Origin: Nibribacter ruber | GTDB lineage: Bacteria > Bacteroidota > Bacteroidia > Cytophagales > Hymenobacteraceae | Assembly (NCBI RefSeq): GCF_009913235.1 | Contig: NZ_CP047897.1 | Span: 3,595,001-3,659,000 of the forward strand | DNA: 64,000 nt | Direction of reading: 5' to 3' | Shown: in pieces, positions 1-64,000 of the stretch | Position numbering within the stretch: position 1 is the stretch's first letter | Layout: each line of letters starts with the position of its first letter | Program-made: the position numbers and the translations under genes | Notes under the pieces: model-generated | What the model was told of the DNA's origin: nothing | The model's database searches: none | Seen by the model: the letters and a program-made list of their open reading frames with translations, nothing else

Positions 1-1
1 A

Positions 2-469
2 AAGGCCGAGCCCAACGTGATGCTGCGCAAACCCCGTGACATCAATGAGGGGATTTTTGCCGGCGGAATGATGAAGTCTGTGATTGCCCGCGGGGTCTTG
101 ATTGGTGCGGCGGTGATTGTGTCGCAGTGGCTGGGTCTGCAACAATCCCCTGAGATGAGCATTGCCATGGCCTTCACCACCTTGATTCTGGCTAGAACGC
201 TCCAAACCTTTGCTGCCCGTTCCAATACCCAGACGGCCATTGGCGCCGGTTTCTTTGAAAACAAATACGTACTGGGCGCGGTGTTGCTGTGCTTTGGGCT
301 GTATGGGTTGACGGTGCTGCCAGGCGTGCGCGAAATCTTCTCCATTCCGGCAGACTTCGGGTGGGAGGAATGGCAGAAAGCCGCCGGTCTGGCCGTGGTC
401 GCCGTCGCCCTTATGGAACTCTGGAAACTCACGCCCTGGGCTTCTGAGAAGAGGCAGCTGGTAAAGTAA
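2..469 (+). CDS. Cation-transporting P-type ATPase, C-terminal fragment (5' end outside window)
   Basis: The open frame runs in from the left edge, so only the last 155 residues are visible. It begins with KAEPNVMLRKPRD, the stretch that in type II (calcium-type) P-ATPases joins the P domain to the C-terminal membrane helices, and continues with NEGIF and several hydrophobic segments, as in the Cation_ATPase_C family. The product would be a membrane pump exporting Ca2+ or a related cation; the substrate cannot be read from this part. The internal GTG/ATG near position 17 is not the true start because the conserved sequence continues upstream of it. A 38-bp palindrome follows about 110 bases after the stop. 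Confidence 0.85.
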   Translation, partial: KAEPNVMLRKPRDINEGIFAGGMMKSVIARGVLIGAAVIVSQWLGLQQSPEMSIAMAFTTLILARTLQTFAARSNTQTAIGAGFFENKYVLGAVLLCFGLYGLTVLPGVREIFSIPADFGWEEWQKAAGLAVVAVALMELWKLTPWASEKRQLVK

Positions 470-582
470 AAATCGGCCCGTAATCAGAACTTTGTGAGGC
501 TGATTCTGATGCTTGGCGGCCATTTGTTATCCAATGCTGGAGTTTGCCAACGCCTGGGCTCTTCGCTTGTAAGGCCACGCTT

Positions 583-620
583 CGTTTTTGGGCTGTTTTC
601 TGAAAAATAGCCCAAAAACG
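583..620. repeat. 38-bp palindromic repeat, copy 1
   Basis: Thirty-eight bases with outer arms CGTTTTTGGGCT and AGCCCAAAAACG, which pair completely; relative to the common form GGCCT/AGGCC both arms have changed together. It lies between the ATPase and yciI-type genes. Confidence 0.93.
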
Positions 621-661
621 TAGAGAACCTGTAGCTTTGCTCCTCCACAAAAGATAGACGT

Positions 662-952
662 ATGTTTTTGATTGAACTCACCTATAAAGTGCCTTTCACT
701 GAAGTGGACCCATTCATGTCTGAGCACATGGCGTTTCTGGAGAAGCACTATGCAAAGGGAACCTTCCTGGCTTCGGGACGCAAGGTTCCACGTGACGGCG
801 GCCTCATTTTTTGCCAGGCTGGCAGCAAGGCAGACGTAGAAGAACTCATGCAGGAAGACCCATTTGTGTACCAGGACCTGGCAGACCTGCGAGTGATAGA
901 GTTCACCGCCTCCCGCGCCGAAGAAGGGTTGAAAGGTCTTTTGCCATCATAG
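662..952 (+). CDS. YciI family protein
   Basis: A 96-residue protein of YCII/YciI-like fold. It opens with a beta strand (MFLIELTYKVP), has the family pattern of a His in the first helix (EHMAFLEKHY), a GxFLASGRK-type loop and the closing motif EDPFVYQDLADLRVIEF, close to the family consensus for the segment before the last strand. Length is typical of stand-alone YciI proteins. Family members are small dimeric proteins related to muconolactone isomerase and dyp-type ferredoxin-like folds, mostly of unproven function. The gene stands alone on the plus strand, facing the minus-strand metal block. Confidence 0.85.
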   Translation: MFLIELTYKVPFTEVDPFMSEHMAFLEKHYAKGTFLASGRKVPRDGGLIFCQAGSKADVEELMQEDPFVYQDLADLRVIEFTASRAEEGLKGLLPS

Positions 953-1071
953 GGAATCTCCCAGCCGTGAGCGAGTACAACCTCTGATTGCGTCTGTTTG
1001 CTGAGGATGGGCGCGATAGAATTTTCAGGAAAAGAAGCACGACTTCCATCCCATTTTTAAAGAGATTATAA

Positions 1072-1111
1072 AACCAGAGAGGCCGCCTGTAAACAGGCGG
1101 CCTCTCTGGTT
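1072..1111 (-). terminator. Intrinsic terminator of the HMA protein gene
   Basis: A 19-bp stem (AACCAGAGAGGCCGCCTGT with its complement) and tiny loop. On the minus strand it is followed by a T-rich tract, so it ends transcription of the small HMA gene; the perfect stem might also stop plus-strand transcripts. Confidence 0.85.
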
Positions 1112-1132
1112 GAACGAATTAAAAAATACTGT

Positions 1133-1345
1133 TTAGTCTTCTATCGTCTCCGCAGAATAACCTGCAGATTCCACGGCCAGAATCACGGCGTCTGACGTGG
1201 CATCGCCTTCTATGGTGAGAACCTTGTCTGGCGAGTTGGTGTCTACCTCCCATTTGTAAATACCGGGCGTCTTGTCCAAAATGGGAGTGACGGTGCTAAT
1301 ACAGCCACCGCATTTAATATTGGTCTTGAATTTCTTAGTACTCAT
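1133..1345 (-). CDS. Small heavy-metal-associated (HMA) domain protein, probable copper chaperone
   Basis: A 70-residue single-domain protein with the metal motif C12-G-G-C15 in the first loop (KCGGCIS) and the beta-alpha-beta-beta-alpha-beta layout of Atx1/CopZ proteins; the last strand and helix AVESAGYSAE are typical. In the family the two Cys bind Cu(I). It differs from the usual MxCxxC in having Lys directly before the first Cys. It sits downstream of copA on the same strand, separated by a 38-bp palindrome, and ends at a strong terminator. A role in handing copper to CopA is inferred from context. Confidence 0.85.
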   Translation of the reverse strand: MSTKKFKTNIKCGGCISTVTPILDKTPGIYKWEVDTNSPDKVLTIEGDATSDAVILAVESAGYSAETIED

Positions 1346-1379
1346 CTTTTTTTAATTAGGAATTAGGTTTTCAATTAAC

Positions 1380-1417
1380 CGTTTTTGCCCTCTTTTACAG
1401 AAAACAAGCCAAAAACG
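1380..1417. repeat. 38-bp palindromic repeat, copy 2
   Basis: Outer arms CGTTTTTG and CAAGCCAAAAACG flank a CA centre; arms are less well paired than in other copies. It lies between the copA stop and the start of the HMA gene. Confidence 0.88.
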
Positions 1418-1425
1418 GGTTAGTG

Positions 1426-1458
1426 TAACAATCAACAATTAGCAATCAACAATCAGTC
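1426..1458. repeat. Low-complexity CAATCAACAATTAG word repeat
   Basis: Degenerate tandem of CAATCAACAATTAG-like words next to the copA stop codon. The same words recur at 16752-16785 next to another minus-strand stop codon. Confidence 0.6.
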
Positions 1459-1463
1459 AGCTA

Positions 1464-3704
1464 TTACAATTTTAACGAACGGAGGCGCAAACTGTTGGTC
1501 ACCACAGAGACTGAGCTCAGGGCCATGGCTGCGCCTGCCAGCATGGGGTCCAGCAAGAAGCCCCAGATAGGGAAGAGCAGTCCGGCCGCCACGGGTATTC
1601 CTATCAGGTTGTAAATAAAGGCCCAGAACAGGTTCTGGTGGATGGTGCGCACGGTGGCTTTGCTCAGTTTGATGGCCTTGGCAATGGCGCTGAGGTCTGA
1701 GTGCATGAGCGTTACTTTGGCTACGTCCATGGCAATGTCTGTGCCGCGGCCCATGGCAATGCCCACGTCTGCCAGCGCCAGCGCCTGCGAGTCGTTGATG
1801 CCGTCACCTACCATGCCTACCACGTGTCCCTGTGCCTGCAGTTCCTGAATGAAATCGGCCTTGTCCTGGGGCATCACCTCGGCTTTGTAGTGTTGCAAGC
1901 CTACCTGCTGGGCCACGGCGGCAGCGGTTTGAGCATTGTCGCCGGTGAGCATGTACACCTGCAAACCAAGCTGTTGCAACTCTTGTATGGCCTCCGCCGA
2001 GGTCTCCTTGATGGCATCTGCAATGGCAATCAAAGCGACTACCTGGCCCTGCGTGCCGGCAAACACCACGGTCTTGGCTTCAGATTTTCGTTTTTGGGCT
2101 GTTTTCTCCAAATCAGAGGAAAAACGAAGGCCGTTCTCCAGCATCAGCTTTTCATTGCCCAGCCAGTACACCTGCCCCTGGTAGGTAGCCTGTACACCTC
2201 GGCCCGTGATGCTCTCAAAACTTTCCAGGACTGCCGGCTGCGTGTTTTGGGCAGTGAGGTGTTTGGAAACGGCATCGGCCAGCGGGTGCTCGCTTTGGTT
2301 TTCCATGGCCAGCACTACCGCCGCTAAATTTGCCTGCGTCCCCGTAGGCACGGCCCATTCCAGTTCTGTTACTTCGGGCTTGCCTTTGGTGATGGTGCCG
2401 GTTTTGTCTAATACAATGGCCGTGAGTTTGTGGGCGGTTTCCAGGCTTTCGGCGTCTTTGATTAGAATACCGTTTTCGGCGCCGCGGCCAACGCCTACCA
2501 TGATGGCGGTGGGCGTAGCCAGACCCAGCGCGCACGGGCAGGCAATAATCAGGACGGTAATTAAGGCCAGTAGGGCGTGGGTTGTGTTGTTGTCTCCGCC
2601 TAAGAAATACCAGGCCGCAAAACTCAGCAAGGCAATGCCAATGACCACCGGCACAAAAATGCCCGCAATCTTGTCGGTGAGCTGCTGTACGGGGGCTTTG
2701 GAGCCTTGGGCTTCCTGCACCATTTTAATGATTTGGGCCAGCAGCGTCTCGGCGCCCACTTTCTCCGCGGTAATCTGCAAACTGCCTTTCTGGTTGATAG
2801 TGCCGGTGAACACCTGGTCGCCGGTGGTTTTCTCCACGGGAATTGGCTCGCCGCTGATCATGCTTTCATCCAGGAAAGAGCTGCCCGTCACTACGCGGCC
2901 GTCTACGGGAATCTTCTCCCCGGGCCTGATGACCAGCACATCGCCTACCAGCACGTCTTCAATGGGAATCTCTGTTTCTACGCCGTTGCGCAGCGCCTTC
3001 ACTGATTTTGGCTGCAGCCCCATTAGTTTCTTAATGGCGCCTGATGTTCTGGACTTGGCTCTTTCTTCCAGCAGCTTGCCCAGCAGAATAAACGCAATAA
3101 TGACCGTGGCGGCCTCATAGTACACGTGCGGCTCCAGGCCTCTCTCCAGAAAGAACTGCGGGTAGATGGTGTTGAAGGCACTGAACAAAAACGCGATGCC
3201 CGTACTCAAGGCCACCAAGGTGTCCATGTTGGCTTGGCCGTGGCGGGCCTGTTTAACGGCGTTCACGTAAAAGCTGCGGCCAAACCAGAAGACCACCGGC
3301 AGCGTGAGCGCCAGCATGATCCAGTTGCCGTAGGGCATGTGGTGAAAGAACATGCCAATCACCGCCACCGGAAAAGAAAGCATCGTCGCCCAGATGGTCT
3401 TGTGCTTAATGCGTTGGTAGGCTTCTTCTTCGCGGGCTTCTTTGGCTTCTTGGGTGGCTTCTTCTTTTTGGATGAGCAGGTCATAGCCTACGTCCTGCAA
3501 GGCCTTCTGCAGCGTGGTAACCGGAGTAGCAGGATCATATTCCACCAGTACGGTTTTATTGGCGAAGTTCACCGCCGCGCTTTCTACCCCGGGCTGCGCT
3601 TTGAGCATGGACTCCACGCTCACGGCACAACCGGCGCAGGTCATGCCCTCTACCGGAAACGTATTCTTAATGGCCTTCTTGGGTGATGTGGTGATGGTAG
3701 CCAT
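1464..3704 (-). CDS. copA: Copper-translocating P-type ATPase
   Basis: A 746-residue P1B-1 ATPase. An N-terminal HMA domain has C23-A-G-C26; the membrane metal motif C389-P-C391 sits in the sixth helix; SGEP is near 284; the phosphorylated aspartate is D433 in DKTGT; the HP motif is at 473-474; GDGIND is at 633-638. It would pump Cu(I) out of the cytoplasm. Length and domain order are normal for a one-HMA CopA. Unusually, codons 527-539, between nucleotide-binding and phosphorylation segments, coincide exactly with a copy of the 38-bp palindrome that repeats through this region. Neighbours (HMA chaperone, Cys-rich copper proteins, HMA-AraC regulator) agree with copper handling. A TACCTTTG promoter element lies 33 bases upstream of the start. 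Confidence 0.96.
2089..2126. repeat. 38-bp palindromic repeat, copy 3, inside copA
   Basis: The first 19 bases match the repeat consensus (GGGCT form) exactly; the right half has diverged but keeps CAG and AAAAACG, giving 32 of 38 identical. Read on the minus strand it encodes CopA residues 527-539. Confidence 0.85.
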
Positions 3705-3736
3705 GGTTTTTCTTTTTTTTATGACAATGAATAAGA

Positions 3737-3744
3737 CAAAGGTA
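3737..3744 (-). promoter_or_regulatory. Candidate copA promoter -7 element
   Basis: TACCTTTG on the minus strand matches the Bacteroidota -7 box TAnnTTTG and lies 33 bases before the copA start. I see no clear TTG about 20 bases upstream, so a regulator may be needed; that is inference. Confidence 0.5.
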
Positions 3745-3797
3745 GCGCCTGGCAGTGCCCCATGCGTTACAGCTTTGTATACAGGTGTTATATAATT

Positions 3798-4874
3798 TTA
3801 ACCAAGGTGCCGGGCAATGAACTGCGCATCTCTTCCGGCGCCCAGCAACAAGGCAGAACTGCGGCTGCGCTGCCAGGAGAGCCCAACGTAATACAAACCC
3901 GCCACCGGACTCATGCCTTTTTTGTGCAGGGCAGACCCATCTGGGGCCAAAGCTCCTGCCACCTGCAGCCAACTATAATCCGGCCGGAAGCCAGTGGCCC
4001 AGACAATGGCTTGGTAAGACGCTTGGCTCCCATCCTTGAAGAGAACCTCTGCCTGTTTGGGATCCTGGATTTCGGGCTTTAGCAATACTTCTTTGGTTTT
4101 AAGTAAGCGTTCTAATTCCCGCCCGTAGATGATGTCTCCTTTCTGAAGTAGTTTCTTGCCAACCCGTGAGGAAGGCGAGGCAAAGATGGCCCCCGTTTTA
4201 GTGGCCCACCAAAAAACACTTTTGCCCAGCATCTTCAAGGACGAAAACCGGGGCTTCCTTTTCACGGAGAGATGTACCTCATGCGTCTTTGCCAGTTCTG
4301 CTGCAATCTGCGCCCCAGAATTACCCGCGCCTACCACCAGCACCCTGCCCGCCGGGATTTGGGAAGGATTCTTATACTGAGCGCTATGCAGTTGCACCAC
4401 CTGCGGGGAAAGGCCAGTAGGATACGCAGGAATGTAAGGCACCTGAAACGGACCCGTAGCCACAACCACATGGGCGGCTCTCCAGGTTTGGGTAGCGGTC
4501 ATCACCTCAAATATGCCCTGCACTTTTCTTAGGCATAGTACCTGTTGGTTCAGGGCGATGGGTAGTTGAAACTGGGCGGCGTATGCTTGCAGGTACCGGG
4601 CAATATCCTCCTTGGTAGGGTAATGATTTTTGGGCAGCAGTAGCGGCCAGCCGGGTAAGTGGCAGTAGGGCACGGGCGTAAACAGCCTCAGAGAGTCATA
4701 GCGGTTTTGCCAGCTGTGCCCAAGCAGGGAGGCCGCTTCCAGCAGGAGAAATTTCTTGCGCTGCAGGTGCAGGTAATAGCCCATGGCCAAGCCCGCCTGT
4801 CCGGCTCCAATTACAAGTACGTCAAAAAGAGGTGGCGCTTCTGGCCTCTCAAACGCTAGGTTTTCTGTGTGCAT
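3798..4874 (-). CDS. CzcO-like flavin-containing monooxygenase / NAD(P)-binding oxidoreductase
   Basis: A 358-residue flavoprotein. The FAD site GAGQAG is at residues 23-28, a second Rossmann motif VVGAGNSG lies near residue 180, and ATGFRPDYSWL near residue 295 is the late ATG motif of the flavin monooxygenase group. Proteins of this type are often labelled CzcO or 'putative flavoprotein involved in K+ transport' and turn up beside metal efflux genes, but the physiological substrate is generally unknown. It lies directly upstream of copA, same strand, with 93 bases between, so it may or may not share a transcript. Confidence 0.85.
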   Translation of the reverse strand: MHTENLAFERPEAPPLFDVLVIGAGQAGLAMGYYLHLQRKKFLLLEAASLLGHSWQNRYDSLRLFTPVPYCHLPGWPLLLPKNHYPTKEDIARYLQAYAAQFQLPIALNQQVLCLRKVQGIFEVMTATQTWRAAHVVVATGPFQVPYIPAYPTGLSPQVVQLHSAQYKNPSQIPAGRVLVVGAGNSGAQIAAELAKTHEVHLSVKRKPRFSSLKMLGKSVFWWATKTGAIFASPSSRVGKKLLQKGDIIYGRELERLLKTKEVLLKPEIQDPKQAEVLFKDGSQASYQAIVWATGFRPDYSWLQVAGALAPDGSALHKKGMSPVAGLYYVGLSWQRSRSSALLLGAGRDAQFIARHLG

Positions 4875-4987
4875 GGTTCTCTAAACAATTCCCCAAAACT
4901 AATCCTGGCGAAGTCCATTTTGCTTACACAATTCCAGCTGGGTTGTACAGGATTTCGCCGTAGGCGATGGTTTTACTTGGAAGAATA

Positions 4988-5025
4988 AAAAAAGCTCCTT
5001 CACACCAATTGCATGAAGGAGCTTT
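4988..5025 (-). terminator. Intrinsic terminator after the first Cys-rich protein
   Basis: Stem AAAGCTCCTTCA/TGAAGGAGCTTT with an 11-base loop, followed on the minus strand by a run of T. A 38-bp palindrome lies between it and the stop codon. Confidence 0.85.
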
Positions 5026-5029
5026 GTAT

Positions 5030-5067
5030 GGTTTTTGGGCTGTTTTCTGGAAAACAGGCCAAAAACG
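5030..5067. repeat. 38-bp palindromic repeat, copy 4
   Basis: Near-consensus copy (first base G instead of C) with TG centre. It ends two bases from the stop codon of the Cys-rich gene and is followed by that gene's terminator. Confidence 0.95.
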
Positions 5068-5068
5068 G

Positions 5069-5449
5069 TTAAGCGGTTTCTGAGTTGCTGGCTGCGGCCA
5101 ACAGTTCGCTTAAGGGATCGGTTTTGGGGATGAGCTCCTGGCAGACTTCCATGCAATGACGGCAGGCTTCGGCGCAGGCCAGGCAGTGGTCATGGGCGTG
5201 GCGTTCACATTCTATGGCGCAGGCCTCGCAGATTTCCACGCACTGCCTGAGCACTAGACGGGCGTGCTCAGAACCCTTGGACAGAAACGAGGCCGACAGC
5301 CGGCAGTAGTCGGCGCAGTCTAAGTCCAGGTGAATACAGCGCGCCATCTTCTTGACTTCCTCCTCCTGCAGACAGGCGGTGGCACAATGGTCGCAGGCCG
5401 CAATACAGGCCAACAGGGCATCAATGGCCGGTTTATACTCGGTACGCAT
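5069..5449 (-). CDS. Four-helix bundle copper-binding protein (DUF326 / Csp-like)
   Basis: A 126-residue cytosolic protein with 16 Cys arranged as CxxxC, CxxC and CxxxxxxC pairs along four helices (for example CIAACDHCATAC and CLACAEACRHCMEVC), plus His-rich HAHDHC. This is the pattern of DUF326 and bacterial copper storage proteins (Csp), in which Cys line the core of the bundle and bind many Cu(I) ions. No signal peptide is visible, as in cytosolic Csp3. A second copy lies at 6768-7097. Copper storage is inferred from family and neighbours. Confidence 0.88.
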   Translation of the reverse strand: MRTEYKPAIDALLACIAACDHCATACLQEEEVKKMARCIHLDLDCADYCRLSASFLSKGSEHARLVLRQCVEICEACAIECERHAHDHCLACAEACRHCMEVCQELIPKTDPLSELLAAASNSETA

Positions 5450-5502
5450 AGGCTTCTAGTTTGGTCTCTTCTTCTATACGCACCCGCTCAAAAAGGGACC
5501 GC

Positions 5503-5540
5503 CGTTTTTAGGCTGTTTTCTGGGAAAGAGGTCAAAAACG
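5503..5540. repeat. 38-bp palindromic repeat, copy 5
   Basis: CGTTTTTAGGCTGTTTTC then TG and GGAAAGAGGTCAAAAACG-like right arm. It lies 19 bases beyond the CDF stop codon. Confidence 0.92.
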
Positions 5541-5559
5541 AAGAAAGGAGAAGGCAGGC

Positions 5560-6489
5560 CTAATGATGTTCTTCGGCTTGCTGGCACTCCTGGGGCATGG
5601 TGCCACGCTCCACTTGTATGGTCACGTGCTGAATCTGGAAACGCTCTTTCAGCTCTGTCCTGATGGTGGCCAACTGCTTGTCTTGGTAGGTTTCTTCTAC
5701 TTCTAAATGCGCCGTGAGGGAATTTTCTGTGCTGCTCATGGCCCAGATGTGCAGGTCATGCACTTGTGAGACGCCCGCTACGCTTTGTAAAAACTCCCGG
5801 ATGGCCGTTACGTCAATTCCCTGCGGAACGGCATCCAGTGACAGGCGTAGAGATTCTTTCAAGAGGCCCCAAGTGCTATAGACTATGATGGCCACAATCA
5901 CCAGACTCATGACGGCATCTACCCAGTACCAACCGGTGTAGCGCATGAGCAAGCCCGCCAGAACCACGCCCAGACTCACCAGAGCATCGGCGGCCATGTG
6001 CAGGTAGGCGCCCTTCACGTTGATGTCATGTTCTTTGTCTCTGAAGAACAGCAGCGCAGTACCCGCGTTGATGGCAATGCCAATGACGGCCACTATTGAA
6101 ATGGCGCCTCCGTTCAAGGCGGGCGCGGTGCCTAAACGGCCAATGGCCTCCCACCCAATGGCGCCCACCGCCACCATGAGCAGAATGGCGTTGAGCAATG
6201 ACACCAGCGTAGTGGTTTTGCCATAGCCATAGGTGAACCGCTCGGTAGGCTTGCGCTCAGAAACTTTTATAGCGAAGTAGGCCAGCAGCAGGCTCACCAC
6301 GTCTGTGAGGTTGTGGCCGGCGTCTGTGAGCAAGGCCAGGGAATTGTAGTACCAGCCGGCGCCGGCTTCTACGGCCACAAAGACCAGGTTCAGGACTATG
6401 CCCCATCCGAAGGCTTTGTTCAGGTTTCCTCCGGTGGGCAGTCCGTGCCCGTGCTGATGGCCTTGCGAGTGTGAATGTGAATGTCCCAT
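5560..6489 (-). CDS. Cation diffusion facilitator (CDF) zinc/cation exporter, CzcD-like
   Basis: A 309-residue antiporter starting at MGHSHSHSQGHQHGHG; upstream in-frame codons exist but run through a palindromic repeat and lack similarity, so the His-rich start is preferred. Six membrane helices are visible, with the metal-site motifs H-N-L-T-D in helix II (LTDAGHNLTDV) and HMAADALVSLG in helix V, followed by a cytoplasmic domain with VHDLHIWAMS, typical of the C-terminal metal-binding fold. Family members exchange cytosolic Zn2+, Cd2+ or Co2+ for protons. It sits between two Cys-rich copper proteins. Confidence 0.93.
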   Translation of the reverse strand: MGHSHSHSQGHQHGHGLPTGGNLNKAFGWGIVLNLVFVAVEAGAGWYYNSLALLTDAGHNLTDVVSLLLAYFAIKVSERKPTERFTYGYGKTTTLVSLLNAILLMVAVGAIGWEAIGRLGTAPALNGGAISIVAVIGIAINAGTALLFFRDKEHDINVKGAYLHMAADALVSLGVVLAGLLMRYTGWYWVDAVMSLVIVAIIVYSTWGLLKESLRLSLDAVPQGIDVTAIREFLQSVAGVSQVHDLHIWAMSSTENSLTAHLEVEETYQDKQLATIRTELKERFQIQHVTIQVERGTMPQECQQAEEHH

Positions 6490-6645
6490 GGTAAACGGTA
6501 GGATGCTAAATGAGCAGGTATACGTGGCCTGCGCCGATGGCTGTTGGCCTGGGCAAAGAAAAGAGCAAGCACTTATACGTTTGTTACAAGATTCTGGCAG
6601 TTGACGTACAAAATTCTGTCTGCAGAGAGCACGTGAAATCAGCTC

Positions 6646-6683
6646 CGTTTTTGGGCTGTTTCCTGGGAAAGAGGCCAAAAACG
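6646..6683. repeat. 38-bp palindromic repeat, copy 6
   Basis: CGTTTTTGGGCTGTTTCC, TG, then GGAAAGAGGCCAAAAACG. It lies between the CDF start and the terminator of the second Cys-rich gene. Confidence 0.94.
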
Positions 6684-6711
6684 TGCCTAGAACGGCCTAC
6701 CCAACATCCGT

Positions 6712-6741
6712 AAAAAGAAACAGCCGGCATACACCGGCTGT
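6712..6741 (-). terminator. Intrinsic terminator after the second Cys-rich protein
   Basis: Stem ACAGCCGG/CCGGCTGT followed on the minus strand by TTCTTTTTA, 26 bases beyond the stop codon at 6768. Confidence 0.82.
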
Positions 6742-6767
6742 CTTGCTCTTTTTGCAATGCTGTAGAT

Positions 6768-7097
6768 TTAGGCTGCCAAAGAACGGCAGGCCTCCACGCA
6801 ACGACGGCACGCCTCGGCGCATTCCTGGCAATGGTCGTGTTGGTGCTTGCCACACTCGGCGGCGCAGGCTTCGCAGACTTCCATGCATTCGCGCAGCAGG
6901 TGCTTGCCGTGCTCAGAACCACGGGCCAGCAAGGTCATGGTCAAACGGCAGATGTCGGCGCAGTCGCGGTCAAGGGAAATGCAGCGGGCCATCATTTTTA
7001 CGTCTTCTTCCTGCAGGCAGGCGCTGGCGCAGTGCTCACAGGCTAATATACATTCTTGTAAGGCATCAATAGCGGATCGGTTTTGTGAATGGTGCAT
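6768..7097 (-). CDS. Four-helix bundle copper-binding protein (DUF326 / Csp-like), second copy
   Basis: A 109-residue paralogue of the protein at 5069-5449, again with 16 Cys in the same places (CILACEHCASAC, CEACAAEC, CQECAEACRRCVEAC) and the conserved HQHDHC. It lacks the longer C-terminal tail of the first copy. Such proteins store or buffer Cu(I). It ends at its own terminator and begins downstream of the HMA-AraC gene, so it may be expressed separately from the CDF gene. Two copies so close together suggest a local duplication. Confidence 0.88.
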   Translation of the reverse strand: MHHSQNRSAIDALQECILACEHCASACLQEEDVKMMARCISLDRDCADICRLTMTLLARGSEHGKHLLRECMEVCEACAAECGKHQHDHCQECAEACRRCVEACRSLAA

Positions 7098-7254
7098 TCG
7101 TTCATAGTTTTAAAGTGGAACATAGAATAGGCACATACACACTCTATATGCAGTACCACAAGTTGCTTTTGGGCAACGGGTACTACAGGTTTACGCCCTA
7201 TGACGCCGGGGCGTTGTAAAAAAATGTATTGGTAGCAGAAGGGCAGGCCCCTTA

Positions 7255-7812
7255 TCAGGTAAGTTTGTCCAGCGGAAGCCGGGCTACAGAGGCGTCTTTT
7301 TTGTAATCTGTCACAGACACGCCCGTCACTTTCTTGAACTGGTTGGACAGGTGCTGCACACTGCTGTATTGTAGCTTGAAGGCGATCTCGCTTAACGTAA
7401 GTTGGCCGTAAGAAATCAGTTCCTTGACGCGTTCAATCTTGAGCTTAATGAGGTATTTCTCAATGGTGGTACCCGTGTGCTGGGAGAAGACCTTGCTCAA
7501 ATGCTGATAAGACAGGCCCAGTTTCTCTGCCAGGTACACAGACGTGGTAATGGGCTGATACTCCTCCTCCAGATGCTGTTGATATGCTAGCAGGGTGGTT
7601 TTGATGAGATCAGTGAGTTGCTCGTCTTTCTCTTGCAGGAGCTCAAAGCCGTGCTGTTGTAGAGCGGCCTGCACCTGGTCTGTGTGCACATCGCCCTTCA
7701 CCAAGGCCTCGCCCAGTTTCACTTCCTGCACCTGCAAGCCTTGCGCAGACAGCACCTCTGTGACGGTGGCAATGCACCTGGGGCAAACCATGTTTTTGAT
7801 GTGAAGCTGCAT
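7255..7812 (-). CDS. AraC-family regulator with N-terminal HMA-like metal-binding domain
   Basis: A 185-residue fusion. Residues 1-65 look like an HMA fold with M8-V-C10-P-R-C13 in the metal loop and the final strand-helix VQAALQQHGFELL. Residues from about 88 to 178 are a two-helix-turn-helix AraC DNA-binding domain (VYLAEKLGLSYQHLSKVFSQ, then LSEIAFKLQYSSVQHLSNQFKKVTGVS). A regulator that binds Cu(I) through C10 and C13 and controls the adjoining copper genes is the natural reading, but that link is inference. It is encoded upstream of the Cys-rich, CDF and copA genes on the same strand. A low-complexity tract lies directly upstream of its start. Confidence 0.82.
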   Translation of the reverse strand: MQLHIKNMVCPRCIATVTEVLSAQGLQVQEVKLGEALVKGDVHTDQVQAALQQHGFELLQEKDEQLTDLIKTTLLAYQQHLEEEYQPITTSVYLAEKLGLSYQHLSKVFSQHTGTTIEKYLIKLKIERVKELISYGQLTLSEIAFKLQYSSVQHLSNQFKKVTGVSVTDYKKDASVARLPLDKLT

Positions 7813-7816
7813 GAGG

Positions 7817-7893
7817 TTAATGTGCTAATTTTTTAATGTGCTGATGTGCTATTTTTTAATGTGAAGATGTGGAAATGTGAGTATGTGGTAATG
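7817..7893. repeat. Low-complexity TTAATGTGCTGATGTG tract
   Basis: Degenerate tandem of words such as TTTTTTAATGTGCT, GATGTGCT and GTGAAGATGTGG immediately upstream of the HMA-AraC start. It has no coding potential and may affect that gene's promoter. Confidence 0.6.
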
Positions 7894-7943
7894 GTTCTTT
7901 TCCTTAACAAATAAAATTAAAAGGACGTGCAAAACCGCATTTT

Positions 7944-7988
7944 CAGACTCCAGACTCGCAACTCAAAACTCGCGACTAACGAATGATT
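7944..7988. repeat. Low-complexity GACTCGCAACTC tract
   Basis: Words such as CAGACTC, CGCAACTC, AAAACTCGCGACTAAC repeat imperfectly up to the stop codon of the membrane protein at 7988. Confidence 0.5.
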
Positions 7989-8323
7989 CAAGACCCGCGA
8001 CTCTCTGACGGGCTCTTGAAGGTGTTCTGCTTGGGAGCGTTTCTTTTGGGTGCGGCGGCGCGGGTCGTTTTTGGCCTGTTTTTGGAGAATCGGGCAAAAA
8101 CCCAGTTCACGGAGGGCACCAGCACCAGCGCCGTACCCGCCACCAAAATGAAGATAACCGCAAAGGCGTTGAATAACCGCAGAATGAAATCATCTGTGAG
8201 CCCGAACGCATACAGCAGAATGGACATGGCCAGCACCAGACTCAGGAGGCCGGTGATGAGCAAGTCGCGTTTCCAGGGGCGTTCAAATGGATGGCGCTTG
8301 AGGGGTTTTACAGTCTTGGCCAT
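7988..8323 (-). CDS. Small membrane protein of unknown function containing a palindromic-repeat insertion
   Basis: A 111-residue protein with a basic N-terminus and two hydrophobic helices (about 21-42 and 48-72), then a polar basic tail. I do not recognise the family. Residues 74-86 are encoded by a 38-bp palindrome copy, and everything after them (TTRAAAPKRNAPKQ and a Ser-rich end) is low complexity, so the repeat may have overrun the original C-terminus. The start lies three bases after the stop of the thioredoxin-like gene, which suggests co-transcription. Confidence 0.65.
   Translation of the reverse strand: MAKTVKPLKRHPFERPWKRDLLITGLLSLVLAMSILLYAFGLTDDFILRLFNAFAVIFILVAGTALVLVPSVNWVFARFSKNRPKTTRAAAPKRNAPKQNTFKSPSESRGS
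8066..8103. repeat. 38-bp palindromic repeat, copy 7, inside a membrane protein gene
   Basis: CGTTTTTGGCCTGTTTTT then GG and a right arm ending GGGCAAAAACCC, diverged from consensus. On the minus strand it encodes residues 74-86 of the overlapping small membrane protein. Confidence 0.85.
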
Positions 8324-8326
8324 GCG

Positions 8327-8953
8327 TTAATCTTTCTGCGCAGCCTGCACCCACGCTGGAATCAAGGTGAGCAGTTCTTTTTGCAACGACTGGCCTTTGT
8401 CTGCATCTGAGATTTGTTGCGCCTGCCTGATGGTTTCCAGAATATGCAGATTACTTTTCTTAAGCGGCAGAATAGCTTCTTGCAACGCCTGCGGGCGCGG
8501 TCCCCAGGAACCCAGCGGCTGTAAGGTGCGGGCATCTAAACAGATGAGCTTGGGAATGCTTTTGCCGCCGTTGGTCAAATATGCGTCCATGACCGCCGGG
8601 TGCTCAGAGCGCAGAATGGTCAGGAAGGTGATTTGGGTAGATTTTTCTGCCAGCGAAGCCAGAATAGGTACATTCTGGGCCGCGTCTCCGCACCAACCTT
8701 CGGTGAGAACCAACCAGACCATAGGAACGGGAAGATGCTGTATCAGGTCCACCAGTTCGGGTAGGAGCGGGGTCTGGTAGGTGCGCTCCATGATGGGCAC
8801 GTTGTTCTTGGTGACGTCAGTGAGCAGGCGGGACTGCTCCAGTCCGGTGGTTCTGTGCTGGGCCACGGCCTCGCGCACCTGGTCCATGTATTGAGAGAAG
8901 GACAGGCCTTGGGCCAATACCTCTGGGGTGATCACGTTGGGGTTTGCTTCCAT
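8327..8953 (-). CDS. Thioredoxin-like family protein (Thioredoxin_9 type)
   Basis: A 208-residue soluble protein with a thioredoxin-like core. The active-site region reads TEGWCGDAAQ, with a single Cys where classic thioredoxins have CxxC, and a cis-Pro-like IPKL lies downstream. This is the pattern of the Thioredoxin_9 family found widely in Bacteroidota. With one Cys it is unlikely to act as a normal dithiol reductase; its role is unknown. It is the first gene of a probable two-gene unit with the membrane protein that starts three bases after its stop. Confidence 0.82.
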   Translation of the reverse strand: MEANPNVITPEVLAQGLSFSQYMDQVREAVAQHRTTGLEQSRLLTDVTKNNVPIMERTYQTPLLPELVDLIQHLPVPMVWLVLTEGWCGDAAQNVPILASLAEKSTQITFLTILRSEHPAVMDAYLTNGGKSIPKLICLDARTLQPLGSWGPRPQALQEAILPLKKSNLHILETIRQAQQISDADKGQSLQKELLTLIPAWVQAAQKD

Positions 8954-9049
8954 GAGTGAAGGGCAAGTAGTTAGGAGAAACTATATACGAAGATACGCAA
9001 TGCCCGCCATCTCTGCAGTAGGGAATATCTCCCAGGATACCGCAAAAAG

Positions 9050-9079
9050 AAAAGACCCGAAATTGATTTCGGGTCTTTT
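9050..9079 (-). terminator. Intrinsic terminator after the disordered protein, fused to repeat copy 8
   Basis: Stem AAAAGACCCGAAAT/ATTTCGGGTCTTTT with a two-base loop. Its right arm occupies the place of the left arm of a 38-bp palindrome. Confidence 0.8.
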
Positions 9080-9100
9080 CTGGAAAACAGGCCAAAAACG
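9063..9100. repeat. 38-bp palindromic repeat, copy 8 (left half replaced)
   Basis: The right 25 bases (TTTTC, TG, GAAAACAGGCCAAAAACG) are perfect consensus; the left outer arm is replaced by the stem of the neighbouring terminator, in register with a 38-base unit. Confidence 0.8.
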
Positions 9101-9120
9101 GCTGTTCTCAAAGGGTTAGT

Positions 9121-9678
9121 TTATTCTTTTTCGTTGCCCAGGTTCTCACTGCTTTTGTGGCCTTTCAAGGTGCTGGCGTTGGGCTGGTTGTTTCTGAACT
9201 CTTTGTCTGAGCTGTCTGCGCCGCGGGTGCTGGTCCAGTTGGCGTTAGAGCCTTGCGGGCTTTTGGCTTCTGGGTCCATCTTGCCTTGCTTGGCACCGCC
9301 GCTTTTCCCTTCTCTGGACGGCACGTTCTCGCCGCGGGTATTGTCAGCGCCGCCGGCTACCGGTCCATCCTTAAACTTTGGAGCGTTTTTGCTGTCCAGG
9401 GTGCTGTCATTGCTGCGGTTGTTGGGTCTGCCGCTCACGCCTGCGCCCATGTTGGTATTCTGGTTCTGGTTGTTGTCAGCGTTTTGGTGGCTGGTGCCGT
9501 CTGCGTGTTGCTGGCTGTAGGTGCTGGCGTTGTGTGAGGAGCCCTTGTTCTCTGGGTTATTGTTATGGCGGTTGCTGTTGTTCTGGCCGGCATTCTGGTC
9601 TTGTGCCCGCTCGTTCTGCCAGCTATTGTCTTGGGTTGGTCTGTTTTGCTTCGGGCTATTATTTCCACTTCCTTTCAT
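9121..9678 (-). CDS. Intrinsically disordered Asn/Gln/Ser/Gly-rich protein
   Basis: A 185-residue hydrophilic protein with almost no hydrophobic residues, no Cys and no signal peptide. The first half is rich in Asn, Gln, Ser and His, the second in Lys, Asp, Glu and Gly. No domain is recognisable. Similar compositions occur in desiccation or general stress proteins, but nothing in the sequence proves such a role. It ends at a terminator and is transcribed away from a small lipoprotein gene across a 256-base shared upstream region. Confidence 0.7.
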   Translation of the reverse strand: MKGSGNNSPKQNRPTQDNSWQNERAQDQNAGQNNSNRHNNNPENKGSSHNASTYSQQHADGTSHQNADNNQNQNTNMGAGVSGRPNNRSNDSTLDSKNAPKFKDGPVAGGADNTRGENVPSREGKSGGAKQGKMDPEAKSPQGSNANWTSTRGADSSDKEFRNNQPNASTLKGHKSSENLGNEKE

Positions 9679-9934
9679 GATTCTATCTCCTTAACTAAAG
9701 TAAAACATCTAATACATATGCACTTGGCCTGCGGCCGATGCACTGTATCTGATACGAGTCCGTAGGGCATTTAGGTTAACTGGGCGGCAAGTTCAAGGCA
9801 GGATGCTGTGGAATTATAGGAATTGCAACAGATCCCGGGGCGGTTAACTCAAAACCTGCTGCGCGCGTACTATCTCTTTAAAGCGGCTAGCGTTCTTAGC
9901 CTGGCCCAACCATGAAAACCCTGAACCAACCACT
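9679..9934. promoter_or_regulatory. Shared upstream region of divergent genes
   Basis: This 256-base gap separates the disordered-protein gene from a lipoprotein gene. It contains the 11-base palindrome GTATCTGATAC (9745-9755), a possible operator, and a short hairpin GGCTA/TAGCC near 9888-9904. No clear TAnnTTTG box was found on either strand. Confidence 0.35.
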
Positions 9935-10276
9935 ATGAAAAAGCTATTGATTTCTGTAAAGCGCCTCTCCTGGTCCCTGCTTGTAGGCGGCGCCCTGATG
10001 GCGGGCACCGTAGCCTGCAGTACCGGCACCGGTGACGGCGAGACCAATGTAGAGGAAAGCGATTTTAAAGATAAAAGTCCTACTGAGCACAACGAGGACG
10101 GCATGAATGACACCAAACAGGACAACCGGGGCGAGGCCACGCCGGGCGCCGGCACCACGCCAGACTCTGCCTATGAAGACGTCTATGACCGCCAGCAAGA
10201 AAAAATGCGGGACAGACCCAACAATGTCAATAATGCCAACGGGGTAGGTGGCGCGGCCGGTACTACCACCAACTAA
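9935..10276 (+). CDS. Small hydrophilic lipoprotein
   Basis: A 113-residue protein with a basic start, a hydrophobic stretch and a lipobox ending AGTVAC, so the mature form would start with a lipidated Cys near residue 28. The rest is acidic and polar with many Asn, Asp, Glu, Thr and Gly and appears disordered. I do not recognise the family. Its composition resembles that of the divergently encoded cytosolic disordered protein, hinting at a shared stress-related role (inference). Confidence 0.72.
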   Translation: MKKLLISVKRLSWSLLVGGALMAGTVACSTGTGDGETNVEESDFKDKSPTEHNEDGMNDTKQDNRGEATPGAGTTPDSAYEDVYDRQQEKMRDRPNNVNNANGVGGAAGTTTN

Positions 10277-10300
10277 TAAGAATCCTTCCTTTCAGTAGGA

Positions 10301-10343
10301 AACGAAGAAGCCTGCCCCGTCTGGAGCAGGCTTCTTCGTTTTT
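10301..10343 (+). terminator. Intrinsic terminator whose T tract is the start of repeat copy 9
   Basis: A 13-bp stem CGAAGAAGCCTGC/GCAGGCTTCTTCG followed by TTTTT. The closing CG and the T run are also the first seven bases of a 38-bp palindrome. Confidence 0.85.
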
Positions 10344-10374
10344 GGCCTGTTTTCTGAGAAATAGCCTAAAAACG
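10337..10374. repeat. 38-bp palindromic repeat, copy 9
   Basis: CGTTTTTGGCCTGTTTTC, TG, then a right arm ending ATAGCCTAAAAACG. It ends next to the stop codon of the beta-propeller lipoprotein and begins inside the terminator of the preceding gene. Confidence 0.95.
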
Positions 10375-10375
10375 A

Positions 10376-11395
10376 CTACCGGAAAGTAAAGCCGTTGGGC
10401 AATACTCTCACCTGGAACGAGTCAATCCTGGCCCCCGTGGTCTGATAGCGTACCACCCAGCCGTTGGTGGTATACCCGCCTACGCCTAAGTACAGAGTGT
10501 TGGTAGCCGGGTCAAGGCCCAGGCCGTAGGGGCTACGGCTGATGAGGGGCATGGTAGGGGCGGCCGTGGCTGTGATGGGCATGGTATACACTTTGCCATC
10601 GGCTGAGTAGTAGAGCGTTTTCTTATCGGCGCTGGTGGTAATTAGTCCAGAACCGGGTATAGCATAAGAAGTAACTGCATTTCCATTGGCTGGGTCAATC
10701 TTCACCAGGGCGCCTGGCTCATCATAGCCGCCGCGTATCACCCAGATTTTGTTGTTGGCATCTACAACCAGGTGGCTAGGACCGGTGCCCACTTCAATAT
10801 TGGTCTCCAGTTCATCATTGGTGGTGTTGATGACAGAAACAGTATTGCTGCCGCTGTTGGCCACGTAGAGTTTGCCGTTCAACAGCACAATGCCTTCTGG
10901 TAGGGCATCTACGCCAATGGACTTGGTCACGGTATTCTTGGTGAGGTCCAGCACAGACACGCGGCCGTTCACGCCATAGTCTACATACTCGGTCACGTAG
11001 GCCTTGGTGTTGTTGAGGGCCACCATGTACCGGGGGATGGAAAGGTCTTTGATGACGCCGGTAGAGGCGAAGGTGCGGGCGTCTACCACTTCAATCTTCT
11101 TGCTGTTATTAAGGGCAATGTAGGCTTTGTCTCCAATAAAAGTCATGGACTGGGCAGCGTCTCCCAGCGGACGGCTGTTTACCTGGTTGAACAGTTCCGG
11201 AATGACCGTCTGGCCGTCGCGGGAGATAAAGCTTACTTCTGCGTTCACGCTCATGAACTGGCCTTCATTGGTGACAAAGACCCCGTCGCTGAAAGGAGAA
11301 GTGTCTTCTTTATCATTGTCACAAGAAGTGGTGAACAGCAGGCCGCTGGCCAGAGACAGGTACAGAAACCGTTTTTTAAGGGAGAATAGATTCAT
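10376..11395 (-). CDS. YncE/YVTN-type beta-propeller lipoprotein, partner of BtuB
   Basis: A 339-residue surface or periplasmic lipoprotein. The chosen start, MNLFSLKKRF, gives a signal peptide with lipobox FTTSC near residue 25; upstream in-frame codons overlap the btuB end. The mature part has repeated blades with the signature motifs of YVTN/NHL propellers (KLYVANSGSNTVSVINT, IWVIRGG, TLYLGVGGY). In Bacteroidota such lipoproteins are frequently encoded beside BtuB-type receptors in B12 loci. The gene follows btuB by 25 bases and is probably in the same riboswitch-controlled transcript. Confidence 0.85.
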   Translation of the reverse strand: MNLFSLKKRFLYLSLASGLLFTTSCDNDKEDTSPFSDGVFVTNEGQFMSVNAEVSFISRDGQTVIPELFNQVNSRPLGDAAQSMTFIGDKAYIALNNSKKIEVVDARTFASTGVIKDLSIPRYMVALNNTKAYVTEYVDYGVNGRVSVLDLTKNTVTKSIGVDALPEGIVLLNGKLYVANSGSNTVSVINTTNDELETNIEVGTGPSHLVVDANNKIWVIRGGYDEPGALVKIDPANGNAVTSYAIPGSGLITTSADKKTLYYSADGKVYTMPITATAAPTMPLISRSPYGLGLDPATNTLYLGVGGYTTNGWVVRYQTTGARIDSFQVRVLPNGFTFR

Positions 11396-11420
11396 AGTGC
11401 TTGTAGGTGAATAGAAATGA

Positions 11421-13358
11421 TTAAGGTTTTCTGGCCCATTGCAAGGCCAGTGAGAGTCTAAAGTGTCTGGACGGCATGGCGCGGTAGGCCATGGTCTGGT
11501 ACTGGGTGTTGGTGAGGTTCTGCACCTGAGCCTGAATTTGCGCCTCAAACGATGACCAGTGCAGGGTTTTCCCGATAGAGGCGTTGAGCAAAGCGTAAGG
11601 GTCCAGCCAGTTGTTGTTGTCCTGGTCTGTGTAGCGCAAGCCCGTGAACGTGCCGTCTACGCCCACCCACCAGCCTTTGCACCGGGCCTCAGCCCAAGCG
11701 GCGGCCTTGTGCTTAGGTACATAGAATAACTGGCGGTCTTGTAGTTCTGCCCGGGCATTGGGTAAGGCTTGCTCAGAAATGGTATAGCCGTAGGCCGCGC
11801 CGCCGGTGAAGGTCCAGAAGGCAACCGGTTGATACGTCCAGCGGGTGTCCAGTTCCAGGCCGTGGCCCCGCACGGTCTGCAGGTTCACGGGCTCAGAGTA
11901 AGCGCCGTTGGCAGAAGGTTGCCATTGAATCCAGTCCTGTACTTTTAGTTTGTAAAGAGTGAGCTCCGTCTGGCCGTTGAGGTGGGCGTGCTTTGCTGTA
12001 TGCGCCACGCCCGCCTCATAGCCCCACCCGTTTTCGGGTTGCAGGTTCGGGTTGCCGCCGGGGCGCCAGAAACGGTCATTCAACGTGGGTACCCGGTAGC
12101 TTTTTGAAACGTTTCCTTTTAAGGTAAGCAAGCTGGCCGGGCGCTCTAGCAACGTAAAGTTGGCGCCTAGCGTGGGTGTCACCGGTGGGTTAAAGCCTTC
12201 CACCCAGGCCTGCCGAACGTTCAGACTCACCTGCAGCCTATCCAACGGGTCATACCGAAGCCAGGCATACGCCGAGAAGCGGTTTTCCTGTTGCTGTTCC
12301 TTTCCATAGCCCTGCACTTCTGCTGAGAATCGTTGCGCCTCTGTGCCTACTTGCAAAAGTAAGTTGGGGAGCAGCGTGCGTTCATGTTCCAGTTGGGCCT
12401 GGTAGGTGTGCACCATAGAGAGGGATTGGATGCCATCGTCTTGGTAATCTAAACGGTCTTTGAAGTAGGCGGCTTTGACGGTGGTGGTTCCCTTGGCCAG
12501 TTGTCCTTGCCATTCGGTCATGAGGCGCAGGTTCTCATCTTCCTGTTGGGCGTGGCTGTTGGCGCTGCCCATGGCCGGCTGAATCTGGCGGTGCGTGTTC
12601 ACCCACCAAGCCCGCGCCGAGATCCGTTGTGTGGCAGACAGTTTCACGTGCACATCCTGAGCGAAGCTGTTCTGGTGAAAAGCTGCATTCTCCTGCTCCT
12701 GGGTAGGCTGGCCAAACTGCGTAATGTCCTGGTATTTGAAATTATTATCGGCGGCGGTTCTGGTATAGGAAGAGGTGAGGGTCAGCCAGCCGTTGGCGTA
12801 GGTGCCCTGGGCCGCCGTGCGCTGGTGGCCAAAGCTGCCGGCCTCCTGCTGCACCCGCAGTGTCTGTTGGGGCGTAAACGAAACTGGGTTTTCCAACACC
12901 ACGGCGCCGCCAATGGCTCCAGAACCGTGCAGCGCCCCGCTGGGCCCGTGTTGCAGGGTCACGGTGCTGTGTGCCGCCGGGGGCAACAGGGCAAAATCTG
13001 ATAAGCCCAGCGTGGGCAGGGCAATGTTGAAGCCGTTCCACAGGACGGCGGTGTGGCTGGCCGTGGTGCCTCTGAACGCCACGGTGGCCGTCATGCCGTT
13101 GCCGTAGCTTTTCAGGTAGAGACCGCTGCGCTGTTGTAGGGCTTCGGCCAGGGTAATGCCCGGCTGGCGCTGCAGCAGGAGCGTGTCTAGCGTGGCCAGT
13201 TTGGTGCCGGCGGCAAAGCGGGTGTATCTGGCCCCGGAGATGTGAATGGGCTGGATCTGAACGCTGTCTGGCAGAGTGGCCTGGGCATAAGCCGTCTCTG
13301 GGCTACTTGCTCCCAGCACCAGTGTGCCAACCAAACCTGTAAGAAAAACACGTAGCAT
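11421..13358 (-). CDS. btuB: TonB-dependent vitamin B12 receptor BtuB-like
   Basis: A 645-residue outer-membrane receptor. The start MLRVFLTGLVGTLVLG gives a proper signal peptide; in-frame codons further upstream lie in the riboswitch leader. A plug domain follows (PGITLAEALQQRSGLYLKS through GSGAIGGAVVLENP), then a 22-strand-type barrel with aromatic C-terminus (FRLSLALQW). The cobalamin riboswitch just upstream supports import of cobalamins or other corrinoids across the outer membrane, driven by TonB. The next gene encodes a propeller lipoprotein that may assist binding. Confidence 0.9.
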   Translation of the reverse strand: MLRVFLTGLVGTLVLGASSPETAYAQATLPDSVQIQPIHISGARYTRFAAGTKLATLDTLLLQRQPGITLAEALQQRSGLYLKSYGNGMTATVAFRGTTASHTAVLWNGFNIALPTLGLSDFALLPPAAHSTVTLQHGPSGALHGSGAIGGAVVLENPVSFTPQQTLRVQQEAGSFGHQRTAAQGTYANGWLTLTSSYTRTAADNNFKYQDITQFGQPTQEQENAAFHQNSFAQDVHVKLSATQRISARAWWVNTHRQIQPAMGSANSHAQQEDENLRLMTEWQGQLAKGTTTVKAAYFKDRLDYQDDGIQSLSMVHTYQAQLEHERTLLPNLLLQVGTEAQRFSAEVQGYGKEQQQENRFSAYAWLRYDPLDRLQVSLNVRQAWVEGFNPPVTPTLGANFTLLERPASLLTLKGNVSKSYRVPTLNDRFWRPGGNPNLQPENGWGYEAGVAHTAKHAHLNGQTELTLYKLKVQDWIQWQPSANGAYSEPVNLQTVRGHGLELDTRWTYQPVAFWTFTGGAAYGYTISEQALPNARAELQDRQLFYVPKHKAAAWAEARCKGWWVGVDGTFTGLRYTDQDNNNWLDPYALLNASIGKTLHWSSFEAQIQAQVQNLTNTQYQTMAYRAMPSRHFRLSLALQWARKP

Positions 13359-13477
13359 ACCCTCGGCTTTATAAAGCAGAGGAGACCAATGGGAAGGTAT
13401 AATCACGAAAACGCCAGCCCACGCGGGGCCACCATCCTTGCTGCTTTTTTTCCCGAAAGCCTCCAGGTGAATTGTGG

Positions 13478-13655
13478 ATGTTGGCAGGTCTCCTGGCTCT
13501 CTTCGGCTGGCCGGCCTTCCCATCTGGCAGAGCAGACAGTGGCGTGCGGTGGGCAGCTTGTAATGGAAGATAACAGTTGCGGGAACAGCTCAGGTTTTAC
13601 ACCTGATTCCCTTTTAAGACATTCTCAGCGGAAGCCGAGTCTGTCACCAAAATCT
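13478..13655 (-). promoter_or_regulatory. Cobalamin (B12) riboswitch
   Basis: On the minus strand the leader of btuB carries the conserved cobalamin aptamer pieces in order: AAAAGGGAAT, GGTGTAAAACC, CCCGCAACTGTT (13572-13583 region), GGGAAGG and the B12 box AGCCAGGAGACCTGCC (13483-13498). An extra hairpin CTCGGC/GCTGAG lies at the 5' end. Binding of adenosyl- or hydroxocobalamin would be expected to repress btuB and the lipoprotein. Confidence 0.93.
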
Positions 13656-13659
13656 TGGG

Positions 13660-13667
13660 CAAAGGTA
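13660..13667 (-). promoter_or_regulatory. Candidate promoter -7 element for the B12 operon
   Basis: TACCTTTG on the minus strand lies just 5' of the riboswitch, the expected place for the btuB promoter; the upstream TTG box is weak. Confidence 0.55.
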
Positions 13668-13718
13668 CGGTAAGTTTGGAATGTGCACTATACCAGCGTA
13701 GAAAATTTCATGCACAAC

Positions 13719-13756
13719 CATTTTTGGCTTCTTTTCCAGAAAAGAGGCCAAAAACG
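13719..13756. repeat. 38-bp palindromic repeat, copy 10
   Basis: CATTTTTGGCTTCTTTTC, CA, GAAAAGAGGCCAAAAACG. Here the centre is CA rather than TG, so the unit may be inverted. It ends 7 bases from the stop codon at 13764. Confidence 0.93.
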
Positions 13757-13763
13757 GGTTTGC

Positions 13764-14084
13764 TCAGTGAAAGAAGAATATGGAGGTTCCTGCCAAGGCG
13801 CAAACCATAAAGAGTAGTGCCGCTTTTACAGTGATATCTATGGCCTGCGTCTTTCTGGCATCCTGAAAGACAAGTATCATGAAGTTAAACGCCCCTAGAA
13901 GCGCTGCAAAAATCAGAGACAGGAAAACGAATCCCACAAAACGCAGAAAGAACGCTTGAGGCAGATTCTTTACCAATTCATCATAGCCTTCTTTACTGCC
14001 CATGTAGAAAACGGCAGAGAAAAACAGCAGGAACAGACTACCTAGTGACAGCGCAAATATGTTTAGTAGGTGTAGTGGTTTCAC
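13764..14084 (-). CDS. Small membrane protein, unknown function
   Basis: A 106-residue protein with three clear hydrophobic helices (about 7-28, 45-75 and 86-104). No family is recognised. The start is five bases after the stop of the secreted protein gene at 14090, so the two are probably co-transcribed. A role in the envelope is the most that can be inferred. Confidence 0.65.
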   Translation of the reverse strand: MKPLHLLNIFALSLGSLFLLFFSAVFYMGSKEGYDELVKNLPQAFFLRFVGFVFLSLIFAALLGAFNFMILVFQDARKTQAIDITVKAALLFMVCALAGTSIFFFH

Positions 14085-14089
14085 AAGAT

Positions 14090-14551
14090 CTAATCCTTAT
14101 ACACCACTGGACTGCATTGGCTAAACTTGACCGGTGCCTGCATGGCAATTTTGTTGCTCTGGATGAACTGGGTCATGAGCCGCTGGAATTCGGCTAGCTT
14201 TTGAGCATCCACGTCCTGGAAGTTGAACAAATAGTAGTCAATGGAACCGTCTTTGTTAAAATAGAACCGGTTGAAACAACGGGTGGGTTTGTCCCAGGAG
14301 AAGTTGTTTTGAACCAGGTATTTGCCCAAGTTCTGTAATAATTGTCGGTAGGCGGTTATGTGCTGTTGTTGGGCTTGACCTGTGAAAACCGCTTGCGTGC
14401 TATCCTCATGAATGGCGCTTTTGTAGCGGGCATCCAAAGACTGCATGGAATAGGCCGTGCCTTCGGCTTCTTTAAAAGAAGAAACCACTTTTTGGGCGTG
14501 CCCAACAGAGAAGGTGCAAAGGCATATAAAGAGCAGTACTAGTTTTCTCAT
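14090..14551 (-). CDS. Secreted protein of unknown function
   Basis: A 153-residue protein with an N-terminal signal peptide (MRKLVLLFICLCTFSVGHAQ, probable cleavage after HAQ). The mature part contains RCFNRFYFNKDGSIDYYLFNF and a conserved-looking C-terminal SQCSPVVYK. It is probably periplasmic. I do not recognise the family. It shares a divergent upstream region, containing a palindrome copy, with the DUF4919 gene. Confidence 0.65.
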   Translation of the reverse strand: MRKLVLLFICLCTFSVGHAQKVVSSFKEAEGTAYSMQSLDARYKSAIHEDSTQAVFTGQAQQQHITAYRQLLQNLGKYLVQNNFSWDKPTRCFNRFYFNKDGSIDYYLFNFQDVDAQKLAEFQRLMTQFIQSNKIAMQAPVKFSQCSPVVYKD

Positions 14552-14620
14552 ACAGGTAGGGATTTACTTAAATGTAGAAGATTTATCCTTACTTGTGAAG
14601 CAGAACAAAACCCCGACCTG

Positions 14621-14658
14621 CGTTTTTAGCCTGTTTTACCAGAAACAGGCCAAAAACG
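14621..14658. repeat. 38-bp palindromic repeat, copy 11
   Basis: CGTTTTTAGCCTGTTTTA, CC, AGAAACAGGCCAAAAACG. This copy lies between divergent genes, that is upstream of both, unlike most others. Confidence 0.93.
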
Positions 14659-14755
14659 GCGCAACAGGCTGCCAAGGCCTGCAACTTTTTTTCTGCTGTT
14701 TTAGTTTTTAGCACTGTATTTGCGTTCTGTCTGCAGATTCCACTCAACCCTATTT

Positions 14756-15418
14756 ATGAAACGCTTTTTTACGCTTTTTGCCCTTTCGGCGTGCCTGGTC
14801 TTTACAAGTCAGGCGCAGACCATTTCCAAGGTAGACTTCACCAAAATCAATGCGGCCATTGCCTCGCCCAAGTCCAAGTTCTACTACCCCAACCTGCTCA
14901 AGCGCTACATGGCCAATGATGCCACGCTCACCACAGAGGAGTATTCGCACCTGTACTATGGTTACCCCAAACAGCCAGGCTACAGGCCATGGGCCGTTAA
15001 TGAAAAGGAGGATGAACTAGGGCAGATGATGTTGTATGAGAACTTCCCGGAAATCATCACCACCGGTGCTAAACTGTTGCAGAAAGATCCGTTTAACCTA
15101 AGCGTGATTTACCTCATGCACATGGCCACCGGAGAACTCAACAGAGCCGCTGAAAGCAAGAAATGGCTGGCAAAGTTTGACGGTCTGCTGGCCGCCATCA
15201 AGGCTAGCGGCAACGGGCGCTCCCCAGAAACTGCCGTGGTGTTGGTTACTCCCCGGGACGAGTACATGTTTTTGAACGCCGCCGCCCAGCTTCGGCAGGA
15301 TGGGCCAGTACAGGTGGTGGACAAAAAGTATGACTTGGTGAAACTAAAAGTCCCTAACAAGCTCAACTTAACGCAGGTGTACTTCAATATTGAGAAGGCA
15401 CTGGCTGTTAAGAAATAA
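14756..15418 (+). CDS. DUF4919 domain secreted protein
   Basis: A 220-residue protein. The start MKRFFTLFALSACLVFTSQAQ gives a signal peptide, so it is preferred over an upstream codon at 14720. The mature segment KFYYPNLLKRYMANDATLTTEEYSHLYYGYPKQPGY matches the pattern of Bacteroidota DUF4919 proteins, which are exported and of unknown function. A weak promoter-like TGTATTTG lies about 35 bases upstream. A palindrome copy follows 22 bases after the stop. Confidence 0.78.
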   Translation: MKRFFTLFALSACLVFTSQAQTISKVDFTKINAAIASPKSKFYYPNLLKRYMANDATLTTEEYSHLYYGYPKQPGYRPWAVNEKEDELGQMMLYENFPEIITTGAKLLQKDPFNLSVIYLMHMATGELNRAAESKKWLAKFDGLLAAIKASGNGRSPETAVVLVTPRDEYMFLNAAAQLRQDGPVQVVDKKYDLVKLKVPNKLNLTQVYFNIEKALAVKK

Positions 15419-15440
15419 ACAACCGTTTTATTGGGAATTC

Positions 15441-15478
15441 CGTTTTCGGGCTACTTTGCAGAAAGTAGCCCGAAAACG
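15441..15478. repeat. 38-bp palindromic repeat, copy 12 (perfectly compensated variant)
   Basis: CGTTTTCGGGCTACTTT and AAAGTAGCCCGAAAACG pair over 17 bp although several positions in each arm differ from consensus. This is the clearest sign that pairing itself is maintained. It lies between the DUF4919 stop and the glycosylase start. Confidence 0.93.
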
Positions 15479-15492
15479 TTTATAGCCGCCCC

Positions 15493-16104
15493 ATGTCTAA
15501 ACTGCCGCTCTCTTTTTATACCCGCCCAGACTCCGTGACCATTGCCCGCGACCTGATAGGCAAGCATTTCTACTCGTGCTTGGATGGTGTGCTCACCGGC
15601 GGCATGATTGTAGAAACCGAGGCGTACAGCGGAGTGGATGACGCCGCCTGCCACGCCCATCTGGGTCGCCGCACCAAGCGTACCCAGATCATGTATGAAA
15701 CCGGCGGCGTGGCCTACGTTTACCTCATCTACGGCATCTATTCGCTGTTTAACATTGTCACCAACGTAGAAGGTACCGCCGATGCCGTTCTCATCAGGGC
15801 CATTGCGCCCTTAGAAGGTCTGGGCGAAATGCAGCTGCGCCGGGGATTGTCTAAGCTAGAGACCAGGCTCACCGCCGGTCCGGGGCTGCTGACCCAGGCC
15901 ATGGGGATTTCTACATTGCATAACGGGACTTCTTTGCTAGGGAAGGAGATTTGGCTGGAAGACCGAGGCGATTCCTTCTCAGAGGAGGAAGTTCTGGCTG
16001 GCCCCAGGGTAGGGGTGGCGTATGCCGGGGAAGACGCCAAGTTGCCTTGGCGGTTTAGTTTGAAAGGGAGTAAATGGGTGAGTAAGGCAAAGCCTACGTA
16101 TTGA
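15493..16104 (+). CDS. DNA-3-methyladenine glycosylase (AAG/MPG family)
   Basis: A 203-residue enzyme of the alkyladenine DNA glycosylase family. Recognised segments: ARDLIGKHF, the catalytic-site region GMIVETEAYSG with Glu activating water, the minor-groove/intercalation loop YGIYSLFNIV, DAVLIRAIAPLEG and LTAGPGLLTQAMGI. It removes 3-methyladenine, hypoxanthine and related bases to start base excision repair. Length fits bacterial members. It faces the methyltransferase gene across a long structured gap. Confidence 0.92.
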   Translation: MSKLPLSFYTRPDSVTIARDLIGKHFYSCLDGVLTGGMIVETEAYSGVDDAACHAHLGRRTKRTQIMYETGGVAYVYLIYGIYSLFNIVTNVEGTADAVLIRAIAPLEGLGEMQLRRGLSKLETRLTAGPGLLTQAMGISTLHNGTSLLGKEIWLEDRGDSFSEEEVLAGPRVGVAYAGEDAKLPWRFSLKGSKWVSKAKPTY

Positions 16105-16787
16105 TTGGTGATTGTTGGTTTTCAATACTAGCTTTTTTGGTTGCCTCACATTTAGCCGTTAAGCCGTTGTTGGTGTTGCATTGGGGCAATGACCACGATA
16201 GCCTTACTCGCTGCTTTTCTTTTGCTTCCATGGCGCGGATTTACTTACGTGACTCTCGCAATTGCAGATTGTGCAATCCCGTTGGCCGTTCCTGAGAAAG
16301 ACTCTCACCGTGGTTGGTTGCCTCACCAACCACCTCGACTGCTGTTCAAGCGGTATTAGTTTTTATGTGCGTCTTTGTGCACTTGCTTTGGCCTTTCATG
16401 TGAAGGACTTTTCTTCCGGCGCGTAATACTAGCCTTGTTTCATCTGTTCCGCTAAGCGCTCGCGGCCGCGGGGCCTCGTCCTGGCCCTTCGCACTGCTGT
16501 TGTACTCTGGGCCTTTGGCCCCGCCTTCCAGGCGACGAAACAACAGAGGCGCTCAGAACCAGGACTGGTTCTGGTCCCAGTCCTGCTCAGGCTTGTTGGT
16601 TGATTAGCTCTTTGCAGGTAATATCGGTTTCTGTCGCTGCAGAGTCATGCGTGCCGAGGCACGGTTTGCTTTATCTGCTGGCACGTAGTTAGGCGGTTCT
16701 ATAAGAACCGACACTTTCTTTGGAGGTCCTGTTGTGTACTGTATAACTACAACCAGCAATCAACAATTAACAATCAGCAATTGACTA
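16105..16787. other. Hairpin-dense 683-bp gap between convergent genes, unrecognised
   Basis: No convincing gene is present. The gap contains many perfect hairpins: GTGGTTGGT/ACCAACCAC (16311-16333), AGGACTGG/CCAGTCCT near 16560-16583, CGTGCC/GGCACG near 16650, GGTTC/GAACC near 16695-16709 and several GGCC-based stems at 16465-16525. TTGGTTGCCTCAC occurs twice (16137-16149 and 16314-16326). Bases 16675-16696 match the complement of the conserved 16S rRNA 530-loop region at 21 of 22 positions. It could be a structured RNA, a composite of dispersed repeats, or a decayed mobile element. Confidence 0.6.
16752..16785. repeat. Low-complexity CAATCAACAATTAA word repeat
   Basis: Same word family as at 1426-1458 and, as there, directly adjoining the stop codon of a minus-strand gene. 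Confidence 0.6.
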
Positions 16788-17975
16788 TCAACCAACCTTG
16801 CGGGCGAGCAGTAGAATTGGTTTGTTGTGGAGGTCTGTCGTCGCGAAGAGGTAGTCAGAGCCGCCTTCTTTTAACTTGATTTTCTCCCGTAGTTGGGCTA
16901 CGGTTAAGGGGTAGTTTCTTACGGTGATATTGGCCTTTCTATGGGGCAGCAGTTTGTGAAGGTCCTTGGCGTTTGCTTTGGGTTGGGCTACTATCTCAAA
17001 TACTCTCCCCGGGAAATCTGCCACCAATTCTACTGAAGTGTACAGGTGGCTGTTTCTGTGCAGTTTTTGTACCTTGTATTCCTGTGAAAGCCATTTGAAG
17101 GCACCTGCCTTGAGCAAGGCCGGGTTGGGTTCATACAGGTAGCGCAAGGGTGCTTCGGCGTACACGGCGGTGGCCTTTTCTTCCTGCTGTTTGGTGAACG
17201 TTACTTCTACGGCTGCCAGACCTGGTTTCAGATTGATAGCGGTTATTTGCGGCTCTGCGTTGGAGGCAGCGGTAATCAGGTACAGCACTTCTTTTACTTC
17301 GTTTTGAACAGCCACCACCCAGATCTTTTGTACGCCCGGCAATTCTTGCAAGGCCAGGTCAATGTCCAGCATGGGCGCGGTTTTGAGCAACACGGTCTTT
17401 GCCTTCTGCAAGAGCAATGGGAGCAGGTTTAGGATGTCTGGTTCGCAGTCTTGCAGCAGGTGCACCCGTTCCTGGCTCTGTCCCCGGCGCGCTGGGTCTA
17501 GGTAAAGCACATCCAGAAGGTTTGTAAGCGAGGCCAGGTATTCTTCAGCAGTCGCGTGGAGACTGGTGATGTTGCCGGCGCCTAACAGTTGGAAGTTGTG
17601 CCGGGCAATTTGTTGCAGTTCCTGGTTCTGTTCCACGTGCGTGACCTGGGCAAACTGCTTGGCAAAATAAAAGCTGTCCACCCCAAAGCCTCCAGTCAGG
17701 TCGGTGAGGGTTTGGCCGGTGACCAGATTGGCTTTGTAGGCCGCGGTCACTTCTGAGGAACTCTGCTCCAACGACAACATCACCGGAAACACCACTTCTG
17801 GGTGTTGCGCCCAGGTGGGCAACTTGTGGATGGCCTTCTGCCTGGCCTTAATCTGGGCCACCAACTCTTGCACCGGAAGACCAGGAAACCGTTTGGCCTG
17901 CAGGATCAACTGCACAGGGTCTTCTAGTAGGTGCTGGAGAATGAATTTCTGTTCCTCAGAAGAAAAAACACGCAT
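16788..17975 (-). CDS. Class I SAM-dependent methyltransferase with THUMP-like domain
   Basis: A 395-residue protein. The SAM-binding motif I is LTDLTGGFGVDSFYFAK, followed by the acidic strand end HVEQNQEL and the motif IV-like VLYLDPARR. The C-terminal part (VAQPKANAKDLHKLLPHRKANITVRNYPL) resembles the THUMP-like domain of a Bacteroidota methyltransferase group, usually annotated without a known substrate; the THUMP-like part suggests RNA. It is monocistronic and convergent with the glycosylase gene. Confidence 0.85.
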   Translation of the reverse strand: MRVFSSEEQKFILQHLLEDPVQLILQAKRFPGLPVQELVAQIKARQKAIHKLPTWAQHPEVVFPVMLSLEQSSSEVTAAYKANLVTGQTLTDLTGGFGVDSFYFAKQFAQVTHVEQNQELQQIARHNFQLLGAGNITSLHATAEEYLASLTNLLDVLYLDPARRGQSQERVHLLQDCEPDILNLLPLLLQKAKTVLLKTAPMLDIDLALQELPGVQKIWVVAVQNEVKEVLYLITAASNAEPQITAINLKPGLAAVEVTFTKQQEEKATAVYAEAPLRYLYEPNPALLKAGAFKWLSQEYKVQKLHRNSHLYTSVELVADFPGRVFEIVAQPKANAKDLHKLLPHRKANITVRNYPLTVAQLREKIKLKEGGSDYLFATTDLHNKPILLLARKVG

Positions 17976-18033
17976 AGGAGACGGCAGAATAGAGTAGTGC
18001 GCAAAGATACTGCATTTGCGGAAGGGTGAATAC

Positions 18034-18119
18034 TGTTGATTTTGTTTAATAAATAGTTTTAATGATTAAACAAACTAAAAATCAGTTGGTTACATACAGT
18101 ATAACACATCTGATTTTTT
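18034..18119 (+). promoter_or_regulatory. Upstream region of the DUF4397 lipoprotein with two inverted repeats
   Basis: One inverted repeat is GTTTAAT/ATTAAAC, embedded in a longer imperfect symmetry beginning TGATTTT and ending AAAATCA. A second is AAAAATCAG (18077-18085) with CTGATTTTT (18110-18118), separated by 24 bases. They may be operators or a leader hairpin. No TAnnTTTG box is present. Confidence 0.4.
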
Positions 18120-18139
18120 AACCTTAACTAAGAAGACTC

Positions 18140-18841
18140 ATGAAAAAATGGATGAAATTTAGTCTTTTGGCTGTGCTGCCTGCCGTGTTTCTGACCACCG
18201 CCTGCGACGATGACGACGAAGATTCTCCCATGGTGGAGCAGAAAGCCAACGTCATGGTCGTGCACGCAGCCCCTAACGCTCCTACCGTAGACCTGTTTGT
18301 AGACGGAACCAAAGTGAACAGCACGGCCCTGGCGTATCCTAGAAACACGGGTTATTTGCAGGTAGCTGCTGGTTCCAGAAATGTAAAAGTAGCTCCCTCT
18401 GGTGCTGGTGCCGCCAACGCCGTGATTGATGCCAACCTCAACCTGACCGCCAACACCAACTATTCAGTTTTTGCCGCCGGTCCGCTAACCGCCCTTACGG
18501 CCGTGGTGGTAGAAGACAACCTCACTGCGCCGGCTGCGGGCAGAGCGCACGTACGCTTCATTCATTTGTCACCAGATGCGCCTAACGTAGACGTAGTGGT
18601 GCAGGGTACCACCAGCAACTTGTTCTCCAACATCCAATACAAGGGTTCTACTGCCTTCAAGCCGGTGAACGCTGGTACGTACACTTTGCTTGTTCAACCC
18701 GTGGGTACAGATGTGAATGCCGTGACTGCCAATGTGACTCTGCAGGCTGGTAAGATCTACACCGTTTTTGCCAAAGGCTTCCTGAATCCGCCGGCGGGTA
18801 ACAATAATTCTTTGGGTGCTGAAGTGATCATGAACAACTAA
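18140..18841 (+). CDS. DUF4397 domain lipoprotein
   Basis: A 233-residue protein with signal peptide and lipobox LTTAC (lipidated Cys near 22) followed by an acidic run DDDDED typical of Bacteroidota surface-exported lipoproteins. Two repeats of a beta-rich domain follow, each starting with a motif like VHAAPNAPTVDLFVDG and IHLSPDAPNVDVVVQG, the mark of DUF4397. Family members are secreted or surface proteins of unknown function. It has its own terminator and is monocistronic. Confidence 0.87.
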   Translation: MKKWMKFSLLAVLPAVFLTTACDDDDEDSPMVEQKANVMVVHAAPNAPTVDLFVDGTKVNSTALAYPRNTGYLQVAAGSRNVKVAPSGAGAANAVIDANLNLTANTNYSVFAAGPLTALTAVVVEDNLTAPAAGRAHVRFIHLSPDAPNVDVVVQGTTSNLFSNIQYKGSTAFKPVNAGTYTLLVQPVGTDVNAVTANVTLQAGKIYTVFAKGFLNPPAGNNNSLGAEVIMNN

Positions 18842-18870
18842 GTCCGCCCCGCCTGTTTCTTGTTTTCCTG

Positions 18871-18904
18871 AAAAGCCCGCCGTGACCGCGGGCTTTTAGT
18901 TTTT
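18871..18904 (+). terminator. Intrinsic terminator after the DUF4397 gene
   Basis: Stem AAAAGCCCGC/GCGGGCTTTT, then AGTTTTT, in which the T run belongs to repeat copy 13. Confidence 0.85.
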
Positions 18905-18935
18905 AGCCAGTTTTGGTCAAAATAGGCTAAAAACG
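18898..18935. repeat. 38-bp palindromic repeat, copy 13
   Basis: AGTTTTTAGCC and GGCTAAAAACG arms: the usual G-C pair next to the T run is replaced by A-T in both arms, a compensated change. Its first bases merge with the preceding terminator. Confidence 0.9.
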
Positions 18936-18967
18936 AAGCGGTATAAGGCGTGTAACCGGTGTTTGCG

Positions 18968-18998
18968 TTGAGGATGATAAACTTATTGCGTACCTTTG
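18968..18998 (+). promoter_or_regulatory. ahcY promoter
   Basis: TTG (18968-18970), 20 bases, then TACCTTTG (18991-18998): a textbook Bacteroidota primary sigma promoter 28 bases before the start codon. Confidence 0.8.
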
Positions 18999-19026
18999 CG
19001 GTTCTTCTGTAAAACCCTGAACTACA

Positions 19027-20334
19027 ATGGTAGAAACGTATTTGAAGTACAAAGTAAAAGATATTTCCCTGGCTGAATGGGGAAGAAAAGAAATCAAACT
19101 AGCCGAAGCAGAAATGCCAGGCTTGATGGCGATCAGAGAGGAATATGGCCCAAGCCAGCCTTTGGCGGGTGCGCGTATTGCCGGTTGCTTGCACATGACC
19201 ATCCAGACAGCTGTTTTGATTGAGACGCTTACTGCACTGGGTGCTGAGGTAACCTGGTCTTCTTGTAACATCTTCTCTACCCAGGACCACGCCGCCGCCG
19301 CTATTGCTGCTGCTGGTATTCAGGTATACGCCTGGAAAGGCATGAACGCAGAAGAGTTTGACTGGTGCATTGAGCAGACCTTGTTCTTCGGGGAAGACAG
19401 AAAGCCGTTGAACATGATCCTGGACGATGGTGGTGACTTGACCAACATGGTGTTTGACCAGTTCCCAGAATTAGCCGCCGGCATCAAAGGTCTGTCTGAA
19501 GAGACTACCACTGGTGTGCACCGTCTATATGAGCGTATGAAAAACGGCACATTAGTAATGCCAGCTATCAACGTGAACGACTCTGTGACCAAGTCTAAGT
19601 TCGACAACAAATACGGCTGTAAAGAATCATTGGTAGATGCCATTAGACGCGCTACAGATGTGATGATGGCTGGTAAAGTTGCGGTTGTTGCTGGTTACGG
19701 TGACGTAGGAAAAGGTTCTGCCGCCTCGTTGCGTGGTGCCGGTGCCCGCGTGATTGTAACTGAGATTGACCCGATCTGTGCCTTGCAAGCAGCTATGGAC
19801 GGTTTTGCCGTTCGTAAGATGGAAGAAGCCATCAAAGAAGCTGATATTGTGGTAACCGCTACTGGTAACTTCAACATTGTGCGCGGTGAGCACTTCCAGG
19901 CCATGAAAGACAAAACCATTGTCTGCAACATCGGTCACTTTGACAACGAGATTGACATGGCATGGTTGAACGAGAACTACGGCCATACCAAAGACACCGT
20001 AAAGCCACAGGTGGATTTGTACACCATCAATGGCAAAGACATCATCGTTCTAGCCGAAGGTCGTCTGGTAAACCTTGGTTGCGCGACTGGTCACCCGTCT
20101 TTTGTAATGTCTAACTCTTTCTCTAACCAGACTTTGGCCCAGATTGAACTGTGGACCAACGCTGAGGCGTATGAGAACAAAGTATATACGTTGCCTAAGC
20201 ACTTGGATGAGAAAGTAGCTCGTCTGCACTTGGCTAAAATTGGTGTGGTGCTAGAGGAATTAACCCCAGAGCAAGCCGCCTACATTGGTGTGGAGGTAGA
20301 AGGTCCTTTCAAACCAGAATACTACCGTTACTAA
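19027..20334 (+). CDS. ahcY: Adenosylhomocysteinase
   Basis: A 435-residue NAD-dependent enzyme that splits S-adenosylhomocysteine into adenosine and homocysteine, recycling the by-product of methylation. Clear family segments are [37 protein letters not shown], the NAD site [21 protein letters not shown], and the C-terminal PFKPEYYRY that completes the partner subunit's site. Length is normal for the bacterial form. It is monocistronic with a strong promoter and a terminator that shares bases with a palindrome. Confidence 0.97.
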
Positions 20335-20340
20335 TATTTC

Positions 20341-20378
20341 CGTTTTCGGGCTAATTCCCGGAAAATAAGCCAAAAACG
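20341..20378. repeat. 38-bp palindromic repeat, copy 14
   Basis: CGTTTTCGGGCTAATTCC, CG, GAAAATAAGCCAAAAACG. It begins six bases after the ahcY stop codon, and its AAAAACG end forms the left arm of the ahcY terminator. Confidence 0.9.
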
Positions 20379-20413
20379 CCCGGTTTTTCTTTAGAAGAGC
20401 CGGGCGTTTTTTT
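20372..20413 (+). terminator. ahcY intrinsic terminator
   Basis: Stem AAAAACGCCCGG/CCGGGCGTTTTT with a T run beyond it. The A-rich left arm is the right end of repeat copy 14. Confidence 0.88.
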
Positions 20414-20550
20414 GTTGCTGATTAATGGGGGTATGAAAGAACTATCGCTATTCAAATGTGCAGGGAAGTAGGAAACTCCACGGCATTCTTTCTGGTTAAT
20501 TCGCTCTCCTTCATCTTTCTAATTTCATGACCCTTCTCTTCATTTTCCTC

Positions 20551-20811
20551 CTGTCATCCTGAAAGGATCTTGTGGGCGAACCAGACAGGCTTATGCTAAA
20601 TGCGTTGCTTCCGTTTTTGGCCTCTTTTCTGGAAAACAGCTCAAAAACGCTTTCTTCATTGTCCTGCTTAAAGCTTGGTGCTAAATGTGGGGCAAGCCTA
20701 TCAACTTGCTCTAAGGCTACCTACTAGTTGCTGCTGCGCTCAAACTTGCGGGAGAGAGTATTATTTACCACCGCTATCACAGCTGACCCACAAAATCCTT
20801 TCAGGATGACA
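20551..20811. mobile_element. Possible MITE-like element bounded by 25-base inverted repeats
   Basis: The left arm TGTCATCCTGAAAGGATCTT... (20552-20576) and the right arm (20787-20811) are reverse complements except for one base. They enclose about 210 bases without a gene, including palindrome copy 15. No transposase is present and no target duplication is obvious, so this may equally be a pair of dispersed repeats in opposite orientation. Confidence 0.45.
20612..20649. repeat. 38-bp palindromic repeat, copy 15
   Basis: CGTTTTTGGCCTCTTTTC, TG, GAAAACAGCTCAAAAACG. It lies inside the inverted-repeat pair and is not next to a stop codon. Confidence 0.93.
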
Positions 20812-20907
20812 AAAGAAGGGGGAGGCGTGTGAATTTGAAAGGAAATGTAACTGAGGGTGCGAGGAAGATGTGCGGTAAAGGTAGTTTATGGCGTAAACGG
20901 CTACTCT

Positions 20908-20937
20908 CCACGGTGCAAGCATCTGCTTGCGCCGTGG
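20908..20937. repeat. GC-rich 30-base hairpin
   Basis: CCACGGTGCAAGCA and TGCTTGCGCCGTGG pair over 14 positions with one wobble and a two-base loop. There is no T run on either side, so it is not a normal terminator; it may be another REP-like unit near the glycosyltransferase 3' end. Confidence 0.6.
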
Positions 20938-20969
20938 TAACAATTGTATGCCTTCCTGTTTAGGAATCT

Positions 20970-22502
20970 TTACTGCAAAAACCTGTCAATCCCGTTCTGG
21001 CACCAGGTGGCTTTTTGGGCAATGGCGTCTGCCAGAATCTTGTCATTGGCGGGGAGGGAGGTTCTTGGTTTTTCTTCATGGTAGAGATGGTAGCCCACGC
21101 CGCCCAGGACTAGGTTCTTTCTCACCACGCCGGCATTCAACAACCGTTCGGCAAACTCGCTGTCCTCGCGGCCCCAGCCCACAAAATCATTGTTGAAGCC
21201 ATTGATGCGCAGCACGTCTTGGCGCCAGAAGGCCATGTTGCAACTGCGTATAGACCTAATGTTAGGCTGTTTCTTGGAAAGCAGGTTAGACAAGGCTGGA
21301 ATAGACAGCGTGTTCAACCTATTAATGATGCCGCTGCTGAACGGCGTAATGCGGTACTGCTTGGTCTGCAGAATCTGTTGGGTGAGTTCTGGCTGCAGCA
21401 ATACCCGTTTGCCATGAATGAAGGCATTGGCTTCTGCGGTGCGTTTATGGTCTTTCACAAAGTCTGGATGCAGTACCATGTCTCCGTCAATGATGATGAG
21501 GTACTCGCCGGTAGCCATGGCCATGGCCCGGTTGCGGCTCTCTGCGGCTCTAAAGCCCAGGTCTTCTTGCCAGGAGTGTTTAAGCGGCACCGGGAACGTG
21601 GCCTGGTACTGCCTGATGACCGCAGCAGTGTCTTCACGGGAGCCGTCGTCGGCTATGATTACCTCGTCTGGGAGGTTAGTCTGGGTAAGGACGCTCTTCA
21701 GGACTACCTCCAGCGCTTCTTTCCAGTTGTAGGTGGTAATGATGAGGCTAGTAGTCATGGTACGGTTGGCTTCGTGGAGCTTCATGTATTTGTAAAAGGC
21801 CCCGTTGGCGTTTGACGCCGAGATCAGGAATCCTTCAAACCCATATAGAATGCCTCTCTTGAAAAAATAATTCCTGACAAACGTCCAGATGCCCTTGTAC
21901 AGCGCCTTGAAGGCAGAAGACTTTTTCCTGAACCGGTTCTCCTGCGCAAACAGCGTGGTGTACTGGTCCATTTTTCTGATTAATCCAGAAGCGTTTTTGA
22001 AAGAATAATGGTCTAGGGTGCCAGGCAGGGTTGTGACCAAGAGTCCATCGGTGATGATGCTTTCATGCACCTCTCGGCTGGTAAAAGACGTGGCCTGGCG
22101 GTGGTACAGGCGCAGGACATAATCGTTTTCCCAACCACAGGCATTGATTTGCCGTTTTCCATAGAAGTTCTTGCGCAGGAACCGGTACACCGTGTTTGTT
22201 TCTGGTGAAAGCTGCCGGATGGTTTGCACCAGGTCAGGCGAAAGAAATTCATCACTGTCTATAGACAAGATCCAGTCATGCGCGGCATAAGAGGCGGCCA
22301 AGTTCTTGAGCGGGCCAAAGCCAATGAACGGCGAACGGTACACCTTTACATTGGGAAAGCCTTCGGCCAGCCGGACGGTCTCATCTGTAGAGCCGTTGTC
22401 TAGTAGGATGATTTCTGGAAAGGCCGTCAAGGCCGTGAGGCACCTAATGATGGTCTCCTGGCTGTCTTTCACTAACAGAGTGACCGATATTTTCTCAGGC
22501 AT
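20970..22502 (-). CDS. Double-domain family 2 glycosyltransferase
   Basis: A 510-residue protein with two GT-A domains in a row. The first (about 1-245) resembles WaaE/KdtX-type LPS core glucosyltransferases: ILLDNGSTDET, LSIDSDEFLSPDL, and EVHESI. The second (about 250-510) starts at TTSLIITTYNWKEALEVVLKS, has IIADDGSREDT, the DxD-like IIIDGDMVLHPDF and the galactosyltransferase-type end NGFNNDFVGWGREDSEFAERL. In many relatives the two domains are separate proteins; here a single frame joins them, with a Met at the joint. It probably builds lipopolysaccharide or capsule. A glycan role is inferred. Confidence 0.87.
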   Translation of the reverse strand: MPEKISVTLLVKDSQETIIRCLTALTAFPEIILLDNGSTDETVRLAEGFPNVKVYRSPFIGFGPLKNLAASYAAHDWILSIDSDEFLSPDLVQTIRQLSPETNTVYRFLRKNFYGKRQINACGWENDYVLRLYHRQATSFTSREVHESIITDGLLVTTLPGTLDHYSFKNASGLIRKMDQYTTLFAQENRFRKKSSAFKALYKGIWTFVRNYFFKRGILYGFEGFLISASNANGAFYKYMKLHEANRTMTTSLIITTYNWKEALEVVLKSVLTQTNLPDEVIIADDGSREDTAAVIRQYQATFPVPLKHSWQEDLGFRAAESRNRAMAMATGEYLIIIDGDMVLHPDFVKDHKRTAEANAFIHGKRVLLQPELTQQILQTKQYRITPFSSGIINRLNTLSIPALSNLLSKKQPNIRSIRSCNMAFWRQDVLRINGFNNDFVGWGREDSEFAERLLNAGVVRKNLVLGGVGYHLYHEEKPRTSLPANDKILADAIAQKATWCQNGIDRFLQ

Positions 22503-22592
22503 GTGGCAAAAAAGTCAGAAAGGAAGTTAGAATAACACCTTGAAAAGGAACAAACTAACGCGTATTGTAAACATCTGCCTGAATATTCGTAC

Positions 22593-22633
22593 GTACCTAT
22601 GTATATTTAATTTCTATATTTGCGTATAGGTAC
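22593..22633 (+). promoter_or_regulatory. ECF sigma gene promoter flanked by an inverted repeat
   Basis: TATATTTG (22615-22622) fits the -7 box. It lies between GTACCTAT (22593-22600) and ATAGGTAC (22626-22633), perfect 8-base inverted arms, suggesting a dimeric regulator bound over the promoter. Confidence 0.55.
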
Positions 22634-22669
22634 CTTTATCAGAGCTGTAAAAGTACAAATTTAAGTCAA

Positions 22670-23266
22670 ATGAGCGAACAGAGAGGGAATTCAATGAGTA
22701 AAGAGGAAAAGGACGCCCGCTTTGAGGCGGAGTTAATGCCCGTCATTTCCTCTCTCTATAACTTCGCCTTCCGCCTAACCCTGGACGAAGACGATGCCAA
22801 TGACCTGGTGCAGGAGACTTATCTTAAGGCCTATCGATTCTTTGATTATTTTGAACCCGGAACTAATGCCAAAGCGTGGCTGTTCCGCATCCTAAAGAAT
22901 TCATTCATCAATGACTTCCGGAAAAAGAGTAAACAACCTGCCAAAGTAGACTACTCTGAGGTAGAAGGTTACTACAATTCTGAAGACGTGGACACCGAGG
23001 GAGACAGCTCCGGCGGAACCACGGATCTGCGCATGGAAAGTGTGCAGGATTTGATTGGGGATGAAGTGGCAAGTGCCTTGAACTCACTGCCAGTAGACTT
23101 TAGGACGGTAATCATTCTTTGTGACTTGGAAGGATTCACCTATGAGGAGATGGCCAAGATCTTGGACATTCCCATTGGGACCGTGCGGAGTAGACTACAC
23201 CGGGCAAGGCACTTCCTGAAGGAAAAGCTAGAGAAATACGCTAAATCGATGGGTTATAACAGCTAA
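22670..23266 (+). CDS. ECF-type sigma-70 family RNA polymerase sigma factor
   Basis: A 198-residue sigma factor with region 2 (NFAFRLTLDEDDANDLVQETYLKAYRFFDYFEPGTNAKAWLFRILKN, including the DLVQET motif) and region 4 (LNSLPVDFRTVIILCDLEGFTYEEMAKILDIPIGTVRSRLHRAR). A Met at 22694 is an alternative start. The next gene, nine bases later, looks like its anti-sigma factor. In Bacteroidota this type is a widely conserved, often stress-linked group; the regulon is not evident here. Confidence 0.92.
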   Translation: MSEQRGNSMSKEEKDARFEAELMPVISSLYNFAFRLTLDEDDANDLVQETYLKAYRFFDYFEPGTNAKAWLFRILKNSFINDFRKKSKQPAKVDYSEVEGYYNSEDVDTEGDSSGGTTDLRMESVQDLIGDEVASALNSLPVDFRTVIILCDLEGFTYEEMAKILDIPIGTVRSRLHRARHFLKEKLEKYAKSMGYNS

Positions 23267-23275
23267 CAGGGCTAC

Positions 23276-23566
23276 ATGATGGGAACGACAATTACAGACG
23301 AAAAAATGAGCAGCTCCGCCTCTGAGGAGAACCACCAATCTGATTGTGAGAAGGTGGTGAATGTGTTTGAAAAATGGCTGGAGGGAAAAGCCTCTGAAGC
23401 CGACGAGGAGTTTCTGGCCGAACAGGCCGACGAATGCTCTCCTTGCTTTGAAAGCATTGACAAGCAGAATCAATTTGTCCAGTTCCTAAACAACGCCCTG
23501 CGCAGACCCGGCACCCCCGCCTCTCTGGTAGACACCATCAAATCTAAAATTCACCATAGCGCTTAA
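23276..23566 (+). CDS. Putative anti-sigma factor (ZAS-like, His replaced)
   Basis: A 96-residue soluble protein without a membrane helix, directly after the sigma gene. It has the spacing of a zinc-finger anti-sigma domain: C24 followed about 33 residues later by CSPC. In the usual HxxxCxxC motif the His is replaced by Gln (EQADECSPC), so zinc binding may be altered. A Met at 23306 is an alternative start. Function is inferred from position and motif. Confidence 0.72.
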   Translation: MMGTTITDEKMSSSASEENHQSDCEKVVNVFEKWLEGKASEADEEFLAEQADECSPCFESIDKQNQFVQFLNNALRRPGTPASLVDTIKSKIHHSA

Positions 23567-23590
23567 GTTCTTTAAGCCTCCCCATCCAGG

Positions 23591-24175
23591 ATGCAAGGTA
23601 AAATCATCATCTTCTCGGCACCGTCCGGAGCCGGCAAAACCACTATTGTTCATCACTTAGTAAAGCAACTGCCGGAGTTAAGTTTCTCTATCTCAGCGTG
23701 TACGCGTGACCGCCGCGGGCGCAGCGAAGAAAATGGCAAAGACTATTACTTCATCACGCCAGAAGAGTTTAGAGACAAGATTGACAATGATGAGTTTGTG
23801 GAATGGGAAGAGGTCTATGAAGGCGCTTTCTACGGTACTCTCAAATCTGAAATTGAACGCATCTGGGCTTCTGGCAAACATGCCATCCTGGATGTGGACG
23901 TCAAAGGCGGCTTAAGCGTGAAACACTTCTATGGTGATCGTGCTTTGGCCGTTTTTGTAAAGCCTCCTTCCATAGAAGAATTGTCTAAGCGTCTGGTTGC
24001 CCGTAACACAGACTCTGCCTCCAGCATTTCTAGCCGCGTGTTCAAGGCCAAGTTTGAACTGAGCTTTGAAGATAAGTTTGACACCGTGCTGGTGAATGAG
24101 CATTTGAATGAGGCGTGTCAAAAAGCAGAGAAGTTGGTGCGCGACTTTATCTACCAAGAAGACGCCATTCTGTAA
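23591..24175 (+). CDS. gmk: Guanylate kinase
   Basis: A 194-residue kinase that phosphorylates GMP to GDP. The P-loop SAPSGAGKTT is at residues 9-18; the GMP-binding segment includes SACTRDRRGRSEENGKDYYFI and FVEWEEVYEGAFYGTL; the lid and C-terminal regions are complete. The family norm TRxxRxGE is modified here to TRDRRGRSEENGKDYYF, as in Bacteroidota. nadD starts two bases after its stop, so they share a transcript. Confidence 0.96.
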   Translation: MQGKIIIFSAPSGAGKTTIVHHLVKQLPELSFSISACTRDRRGRSEENGKDYYFITPEEFRDKIDNDEFVEWEEVYEGAFYGTLKSEIERIWASGKHAILDVDVKGGLSVKHFYGDRALAVFVKPPSIEELSKRLVARNTDSASSISSRVFKAKFELSFEDKFDTVLVNEHLNEACQKAEKLVRDFIYQEDAIL

Positions 24176-24177
24176 TC

Positions 24178-24756
24178 ATGCGGGTGGGTCTGCTCTTCGG
24201 GTCATTCAACCCCATTCACATCGGGCATTTGATTCTGGCCAACTTCATGGCCACTAATGCCAATGTAGATACGGTGTGGCTGGTGGTGAGTCCGCAGAAC
24301 CCTTTTAAGCCCAGCAGCAGCCTGTTGCATGAGTTTGACCGCTTGCACATGGTGCGTCTGGCCATAGCAGACAATCCAGACCTGGGCGTCACGGACATTG
24401 AGTTCAGGATGCCCAAGCCCAGCTACACCATAGACACGCTGGCCTGGCTCAAGGAGAAATATCCTACCTACCAGTTCTCGCTCATCATGGGCGAAGACAA
24501 CCTAGCCACCTTTCATAAGTGGAAGAACCATGAGCAGATTCTGGACCAGCATGAGATTCTGGTCTATCCAAGACCCGGCAGCGCGCCCGTTCCGGAACTC
24601 CTGGCCAGCCATCCTGGGATTAGTCTGGTAGAAGCACCCTTGCTGGATATCTCGGCTACCTTTATTAGAAAGTGCCTTAGAGAAAACAAATCTGTGAAGT
24701 ACCTGCTGCCCGAAGCCGTGGAAGCCTACATTAGGTCTAAAAAGCTTTACGAGTAA
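24178..24756 (+). CDS. nadD: Nicotinate-nucleotide adenylyltransferase
   Basis: A 192-residue enzyme of NAD synthesis that adenylates nicotinate mononucleotide. The start MRVGLLFGSFNP places the nucleotidyltransferase motif GSFNPIHIGH at residues 8-17; an upstream start overlapping gmk is not conserved. Other marks are WLVVSPQNPFK, SLIMGEDNLATFHKW and the C-terminal ISATFIRKCLRENKSVKYLLP, equivalent to the ISST(x)IR motif. It closes the sigma-gmk-nadD group. Confidence 0.96.
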   Translation: MRVGLLFGSFNPIHIGHLILANFMATNANVDTVWLVVSPQNPFKPSSSLLHEFDRLHMVRLAIADNPDLGVTDIEFRMPKPSYTIDTLAWLKEKYPTYQFSLIMGEDNLATFHKWKNHEQILDQHEILVYPRPGSAPVPELLASHPGISLVEAPLLDISATFIRKCLRENKSVKYLLPEAVEAYIRSKKLYE

Positions 24757-24802
24757 GCCGGCTTCTTTCATCTGATCAGAAAAATTCCTGGCCAGGTGAA
24801 AT

Positions 24803-24830
24803 TTGTTGTAACCAAACCAATTTACCTTCG
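24803..24830 (+). promoter_or_regulatory. Weak candidate promoter for the STAS-like gene
   Basis: TTG near 24803 and TACCTTCG (24823-24830), one mismatch from TAnnTTTG. Spacing of 17 bases is shorter than usual. Confidence 0.3.
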
Positions 24831-24953
24831 TTTAATAAGAGTTACGCCTTTTGCTTTATTGGTAAAGTGCAATTTTAAATGCGGTAAAGCTTGCGGAAAT
24901 AGAGGGTGAAGTGTAATTTGCTATCTATTCCCCGTGCAAGAGCAGACAACAAC

Positions 24954-25367
24954 ATGAGTGATCCAATCCTTTTTTCAGATACGTACATCACGATTTCCTA
25001 TAACGCTACTTTAGACTGCATATCCGCTGACTGGCTGGGATTCCAGAACCTTCAGACGGTGCAGGAGGGGTGTGAGCGCATTCTGGAAGCCATGGTGGAG
25101 AAGGGATGCACCAAAGTGCTCAATGACAACACGCACGTAGAAGGCATCTGGTCCAGCGCCGCCGAGTGGGTGGGCATGGACTGGTTTCCTAGAATGCGGC
25201 AGGCGGGTTTGAAGTGCTTTGCCTGGATTTACTCGCCCAGCGCTTTTAGCCGACTTTCTACAGACAAGTCTCTGCGCTTTACCAATGACATGAACGGCAT
25301 TCAGATTTTTGACCAGATGGAAGAAGCGGAAGCCTGGCTGGCCGGCATTTTAGAGAAGTCTGCTTAA
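24954..25367 (+). CDS. Conserved protein of unknown function, possibly STAS/SpoIIAA-like
   Basis: A 137-residue soluble protein starting at MSDPILFSDTYITISY. It alternates short strands and helices (ISADWLGFQNLQTVQEGCERILEAM, KVLNDNTHVEGIW, KCFAWIYSPSAFSRLST, IQIFDQMEEAEAWLAG), which resembles the STAS/SpoIIAA-like fold. Identification is by fold pattern only. It is monocistronic and ends at a strong terminator convergent with frr. Confidence 0.6.
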   Translation: MSDPILFSDTYITISYNATLDCISADWLGFQNLQTVQEGCERILEAMVEKGCTKVLNDNTHVEGIWSSAAEWVGMDWFPRMRQAGLKCFAWIYSPSAFSRLSTDKSLRFTNDMNGIQIFDQMEEAEAWLAGILEKSA

Positions 25368-25389
25368 GCAAGATAGTACCAGATACAAC

Positions 25390-25423
25390 AAAAAGGGCGC
25401 TCTTTATAAAGAGCGCCCTTTTT
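25390..25423. terminator. Bidirectional intrinsic terminator between convergent genes
   Basis: Stem AAAAAGGGCGCTCTTT/AAAGAGCGCCCTTTTT works in both directions. Its last bases join repeat copy 16. Confidence 0.92.
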
Positions 25424-25460
25424 GTTTTTGGCGTGTTTTGGCCAAAAGAGGCCAAAAACG
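25423..25460. repeat. 38-bp palindromic repeat, copy 16
   Basis: TGTTTTTGGCGTGTTTTG, GC, CAAAAGAGGCCAAAAACG. It lies nine bases from the frr stop codon and abuts the bidirectional terminator. Confidence 0.93.
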
Positions 25461-25469
25461 GAAGGTGTC

Positions 25470-26033
25470 TTAGATAGTCATGATTTCTGCCTCTTTCTTA
25501 GAAAGCAGCTCGTCCATTTTCACTATGTAAGAATCCGTTAGTTTCTGCACTTTGCCTTCAGCGTCTTTCACGGCATCTTCGGCGGTGCCTTCTTTCTGAA
25601 GTTTTTTCAGGGAGTCGTTTACGTCCTTGCGGATGTTGCGCACTCTGATTTTGCCACTCTCAGTTTCATTCTTAGCTTGCTTTACCAGTTCTCTGCGGCG
25701 CTCTTCTGTGAGGGCAGGAATGTTCAGGCGTACGGCGTCAGCCTCGGTTAATGGGTTCAAGCCCAGGTCGCTGGCTTTGATGGCCTTGCTGATCTCACCG
25801 ATCATGTTCTTCTCCCAAGGTCTGATCAACAGGGTGCGGGAGTCTGGGGTAGAGATGTTGGCTACCTGTGAGAACGCGGTAGGCGTGCCGTAGTAGTCTA
25901 CTTTCATGTCTTCTACCATGGCGGCGCTTGCTCTGCCGGCACGTATCTTGGTCAGCTCTACGTTGGTGTGCTGCAAAGCCTTTTGCATAGACTCCTCAGC
26001 TTCGCTCAAGTAAAAATTAATTTCTTCGGTCAT
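25470..26033 (-). CDS. frr: Ribosome recycling factor
   Basis: A 187-residue protein that, with EF-G, splits the post-termination ribosome. The conserved core LTKIRAGRASAAMVEDMKVDYYGTPTAFSQVANISTPDSRTLLIRPWE and LNIPALTEERRRELVKQAK are present and the long three-helix bundle ends are intact. It follows pyrH by 110 bases on the same strand, the usual pyrH-frr pairing. Confidence 0.97.
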   Translation of the reverse strand: MTEEINFYLSEAEESMQKALQHTNVELTKIRAGRASAAMVEDMKVDYYGTPTAFSQVANISTPDSRTLLIRPWEKNMIGEISKAIKASDLGLNPLTEADAVRLNIPALTEERRRELVKQAKNETESGKIRVRNIRKDVNDSLKKLQKEGTAEDAVKDAEGKVQKLTDSYIVKMDELLSKKEAEIMTI

Positions 26034-26143
26034 TGGGTTGTCAATTTAGAAAGATAACGAAGGGTGCCACCATCGCCTGGGCCCATGGCGGCGCTAAGTT
26101 CTTAATTTATTCTTTAATTATATACCGTGTCTGTACGGTTTGC

Positions 26144-26851
26144 TTACATTGATACCAGCGTTCCTATCTTCTCGCCGCTTACCAGCTTGGCCAAATTGCC
26201 GCGTTGGTTGATGTCAAAGACCACGATAGGGAGGTTGTTTTCTTTGCAGAGCGTGAACGCCGTCATGTCCATCACGTTCAGGCCTTTCTCAAACACCTCA
26301 TTAAACGTAATGTCTGTGTAACGGGTGGCGCTTGGGTCTTTTTCTGGGTCTGCGGTGTAAATGCCGTCTACGCGGGTGCCTTTCAAGACCACGTCTGCTT
26401 CAATCTCAATGGCGCGTAAGCTTGCCGCCGAGTCTGTGGTAAAGTAAGGGCTGCCAATACCGGCACCAAAAATGACCACGCGGTTTTTCTCTAAGTGCCG
26501 CATGGCTCTGCGACGGATGTACGGCTCACATACCTGCTGAATGTTGATGCCAGAAAGTAAACGCGTAAACACGCCGGCTTTCTCTAAAGCGCTTTGCAAC
26601 GCCATGCTGTTGATGACGGTGGCCAGCATGCCCATGTAGTCACCCTGTACGCGGTCCAGGCCCACAGATTCTGCCTGCACGCCTCTAAAGATGTTTCCGC
26701 CACCAATTACTACGGCCACTTGCACGCCCATATCTACAGCAGACTTAATCTCCTCTGCGTACTGCACCAGCATGTTGGTATCAATGCCATACTGCTGCTC
26801 GCCCATCAGGGACTCTCCGCTCAACTTTAGTAGTATTCGTTTGTATTGCAT
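26144..26851 (-). CDS. pyrH: UMP kinase
   Basis: A 235-residue amino-acid-kinase-fold enzyme converting UMP to UDP. It shows the N-terminal [27 protein letters not shown], the UMP-binding [17 protein letters not shown], and [17 protein letters not shown]. Length matches hexameric bacterial UMP kinases. Upstream lies a palindrome and the biotin carrier gene in the same direction. Confidence 0.97.
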
Positions 26852-26883
26852 GCGCTTGTTCTATAGTATGTAGGATGGAAATT

Positions 26884-26921
26884 TGTTTTTGGGCTATTTT
26901 CTGGAAAAGAGGCTAAAAACG
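26884..26921. repeat. 38-bp palindromic repeat, copy 17
   Basis: TGTTTTTGGGCTATTTTC, TG, GAAAAGAGGCTAAAAACG. It lies four bases from the stop codon of the biotin carrier gene. Confidence 0.94.
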
Positions 26922-26925
26922 CCTT

Positions 26926-27420
26926 TTAGAAAAGAACCAGCACCTGATTTTTCTCCACGTTCTGCTTCACGTTCACCTTCACCTGGCTCACCACGCCGTC
27001 GCCGGGAGATTTGATGATGTTCTCCATTTTCATGGCTTCCAGAATGAGGATGGGGTCGCCTTTCTTCACTTCCTGGCCCACCTGTACTTTAATATCCAGG
27101 ATGAGGCCGGGCATAGGCGCTTTAATGTCATTGATCTTCTGCACCAGGGCCTGGTCCATGCCCAGGCTCGCCAACAAAAGATCCATGCGGTCCTGCACCT
27201 GCAAGGTGTGCACGGTGCCGTTGATTTTGATCCGGAAGGTTTTGGTGTCTGCCTCTACGTCTAAAAGCTCAGCGGTATAAGACTTGCCGTCTTTTAGAAT
27301 ATGAAAGGAAGTAGGACTGAGCGGGAGTATATCCCAGGTAAAAGGAGTGTTGTTGAGTAAGATCTGATTTTTCTCTAAGACAACTTGCCACGTGTTGGTG
27401 GCGGATTTTACCTGCAGCAT
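26926..27420 (-). CDS. Biotin carboxyl carrier protein (acyl-CoA carboxylase subunit)
   Basis: A 164-residue protein whose C-terminal 75 residues form a biotinyl domain: APMPGLILDIKVQVGQEVKKGDPILILEAMKMENIIKSP, with the biotinylated Lys in EAMKM. The first half is a beta-rich segment seen in carrier subunits of propionyl-/acyl-CoA or oxaloacetate-type carboxylases. It carries CO2 between carboxylase and transferase partners that are not encoded nearby, so the exact complex is unknown. Its 5' end is divergent from the M1 peptidase gene. Confidence 0.88.
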   Translation of the reverse strand: MLQVKSATNTWQVVLEKNQILLNNTPFTWDILPLSPTSFHILKDGKSYTAELLDVEADTKTFRIKINGTVHTLQVQDRMDLLLASLGMDQALVQKINDIKAPMPGLILDIKVQVGQEVKKGDPILILEAMKMENIIKSPGDGVVSQVKVNVKQNVEKNQVLVLF

Positions 27421-27502
27421 GAAGCGGAGCGTTTATGGCGTGTGTACGTAAGTTTGAAAGTAAATTCCCAACTTAGGCCCACAAAGTTAATAATTTCCTT
27501 GC

Positions 27503-30046
27503 ATGAACCATATCCTTTCCCGTTCCTTCTTAGTCCTGGGGGTTAGTCTCTTTCTGGGAGGCTGCGCTGCCAAAAAGCCTTCGGCCCTTGTGGCTGCCTC
27601 AGAAGAAACCGCCCTTGCCATAGATACCACCGCTCTTCTTGACTCTGTCATGGCCACTATGGGGCCCAAAACCAGCAATGGTCCGTACCAACCCGCCGCA
27701 GAGCGAAAAGTAGATTTGCTGCACACCCGTTTGGCGGTTCAGTTTAACTGGGCCAAGCAACAATTGATGGGAGAAGCCACCCTCACCCTCAAGCCCTATT
27801 TCTATCCGCAGACCCAAGTGGTCCTGGATGCCAAAGGATTTGACATACACAAGGTAGAGGTACGGCAGGGAAAGACAGTAAAAGCATTGCCCTATACCTA
27901 TAACCAGAAGCAGATCACCATTCAACTAGGGAAAGCCTATACCCGGCAAGACACGCTCCAGTTGTTCATTGCCTATACCGCCAAGCCCACCGAACTCAAA
28001 ATAACCGGCAGTGACGCCATTGTCGCCGACCAGGGACTTTACTTCATCAACCCATCTGGGACGGAGAAGGGAATGCCGCAGCAGATTTGGACCCAGGGCG
28101 AGACCGAATCCAGTTCCTGCTGGTTCCCTACCATTGACAAGCCTAATGAGCGCATGACCCAGGAAATCTTCATCACCATTGAAGACAAGTTTAAGACCCT
28201 TTCTAACGGACGGTTGGTGTCTTCTAAAAAAGGAGGAAGCGGCCTGCGTACGGACCATTGGAAGCTGGATCTGCCCCACGCGCCTTATCTCGCCATGATG
28301 GCTATTGGGGAGTTTGCGGTGGTCAAAGACAACTGGCGGGGAAAAGAAGTGAGCTACTGGGTAGAGCCGGCCTATGCTGGCACCGCCAAAGCAACGTTTG
28401 GCCGTACGCCGGCCATGCTGGAGTTCTTCTCTCAGAAGCTGGGCGTGACGTTTCCCTGGGATAAATATGCGCAGGTGGTGGTACGCAATTTTGTGTCGGG
28501 GGCCATGGAGAATACCACTGCGTCCACGTTCATGGAGGCCGTGCAGCAAGACCGCCGCGAACTCCTGGATAAGAACTGGGATCACATCATTGCGCATGAG
28601 TTGTTTCACCAGTGGTTCGGGGATTATGTGACCATTGAATCATGGGCCAACCTTCCCTTGAATGAATCCTTCGCAGATTACTCTGAATACCTTTGGGCCG
28701 AACATCAATATGGACCTGAGGAAGCTGCCTTGACCCATCAGGATGCCTTTTTCCAGTATTTACAGGAAGCACGGTCAAAGCAGGAACCATTGATCAGGTA
28801 TAATTACCTGGACAAAGAGGACATGTTTGACAGCCATTCTTATGCTAAAGGCGGAAGGGTGCTGCACATGTTACGCAAGCTGGTAGGGGATGATGCCTTC
28901 TTTGCCTCTCTGAACCTGTACCTAAAAGATAATAAGTTCACCTCAGTGGAGGTCGACGAGCTTAGAATGGCGTTTGAGGACGTGACTGGCCAGGATCTGC
29001 AATGGTTTTTCAACCAGTGGTTTTTAAGTCCGGGACATCCGGTGCTCAAAGTAGACAAATGGCAGGAGGGGGATTCTCTGAAGATACGAGTAGCGCAGCA
29101 ACAAGACAGCATTACCCGCCCCGTTTACCGGTTGCCTATTACCATAGAGACTTATAGCCAGGGCAAAGGAACCCGCTGGGTGTTTGAGATGAACAGCAGG
29201 GTAGACACCTTTTCTTTGGCCGCCACCGTGCCGGTAGAAGCGGTGGTAATAGACCCAGAGCAAGAGCTGCTTGCCCAGATCGTGGAAGAGAAAACACCAC
29301 AAGAATGGGAGAAGCAGTTTCTGAACAGTCCAGCCTACGCCGCCAAGTCGGTGGCTCTTTTCCATCTTATAGACGAAAAAACGGTCACGGACATAGCTAT
29401 GAACAAGGCCCTTGCAGACCCGTTCTGGAAAATAAGGACATTGGGGCTGGAGACCCTCATTGACTCAGATAAACTAAAAGAGAGCCGCTACCAGAATCAA
29501 GTGCTTGCCCTAGCGCAGCAAGATAAGAATAGCCAGGTAAGGGCCACGGCCATCTATGTATTAAGCACGGCGTCAGATTTGCCTTTCGCCAGTTATGAGA
29601 TGGGCTTGCAGGATAGTTCTTATCAGGTGGTGGGTGCCTCTATCTTTGCCTATGCTAAAGCCAAGGGACCGGTGGAGCGGCTGAAGCAGTTCTTGGGATA
29701 CAAAAATCCTGAGGTGGTGAATGCGCTGGCCGCCAGTTTTACAGAGTCCACTGAAGAGGAAATGTATGATTGGTACCTGCAGAATTCCTTAAAACTGAAA
29801 AACGAGAACCTGTATTACTTCATGCAGAGCTTTGGCGCCTTCCTGTTGAGAAAAAATATTGATGACCAGGAACGAGGTTGGCAAGCCCTGCTCACCATCA
29901 TTGACAAGGAAAAGGTGGCTGTGGTGAAACAGTCTGCCTTTCAGATGCTTCTGTTGCTGACAGAGACCGAGGATAGGAAACAAGAGGTGGCAAAAGTGCT
30001 GGAAAAACATCCCGATTTAGCCGACTGGATGGCGGATCAACAATGA
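27503..30046 (+). CDS. M1 family aminopeptidase, lipoprotein
   Basis: An 847-residue zinc metallopeptidase. An N-terminal lipobox (LFLGGC, Cys near 21) places it in the envelope. GAMEN at 333-337 binds the substrate N-terminus; zinc ligands are H365, H369 and E388 in HELFHQW and NESFADY, with E366 as catalytic base. The last 250 residues resemble an alpha-helical HEAT/ERAP1-like domain. It trims N-terminal residues of peptides, probably in the periplasm or at the cell surface. It stands alone with no clear terminator. Confidence 0.94.
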   Translation: MNHILSRSFLVLGVSLFLGGCAAKKPSALVAASEETALAIDTTALLDSVMATMGPKTSNGPYQPAAERKVDLLHTRLAVQFNWAKQQLMGEATLTLKPYFYPQTQVVLDAKGFDIHKVEVRQGKTVKALPYTYNQKQITIQLGKAYTRQDTLQLFIAYTAKPTELKITGSDAIVADQGLYFINPSGTEKGMPQQIWTQGETESSSCWFPTIDKPNERMTQEIFITIEDKFKTLSNGRLVSSKKGGSGLRTDHWKLDLPHAPYLAMMAIGEFAVVKDNWRGKEVSYWVEPAYAGTAKATFGRTPAMLEFFSQKLGVTFPWDKYAQVVVRNFVSGAMENTTASTFMEAVQQDRRELLDKNWDHIIAHELFHQWFGDYVTIESWANLPLNESFADYSEYLWAEHQYGPEEAALTHQDAFFQYLQEARSKQEPLIRYNYLDKEDMFDSHSYAKGGRVLHMLRKLVGDDAFFASLNLYLKDNKFTSVEVDELRMAFEDVTGQDLQWFFNQWFLSPGHPVLKVDKWQEGDSLKIRVAQQQDSITRPVYRLPITIETYSQGKGTRWVFEMNSRVDTFSLAATVPVEAVVIDPEQELLAQIVEEKTPQEWEKQFLNSPAYAAKSVALFHLIDEKTVTDIAMNKALADPFWKIRTLGLETLIDSDKLKESRYQNQVLALAQQDKNSQVRATAIYVLSTASDLPFASYEMGLQDSSYQVVGASIFAYAKAKGPVERLKQFLGYKNPEVVNALAASFTESTEEEMYDWYLQNSLKLKNENLYYFMQSFGAFLLRKNIDDQERGWQALLTIIDKEKVAVVKQSAFQMLLLLTETEDRKQEVAKVLEKHPDLADWMADQQ

Positions 30047-30164
30047 GTCTGGAAAATATTTTTGCCCAAATATTTGACATGGAACAAAAAGCCGTTAATT
30101 TTGCATCTCCTTAGAACGGAATCAGCGATTGAAGACGGAAAAAGGGTTCTTTGACAAAAAGATT

Positions 30165-30247
30165 GGGGGGATTCCAGAGTGGCCAAATGGGACGGACTGT
30201 AACTCCGTTAGCGTAAGCTTTCGAAGGTTCGAATCCTTCTCCCCCCA
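30165..30247 (+). tRNA. tRNA-Tyr (GTA)
   Basis: Acceptor GGGGGGA/TCCCCCC, anticodon GTA at 30199-30201, a long variable arm typical of class II tRNA-Tyr and T loop GGTTCGAATCC. CCA is not encoded. Confidence 0.96.
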
Positions 30248-30321
30248 CACAAAGAATGGTCAGAAACTGAGGTAAGGTTACAGGTTGTCTCATGAAAGTT
30301 TCTGATGTTACCAGTAAACAA

Positions 30322-30394
30322 GCGGGAGTAGCTCAGCTGGTAGAGCGACAGCCTTCCAAGCTGTAGGTCGCGGGTTCGAACCTCGTCTCCCGCT
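30322..30394 (+). tRNA. tRNA-Gly (TCC)
   Basis: Acceptor GCGGGAG/CTCCCGC with U discriminator, anticodon TCC at 30355-30357, T arm GGGTTCGAACC. CCA is not encoded. Confidence 0.96.
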
Positions 30395-30409
30395 CATTGA
30401 AAGAAAAAA

Positions 30410-30436
30410 GGATGATGCAGCGCAAGCTGCATCATT
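30410..30436 (+). terminator. Hairpin between tRNA-Gly and tRNA-Thr
   Basis: ATGATGCAGC, GCAA tetraloop, GCTGCATCAT, then TTTCCTT. It could be a weak terminator, an attenuator before tRNA-Thr/tuf or a processing signal. Confidence 0.5.
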
Positions 30437-30443
30437 TCCTTAT

Positions 30444-30515
30444 GCCGACGTAGCTCAGGGGTAGAGTACTTCCTTGGTAAGGAAGGGGTCGTGGGTTCAA
30501 TTCCCATCGTTGGCT
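30444..30515 (+). tRNA. tRNA-Thr (GGT)
   Basis: Acceptor GCCGACG/CGTTGGC (one G-T pair), anticodon GGT at 30476-30478, T arm GGGTTCAATTCCC. It lies just upstream of tuf, a common arrangement. Confidence 0.96.
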
Positions 30516-30576
30516 CGAAGAGTAATATTATTGTCAAATAATACGTCTATTCACTCAGAACTAAATACTATCTAAA

Positions 30577-31764
<1,188 letters not shown>

Positions 31765-31788
31765 TTAGTCATAAAAAATAAAATCCGC

Positions 31789-31820
31789 TCTACTACTTCA
31801 GTGGAGCGGATTTGTTTTTT
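31789..31820 (+). terminator. tuf intrinsic terminator
   Basis: Stem AAATCCGCTC/GAGCGGATTT, then GTTTTTTT. The TTTG at its foot may double as the upstream box of the next promoter. Confidence 0.88.
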
Positions 31821-31842
31821 TGACAAACAAATAATACATTTG
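31811..31842 (+). promoter_or_regulatory. Promoter of tRNA-Trp-secE-nusG operon
   Basis: TTTG (31811-31814), 20 bases, TACATTTG (31835-31842), giving a start close to tRNA-Trp. It overlaps the tuf terminator T tract. Confidence 0.7.
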
Positions 31843-31873
31843 CACTCCATTTAACGATGGCGTGCATTTTTTT

Positions 31874-31946
31874 ACGGGAGTAGCTCAATTGGTAGAGTAG
31901 TGGTCTCCAAAACCATTGGTTGTAGGTTCGAGTCCTACCTCCCGTG
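31874..31946 (+). tRNA. tRNA-Trp (CCA)
   Basis: Acceptor ACGGGAG/CTCCCGT with G discriminator, anticodon CCA at 31917-31919. The secE start lies 27 bases further on, so the tRNA is probably cut from the secE transcript. Confidence 0.96.
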
Positions 31947-31972
31947 CAATAGAAGTTAATAGCAGCAAAAGA

Positions 31973-32164
31973 ATGGAAAAGCTGAGAAAATTTTTCAATG
32001 ACACAGTAGAGGAGATGCAGCACAAAGTCTCCTGGCCAACCTATACTGAACTTCAGAAGAGTTCAATCCTGGTCTTGGTAGGGTCATTGGTATTTGCTTT
32101 ACTGGTAGGTGCTATGGACTTGGTATACGATTCCACCTTGTCATGGTTTTATAACCAATTCTAA
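31973..32164 (+). CDS. secE: Preprotein translocase subunit SecE
   Basis: A 63-residue single-helix form. The start MEKLRKFF is chosen because upstream codons run through tRNA-Trp. The amphipathic segment EEMQHKVSWPTYTELQKSS with the conserved VSWPT, followed by one membrane helix, is diagnostic. SecE clamps SecY in the translocation channel. nusG starts 15 bases later. Confidence 0.95.
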   Translation: MEKLRKFFNDTVEEMQHKVSWPTYTELQKSSILVLVGSLVFALLVGAMDLVYDSTLSWFYNQF

Positions 32165-32179
32165 AAAAGAAGAGGCAGC

Positions 32180-32737
32180 ATGGCGGATTTAAAGTGGTAT
32201 GTAGTGCGGGCTGTGTCAGGTCAGGAGAAGAAAGCAAAGTCTTATCTTGAGAATGAAGTAGCTCGTCATAATTTAACGGAGATGGTGCCGCAGGTACTTA
32301 TTCCGTCTGAGAAGGTCTATGAGATGCGTAACGGCAAGAAGCGCGTGCGTGAGCGCAGTTTCTTCCCTGGATATGTGTTGGTGTTGGCAGATCTTTCTAA
32401 CGGAGAGATTGAGCACTTGATCACTAGCACCCCAGGCGTTATTGGTTTCTTAGGTTCCGGAACAGGGAAAGACGCCGCTAAGCCAGTTCCATTGCGCATG
32501 TCTGAAGTAAACCGCATCTTAGGAAAGGTAGACGAGACAGACGAGCAAGTGGAGACTTTGGAGACTCCTTTCATTGTAGGTGAGACTGTGAAAGTAATGG
32601 ATGGTCCATTCAACGGTTTTGCCGGTACAGTAGAAGAGGTCTTTGAAGAGCGCCGTAAATTAAATGTGATGGTGAAGATCTTTGGCCGTAACACGCCAGT
32701 AGAACTTAACTACATGCAGGTAGAAAAAGAACAGTAG
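32180..32737 (+). CDS. nusG: Transcription termination/antitermination protein NusG
   Basis: A 185-residue protein with the NGN domain (KWYVVRAVSGQEKKAKSYLE, FFPGYVLV) and a C-terminal KOW domain (GETVKVMDGPFNGFAGTVEEV). It binds RNA polymerase and couples it to ribosomes or Rho. The stop lies 12 bases from rplK. Confidence 0.97.
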   Translation: MADLKWYVVRAVSGQEKKAKSYLENEVARHNLTEMVPQVLIPSEKVYEMRNGKKRVRERSFFPGYVLVLADLSNGEIEHLITSTPGVIGFLGSGTGKDAAKPVPLRMSEVNRILGKVDETDEQVETLETPFIVGETVKVMDGPFNGFAGTVEEVFEERRKLNVMVKIFGRNTPVELNYMQVEKEQ

Positions 32738-32749
32738 TAATAAATAATA

Positions 32750-33193
32750 ATGGCAAAAGAAATAAAAGGTTATCTGAAGCTTCAGGTAAAGGGAGGCGCC
32801 GCGAATCCTTCGCCGCCGATTGGACCTGCACTTGGTTCTAAAGGCTTGAACATTATGGAGTTCTGTAAGCAATTCAACGCTAGAACTCAAGATAAAGCCG
32901 GCCAAGTATGCCCAGTTTTGATTACAATTTACACTGACAAATCATTTGACTTTGTAATTAAAACTCCACCGGCACCGGTTTTATTGATGGATGCAGCTAA
33001 AATCAAAGCTGGTTCTAAAGAGCCTAACCGTAACAAGGTTGGTTCTGTGTCTTGGGATCAGATTAGAGAGATTGCAGAAATCAAAATGCCTGACTTAAAC
33101 GCATTCAAGATTGAGTCAGCAATGAAATTGGTAGCAGGTACCGCGCGCAGCATGGGAATCACAGTGTCTGGTACGGCTCCTTGGAGTGAGTAA
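32750..33193 (+). CDS. rplK: Ribosomal protein uL11
   Basis: A 147-residue protein of the GTPase-associated centre. The N-terminal domain has the Pro-rich [16 protein letters not shown] that contacts thiostrepton and EF-G; the C-terminal RNA-binding domain ends with [10 protein letters not shown]. It is followed by rplA 11 bases later, the usual L11 operon order. Confidence 0.97.
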
Positions 33194-33204
33194 TTAAAAA
33201 GCAA

Positions 33205-33894
33205 ATGGCTAGAATTTCTAAAAACAGAAAAGCAGTTTTAGCGAAGTACGATCCTGCCAAGGAGTACGCATTGTTAGAGGCTGCGGGCGTAGTGAAGGAT
33301 ATTACCTTCACAAAGTTCGATGCATCCGTTGACATTGACGTGCGTTTGGGGGTTGATCCTCGCAAAGCTGATCAAATGGTAAGAGGTGTTGTGACACTTC
33401 CCCACGGAACCGGTAAAGATGTTCGTGTATTGGTACTTTGCACGCCTGACAAAGAGCAGGAAGCAAAAGATGCAGGAGCAGACTTCGTAGGTTTAGATGA
33501 GTACATCCAAAAAATTGAAAAAGGGTGGACTGACATTGATGTTATCATTACCATGCCAGCGGTAATGGCTAAAGTTGGTAGACTAGGTAGAATCCTTGGT
33601 CCACGTAACTTGATGCCAAACCCTAAAGCAGGTACTGTAACTACTGACGTTGCTAAAGCAGTGAAAGAAGTTAAAGCTGGTAAAATCGACTTTAAAGTTG
33701 ATAAAACCGGTATCATTCACACTAGCATCGGGAAAGTTTCTTTTGGACCTGAGCAGCTAGCTGAGAACGCCACAGAAGTGCTTGCCACTTTGAACCGTTT
33801 GAAGCCGTCTTCTGCCAAAGGAACTTATATTAGAAGCATCACATTGTCTAGCACAATGAGCCCTGGTGTAGTGGTTGATAAAAACTCTATTTAA
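33205..33894 (+). CDS. rplA: Ribosomal protein uL1
   Basis: A 229-residue protein of the L1 stalk. It shows the signature [15 protein letters not shown], [17 protein letters not shown] strand and C-terminal [11 protein letters not shown]. In other bacteria L1 represses its own operon by binding the rplK leader; no leader site was identified here. Confidence 0.97.
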
Positions 33895-33906
33895 CGAGAC
33901 GAAGAG

Positions 33907-34434
33907 ATGACAAGAGAAGAAAAAGAAATCATTGTACAGGATTTGAGCGAAAAGTTTGCTCAGTCTGGATTCTTCTACATCACTGATGCTTCAGAACTGA
34001 CGGTAGCCACTATCAATAGCTTCAGAAGACTTTGTTTTGACAGAGGGATTGAATACAAAGTGTACAAAAACACTTTGATCCGCAAAGCCCTAGATACTCT
34101 TGATACAGATACATCTTCAATGGATGTAGCCTTGAAAGGTTCTTCTGGGATTTTGTTTGCCAACGGTGCAGGAAACGGTCCAGCTAAATTGCTGAAAGAC
34201 TTCCGCAAGACTGGCGCAAAAAAGCCGCTTTTGAAAGGTGCTTACATTGACAGCAGCATTTACTTAGGTGAAGAGCAGTTGGATGCCTTGAGCAACATCA
34301 AATCAAAAGAGGAATTACTGGGAGACCTTATCGCACTTCTTCAGTCACCAGCCAAAAACGTTATCTCTGCTCTTCAGAGCGGTGGAAACATCCTGGCCGG
34401 CGTAGTGAAGACTTTATCAGAGAGAGAACAATAA
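33907..34434 (+). CDS. rplJ: Ribosomal protein uL10
   Basis: A 175-residue protein forming the base of the L7/L12 stalk. The N-terminal RNA-binding domain (FAQSGFFYITDASELTVATINSFRR, YKVYKNTLIRKAL) is complete, and the C-terminal helix that holds L12 dimers ends the protein. It is followed by rplL after 36 bases. Confidence 0.96.
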   Translation: MTREEKEIIVQDLSEKFAQSGFFYITDASELTVATINSFRRLCFDRGIEYKVYKNTLIRKALDTLDTDTSSMDVALKGSSGILFANGAGNGPAKLLKDFRKTGAKKPLLKGAYIDSSIYLGEEQLDALSNIKSKEELLGDLIALLQSPAKNVISALQSGGNILAGVVKTLSEREQ

Positions 34435-34470
34435 ACTTAAATTTAAAACAACTTTTAATTACTAATAAAA

Positions 34471-34851
34471 ATGGCAGATTTGAAAGCATTCGCTGAGCAG
34501 TTGGTTAACTTAACTGTTAAAGAAGTTAATGAACTTGCTACGATCCTTAAGGATGAGTATGGTATTGAGCCAGCAGCAGCTGCTCCTGTTATGATGGCTG
34601 GTGGTGCTGGTGGAGACGCTGGAGCTGCTGCAGAAGAGAAAACATCTTTTGATGTTATTCTTAAGTCAGCAGGTGCTTCTAAGCTAGCAGTAGTGAAGCT
34701 AGTTAAAGAATTGACTGGCCTTGGCTTGAAAGAAGCAAAAGAACTAGTTGATGGTGCTCCAAAGCCTTTGAAAGAAGGTGTTGATAAAAACGAAGCTGAT
34801 TCATTGAAGAAAGCTTTGGAAGAAGCTGGTGCTGAAGTGGAGGTTAAGTAA
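34471..34851 (+). CDS. rplL: Ribosomal protein bL12 (L7/L12)
   Basis: A 126-residue stalk protein. The N-terminal dimer helix, an Ala/Gly hinge ([22 protein letters not shown]) and the C-terminal factor-binding domain ([43 protein letters not shown]) are complete. A hairpin that may thin out transcription before rpoB lies 34 bases after the stop. Confidence 0.97.
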
Positions 34852-34884
34852 TCCACGCTACATCATCCATTACCACTAAAGGTT

Positions 34885-34911
34885 AGACCTGGCATTTTCG
34901 TCAGGTCTTTT
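34885..34911 (+). terminator. Attenuator-like hairpin between rplL and rpoB
   Basis: AGACCTG/CAGGTCT stem with a 10-base loop, then TTTTCC. Its weakness and position suggest partial termination, lowering rpoBC output relative to ribosomal proteins. Confidence 0.6.
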
Positions 34912-35010
34912 CCTGTTTGTACCTAGAAAGGAATTTCTAGAAAATTTAAGGCAAATGGCTGAAAATCAGCTGTTAGCACGACAAAGTTTAAACGTTTAAA
35001 TCAGACAACT

Positions 35011-38000
35011 TTGGCTACAAGTAAAACGACAGAGCGGATTAATTTCGCTTCCATCAAAAAGGTCATTGAGTATCCTGACTTTTTGGATGTACAGCTGAAG
35101 TCCTTCCAGGACTTTTTCCAATTGGAAACAGCCGCCGAAAACCGCACAGAAGAAGGTCTTTTCAAAGTGTTTGCAGAGAACTTTCCCATCTCTGACTCAA
35201 GAGAGAACTTCGTTCTTGAATTCGTTGACTACCACGTTGACCCACCAAAATACTCAGTGGATGAGTGTATTGACCGCGGCCTAACGTATTCTGTTCCGTT
35301 GAAAGCAAAGCTTCGCCTCATCTGTAATGATGATGACAACGAAGATTTTGAGACAATTGAGCAAGAGGTGTTCTTAGGGAACATCCCATACATGACCGAG
35401 AAAGGCTCATTTGTGATCAATGGCGCCGAACGCGTGATTGTATCTCAGCTGCACCGTTCACCAGGTGTGTTCTTTGCGCAAAGCAAGCACACCAACGGTA
35501 CCAAACTTTATTCTGCCAGAATTATTCCTTTCAAAGGATCTTGGATAGAATTCGCGACAGACGTGAACAACGTGATGTACGCGTACATTGACCGTAAGAA
35601 GAAATTCCCGGTTACCACCCTTTTAAGAGCTATCGGTTACGGTACTGACAAAGACATTCTGGACTTGTTCGGGTTGTCAGAAGAAGTTAAGGCTGATAAG
35701 AAGACCCTTAAGAAAGTTGTAGGTAGAAAGCTGGCGGCAAGGGTTCTTAGAACCTGGACCGAGGACTTCGTGGATGAGGACACTGGTGAAGTAGTTTCTA
35801 TTGACCGGAATGAAGTTATCTTAGAGCGTGACTCTGAGGTAACCGAAGACGATCTGGACATCATCATTGACTCAGGTGTTAAGTCTATCATTCTTCACCG
35901 TGAGAATGTAAACATTGCAGATTACACCATTATCTACAACACCCTTCAGAAAGATAACTCTAACTCTGAGCAAGAAGCCGTAGAGCAGATCTACCGCCAG
36001 TTGCGTAACACAGAGGCGCCAGACGTTGAGACGGCCAGAGATATCATCCAGAAGTTGTTTTTCAGTGATAAGCGTTATGATTTAGGAGATGTTGGTCGTT
36101 ATAGAATCAACAAGAAACTAGGTCTTGACAAAAACTGGGAAGCCAAGGTGTTGACCAATGAGGACATCGTTCTTATTGTGAAGTACCTGATTGGTTTGAT
36201 TAACTCACGTGCCGTAGTGGATGATATTGACCACTTAAGTAACCGTAGAGTAAGAACCGTTGGCGAGCAGTTGTATGCGCAGTTTGGAGTTGGCCTTGCC
36301 CGTATGGCCAGAACCATCAAAGAGCGTATGAACGTCCGTGACAACGAGGAGTTCAAACCAGTAGATTTGATCAATGCCAGAACATTGTCATCTGTGATCA
36401 ACTCTTTCTTTGGTACCAATCAGTTGTCTCAGTTCATGGACCAGACCAACCCGCTGGCAGAAATCACACACAAGCGTAGAGTTTCTGCACTAGGGCCAGG
36501 AGGTCTATCCAGAGAGCGTGCCGGTTTTGAGGTTCGTGACGTTCACTACACCCACTACGGCCGTCTTTGTACCATTGAAACTCCAGAGGGGCCAAACATT
36601 GGTTTGATTTCTTCTCTGTGCGTGCACGCACGTGTAAACAGCATGGGCTTTATTGAGACACCTTACAGAAATGTGGTGAACGGTAAAGTAGATGTAACGT
36701 CTACCGTGAAATACCTGACTGCTGAAGAAGAAGATACCCACCACATTGCGCAGGCCAACGCCCGCATTGATGAAGAGGGTAACTTTGTAAACGATAAAGT
36801 AAAAGGTCGTTTTGAAGGTGACTTCCCGGTGGTAGAGCCAGAGCGCTATACCTACATGGACGTTGCTCCAAACCAAATCGTATCAGTAGCTGCGTCTTTG
36901 ATTCCTTTCTTGGAGCATGACGATGCTAACCGTGCCTTGATGGGATCTAACATGCAGCGCCAGGCGGTTCCTCTGGTGAAGCCACAGGCTCCAATTGTAG
37001 GAACAGGTCTAGAAGGCAGAGCCGCTTTGGACTCCAGAGCATTGGTGCGTGCTGAAGGCGAAGGGGAAGTACACTTTGTAGATGCTGACAGAATCATCAT
37101 CCGTTACGACTTAAGCGATGCGGAGAAACTGGTGAGCTTTGATGCAGAATTTGTCACTTATGACTTGATCAAATTCCGTCGTACTAACCAAGACACTTGT
37201 ATCAACCTGACTCCTTTGGTGAAAAAAGGAGAGAAGGTGACGTTGGGTCAACCATTGTGCGAAGGATATGCTACTAACCAAGGTGAACTTGCCCTGGGTA
37301 GGAACTTACAGGTTGCGTTCATGCCTTGGCAAGGATACAACTTTGAAGATGCGATTGTTATCTCTGAGCGCGTAGTGAGAGATGACATCTTTACTTCTAT
37401 TCACATTGAAGAGTTTGAGCTGGAAGTTCGTGAGACGAAGCGTGGCGAAGAGGAATTAACCTCTGAGATCCCGAACGTGAGCGAAGAAGCCGTTCGTAAC
37501 CTAGATGAGAATGGTATCATTAGAATTGGTGCCGAGGTACGTGAAGGTGATATTCTGATTGGTAAAATCACTCCTAAAGGAGAGACGGATCCAACGCCAG
37601 AGGAGAAATTGCTTCGTGCCATCTTCGGTGACAAAGCCGGTGATGTGAAGGATGCTTCCTTGAAAGCGCCGCCATCTTTGAACGGGGTAGTGATTGAGAC
37701 CAAACTTTTCTCTCGTCCTAAGAAAGACAAAAACCTGCGGGCCAAGTCTAAGAAGGAAGTGGAAGAACTGAAGGCAAAATACAACAGCGAACTCAAAGCC
37801 GTGAAGAACGTGATGATTGAGAAGCTGGTAACGTTGCTGGAAGGCAAAACGAGCCAAGGTGTTCGTCACCGTTTTGGAGATGAGATGCTGGCCAAAGGTG
37901 CCAAGTTTGGTAAGAAGAACATCACTGAGGCACTTTTCCCTGACAAAAACCCTTATAAGGACGAAAGCAACTATGCCGTAGCCGAAGAGGTGAACATGTT

Positions 38001-38883
38001 CAAGGACTTGATCCTGGAAGGATGGACCGCAGATGAGCAGACCAACAAGATGTTGCTGGAACTGGTGAAAAACTACACCAAGCGCCGCAACACTATCTCT
38101 GCTCGTTTCAAACGCGATCGCTTTACCCTGGAGGTAGGAGATGAGTTGCCAGCTGGTATTGTGCAATTGGCCAAAGTATACATCGCTAAGAAGCGTAAGC
38201 TGAAAGTAGGTGATAAGATGGCTGGTCGTCACGGTAACAAAGGGGTTGTAGCTCGTATCGTGCGCGATGAGGACATGCCATTCCTGGAAGATGGAACGCC
38301 AATGGACATCGTGTTGAACCCGCTGGGTGTACCATCTAGGATGAACATTGGTCAGATCTACGAAACCGTATTAGGTTGGGCAGGTCTGAAACTGGGACGT
38401 AAATACGCTACGCCAATCTTTGACGGCGCTTCTGAAGACGAAGTATCTGCAGAGTTGACAGCGGCGGGCGTTCCACGTTATGGACGTACCTACTTATTTG
38501 ATGGTTTAAGCGGAGATCGTTTTGACCAGCCGGTAACCGTTGGTGTGATTTACATGCTGAAACTAGGTCACTTGGTAGATGATAAGATGCACGCCCGTTC
38601 TATTGGACCATACTCCTTGATTACGCAGCAGCCATTGGGTGGTAAAGCCCAGTTTGGTGGTCAGCGTTTCGGTGAGATGGAGGTGTGGGCATTGGAGGCC
38701 TTTGGTGCCGCCAACGTTCTACAGGAAATCCTGACCGTGAAGTCTGATGACGTGATTGGTCGTGCGAAGGCCTATGAAGCCATTGTAAAAGGAGACGTGT
38801 TGCCTAAGCCAAATATCCCTGAGTCCTTTAACGTGTTAATTCACGAACTCAGAGGTCTGGCCCTGGAGATTACGCTGGACTAA
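35011..38883 (+). CDS. rpoB: RNA polymerase beta subunit
   Basis: A 1290-residue subunit. The most upstream plausible start is a TTG codon giving [17 protein letters not shown]; no ATG fits near the conserved N-terminus. Recognised regions: the rifampicin pocket [47 protein letters not shown] with wild-type-looking D, H and S residues, [13 protein letters not shown] and the C-terminal [15 protein letters not shown]. It lies 159 bases after rplL and is joined to rpoC by a repeat-containing spacer. Confidence 0.97.
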
Positions 38884-38890
38884 TGTGATA

Positions 38891-38928
38891 CAGTTTTGAG
38901 GAGATTTCAGAAAAAGAGGCCAAAAACG
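38891..38928. repeat. 38-bp palindromic repeat, copy 18 (degenerate, rpoB-rpoC spacer)
   Basis: The right arm AAAGAGGCCAAAAACG is intact while the left is diverged (CAGTTTTGAGGAG). It starts seven bases after the rpoB stop. Confidence 0.75.
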
Positions 38929-38948
38929 GCTCTTTCTGAAGTCTCCTT
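38898..38948 (+). promoter_or_regulatory. Large hairpin between rpoB and rpoC
   Basis: AGGAGATTTCAGAAAAAGAG and its near complement CTCTTTCTGAAGTCTCCT can form a stem of about 18 pairs closed by GCC/GGC around AAAAAC. Half of it comes from repeat copy 18. No T run follows, so it is more likely an RNA processing or stability element than a terminator. Confidence 0.6.
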
Positions 38949-39007
38949 AACTCACATGAATAGCCTTAAGAACAAAAAGGAGTTTTACATATCTAGCAAC
39001 ACATAAC

Positions 39008-42000
39008 ATGGCGTTAGCAAGAAATAAAAAGTTAGTTCAAGACTTCTCTAAAGTGACCATCAGCTTGGCTTCCCCAGAATCTATCCTGGAGAGATCAAAC
39101 GGTGAGGTGACTAAACCGGAAACTATCAACTACAGAACCTACAAGCCAGAAATGGGTGGTCTGTTCTGCGAGCGTATTTTCGGGCCAGTGAAGGATTGGG
39201 AGTGCCATTGCGGTAAATACAAGAGAATCCGTTACAAAGGGATTATCTGTGACCGTTGTGGAGTGGAGGTAACTGAGAAAAAAGTGCGTCGTGAGCGCAT
39301 GGGCCATATTGAGTTGGTAGTACCGGTAGCACATATCTGGTACTTTAAGTCATTGCCTAACAAAATTGGTTATCTATTGGGTCTGCCCACCAAGAAATTG
39401 GATCAGATCATTTACTATGAGCGGTATGTAGTTATTCAGGCAGGTATCCTAGCAGAAGACGGTGTGAACACACTGGACTTCTTGACGGAAGATGAGTACC
39501 TGGACATGATTGACAAACTTCCTCGCGAGAACCAGATGTTGGACAACCATGATCCAAACAAGTTCATCGCGAAGATGGGTGCCGAGGCGTTACAAATGTT
39601 ATTGGAGCGCATTAGCTTGGATGACTTGTCCTATGACCTCCGTTATTCAGCTGCTCATGAAACATCTCAGCAACGTAAGGCAGATGCCTTAAAGCGCCTA
39701 CGCGTAGTAGAGGCTTTCCGTGATGCTGCTACCAGAATTGAGAACAAGCCTGAGTGGATGGTGATCCGCATGGTGCCTGTGATTCCACCGGAATTGCGCC
39801 CGTTGGTTCCATTGGATGGCGGTCGTTTCGCTACCTCAGATTTGAACGACTTGTATCGTCGCGTAATCATCCGTAACAACCGTCTTAAGCGCCTGATCGA
39901 GATCAAAGCGCCAGAGGTGATTCTCCGGAATGAGAAGCGTATGCTCCAAGAGGCGGTAGACTCACTGTTTGACAACTCACGTAAAGTGAACGCTGTGAGA
40001 GCAGAAGGTAACCGTGCCTTGAAATCTCTATCTGACATGCTGAAAGGTAAGCAAGGACGTTTCCGTCAAAACTTGCTTGGTAAGCGTGTGGATTACTCTG
40101 GTCGTTCTGTAATTGTAGTAGGTCCAGAACTGAAACTGCATGAGTGCGGTCTGCCTAAGAACATGGCGGCTGAGCTTTTCAAACCGTTCATCATCCGTAA
40201 GCTTATTGAGCGCGGTATTGTAAAAACGGTAAAGTCTGCCAAGAAAATTGTAGACAGAAAAGACCCAGTGGTTTGGGATATTCTGGAGAACGTGTTGAAA
40301 GGACACCCGGTACTGTTGAACCGTGCTCCTACGCTCCACAGATTAGGTATCCAGGCATTCCAGCCAAAGCTGATTGAAGGAAAAGCAATCCAGTTGCACC
40401 CATTGGTGTGTACGGCCTTCAACGCTGACTTTGACGGTGACCAGATGGCGGTGCACGTTCCACTAGGACCTGCTGCTGTTTTGGAAGCCTCTATGTTAAT
40501 GCTGGCCGCCCACAATATCTTGAACCCTGCCAACGGTGCTCCAATTGCGGTACCTTCTCAGGACATGGTATTGGGTCTGTACTACGTGACCAAAGGAAAA
40601 CGCACCACTGAGAACGAAGTAATCAAAGGCGAAGGCATGTCCTTCTATAGCGCTGAAGAGGTAATCATTGCCATCAATGAAGGCAGATTGTCTAAGCAGG
40701 CATATATCAAAGTAAGAACCAACATAATGGGCGAGGACGGCCAATTAACTTACAAGTTAATTGAAACCGTAGCCGGTAGAGTTCTATTCAACCAATTGGT
40801 GCCAGAGGCGGTAGGCTATGTAGACGAACTTCTTACCAAGAAGAAACTACAGCAGATCATCTCTCGCGTGTTCAAAGTGACAGGAATGGCCAGAACGGCC
40901 CAGTTCCTGGATGATATCAAAACCCTAGGATTCCAGTCTGCCTACAAAGGTGGTCTATCCATGGGTCTTGGTGACATCGTTATCCCTAAGGAGAAGGACA
41001 TCCTTGTGGCTGAGGCCAAAAAAGACGTAGACGCTGTTTGGGCGAACTACTCTATGGGTCTTATCACAGATAACGAGCGTTACAACCAGGTAATTGACAT
41101 TTGGACGCGTATCAATAACCAAATCACTGAAACGTTGATGAGCCGTCTTGAAAAAGACGATCAAGGTTTCAACTCCATCTTCATGATGATGCACTCAGGA
41201 GCCCGTGGTTCCAGAGAGCAGATCCGTCAGTTGGGGGGTATGAGAGGTTTGATGGCCAAGCCACAGAAATCATTGCAAGGATCCGTAGGGGAAATCATTG
41301 AAAACCCGATTCTATCCAACTTCAAAGAAGGTTTGGATGTAATTGAGTACTTCATCTCTACCCACGGTGCTCGTAAAGGTCTTGCGGATACAGCCTTGAA
41401 AACGGCAGATGCGGGTTACTTGACCCGTCGTCTGGTAGACGTTTCTCAGGACGTAATCGTGAATGAGACAGACTGCGGTACCCTGCGTGGTCTTGAGGTG
41501 AGCGCCTTGAAAGACAATGAGGACATCGTTGAGTCACTGTCTGAGCGTATCTTAGGTCGTGTGAACGTCCATGATATTGTTAACCCGCACACCAACGAGG
41601 TAATCTTGGAGTCTGGTAACGAAATCACTGAGGAAGTTGCCAAAATCATTGAGACCACAGCTATTGAGGCGGTGGAGATTCGTTCGGTATTAACCTGTGA
41701 GACCAAGCGCGGTATCTGTGCCAAGTGCTACGGCCGTAACTTGTCTACCGGTAGAATGGTGCAGAAAGGGGAAGCTGTTGGAGTAATTGCTGCTCAGTCA
41801 ATTGGTGAGCCAGGTACTCAGTTAACACTTCGTACTTTCCACGTGGGTGGTACAGCGTCTAACATTGCGGTAGATGCAGCCATTCGTGCCAAGTTTAATG
41901 GAGTTGTGGAGTTTGAGGATGTAAGAACTATTGATACCACCAATGCCGAAGGTGACCGCGTGAAAGTGGTAATGGGACGCTCTGGTGAAGTAAAAGTAGT

Positions 42001-43324
42001 AGAGAAAGGTACTGGCAAGTTGTTAATTAGTAACCACGTTCCTTACGGTTCATTCTTGATAGTGGACGAAGGACAAGAGGTTACCAAAGGCGACGAGCTA
42101 TGTAACTGGGATCCATACAACGCGGTTATCTTATCTGAGTTTGACGGGGCCATTGAATACGATTCTATTGTGGAAGGTATCACTTTCCGGGAAGAGTCTG
42201 ACGAGCAGACTGGTCACCGTGAAAAGGTAATCATTGAAACAAAGGATAAAACCAAAAACCCTGCTATTGTAGTAAACCCTGCCAACGGTGAGCCAAAAGG
42301 CTATAACATTCCGGTAGGTGCCCACATTACAGTAGAAGACGGACAAAAGATCAATGCCGGTCAGATTGTAGCTAAAATCCCACGTGCCATTGGTAAAACC
42401 CGCGACATTACAGGTGGTCTGCCACGCGTTACCGAGCTCTTTGAAGCACGTAACCCGTCTAACCCAGCCGTAGTGAGTGAGATTGATGGTGTGGTAACAT
42501 ACGGTGGCGTGAAACGCGGTAACCGTGAGATCTACATCGAGTCTAAGGATGGTGTAAAGAAGAAGTATATGGTACCTCTTTCTAAGCACATCCTGGTGCA
42601 GGACAATGACTTTGTGCGTGCCGGTGTTCCATTGTCTGATGGTGCTATCACACCAAATGATATCCTGAACATCCAAGGACCAGGTGCCGTGCAGGAATAC
42701 TTAGTGAACGAGATTCAAGAAGTATACCGTCTGCAAGGTGTGAAGATCAACGACAAGCACATTGAAGTGGTGGTTCGTCAGATGATGCAGAAGGTAAACG
42801 TATTGGATCCAGGTGACACCAGCTTCCTGGAGAACCAGACCGTGGATAAGGTAACGTTCATGGAAGAGAATGACATGATCATTGACATGAAAGTAGTGGA
42901 AGATGCAGGAGACTCAACTGCCATGAAACCAGGTATGATTGTGACGGCTCGTCGCCTACGTGATGAGAACTCCAGCCTGAAACGTCGTGACCTCCGCCTG
43001 GTAACGGTACGTGATGCGCAACCTGCTGTATCAAGACCTACCCTTCAAGGTATCACACAAGCCTCTCTTGGCACGCAAAGCTTTATCTCGGCGGCATCCT
43101 TCCAGGAGACCACTAAAGTTCTTAGCGAGGCGGCCATCAAAGGAAAAGCAGATGAACTGCTTGGCTTGAAAGAAAACGTAATTGTTGGCCACTTAATCCC
43201 GGCAGGTACTGGCTTAAGAGAATACACTAAATTGATTGTTGGTTCTAAGGAAGAGTATGAAGCCCTTTCTGCCAGCAGACAATCAGGTGTAAAATCAAAG
43301 CAAGGCGAACTGCAAGAGAAATAA
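39008..43324 (+). CDS. rpoC: RNA polymerase beta' subunit
   Basis: A 1438-residue subunit. The N-terminal zinc site is C-H-C-G...CDRC, the catalytic magnesium loop is [12 protein letters not shown], the bridge and trigger regions ([12 protein letters not shown]) and the second zinc cluster [13 protein letters not shown] are present. Length is typical for Bacteroidota. The DUF3467 gene begins one base after its stop. Confidence 0.98.
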
Positions 43325-43325
43325 G

Positions 43326-43640
43326 ATGGCAGCGACGGAACCACAAGGACAGATCAACATTGAGTTGACTGAGGAAATTGCAGAGGGTCAATACGCCAAT
43401 CTGGCTATGATTGCCCATTCACACAGTGAATTTGTAATTGACTTTATTCGCTTGATGCCTGGAATTCCGAAGGCCAAAGTAAAAGCAAGAGTGGTGATTA
43501 CTCCAGAGCATGCCAAGCGTTTATTGGCTGCTTTGGAGGAAAACATTCTAAAATATGAGCAAAGTTTTGGGGGTATAAAGCAGACGCCGGAAGCCCCCAG
43601 CTTTCCTCTAAACTTTGGTGGAACAATTGGCGAAGCCTAA
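43326..43640 (+). CDS. DUF3467 family protein
   Basis: A 104-residue soluble protein whose start follows the rpoC stop by a single base. Key segments are INIELTEEIAEGQYANLAMIAHSHSEFVIDFIRLMPG and KAKVKARVVITPEHAKRLLAALEENILKYE, the DUF3467 pattern. The family is conserved in many bacteria without a known function; the tight coupling to rpoC here makes a link to transcription conceivable (inference). Confidence 0.87.
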   Translation: MAATEPQGQINIELTEEIAEGQYANLAMIAHSHSEFVIDFIRLMPGIPKAKVKARVVITPEHAKRLLAALEENILKYEQSFGGIKQTPEAPSFPLNFGGTIGEA

Positions 43641-43666
43641 GCCATTAATAATAAGTGAATTAAAAC

Positions 43667-43698
43667 TTTGAATTTGCAAAGCAAAATTTATACCTTTG
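43667..43698 (+). promoter_or_regulatory. Promoter of the rpsL (str) operon
   Basis: TTTG (43667-43670), 20 bases, TACCTTTG (43691-43698), 45 bases before rpsL. Very close to the Bacteroidota consensus. Confidence 0.82.
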
Positions 43699-43743
43699 CA
43701 GACCATTTTTTGAAGAGAGAAATCAGTATAAAAAAGTTAGTAA

Positions 43744-44163
43744 ATGCCTACTATACAACAATTAGTAAGAAAGGGAAGAGAGAAACTAACATCTAAGTCT
43801 AAATCCCCAGCCCTTGACTCATGCCCGCAGAGACGTGGCGTGTGCACGCGCGTTTACACAACCACACCTAAGAAGCCGAACTCAGCGATGAGAAAAGTGG
43901 CTCGTGTGCGTTTGACAAACGGCAAAGAAGTCAATGCTTATATCCCAGGTGAAGGCCACAACCTACAGGAGCACTCTATTGTGTTAATTAGAGGTGGTCG
44001 TGTGAAAGACTTACCAGGTGTAAGATATCACATCATCCGTGGTGCTTTGGATACAGCTGGTGTAAACGGTCGTCTACAGTCTCGTTCTAAATATGGAGCG
44101 AAGCGTCCTAAACCAGGTCAACCAGCGGCAGCAGCAGCAGGTAAAGGCGGTAAGAAAAAATAA
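43744..44163 (+). CDS. rpsL: Ribosomal protein uS12
   Basis: A 139-residue decoding-centre protein. Both streptomycin-sensitivity lysines are present in TPKKPNSA and [13 protein letters not shown], so the gene looks wild type. The C-terminal tail is Ala/Gly/Lys rich and about 15 residues longer than in E. coli. First gene of the str operon. Confidence 0.97.
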
Positions 44164-44177
44164 TAAGGATTTAGATA

Positions 44178-44645
44178 ATGAGAAAAGCGAAACCAAAGAA
44201 GAGAATTCTTCTTCCTGATCCTAAGTACAAAGAGACTCTTGTTACCCGTTTTGTAAACTACCTGATGGTAGACGGTAAAAAGAGTGTGGCTTATAAAATA
44301 TTTTACGATGCTTGCGACTTAGTTGAGAAAAGAACTAAGGAGAACGGTCTAGAGACCTGGAGAAAAGCATTGAACAATATCATGCCAGGTGTAGAGGTGA
44401 AAAGCCGCCGTGTAGGTGGTGCTACTTTCCAGGTGCCTACTGAAGTGCGTCCGGATAGAAAGATTTCTCTTGGTATCAAATGGATGATTTCTTACGCTCG
44501 TAAGAGAGGTGAGAAAACAATGATGGATAAATTGGCTGGTGAGATCATCGCCGCCGCCAAAGGAGAAGGTGCTGCTGTGAAGAAGAAAGACGACACTCAC
44601 AGAATGGCGGAAGCCAACAAGGCATTCTCACACTTTAGATTCTAA
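44178..44645 (+). CDS. rpsG: Ribosomal protein uS7
   Basis: A 155-residue protein that nucleates the 30S head. It has the conserved start MRKAKPKKR, VARFVNxLMxDGKKS-type segment ([23 protein letters not shown]) and [22 protein letters not shown]. fusA begins three bases after the stop. Confidence 0.97.
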
Positions 44646-44648
44646 TTA

Positions 44649-46748
44649 ATGGCTCGGGATTTAAGATTCACAAGAAATATTGGTATTGCCGCGCACATTG
44701 ATGCAGGTAAGACCACGACTACAGAGCGTATCCTTTACTATGCAGGTGTAAGCCACAAAATAGGAGAGGTGCATGATGGAGCCGCCACCATGGACTGGAT
44801 GGAGCAGGAGCAGGAAAGAGGTATCACTATCACCTCTGCCGCTACTACTGTAAACTGGGATTATAGAGGCGAAAAATATCATATCAACATCATTGATACA
44901 CCAGGTCACGTTGACTTTACTGTTGAAGTAAACCGCTCCCTTCGTGTATTGGATGGTTTAGTATTCTTGTTTAGTGCAGTAGATGGTGTTGAGCCACAAT
45001 CTGAAACTAACTGGAGACTTGCCGATAACTATAAAGTTGCCCGTATTGGTTTTGTTAACAAAATGGACCGTTCTGGCGCTGACTTTTTAGGGGTTTGTAA
45101 GCAGGTAAAAGAAATGCTAGGTAGCAATGCCGTAGCGTTACAATTGCCAATAGGTGCTGAAGACAACTTCAAAGGAGTAGTAGACCTGGTTAACTTCCGT
45201 GGTATTGAGTGGAATGAATCTGATAAAGGTATGACCTTTACTGAGGTTCCAATTCCAGAAGATATGATGGAAGAAGCGGAAGAATACAGAGAGAAATTGT
45301 TGGAAGCAGTAGCTGATTACGATGAGGCTTTGATGGAGAAATACTTTGAAGATCCAGCGTCTATCACAGAGGCTGAAATCATTGAAGCTCTTCGGAAAGC
45401 AACCATTGACATGGCGATTGTGCCAATGCTATGTGGTTCTTCTTTCAAAAACAAAGGTGTACAAACAATGCTTGACTATGTGATGGCTTTAATTCCATCA
45501 CCTCTTGATAAGGATAACATTGTTGGTACCAACCCAGATACAGGAGAAGAAGTAGTGCGCAGACCTAGCGAAAGCGATCCATTCGCTGGCTTGGCTTTCA
45601 AAATCGCTACTGACCCTTATGTAGGACGTCTTTGTTTCGTACGCGCCTATTCAGGAGTACTGGAGTCAGGATCTTACGTATACAATACTCGTTCAAATAA
45701 CAAAGAACGTATCTCCCGTATCTTCCAGATGCACGCTAACAAGCAGAACCAAATTGAAAGATTGGCTGCAGGAGACATTGGAGCGGTAGTTGGTTTCAAA
45801 GACATCAAAACAGGAGATACACTTTGCGACCAAAGCGCGAAAATCGTTTTGGAATCAATGGACTTCCCAGAGCCAGTAATCGGATACGCTATTGAGCCTA
45901 AAACTCAGGCTGACTCTGATAAAATGGGTATGGCGATTGCCAAGCTTATTGAAGAAGATCCAACCCTACAGGTAAACACTGACGAGGAAACTGGTCAGAC
46001 TATCTTGAGAGGTATGGGTGAACTTCACTTGGAGATCATAATTGACCGCATGAAGCGCGAGTTCAAGGTTGAGTTGAACCAAGGAGCACCACAGGTGGCT
46101 TACAAAGAAACTATCACTAAGATGGTTGAGCACAGAGAAGTGTTCAAAAAGCAATCTGGTGGTCGTGGTAAGTTCGCCGACATTGTATTCAACATGGGAC
46201 CACGTGAGGATGGCAAGCAAGGTCTTGAATTTGATAATGCAATTGTGGGTGGTGTGATTCCAAGAGAATTCATCCCTGCTGTGCAGAAAGGATTTGAAGA
46301 GGCCATGAAGAATGGTATCTTGGCCGGCTTCCCAATTGACTCAATGAAAGTGCGTTTGTTCCACGGATCATTCCACGATGTTGACTCTGACTCATTGTCA
46401 TTTGAATTGGCAGCCCGTCAAGGATTTAGAGAAGCTGGAAAGCAGTGTGCTCCAAAATTACTCGAGCCAATCATGGCAGTAGACGTGGTTACTCCTGATG
46501 AGTACACTGGTCCGGTAACAGGTGACTTGAACAGAAGAAGAGGTATCATGAAAGGTATGGATACCAAAGGAACTTCAACGGTAGTAAAAGCTGACGTTCC
46601 TCTTTCTGAATTGTTCGGTTACGTGACTGACTTACGTACCATTACTTCTGGCCGTGCAACAGCTTCGCTTACTTTCTCTCATTATGAGCAAGTACCGCAA
46701 AACTTGGCAGATGGTATCATCGCAAAATTAAAAGGAACAGCTAAATAA
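44649..46748 (+). CDS. fusA: Elongation factor G
   Basis: A 699-residue translocation GTPase. The P loop is [18 protein letters not shown]2/G3 are [11 protein letters not shown] and DTPGHVDFT, and G4 is NKMDR. Five domains are complete, with [26 protein letters not shown] near the end. It also helps RRF recycle ribosomes. Co-transcribed with rpsG and rpsJ. Confidence 0.98.
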
Positions 46749-46759
46749 GTTGAAATAGA

Positions 46760-47065
46760 ATGAATCAAAAGATCAGAATTAAGCTGAAATCTTACGATCA
46801 TAATCTGGTGGATAAGTCATCAGAGAAAATCGTGAAAGCGGTGAAAGCGACTGGCGCGATCGTGAGTGGTCCCATTCCTTTGCCAACTGAGAAAGACATT
46901 TTCACAGTATTGCGTTCTCCACACGTAAACAAGAAAGCGCGTGAGCAATTCCAACTTTGCACCTACAAGAGACTAGTAGATATCTATTCTACATCTTCTA
47001 AAACGGTAGATGCTTTGATGAAATTAGAATTGCCAAGCGGTGTTGATGTTGAAATCAAAGTTTGA
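46760..47065 (+). CDS. rpsJ: Ribosomal protein uS10
   Basis: A 101-residue protein with [42 protein letters not shown] and a normal C-terminus. It follows fusA by 11 bases and is the last gene before a terminator, so here S10 belongs to the str transcript, while rplC has its own promoter. Confidence 0.97.
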
Positions 47066-47081
47066 TAATACTATTTCCATT

Positions 47082-47114
47082 AAAAAGGGAGAGGGATAAC
47101 CTCTCCCTTTTTTT
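47082..47114 (+). terminator. Intrinsic terminator after rpsJ
   Basis: AAAAAGGGAGAGG/CCTCTCCCTTTTT with a five-base loop and a T run; a 38-bp palindrome starts five bases later. Confidence 0.9.
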
Positions 47115-47118
47115 ATAC

Positions 47119-47156
47119 CGTTTTTGGTCAGTTTTCTAGAAAAGAAGCCAAAAACG
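47119..47156. repeat. 38-bp palindromic repeat, copy 19
   Basis: CGTTTTTGGTCAGTTTTC, TA, GAAAAGAAGCCAAAAACG. It marks the end of the str operon, between terminator and the S10-spc promoter region. Confidence 0.92.
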
Positions 47157-47300
47157 AACCAGTAAATTTCAGCCATGCAAAGGGGAGTTTGAAAAGGAAT
47201 CAATCATCCATGTATTTGAAAGAACGATAGAAAAAGGGAAAGTAATTCCTTTAATTACATATAAACCTTTAGTATCTGAAAACAAATAATTTAGCGGGGC

Positions 47301-47331
47301 TTGTAAAAGAAAAAATAAATAATGAACTTTG
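47301..47331 (+). promoter_or_regulatory. Promoter of the rplC-rplQ gene cluster
   Basis: TTG (47301-47303), 20 bases, GAACTTTG (47324-47331), one mismatch from TAnnTTTG, 60 bases upstream of rplC. The preceding 140 bases (47157-47300) are AT-rich with no convincing gene. Confidence 0.6.
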
Positions 47332-47390
47332 CACTCCCAAATAACACCTAAACGGGTGTATTGTATTCATTGTTAAATAAATAAAGTAGA

Positions 47391-48011
47391 ATGCCTGGAA
47401 TTATCGGTAAGAAAATCGGAATGACAAGCCTCTTCACACCTGAGGGTAAGAGCGTGGCCTGTACTTTGATTCAAGCAGGACCATGCGTTGTGACCCAGGT
47501 CAAAACGCAGGAAGTGGATGGCTATACAGCTATCCAGCTTGGATACGGAGAGAAGAAAGTAAAAAGAACAAGCAAAGCGCTTGCTGGCCACTTCCAAAAA
47601 GCTAATACAACTGCTAAGAAAAAGCTGGTTGAATTTAGATTAGAAGACGTTGCTTCATATTCATTAGGAGATGAAGTAAACGTAGGTTCATTTGAAGAAG
47701 GTGAATTTGTAGACGTAGTAGGTATCTCAAAAGGTAAAGGTTTTCAAGGCGTTGTGAAACGTTACAACTTTGCCGGTGTTGGTGGGCAGACTCACGGTCA
47801 GCACAACAGAGCAAGACACCCTGGTTCAATTGGTGCCTGTTCATGGCCATCCAGAGTATTCAAAGGAATGCGTATGGCTGGTAGAATGGGTGGCGACAGA
47901 GTTAAAATCCAAAACCTTCGTGTGCTAAGAATTTTGCCAGAACAAAACCTTCTGGTGGTAAGTGGTTCTGTGCCTGGTGCTAAAAATTCATTTATCGTAG
48001 TTGAGAAATAA
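47391..48011 (+). CDS. rplC: Ribosomal protein uL3
   Basis: A 206-residue early-assembly protein. [13 protein letters not shown] opens it, the central signature [39 protein letters not shown] contains the Gln that is methylated in some bacteria, and the beta-barrel end is complete. rplD starts one base after the stop. Confidence 0.97.
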
Positions 48012-48012
48012 G

Positions 48013-48645
48013 ATGGAGATATCAGTTTTCAATAGTAAAGGCCAAGATACAGGAAGAAAAGTAACGCTTCCAGAGTCTGTGTTCGGGGTTGAGCCGAATG
48101 AGCATGCCATGTATCTGGATGTAAAGCAATATTTGGCTAACCAACGCCAAGGAACGCACAAATCTAAGGAGCGTGCTGAAATAGCTGGATCAACCAAAAA
48201 GATCAAGCGTCAAAAGGGTACAGGCGGAGCCAGAGCTGGTTCATTGAAGTCTCCAGTATTTGTTGGTGGTGGCCGTGTATTTGGTCCTAAGCCAAGAAAC
48301 TACAGCTTCAAGCTTAACAAAAAGTTGAAAGCATTGGCAAGATTGTCAGCTTTGTCAACTTTGGCTAAAGGAGATAGAGTTGTCATGTTAGACAACTTGG
48401 TAATTGACACTCCAAGAACAAAGGATTTCATTGCTATTTTAAATGGCTTGAACCTATCTGCCAAGAAAACGCTTGTAATCACCAATGAGGTGAACACAAA
48501 TGTTGTATTGTCTAGCAGAAATGTTCCTAAAGTGAAGGTTGCTACCGCTTCAGGTTTAACAACCTATGATTTGTTAAATGCTGACAGAGTAATTTGTTTA
48601 GAAGAGTCTCTTTCAGTTCTTGAAGAACTTTACGCCACAAAATAA
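48013..48645 (+). CDS. rplD: Ribosomal protein uL4
   Basis: A 210-residue exit-tunnel protein. The start MEISVFNSKG is one base after the rplC stop; a TTG in the end of rplC is not needed. The tunnel loop TKKIKRQKGTGGARAGSLKSPVFVGGGRVFGPKPR is intact. Its stop overlaps the rplW start by one base. Confidence 0.97.
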   Translation: MEISVFNSKGQDTGRKVTLPESVFGVEPNEHAMYLDVKQYLANQRQGTHKSKERAEIAGSTKKIKRQKGTGGARAGSLKSPVFVGGGRVFGPKPRNYSFKLNKKLKALARLSALSTLAKGDRVVMLDNLVIDTPRTKDFIAILNGLNLSAKKTLVITNEVNTNVVLSSRNVPKVKVATASGLTTYDLLNADRVICLEESLSVLEELYATK

Positions 48646-48932
48646 TGAGCATTTTAAAAAGACCATTGCTTACTGAGAAGCTGACCGCCCTAACAGAAAA
48701 GGGAGTGTTTGCCTTTGAGGTAGATAGAAAAGCAAATAAGATTGAGATCAAAAAAGCGATCCAGTCAAAATACGGAGTTACAGTAGAGAAAATTTCTACG
48801 ATGCGTACCCAAGGCAAACTGAAATCTAGAAATACGAAATCAGGTGTGGTGACAGGTCGTACAGCCTCTACCAAGAAAGCTATTGTAACATTGAAAGAGG
48901 GAGAAGTTATTGACTTCTACAGCGGCATCTAA
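48645..48932 (+). CDS. rplW: Ribosomal protein uL23
   Basis: A 95-residue tunnel-exit protein that docks SRP and trigger factor. RPLLTEKLTALTEKGVFAFEVDRKANKIEIKKAI is the family signature. The ATG shares one base with the rplD stop, implying translational coupling. Confidence 0.96.
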   Translation: MSILKRPLLTEKLTALTEKGVFAFEVDRKANKIEIKKAIQSKYGVTVEKISTMRTQGKLKSRNTKSGVVTGRTASTKKAIVTLKEGEVIDFYSGI

Positions 48933-48944
48933 GTTTAAAATAGA

Positions 48945-49769
48945 ATGGCATTAAGAAAACTAAGACCAACAACACCAGGTCAAAGATTTAGAATCGCGCC
49001 AGCCTTCACTGAAATCACGAAGAGCGAGCCTGAGAAATCTTTGTTGGCATCCAAGAAAAAATCTGGTGGACGTAACAATGCGGGACGTATGACCATGCGC
49101 TATATTGGCGGTGGACATAAGAAAAGATTCCGTATCATCGACTTCAAAAGAACGAAGTTTGGTGTTCCTGCAACTGTAAAAGCCATTGAGTACGATCCAA
49201 ACAGAACGGCTCGTATCGCATTGCTTTACTATGCAGATGGTGAAAAAACCTACATCATTGCTCCAGCTGGTTTGGCAGTGGACGCAACAGTAGTATCAGG
49301 ACCGGGAGTAGCTCCAGAAGTGGGTAACGCTCTTCCTTTATCTGATATTCCTCTAGGTACCATTGTACACAACATTGAGTTAACTCCAGGTAATGGCGGT
49401 ATCATGGCAAGAAGTGCAGGATCTTATGCGCAGCTTGTAGCAAGAGAAGGCCGTTACGCTACCTTGAAGTTACCATCAGGTGAAATGAGAATGGTTCTGG
49501 TTAACTGTATGGCTACTGTAGGATCAGTATCCAATGCAGACCACATGAATGTGAAGTTAGGCAAAGCCGGACGTAGCAGATGGATGGGTATCAGACCACG
49601 TGTAAGAGGTGTTGCTATGAACCCTGTCGATCACCCAATGGGTGGTGGTGAAGGTAAGTCATCAGGTGGTCACCCACGTTCACGTAATGGCTTGTACGCC
49701 AAAGGTCAGAAGACCAGAAACAAAAATAAATACTCAGAGAACCTGATCGTTAATAGAAGGAAAAAATAA
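48945..49769 (+). CDS. rplB: Ribosomal protein uL2
   Basis: A 274-residue peptidyl-transferase-centre protein. [28 protein letters not shown] and the catalytic-region loop [22 protein letters not shown], with its conserved His, are present. rpsS follows after three bases. Confidence 0.97.
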
Positions 49770-49772
49770 GTA

Positions 49773-50051
49773 ATGGCAAGATCATTAAAAAAAGGGCCTT
49801 ATATTGACTTTAGGCTCGATAAGAAAGTCCAGGCAATGGACGAATCTGGTAAGAAAGCGGTAATCAAAACTTGGTCTCGCCGCTCTATGATTTCTCCAGA
49901 CTTCGTAGGTCATACATTTGCTGTGCATAACGGGAATAAATTCATTCCTGTGTATGTAACTGAAAACATGGTAGGTCACAAGTTAGGCGAGTTTGCTCCA
50001 ACCAGAAACTTTAGAGGCCATATTGCTAAAAAGGATAAAGGTAAGAGATAA
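49773..50051 (+). CDS. rpsS: Ribosomal protein uS19
   Basis: A 92-residue 30S head protein: [61 protein letters not shown]. Its stop codon overlaps the rplV ATG by one base. Confidence 0.97.
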
Positions 50052-50437
50052 TGGAAGCGGTAGCTAAACTAAATAATGTACCAAGCTCACCTCGTAAGAT
50101 GAGATTGGTAGCGAACTTGATTCGTGGTAAAAGTGTTACACGCGCTCTTGGCTTACTTAAGTTTGAAGCCAACGCAGGTGCACCTAAGCTAGAGAAGCTT
50201 TTATTGTCTGCTTTGTCTAACTGGCAGCAAGTCAATGGAGATGCTCGGATTGAAGATGCCAATCTTTTTATCAAAGAGATCAAAGTTGATGAAGGCAAGA
50301 TGTTGAAGCGTCTTCGTCCTGCTCCTCAAGGTAGAGGTCACAGGATCAGAAAAAGATCAAATCATGTAACGCTTGTGATTGATTCAAAACCAGAAGTGGA
50401 AGCAGTTGAATCATCCGAATCTAACAAAGCCAAATAG
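50051..50437 (+). CDS. rplV: Ribosomal protein uL22
   Basis: A 128-residue protein whose beta-hairpin lines the exit tunnel. [19 protein letters not shown] and the tip [28 protein letters not shown] are typical. A short acidic tail ([13 protein letters not shown]) extends beyond the usual end. Confidence 0.96.
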
Positions 50438-50442
50438 TTAAA

Positions 50443-51225
50443 ATGGGACAAAAAGTTAATCCAGTTGGCCTAAGACTAGGTATCGTTAAAGGCTGGGACT
50501 CTAATTGGTACGGAGGAAAGGATTTCGCTGACAAACTTATTGAAGACGAAAAAATCCGTAAATATATTCTTGCCCGCATTCCAAAGGGTGGTATCTCAAA
50601 GATTATCATTGAGCGCACCCTTAAAAGAATCACCATTACTATCAACACGGCTCGTCCAGGTGTAGTTATTGGTAAAGGCGGTCAGGAAGTTGACAAAATC
50701 AAAGAAGAGCTGAAGAAAATCACCAGCAAAGATGTTCAAATCAATATCTTTGAAATTAAACGTCCAGAATTGGATGCTAAATTGGTAGGTGAGTCTGTAG
50801 CTCAACAACTTCAGGCACGTATCTCTTTCAGAAGAGCCATGAAGCAAGCCATTGCTTCTGCATTGAGAGTAGGTGCTGAGGGTATCAAAATTCAAGTTTC
50901 AGGCCGTTTAGGTGGTGCTGAAATGGCACGTACTGAGCATTACAAAGAAGGCCGTACTCCACTTCATACATTAAGAGCAGACATTGATTATGCTTTGTCA
51001 GAAGCTCAGACTGTATATGGTAAACTGGGGATCAAAGTTTGGATCTTCAAAGGAGAGGTTTTCGGAAAGCGTGACTTGTCTCCAAACGCTGGTCAGCAGA
51101 GCGGTGGACCTTCTTCAGGAGGCCCTCGCAACGATCGGAATGAAAGAGGTGGCAATGACCGTCGTGACGGTCGCAACAAGCGCCCTGATGCAAATCAGAA
51201 GCGTGGAGGTGCAAAGCGCAAGTAG
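50443..51225 (+). CDS. rpsC: Ribosomal protein uS3 with Gly/Asn/Arg-rich tail
   Basis: A 260-residue protein of the mRNA entry site and helicase. The KH-domain [16 protein letters not shown] and the C-terminal domain [32 protein letters not shown] are normal. After about residue 213 a tail of some 45 residues rich in Gly, Asn, Arg and Asp follows, absent from E. coli S3. Confidence 0.97.
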
Positions 51226-51253
51226 TTGTTCAACCATTTTAGGTTAATTAAAA

Positions 51254-51676
51254 ATGTTACAACCAAAACGGACTAAATATAGAAAGATGCAAAAAGGCCG
51301 TGTCCGCGGTCTGGCCCAAAGAGGAAGTACAATTTCTTTTGGATCATTTGCTATCAAGTCGCTAGAAGCCTCTTGGATTACTAGCCGTCAAATTGAAGCT
51401 GCGCGTATTGCAATGACGCGTGCCATGAAACGGGAAGGCCAAGTATGGATTCGCATTTTCCCAGACAAGCCTATCACCAAGAAGCCTGCAGAGGTTCGTA
51501 TGGGTAAGGGTAAAGGATCTCCAGAGTATTGGGTAGCCGTGGTTAAGCCTGGTACCATTATGTTTGAATCTGATGGTGTTCCACTAGAAGTAGCGCAGGA
51601 ATCTCTTCGTTTAGCTGCTCAAAAGTTGCCTGTCAGAACTAAGTTTGTTGTACGTAGAGATTACGTTGAGAAATAA
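51254..51676 (+). CDS. rplP: Ribosomal protein uL16
   Basis: A 140-residue protein at the A-site tRNA elbow. [24 protein letters not shown], the [32 protein letters not shown] core and the tip [19 protein letters not shown] are intact. Confidence 0.97.
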
Positions 51677-51678
51677 TC

Positions 51679-51873
51679 ATGAAGCAGTCTGATATTAAGG
51701 CTTTCTCACTTACAGAAGTGAAGGAGCAACTTGCAGCAGAGAGAAACAACCTGGAGAACTTGAAGTTCGCCCATGCTATTTCTCCGTTGGAAAACCCAAG
51801 CAGAATTAAGCACACAAGAAAAACCATCGCCAGACTAGAGACTCAATTGCGGTCTCTAGAACTCAATGGCTAA
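51679..51873 (+). CDS. rpmC: Ribosomal protein uL29
   Basis: A 64-residue two-helix protein at the tunnel exit. The signature ENPSRIKHTRKTIARLETQL (equivalent to NxxRIKxVRRxIARxxT) identifies it. It starts two bases after rplP. Confidence 0.94.
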   Translation: MKQSDIKAFSLTEVKEQLAAERNNLENLKFAHAISPLENPSRIKHTRKTIARLETQLRSLELNG

Positions 51874-51884
51874 TTTAGAGATCC

Positions 51885-52142
51885 ATGGAGACTAGAAATT
51901 TAAGAAAAGAGAGAACTGGACGCGTGGTAAGCAACAAGATGGACAAGTCCATCACCGTTGTGGTTGAAAGCAAGATGAAACACCCGATTTACGGTAAATT
52001 CTTGTCGAAGTCCAAAAAGTTCATGGCGCATGATGAAAATAATGAGTGCGGTATCGGTGATACTGTAACCATTATGGAAACCAGACCCATTAGTAAAAAC
52101 AAGTGCTGGCGCTTAGTTGAAATCGTAGAAAGAGCTAAATAA
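51885..52142 (+). CDS. rpsQ: Ribosomal protein uS17
   Basis: An 85-residue OB-fold primary-binding protein: [33 protein letters not shown] and [25 protein letters not shown]. rplN begins one base after the stop. Confidence 0.96.
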
Positions 52143-52143
52143 G

Positions 52144-52512
52144 ATGATACAACAAGAATCAAGACTTTCTGTTGCTGATAACAGTGGTGCAAAAGAGGTA
52201 TTGTGCATTCGTATCTTAGGTGGTACAGGCAAGAAATACGCTTCTGTAGGAGATAAAATTGTTGTAACGGTAAAATCAGCTCTTTCTTCCGGAAACGTTA
52301 AGAAAGGTACTGTTACAAAGGCAGTAATTGTTAGAACGAAAAAAGAAGTACGTCGCAAGGATGGTTCTTATATCCGTTTTGATGACAATGCTGCTGTATT
52401 GTTGAACAATAACGACGAGCCTCGTGGTACGCGTATTTTTGGGCCAGTAGCCCGTGAATTGCGTGAAAGACAGTTTATGAAAATTGTTTCTTTGGCTCCT
52501 GAAGTATTATAG
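52144..52512 (+). CDS. rplN: Ribosomal protein uL14
   Basis: A 122-residue intersubunit-bridge protein beginning [27 protein letters not shown], with [31 protein letters not shown]. It also receives the silencing factor RsfS in other bacteria. Confidence 0.97.
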
Positions 52513-52531
52513 ACCTTAGAGAGAGGAAAAG

Positions 52532-52855
52532 ATGACAAAGAATAAACTTCATGTAAAGAAAGGCGATACTGTCAAAGTTATTGCTGGTGACGATAAAGGT
52601 AAAACTGGTACTGTAACTACTGTTTTGGTTTCTGACCAGAAAGTAATTGTTGAAGGTTTGAACCTGGTTTCTAAGCACCAAAAGCCAAGTGCTAAAAATC
52701 CTCAAGGTGGCATCAATAAAGTTGAAGCCCCTATTCATGCTAGCAACGTCATGCTGGTAGAGCCTGGCACTAACAACGCTACTAGAACTGGTAAAAAGTT
52801 GAACGACGGAGGTAAGCTTCAACGTTATTCCAAAAAATCTGGAAATTTAATCTAA
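52532..52855 (+). CDS. rplX: Ribosomal protein uL24
   Basis: A 107-residue assembly initiator with a KOW motif ([23 protein letters not shown]) and the [18 protein letters not shown] segment. rplE starts one base after the stop. Confidence 0.96.
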
Positions 52856-52856
52856 C

Positions 52857-53408
52857 ATGGCGGCTAGACTTAAAGAAAAATATACAAAAGAAATCATGCC
52901 TTTGTTGAAGGAGAAATTCCAATACAAAAGCGTGATGGAAGTTCCAAAGATCACCAAGATCAGCATCAACAGAGGTATTGGTAATGCCGTGGCTGATAAG
53001 AAATTGGTTGACATTGGAGTAGATGAGCTGACAATCATTGCCGGTCAAAAAGCGGTACAGACCAAGGCTAAAAATTCAATCTCTAACTTCAAGCTAAGAG
53101 AAGGAATGCCAATTGGCGCCCGCGTGACGCTGAGAGGAGAGAAAATGTACGAGTTCTTAGACCGTTTAATGACAATCGCTCTTCCACGTGTGCGTGACTT
53201 CAAAGGTATCAGTGACAAAGGCTTTGACGGCCGCGGTAACTATACCCTGGGTGTGAAAGAGCAAATCATTTTCCCTGAGATTAGCATTGACAAGATTAAG
53301 TCAATCGCAGGTATGGACATCACGTTTGTGACGACAGCCAAAAATGATGAAGAAAGCTTTGAGCTTTTGAAAGCGTTTGGAATGCCTTTCGTCAATCTAA
53401 AGAAATAA
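52857..53408 (+). CDS. rplE: Ribosomal protein uL5
   Basis: A 183-residue 5S rRNA-binding protein: [59 protein letters not shown] and the DFKGIS...[17 protein letters not shown] region are complete. Confidence 0.97.
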
Positions 53409-53412
53409 GAAA

Positions 53413-53682
53413 ATGGCTAAAGAATCAGTAAAAGCTAGAGAGCTTAAAAGACAGAAACTAGTTGCCAAATATGCTGCCAAGAGAGCTACTCTTAAAGCGG
53501 CTGGTGATTACGAAGCTCTGGATAAATTGCCTAAAAATGCCTCTCCAGTTCGTCTGCACAACCGTTGCAAATTAACCGGAAGACCTAGAGGATATATGAG
53601 AAAGTTCGGTATCTCTCGCGTAACTTTCAGAGAGATGGCCTCAGCTGGCAAGATTCCTGGAGTAACGAAGGCAAGTTGGTAA
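53413..53682 (+). CDS. rpsN: Ribosomal protein uS14, zinc-free form
   Basis: An 89-residue long form with the C-terminal [39 protein letters not shown]. It has a single Cys, so it lacks the CxxC pairs of the short zinc form. A promoter-like box follows before rpsH. Confidence 0.96.
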
Positions 53683-53720
53683 TTATTATACCTGCTGTTT
53701 TATAAGTTAAGAAAGATTAG

Positions 53721-53728
53721 TATCTTTG
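53721..53728 (+). promoter_or_regulatory. Candidate internal promoter before rpsH
   Basis: TATCTTTG fits the -7 box within the unusually wide 85-base gap between rpsN and rpsH; the upstream TTG box is imperfect. Confidence 0.5.
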
Positions 53729-53767
53729 CGGCTCCCTAAAAAGAGCGGAATCTAAAATTATAGTCTA

Positions 53768-54166
53768 ATGCATTCAGATCCGATAGCAGATTATTTAACT
53801 AGACTACGGAATGCCATCAAGGCAAATCACCGTGTAGTTGAAATACCGGCTAGCAAAATAAAGAAGGAATTGACCAGAGTTCTCTACGAGAAAGGTTATA
53901 TCCAAAGTTACAAGTTCGATGATAGCTCAGTTCAAGGCTCTATCAAAATTGCCTTGAAGTATGATCCAGCTAGCAAGCAATCTGCTATCGTGAAACTTGA
54001 GAGAGTCTCTAAGCCGGGGCTCCGCAAGTACGTGCACTTAGAGAAGTTGCCACGTGTATTGAATGGATATGGTATTGCCATTCTTTCTACCTCAAAAGGG
54101 GTAATCACTGACAAAGAGGCCAAAGGTCTTAATGTAGGTGGTGAGGTATTGTGTTACGTGTATTAA
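53768..54166 (+). CDS. rpsH: Ribosomal protein uS8
   Basis: A 132-residue 16S-binding protein: [32 protein letters not shown] and the C-terminal [29 protein letters not shown]. In E. coli S8 represses the spc operon; no binding mimic was identified here. Confidence 0.97.
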
Positions 54167-54176
54167 TAAGTAGAAA

Positions 54177-54731
54177 ATGTCACGGATAGGTAAACTTCCC
54201 ATCACGCTTCCACAAGGTGTTGAGGTGTTGGTAAACCAGGAGAACCTGGTTACAGTGAAAGGCCCTAAAGGATCGCTTTCTGCTCCTGTTGATACAGATA
54301 TTCAGGTTCAGGTTGAAGATGGGGTACTTACTGTAACTCGTCCTACTGAGCAGAAGAGACACAAAGCGCTTCACGGTCTTTATCGTTCTATCATTAACAA
54401 CATGATAGTAGGTGTAAGCACTGGCTATAAAATTGATTTGGAACTGGTGGGCGTGGGTTACAAAGCCACTACTCAAGGTCAGACTTTGGAATTAGCTCTT
54501 GGATATTCACACAATATCTATGTTGCTCTTCCAGAAGAAATCAAAGCCAATGCGGTAACTGAAAAAGGTAAAGCGCCTGTTATTTCATTAGAAGGAATTG
54601 ATAAGCAGTTGATAGGCCAGGTAGCTGCTAAGATTCGCTCACTGCGTAAAGTTGAGCCTTACAAAGGTAAAGGTATTCGCTTCGTGGGTGAGGTTGTTAG
54701 AAGAAAAGCTGGTAAAACTGCTTCTAAATAA
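54177..54731 (+). CDS. rplF: Ribosomal protein uL6
   Basis: A 184-residue protein near the sarcin-ricin loop. [17 protein letters not shown] and the C-terminal [27 protein letters not shown] mark its two repeat domains. Confidence 0.97.
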
Positions 54732-54739
54732 GAAAGAGT

Positions 54740-55093
54740 ATGTCATTCGATAAAGCAAAAAGAAGACTTAGAATCCGTCGAAGCATCCGTAACAAAGTTA
54801 CTGGAACTGCACAACGTCCGCGTTTGGCAGTTTTTAGAAGCAATAAGTTTATCTATGCTCAAATTATAGATGATGTTAATGGTGTAACCTTGGCTTCTTC
54901 TTCCTCTGCCAAATTAGAGGCTGTAGCTGGTGAAAATAAGACAGGAGCTTCTGCTCATGTTGGACGTGATATAGCCACTAAAGCCCAGGAGAAAGGTATT
55001 ACTGAAGTTGTATTCGACAGAGGTGGCTATCTTTACCATGGTAGAGTTAAATCATTAGCTGAAGGGGCTCGTGAAGCGGGTCTAAAATTCTAA
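54740..55093 (+). CDS. rplR: Ribosomal protein uL18
   Basis: A 117-residue 5S rRNA-binding protein: [38 protein letters not shown] and [27 protein letters not shown]. rpsE follows after four bases. Confidence 0.97.
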
Positions 55094-55097
55094 GAAG

Positions 55098-55616
55098 ATG
55101 TCAAAGTTGAATATTAGAAGTATCAAAGCAAGCGAAATCGAGCTGAAAGAGCGCGTAGTTGCTATCAACCGTGTTGCCAAGGTAGTAAAAGGTGGTAGAA
55201 GATTTAGCTTCTCCGCCATCGTGGTAGTTGGTGATGGTAATGGTGTAGTAGGCTATGGTTTAGGTAAAGCCAATGAGGTAACCGATGCTATTGCGAAAGG
55301 TATAGATGACGCTAAGAAAAACTTAGTGCGCGTTCCATTGTTCAAGCACACTGTGCCTCATGCAATGGAAGGTAAATTCTCTGGTGGTTTTGTACTAATC
55401 AAGCCTGCTGCTGCCGGTACCGGTGTAATTGCTGGTGGTGCAATGCGTGCAGTATTTGAAAGTGCTGGCATCAAAGATGTTTTGGCCAAGTCAAAAGGAT
55501 CATCAAACCCGCATAACGTAGTTAAAGCAACTTTTGATGCTTTGTCTAAAATGCGCGATCCGCTTGTGGTTGCTCAGCAACGTGGTATTAGTTTACAACA
55601 AGTTTTCAACGGGTAA
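55098..55616 (+). CDS. rpsE: Ribosomal protein uS5
   Basis: A 172-residue accuracy-related protein. The double-stranded RNA-binding segment [44 protein letters not shown] and the second domain with [38 protein letters not shown] are normal. Confidence 0.97.
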
Positions 55617-55618
55617 TC

Positions 55619-55798
55619 ATGGCTCAAGTTCAAATCACCCAGATTAAAAGTATTATTGACCGTCCGGAAAGACAAAAGGCTACTATGAAAGCCTTAGGTT
55701 TAGGGAAAATCAATAAGACTGTCATAAAAGAGTTTACTCCTCAGATTGCAGGAATGGTAAACCACGTACAACATTTAGTAGCAGTTAAGGAGGTATAA
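55619..55798 (+). CDS. rpmD: Ribosomal protein uL30
   Basis: A 59-residue gene, starting MAQVQITQIKSIIDRP two bases after rpsE and ending VAVKEV. RQKATMKALGLGKINK is the L30 signature. The next gene, rplO, starts two bases after its stop, so it fills the gap exactly. Confidence 0.95.
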   Translation: MAQVQITQIKSIIDRPERQKATMKALGLGKINKTVIKEFTPQIAGMVNHVQHLVAVKEV

Positions 55799-55800
55799 TA

Positions 55801-56247
55801 ATGAACTTAAGTACATTAAAACCTGCTGAAGGTTCTGTTAAGGACCGGAAGAGAATTGGTCGTGGTACCGGTTCTGGTAAAGGTGGTACATCTACCCGTG
55901 GTCATAAAGGAGCGAAGTCTCGTTCTGGTTACTCTTCTAAGGCTGGCTTTGAGGGCGGTCAGATGCCATTAGTGCGTCGTGTTCCAAAGTTTGGCTTTAA
56001 GAACTTTAACCGTGTTGAATATTCAGCCATTAACCTGGACGTTCTTCAGAACCTGATTACTAAAACTGGTTCAACTGTTATTAACTTTGATACCTTCCGT
56101 CAGAACGGTTTGGCTTCTAAGAATGACAACATCAAAGTTTTAGGAAGAGGCGAAATTACAAGTGCCATTGAAGTTCATGCTCATGCATTTTCTCAAACGG
56201 CAATTGAAGCAATTGAAAAAGCAGGCGGCAAGGTTGTGACTTTGTAA
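55801..56247 (+). CDS. rplO: Ribosomal protein uL15
   Basis: A 148-residue protein with the Gly/Arg-rich N-terminus RIGRGTGSGKGGTSTRGHKGAKSRSG that threads through 23S rRNA, and a globular C-terminal half. secY follows after three bases. Confidence 0.97.
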   Translation: MNLSTLKPAEGSVKDRKRIGRGTGSGKGGTSTRGHKGAKSRSGYSSKAGFEGGQMPLVRRVPKFGFKNFNRVEYSAINLDVLQNLITKTGSTVINFDTFRQNGLASKNDNIKVLGRGEITSAIEVHAHAFSQTAIEAIEKAGGKVVTL

Positions 56248-56250
56248 TAC

Positions 56251-57576
56251 ATGAAGAAGCTGATTTCTACGATAAAGAATATTTTCGCCATTGAAGATTT
56301 GCGAGTTAGAATCCTAAATACTTTAGGATTCATCGCAATTTTCAGGCTAGGATCTTTTGTGGTACTTCCAGGAATAGATCCCAACCAGTTAAAATCTAGT
56401 ACAAACGGGATTTTAGGGCTATTAGATACCTTCCTAGGTGGAGCATTTGGTAATGCTTCCATTTTTGCGTTGGGTATAATGCCGTATATTTCTGCCTCTA
56501 TCGTACTGCAGCTTCTTACTATTGCTGTTCCTTACTTCCAAAAGTTGCAGAAAGAGGGTGAATCTGGTCGGAAGAAAATCAACCAGTACACTCGGGTTCT
56601 AACTATTGCCATCACCTTGGCTCAGTCCTTCGCCTTCATTGCGACTATTAACGCTGAAGCTATAAACCCTGCCGTTAACACTGGCCTATTTACTGTTTCT
56701 TCAATGATCATCCTTACTGCGGGCACTATGTTCTGTATGTGGTTGGGTGAGAAGATCACAGACAAAGGTATTGGTAACGGTATTTCTATGCTGATCATGA
56801 TTGGTATAGTATCTCGTCTCCCGGGTGCTTTGCTGGGGGAGGCTATGGCTTTAGGACTTGGAAAGGCTCTTATTTTCATTATTGAGATTATTATCCTGTT
56901 CTTCGTGGTGATGGGCGTAGTTATGCTTACCCAAGCTATTAGAAGAATTCCGGTTCAATATGCTAAGCAAGTAGGTGGTAGTGCTTCCTTGGAAGCTGGC
57001 CAAAGACAGTTTATTCCCTTAAAGGTGAATGCTGCTGGTGTTATGCCAATCATTTTTGCCCAGTCTTTAATGTTCCTACCTGCTATGGTTGCTTCTTTCT
57101 GGCAAAGTGAGAGCACTGTCGCAAGTGAAATTGGTGCAGTATTCTCTGACTACACTTCCTGGCAGTATAACCTTTCCTTTGCAGTATTAATTATCGTCTT
57201 TACCTTTTTCTATACAGCCATTAGTGTGAATCCTAACCAGATTGCTGATGACTTGAAGAGAAGCGGCGGATTTGTACCGGGTATCAAACCAGGTTTGGCG
57301 ACTTCTGAATTCATTGACGAGGTGTTAACAAGAATCACCTTCCCTGGTGCCTTGTTCTTGGCTGTCATTGCAATTCTTCCATCTATCGCCATGCTGTTTG
57401 GAGTTACTAGAGAGTTTGCAGCCTTCTTTGGTGGTACTTCTCTTATCATTTTGGTTGGCGTTGTGTTAGACACTCTTAATCAGATTGAGAGTTATCTTCT
57501 CATGAAGCACTATGACGGTATGATGAAGTCTGGTAAACTCAGAGGTAGATCTACTAACGTTGCAGTGGCTTCCTAA
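56251..57576 (+). CDS. secY: Preprotein translocase subunit SecY
   Basis: A 441-residue channel protein with ten membrane helices. The plug region GGAFGNASIFALGIMPYISASIVLQLL, the loop MWLGEKITDKGIGNGISMLI and the cytoplasmic IRRIPVQYAKQ loop that contacts SecA or ribosomes are present. It pairs with the SecE encoded at 31973. Confidence 0.98.
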   Translation: MKKLISTIKNIFAIEDLRVRILNTLGFIAIFRLGSFVVLPGIDPNQLKSSTNGILGLLDTFLGGAFGNASIFALGIMPYISASIVLQLLTIAVPYFQKLQKEGESGRKKINQYTRVLTIAITLAQSFAFIATINAEAINPAVNTGLFTVSSMIILTAGTMFCMWLGEKITDKGIGNGISMLIMIGIVSRLPGALLGEAMALGLGKALIFIIEIIILFFVVMGVVMLTQAIRRIPVQYAKQVGGSASLEAGQRQFIPLKVNAAGVMPIIFAQSLMFLPAMVASFWQSESTVASEIGAVFSDYTSWQYNLSFAVLIIVFTFFYTAISVNPNQIADDLKRSGGFVPGIKPGLATSEFIDEVLTRITFPGALFLAVIAILPSIAMLFGVTREFAAFFGGTSLIILVGVVLDTLNQIESYLLMKHYDGMMKSGKLRGRSTNVAVAS

Positions 57577-57579
57577 GGA

Positions 57580-58350
57580 ATGATTGTTTACAAGACGGAA
57601 GAAGAGATTGAAATCATTAAGCAAAGTGCTCTTATCTTAGGGAAAGCACATGGCGAAGTTGCCAAAGCGATTACTGAAGGTATCAGCACTTTGCAATTAG
57701 ATAAGATTGCAGATGAGTTTATCTGTGATCATGGAGGTCTGCCTTCCTTTAAAGGGTATAACGGTTTCAAAAATAGTTTATGCATTAGCCTAAACTCTGC
57801 TGTTGTACATGGTATCCCTAGCGCTTATACTCTGCAATCTGGAGACATTGTGTCTGTTGATTGTGGAGTTTATTTTAAGGGGTTTCATAGTGACAGTGCC
57901 TATACTTACGCAGTTGGCGAAGTAGATGCTTCTGTAACGGACTTGCTTACTAGAACGAAGGAGTCTCTTTATAAAGGAATTGAATGGGCAGTTGCTGGTG
58001 CTCGTGTAGGCGACATTGGATTTGCTGTTCAATCACATGTGGAGCAGTTCGGGTATGGAGTAGTGAGGGAATTGGTAGGGCATGGATTGGGCAAAAGCCT
58101 TCATGAAGGTCCTGAGGTTCCTAACTACGGTAAACGCGGGCAGGGCATGAAACTGCAAGAGGGTTTAGTCATTGCCATTGAACCTATGGTAAATCTGGGT
58201 TCAAGACATGTAGTGCAAGAGGAAGATGGCTGGACTATTCGGACTCGTGATAAAAAACCTTCTGCACATTTTGAGCATACTGTGGTAGTTAGAAAGGGGA
58301 AAGCCGAAATTTTGACTACTTTTGAATACATAGAAAAAGCATTGAACTAA
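57580..58350 (+). CDS. map: Methionine aminopeptidase, type I
   Basis: A 256-residue metallopeptidase that removes initiator Met. Metal ligands lie in VSVDCGVYFKGFHSDSAYTYAVG (two Asp), GHGLGKSLHEGPEVPNYG (His), AIEPMVNLG (Glu) and EHTVVV (Glu of the last motif differs in context). Short form without N-terminal extension. infA starts three bases later. Confidence 0.97.
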   Translation: MIVYKTEEEIEIIKQSALILGKAHGEVAKAITEGISTLQLDKIADEFICDHGGLPSFKGYNGFKNSLCISLNSAVVHGIPSAYTLQSGDIVSVDCGVYFKGFHSDSAYTYAVGEVDASVTDLLTRTKESLYKGIEWAVAGARVGDIGFAVQSHVEQFGYGVVRELVGHGLGKSLHEGPEVPNYGKRGQGMKLQEGLVIAIEPMVNLGSRHVVQEEDGWTIRTRDKKPSAHFEHTVVVRKGKAEILTTFEYIEKALN

Positions 58351-58353
58351 TTC

Positions 58354-58572
58354 ATGGCTAAACAGTCTTCTATTGAACAAGACGGTACCATCATCGAGGC
58401 GCTATCCAACGCAATGTTCCGGGTAGAATTAGAAAATGGCCATCAAGTAATCGCTCACATTTCAGGTAAGATGCGGATGCACTACATCAAAATCTTGCCT
58501 GGTGATAGAGTGAAATTGGAAATGTCTCCCTACGACCTTAGTAAAGGAAGAATAGTTTACAGATACAAATAA
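58354..58572 (+). CDS. infA: Translation initiation factor IF-1
   Basis: A 72-residue OB-fold protein: [70 protein letters not shown], full length. It occupies the A site of the 30S subunit during initiation. Confidence 0.97.
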
Positions 58573-58576
58573 GCAG

Positions 58577-58693
58577 ATGAAAGTTAAAGCGTCAGTAAAA
58601 AAGCGCAGTGAAGACTGCAAAGTGATCAGACGTAAAGGGAAGCTTTACGTGATCAACAAGAAGAATCCACGTTATAAACAAAGACAAGGTTAA
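58577..58693 (+). CDS. rpmJ: Ribosomal protein bL36, zinc-free form
   Basis: A 38-residue gene beginning [16 protein letters not shown] and ending NPRYKQRQG. Of the four zinc ligands of classical L36 (three Cys, one His) only the second Cys remains, so it is the C-minus type that does not bind zinc. Confidence 0.95.
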
Positions 58694-58703
58694 TTTTTAA
58701 AAC

Positions 58704-59081
58704 ATGGCTAGAATAGCAGGAGTTGATATTCCAGATAACAAAAGAGGCGAGATTGCCTTGACGTACATTTTCGGCATCGGCCGGAAATTGTCACAGTCTA
58801 TTTTGGTGAAGGCTGGGGTGGATCTTGACAAGAAAGTAAAGGATTGGACGGAGGATGAGGCGGGTGAAATCCGTAACGTTATCGCTTCAGAGCACAAAGT
58901 AGAAGGTGTTCTTCGTTCTGAGGTACAATTGCACATCAAGCGTTTGATGGACATTGGATCTTACCGTGGACTACGTCACAGAAAAGGTTTGCCAACCAGA
59001 GGTCAGAGAACTAAAAACAACTCTAGAACCAGAAAAGGCAAACGTAAAACTGTTGCAAACAAGAAGAAGGCATCTAAATAA
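58704..59081 (+). CDS. rpsM: Ribosomal protein uS13
   Basis: A 125-residue head protein: [26 protein letters not shown] and the tRNA-contacting tail [27 protein letters not shown]. Complete and ordinary. Confidence 0.97.
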
Positions 59082-59091
59082 TTAAACTACA

Positions 59092-59484
59092 ATGGCTCAG
59101 AAGAGAAAAGATAAAGCCAAGAAGCGTGTGGTTGTTGTGGAGCCTGTTGGTCAGGTGCACATCAAAGCTTCGTTCAATAATATCATCATCTCTGTTACCA
59201 ACATCAATGGCCAAGTTATTTCTTGGGCATCTGCTGGTAAAATGGGATTCAAAGGATCTAAGAAAAATACTCCTTATGCCGCTCAGATGGCTGCCGCAGA
59301 CTGTGGTAAAGTAGCCTATGAAGCTGGTATGCGTAAAGCAGAGGTTTTTGTTAAAGGTCCTGGCGCTGGTCGTGAGTCAGCTATCCGTACAATGCAGAAC
59401 GTTGGTATTGAGATTACTTCTATCAAAGATGTAACGCCACTTCCGCACAACGGATGTCGTCCTCCCAAACGCAGAAGAGTTTAA
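59092..59484 (+). CDS. rpsK: Ribosomal protein uS11
   Basis: A 130-residue platform protein: [46 protein letters not shown] and the conserved end [17 protein letters not shown]. Confidence 0.97.
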
Positions 59485-59505
59485 GGATATTATTAAGTAT
59501 TAGAA

Positions 59506-60111
59506 ATGGCAAGATATACAGGCCCTAAGAGTAAAATCTCTAGAAGATATAACGAACCAATTTTTGGACCAAGCAAAGCCTTAGCTAAAAAGGCATATGG
59601 TCCAGGTCAGCATGGCCGTGGTCGTAGAAAGAAGCAATCTGAGTACGCTATCCAGTTGATGGAGAAGCAGAAAGCCAAGTACATCTACGGTGTACTGGAG
59701 AAGCAGTTCGCTAACTTGTTTGACAAAGCTGCTCGTAAAACGGGTATCACTGGTGAAAACTTATTGGCTCTTTTGGAGGCAAGATTGGACAACACGGTAT
59801 ACCGTTTAGGTATTGCTCCTACTAGACGTGGTGCACGTCAATTGGTTCTTCACAAGCACATTCTGGTTAATGGTGGCATTGTGAACATTCCTTCTTACAC
59901 GTTGCGTCCTGGTGATGTAGTGAGTGTTCGTGAGAAATCTAAATCATTAGAAGCAATTACTACTAGCTTAGCTGGACGTAATGCTCGTCAGTTTACTTGG
60001 TTAGAGTGGGATGCCTCACAATATGTAGGTACTTTCATTGCAACTCCTCAGCGTGACCAAATCCCTGAGAAGATCCAGGAGCAGCTGATCGTCGAGCTTT
60101 ACTCTAAGTAA
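59506..60111 (+). CDS. rpsD: Ribosomal protein uS4, zinc-free form
   Basis: A 201-residue primary-binding protein. [21 protein letters not shown] replaces the zinc-binding Cys motif of other S4 proteins; there is no Cys. The S4 RNA-binding domain [30 protein letters not shown] is intact. Confidence 0.97.
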
Positions 60112-60149
60112 TCAGTTCTAATTTAAGTGTCAACCTTAACCCAGCAAAC

Positions 60150-61139
60150 ATGTCAATATTAGCATTTCAAATGCCAGAGAAAGTCGTGATGGAGAAATCC
60201 GATGACTTCCACGGGCAATTTGAATTTAAGCCGCTAGAGAAGGGCTATGGTGTTACCATTGGAAATGCGCTGAGAAGAATCCTTCTTTCTTCATTGGAAG
60301 GATATGCTATCTCCAGCATTCGTGTTCCTAGCGTACTCCATGAGTTCTCTACCATTGAAGGTGTGGTTGAAGATGTCTCTGAAATCATCCTGAACTTGAA
60401 AATGGTTCGGTTTAAAAAGGTTGGTGACTTAGTTGATGACAAGATTACTGTCAGCATCAGCAAGCAAGACACCTTCACTGCCGGTGACATCAACAAATTC
60501 TCTGGTTCGTTCCAGGTGTTAAATCCTGACTTGGTTATCTGTCACCTAGATCCAGAAGCTTCTTTTGAGATTGAATTGACTATTCAAAAAGGCAGAGGCT
60601 ATGTTCCTGCCGAGGAGAATAAGCCAGCTGACCAGGTGTTTGGCCAAATTGCCATAGATGCCATCTTCACACCTATCAAGAATGTGAAGTATAGCGTTGA
60701 AAATACGCGTGTAGAGCAGAAGACGGATTATGAGCGTCTTTTATTGGAGATTTCTACTGATGGTTCCATCCATCCAGAAGATGCCTTGAAAGGTGCTGCC
60801 AACATCTTGATTCAACACTTCATGCTGTTCTCAGACAACACCATGACTTTTGAGACTGTGAAGCCTGAAGAGGAAGAAGCAGTTGACGAAGAAATGCTGC
60901 ATATGAGAAAAGTCTTGAAGACGCCTCTCCATGACATGGATCTTTCTGTACGTGCCTACAACTGCTTGAAAGCAGCTGACATTAGAACGTTGGGAGATTT
61001 AGTACAATTAGACCTGGCAGATATGATGAAGTTCAGAAACTTTGGTAAGAAATCTCTTACTGAGTTGGAGAACCTAGTATCTGAAAAAGGTCTTAACTTT
61101 GGGATGGATATCTCAAAGTATAAACTAGAAGAAGATTAG
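60150..61139 (+). CDS. rpoA: RNA polymerase alpha subunit
   Basis: A 329-residue subunit. The N-terminal dimer domain has [27 protein letters not shown]; the C-terminal domain [45 protein letters not shown] contacts DNA and activators. An acidic linker joins them. Confidence 0.98.
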
Positions 61140-61207
61140 TAATCCTACGGCATAATTCCCGATCCCGTACAGGTTGATCGACGGTATGCACGTGCACAAT
61201 TAAAAAA

Positions 61208-61738
61208 ATGAGACACGGTAAAAAGAACAATCACTTAGGTAGGACTGCTGCCCACCGCTCAGCTATGTTGTCTAACATGGCGGCGTCACTTATCCTTCAC
61301 AAGCGCGTTATCACAACGGTAGCCAAAGCGAAAGCGGTAAGAAAATATACAGAGCCTTTGTTAACTAAAGGTAAAAACGACACTACTCACTCTCGTCGTA
61401 CTGTATTCTCTTACTTGCAGAGCAAAGAGGCGGTGAAAGAGTTATTTGACAACATCGCGGGTAAAATCGCTAATCGTCCGGGTGGTTATACCCGTATCCT
61501 TAAAACTGGCAATCGTCTTGGTGACAACGCAGACATGTGTATCATTGAGCTGGTAGACTACAACGAGGATATGGTATCATCAACAGCAACTGCCGCTGCT
61601 GGCAAAGCCAAAACAAGACGTCGTTCTTCTGGTAAGAAGAAAGAAGGTGCTGAGGCTACTACTGCAGAGACCACTGCTCCAGCCGCTTCTGAAGAAGCAA
61701 AAGGAACTGATTCTGCTGAAACACCAGCCGCTGAGTAA
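61208..61738 (+). CDS. rplQ: Ribosomal protein bL17 with Ala/Glu/Thr-rich tail
   Basis: A 176-residue protein. Residues 1-120 are standard L17 ([56 protein letters not shown]). A tail of about 55 residues, first basic ([11 protein letters not shown]) then Ala/Glu/Thr-rich, follows. Last gene of the cluster, before a terminator. Confidence 0.96.
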
Positions 61739-61757
61739 CGATAATGAATTGATTTAT

Positions 61758-61792
61758 AAAAAGGGATACGGGTTTACTCGTATCCCTTTTTT
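61758..61792 (+). terminator. Intrinsic terminator of the ribosomal cluster
   Basis: AAAAAGGGATACG/CGTATCCCTTTTT with a T run. Confidence 0.9.
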
Positions 61793-61799
61793 ATTTTTG
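61792..61799 (+). promoter_or_regulatory. Candidate carA promoter -7 element
   Basis: TATTTTTG lies at the foot of the rplQ terminator and 17 bases before carA; a tight overlap of end and start signals. Confidence 0.45.
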
Positions 61800-61816
61800 T
61801 CCCATACTTAGAAAGA

Positions 61817-64000
<2,184 letters not shown>

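What the first reader, a model, noticed from the sequence alone, without database searches (positions are those of the whole stretch)
583..47156. Family of exactly 38-bp palindromes, 19 copies, mostly next to stop codons
Consensus: CGTTTTTGGCCTGTTTTC, TG, then the reverse complement of the first 18 bases. Copies start at 583, 1380, 2089, 5030, 5503, 6646, 8066, 9063, 10337, 13719, 14621, 15441, 18898, 20341, 20612, 25423, 26884, 38891 and 47119. Every copy fits 38 bases without gaps, and most lie 1-25 bases beyond a stop codon. Seventeen are in the first 27 kb, two in 37 kb of essential genes. A uniform length and position argue for a functional 3'-end element or a site-specific non-autonomous element (REP/RAYT-like). 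No transposase is seen here.
Basis: partly seen in the sequence, partly recalled or inferred. Interest (0 to 1): 0.82.

Follow-up and report, generated by a model that had tools for sequence, protein, structure and literature searches.

The report
Genus-wide 38-bp gene-end protein-binding site
One bacterial genus (Rufibacter) carries roughly 1,800 copies per genome of a strict 38-base two-fold symmetric DNA site, mostly between genes and often just after them; the copies behave like sites for an unknown DNA-binding protein that arose in place by point mutation, not like jumping DNA or RNA hairpins.

Summary
In detail: all 19 copies are where stated, without gaps. In 858,501 bp of the own genome I found 351 copies, 0 in one shuffle, about 1,780 per genome by extrapolation; 350 of 360 have exactly 38 bp. 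Among the genomes searched the family is confined to the genus Rufibacter.

The REP/RAYT reading is not supported. Sister-species sites sit at the same place (63 of 74 alignable), and stop-codon distances recur across species. Four in-gene copies examined are in 16 of 16 Rufibacter genomes at the same codon and in none of the other genera compared; three show no insertion, so they arose by substitution. No target-site duplication.

It is not mainly a hairpin: arms vary nearly independently in 12 genomes, while TTT at 4-6 and TT at 15-16 hardly change and free positions drift like the flanks. That is the signature of a symmetric protein-binding site.

Gene-end placement is real, yet sites also lie in divergent gaps, in genes and between rpoB and rpoC. 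Best reading: sites of an unidentified dimeric or tetrameric protein marking transcription-unit boundaries. Protein and function are not shown.

The parts
583..620 (.). 38-bp site, 113 bp after the stop at 469 (+)
   Evidence: 34/38 to consensus; distance; not alignable in the fetched sister region
1380..1417 (.). 38-bp site, 46 bp after the copA-like stop (1464-3704 -)
   Evidence: no site at the aligned place in sister G007, one at 30 bp in G013
2089..2126 (.). 38-bp site inside the copA-like coding sequence
   Evidence: 32/38 in G007; >=18 bits with one of seven species matrices in 16 of 16 Rufibacter genomes at the same codon, 0 of 8 genomes of other genera; same codon count in all
5030..5067 (.). 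38-bp site, 1 bp after stop of weak ORF 5069-5449(-)
5503..5540 (.). 38-bp site, 19 bp after stop of the CDF transporter gene starting its 3' end at 5560(-)
6646..6683 (.). 38-bp site in a gap called divergent
8066..8103 (.). 38-bp site overlapping called ORF 7988-8323(-)
   Evidence: 35/38 in G007
9063..9100 (.). 38-bp site with degenerate left half, 20 bp after stop of 9121-9678(-)
   Evidence: G007 site shifted by 1 bp; site at 22-35 bp in 9 of 10 other species with an ortholog
10337..10374 (.). 38-bp site between convergent genes, 1 bp from the stop of 10376-11395(-)
   Evidence: site at 1-3 bp in 10 of 10 other species with an ortholog; follows a terminator-like hairpin
13719..13756 (.). 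38-bp site upstream of a cobalamin riboswitch, 7 bp from the stop of weak ORF 13764-14003(-)
14621..14658 (.). 38-bp site in a divergent gap
   Evidence: no match at the aligned place in G007
15441..15478 (.). 38-bp site, the most perfect palindrome of the window (34/38), 22 bp after the stop at 15418
18898..18935 (.). 38-bp site 56 bp after stop of 18140-18841(+)
20341..20378 (.). 38-bp site 6 bp after ahcY stop, before a canonical terminator
   Evidence: site at 6-7 bp in 10 of 11 other species; sequences
20612..20649 (.). second 38-bp site between ahcY and a convergent glycosyltransferase gene
   Evidence: flank not alignable (28%) in G007
25423..25460 (.). 38-bp site between convergent genes, 9 bp after frr stop
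   Evidence: site 4-8 bp after frr stop in 10 of 10 other species with an ortholog
26884..26921 (.). 38-bp site 4 bp after stop of 26926-27420(-)
   Evidence: site at 6-9 bp in 10 of 10 other species with an ortholog
38891..38928 (.). weak 38-bp site between rpoB and rpoC, 7 bp after rpoB stop
   Evidence: 38/38 in G007; site at 3-7 bp in 6 of 6 other blocks
47119..47156 (.). 38-bp site 53 bp after stop of 46760-47065(+)

Best explanation
The 38-mer is a recognition site for an abundant two-fold symmetric DNA-binding protein (dimer, or tetramer with two contacts per half) specific to the genus Rufibacter. Half-site in the own genome: CGTTTTTRGSYTNTTTYC, a CA/TG step at the dyad, T tracts centred near 5 and 15.5, one helical turn apart. 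Sites arose in place by point substitution in the genus ancestor (shown for three coding genes, inferred for the rest). They have since been held at key bases by purifying selection while free bases drift and each species shifts its consensus slightly. About half of the intergenic gaps of 38 bp or more hold a site, rarely two, often close behind a stop codon and beside, not instead of, intrinsic terminators. I infer that the bound protein acts as a boundary or nucleoid-organising factor, for example by blocking read-through in both directions or insulating supercoils. The binding itself, the protein and this role are inferred, not shown.
For: Strict 38-bp length, 350 of 360. Near-invariant T tracts, 98-99% at 4-6 and 15-16 in the own genome. 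Sister comparison of 55 ungapped pairs: divergence 0.00, 0.00, 0.01 at positions 4-6 and 0.01, 0.02 at 15-16, against 0.38 at 8, 0.43 at 13 and 19, and 0.36 in flanks. Arms vary nearly independently: WC observed 0.794 against 0.789 expected in 352 own sites, z between -1.5 and 2.3 in 12 genomes; double changes 53 against 45.3 expected. Same place in sister for 63 of 74 alignable sites. Over 11 other species, 92 of 112 gene/species cases with a site within 160 bp of the stop in G000 also have one there, against 32 of 384 cases without (summed). Four in-gene sites: >=18 bits in 63 of 64 Rufibacter cases at the same codon, 0 of 29 cases in other genera reach even 12 bits, taking the best of seven species matrices; same codon count as other genera of the family in three of the genes. 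Gene-end placement beyond chance. Terminators coexist: with a site 61 of 101 and 60 of 132 ends (49 and 36 with the site masked), without 38 of 80 and 42 of 125. Gaps >=38 bp with a site: convergent 63 of 95, codirectional 182 of 364, divergent 40 of 105.
Against: No protein was identified, and HU-HIG (PF18291) is not expanded in the genus. The own genome shows a small pairing excess: mean fold energy -13.18 against -12.68 for re-paired halves, beyond all 30 shuffles; WC+GT z 2.7. In 43 of 346 sites the flanks extend the palindrome by 5 or more pairs (3.5 expected), some as loops of U-tailed hairpins, and 24 of 48 preceding terminators end within -2 to +3 bp of a site, so termination is entangled. 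Sites in gaps called divergent (41 of 351), inside genes (18 clear cases) and between rpoB and rpoC do not fit a pure gene-end role. Spacing is no more regular than one-per-gap (CV 0.84 against 0.81).
Confidence: 0.6

Rival explanations
1. It is a DNA uptake sequence or similar drive motif: a receptor prefers DNA carrying the site, and transformation plus recombination spreads and holds it in permissive DNA, with species dialects.
For: About one per 2.4 kb, in-place origin, consensus shifts between species, location in a permissive stretch (0 of 289 other 13-codon windows in the IcmF-like stretch are as variable in amino acids); in-place conservation and permissive location are paralleled in the DUS study PMC2397512 (sections 8 and 11).
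Against: A strict 38-bp palindrome with both halves needed and strong stop-codon hugging is unlike the 10-nt DUS of PMC2397512. A crude test gave no lower density in DNA unaligned to the sister (13 sites in 29.6 kb, 4.38 against 4.39 per 10 kb), but 24.6 of the 29.6 kb lies where the fetched sister region may simply not cover it.
Confidence: 0.15
2. It is an ancient REP/MITE-like burst in the genus ancestor, now immobile and taken over as a binding site.
For: Sudden abundance in one genus; Y1-type genes are common in the order (33 of 39 genomes); some sites sit at the centre of longer palindromes.
Against: Same codon count as other genera of the family at three in-gene sites; no excess of target duplications; none of the 11 sites lacking a G007 partner was a clean 38-bp gap in the alignment; no Y1 match in G007.
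Confidence: 0.1
3. It is an RNA 3'-end hairpin (terminator or decay block), selected at RNA level.
For: Gene-end placement; some sites are loops of or abut terminators; small pairing excess in the own genome.
Against: No clear covariation in 12 genomes, and in G009 only 50% of arm cells pair; T tracts precede the stem instead of following it; strict length; sites inside genes and in divergent gaps.
Confidence: 0.1

Closest known systems
REP elements (GTAG/CGTC families) and RAYTs
   Same: Short 20-40 bp palindromic, extragenic, high copy (PMC3733652, abstract and 12 passages seen)
   Different: No unpaired tag, no covarying hairpin, no mobility sign, positions shared across a genus
DNA uptake sequences (Neisseria DUS; Haemophilus USS)
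   Same: High copy, in-place conservation, permissive regions (PMC2397512, outline and sections 8 and 11); dialects (PMC3630211, search listing and abstract start only)
   Different: 38-bp symmetric site hugging stop codons; uptake role untested
HIP1 of cyanobacteria
   Same: Highly iterated palindrome of debated function (PMC4390886, abstract and outline)
   Different: HIP1 is 8 bp and tied to DNA methyltransferases; here 38 bp and about 90% intergenic (314 of 351)
Noc- or SlmA-type nucleoid site arrays (recalled, no call)
   Same: Many palindromic sites for one protein along a chromosome
   Different: About 1,780 sites, even along the chromosome, often at gene ends, protein unknown

Membership tests
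REP/RAYT element | Unpaired GTAG or CGTC tag at one end | tested here: not met
   Both ends of the own consensus read CGTTTTT, symmetric
REP/RAYT element | Hairpin kept by compensatory change | tested here: not met
   12 genomes, z -1.5 to 2.3; a small excess in the own genome remains
REP/RAYT element | Cognate Y1 transposase in carrier genomes | tested here: inconclusive
   3 Y1_Tnp matches in G000, 0 in the copy-rich G007
MITE / non-autonomous transposon | Target-site duplication or clean insertion against an empty site | tested here: not met
   same codon count at three in-gene sites
Intrinsic terminator | GC hairpin followed by U tract as the conserved unit | tested here: not met
   T tract lies 5' of the stem; separate terminators coexist
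DNA uptake sequence | Promotes uptake of DNA by competent cells | not testable with these tools
   needs a transformation assay
DNA uptake sequence | High copy, arises and is kept in place | tested here: met
Protein-binding site family | Position-specific constraint, fixed spacing, independent half-sites | tested here: met
Protein-binding site family | Bound by a protein | not testable with these tools
   no binder found
HIP1 | Short palindrome matched to orphan methyltransferases | not tested
   no methyltransferase search was made

The most novel reading that the evidence does not exclude
In the ancestor of one bacterial genus a symmetric DNA-binding protein acquired about 1,800 thirty-eight-base sites by point mutation, one in about half of the intergenic gaps and some inside conserved enzymes whose amino acids changed to hold them. 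The system, a bacterial boundary-element or uptake network, has since drifted in consensus with each species while staying in place.
Probability: 0.5. Interest if true: 0.86.

Novelty: new variant of a known kind. Interest (0 to 1): 0.74.

Why it matters
Densely repeated palindromes in bacteria are usually filed as REP-like mobile DNA or terminators. Here nearly independent half-sites, shared positions and in-gene origin without insertion argue for a genome-wide protein-site network that appeared in one genus. It would give a tractable case for boundary or insulator function, or for uptake bias, and for how one protein can reshape thousands of sites, even protein sequences. A single pull-down could name the binder.

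Tried and rejected
Terminus exclusion: the list seemed to show no near-perfect copies between 1.32 and 3.01 Mb. Sampling shows even density and near-perfect copies there, so it was list truncation.

Transposon ends: lone half-sites are rare, 18 hits against 2 in a shuffle, six of them the two halves of three 39-41 bp variants. Close site pairs: the DNA between 13 of 32 pairs was looked at by eye and seemed unrelated.

Other genera: starting from the own matrix, re-training drifted to low-information motifs in Pontibacter (111 hits, 14 in the shuffle), Hymenobacter (5), Botryobacter (4) and Spirosoma (9), the last three with 0 in shuffles; I did not count these as the family. Pontibacter loci also show a mild excess of evenly centred palindromes (13.6-14.2 against 6.9-7.5 per 100 kb at odd spacings for gaps 0-6). 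The most repeated word there (TTGTTTA-N18-TAAACAA) turned out to be one orthologous site seen in 9 loci; the rest of the excess is unexplained.

Even-spacing selection: not beyond one site per gap; in-gene sites do not clearly fill long gaps (14 of 18 testable, median 3,842 against 3,348 bp).

Synonymous conservation in the IcmF-like site is not significant (63 of 289 windows as high or higher).

Candidate binders: HU-HIG not genus-specific; 10 of 21 genes behind double-site gaps scanned, no DNA-binding family. No Rfam family at the window's sites.

Literature searches showed no description of this repeat in their listings; only that library was searched.
Full report
Observation. All 19 stated copies are present and ungapped. 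The genome has one 4,352,178-bp contig. In 41 segments, 858,501 bp with the window, a matrix finds 351 copies at >=18 bits and 0 in one Markov shuffle, one per 2.45 kb, about 1,780 per genome by extrapolation. Density is even along the chromosome (2.0-6.5 per 10 kb). Length is strict: 350 at 38 bp, 10 at 37 or 39-41 bp (>=24 bits).

Distribution. A core pattern with up to two mismatches matches 16 of 16 genomes of the genus, 1 of 21 in other genera of the family (one place) and 0 of 22 in the rest of the order; here and below the own genome is counted with its genus. A longer pattern with up to one mismatch matches 7 of 390 genomes of the order, all seven in the genus. Species-trained matrices find 3.4-8.5 sites per 10 kb in all 12 Rufibacter genomes sampled (five of them by one 21-kb locus), with shifting consensus (for example C at 13 and A at 14 in G013) while the T tracts stay among the most conserved positions. 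These matrices were trained on the same sequence they scan; shuffles gave 0. Sixteen Pontibacter, four Hymenobacter and other loci outside the genus show no hit with the own matrix, and gapped palindromic words show no comparable family in 400 kb of G017 or in the Pontibacter loci; re-trained low-information motifs there are told under Tried and rejected. One viral contig carries a single exact match.

Where sites sit. Genes were called with my own codon-usage caller (83% coding), so contexts are approximate. Of 351 sites 201 are in codirectional, 72 in convergent and 41 in divergent gaps, 25 in called genes and 12 at segment edges. Gaps >=38 bp with a site: 63 of 95 convergent, 182 of 364 codirectional, 40 of 105 divergent; 29 of 564 hold two. 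Stop hugging exceeds random placement in convergent and codirectional gaps; in divergent gaps there is no hugging of starts. In codirectional gaps with >=150 bp free, 22 of 123 lie within 12 bp of the stop and 2 within 12 bp of the start. Canonical terminators occur at ends with and without sites; behind ahcY the site lies between stop and terminator in the 9 of 15 Rufibacter sequences printed in the gene's direction that show both (which printed 6 others in the wrong direction or, for G013, without a site). In 43 of 346 sites the flanks extend the palindrome by at least 5 pairs, 3.5 expected.

Not mainly a hairpin family. In 351 sites each of the 18 arm pairs shows Watson-Crick frequencies within 0.04 of independence. 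In 12 genomes z runs from -1.5 to 2.3. A weak excess exists in the own genome: fold energy -13.18 against -12.68 for re-paired halves, WC+GT z 2.7. Exchange between sister species gives 53 double changes against 45.3 expected.

Not mobile. Of 96 sites in nine segments 74 could be aligned to sister G007 (about 85% nucleotide identity); 63 have a site within 3 bp of the same aligned place. Eleven do not: one is a 1-bp-shorter copy, one has a site 26 bp away, the others lie in gapped or poorly aligned DNA. Distances from the same stop codon recur across species: the gene at 10376-11395 has a site at 1-3 bp in all 10 other genomes with an ortholog (two have a further copy at 79 or 106 bp), and ahcY has one at 6-7 bp in 10 of 11. 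Summed over 11 species, 92 of 112 orthologs of genes with a downstream site in G000 have one too, against 32 of 384 orthologs of genes without. No excess of target-site duplications.

In-gene copies are the sharpest test. In four genes (IcmF-like, L024 7795; HisC-like, L023 6792; copA-like, window 2089; a 1,249-residue protein, L008 12512) the site is at the same codon in 16 of 16 Rufibacter genomes: with the best of seven species matrices 63 of 64 cases reach 18 bits and the last 16.1, while none of 29 cases in other genera reaches 12. With the own matrix alone several Rufibacter cases score low (down to -4.4), as expected from the consensus shifts but worth stating. In the first three genes the codon count equals that of other genera of the family (3 of 3, 6 of 6, 8 of 8 compared) while the residues differ; in the IcmF-like gene 2 of 5 more distant genomes differ in length. 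The site was therefore written by point substitution. The fourth gene aligns too poorly with other genera to decide, and most of its Rufibacter orthologs differ by one codon. Only these 4 of 18 clear in-gene sites were compared.

Selection on bases. In 55 ungapped sister pairs positions 4-6 differ in 0, 0 and 1% and 15-16 in 1 and 2%, while positions 8, 13 and 19 differ in 38-43% and flanks in 36%. These pairs had to hold a detectable site in both species, which favours conserved positions somewhat; the cut-off of 12 bits lies far below typical scores (about 50).

Mechanism. Fixed spacing, nearly independent halves, near-invariant contacts one helical turn apart and a YR step at the dyad are what a symmetric DNA-binding protein would select (inference). 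What the protein does is inferred from position: it marks boundaries of transcription units. The weak site between rpoB and rpoC, seen in 7 of 7 blocks, and sites in genes and divergent gaps argue against a plain terminator. The uptake-sequence rival shares many features and cannot be excluded by sequence.

Transposase link. Y1_Tnp matches: 3 in G000, 0 in G007. Downstream of the G000 match at 1861595 lie two atypical copies; the one at 1862348 fits the G013 matrix 15.4 bits better than the own one, perhaps DNA acquired from another species.

Novelty. Library searches listed no description of this repeat. Its closest kinds are selectively kept, highly iterated motifs (uptake sequences, HIP1); length, symmetry and gene-end placement set it apart.

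Noticed in passing
L029:17096-18447 (G000 1861595-1862946): A Y1_Tnp (RAYT-like) frame is followed within 1.2 kb by two atypical copies; one fits the G013 species consensus 15.4 bits better than the own consensus, suggesting transferred DNA carrying a foreign dialect.
   Followed up: partly
window 13466-13666 (-): Cobalamin riboswitch upstream of a TonB-dependent receptor gene whose best NCBIfam match is the B12 receptor (below its cut-off), with a 38-bp site about 50 bp further upstream.
   Followed up: no
window 38884-39007: Between rpoB and rpoC a longer inverted repeat (GGAGATTTCAG ... CTGGAATCTCC-like) overlaps the weak site; similar letters recur in seven Rufibacter blocks.
   Followed up: no
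L057, L058, L059, L060, L061, L062, L063, L065, L077 near 9,700-9,930: A 32-bp TTGTTTA-N18-TAAACAA palindrome at one orthologous place just before the query methyltransferase gene in 9 Pontibacter loci.
   Followed up: partly
L212:1274-1311: An IMG/VR viral contig of 39 kb carries one good copy, closest to the G001 and G006 matrices.
   Followed up: no
L205/L206 (G006, G001): The IcmF-like protein, one frame in most relatives, is split into two frames in two Rufibacter genomes.
   Followed up: no
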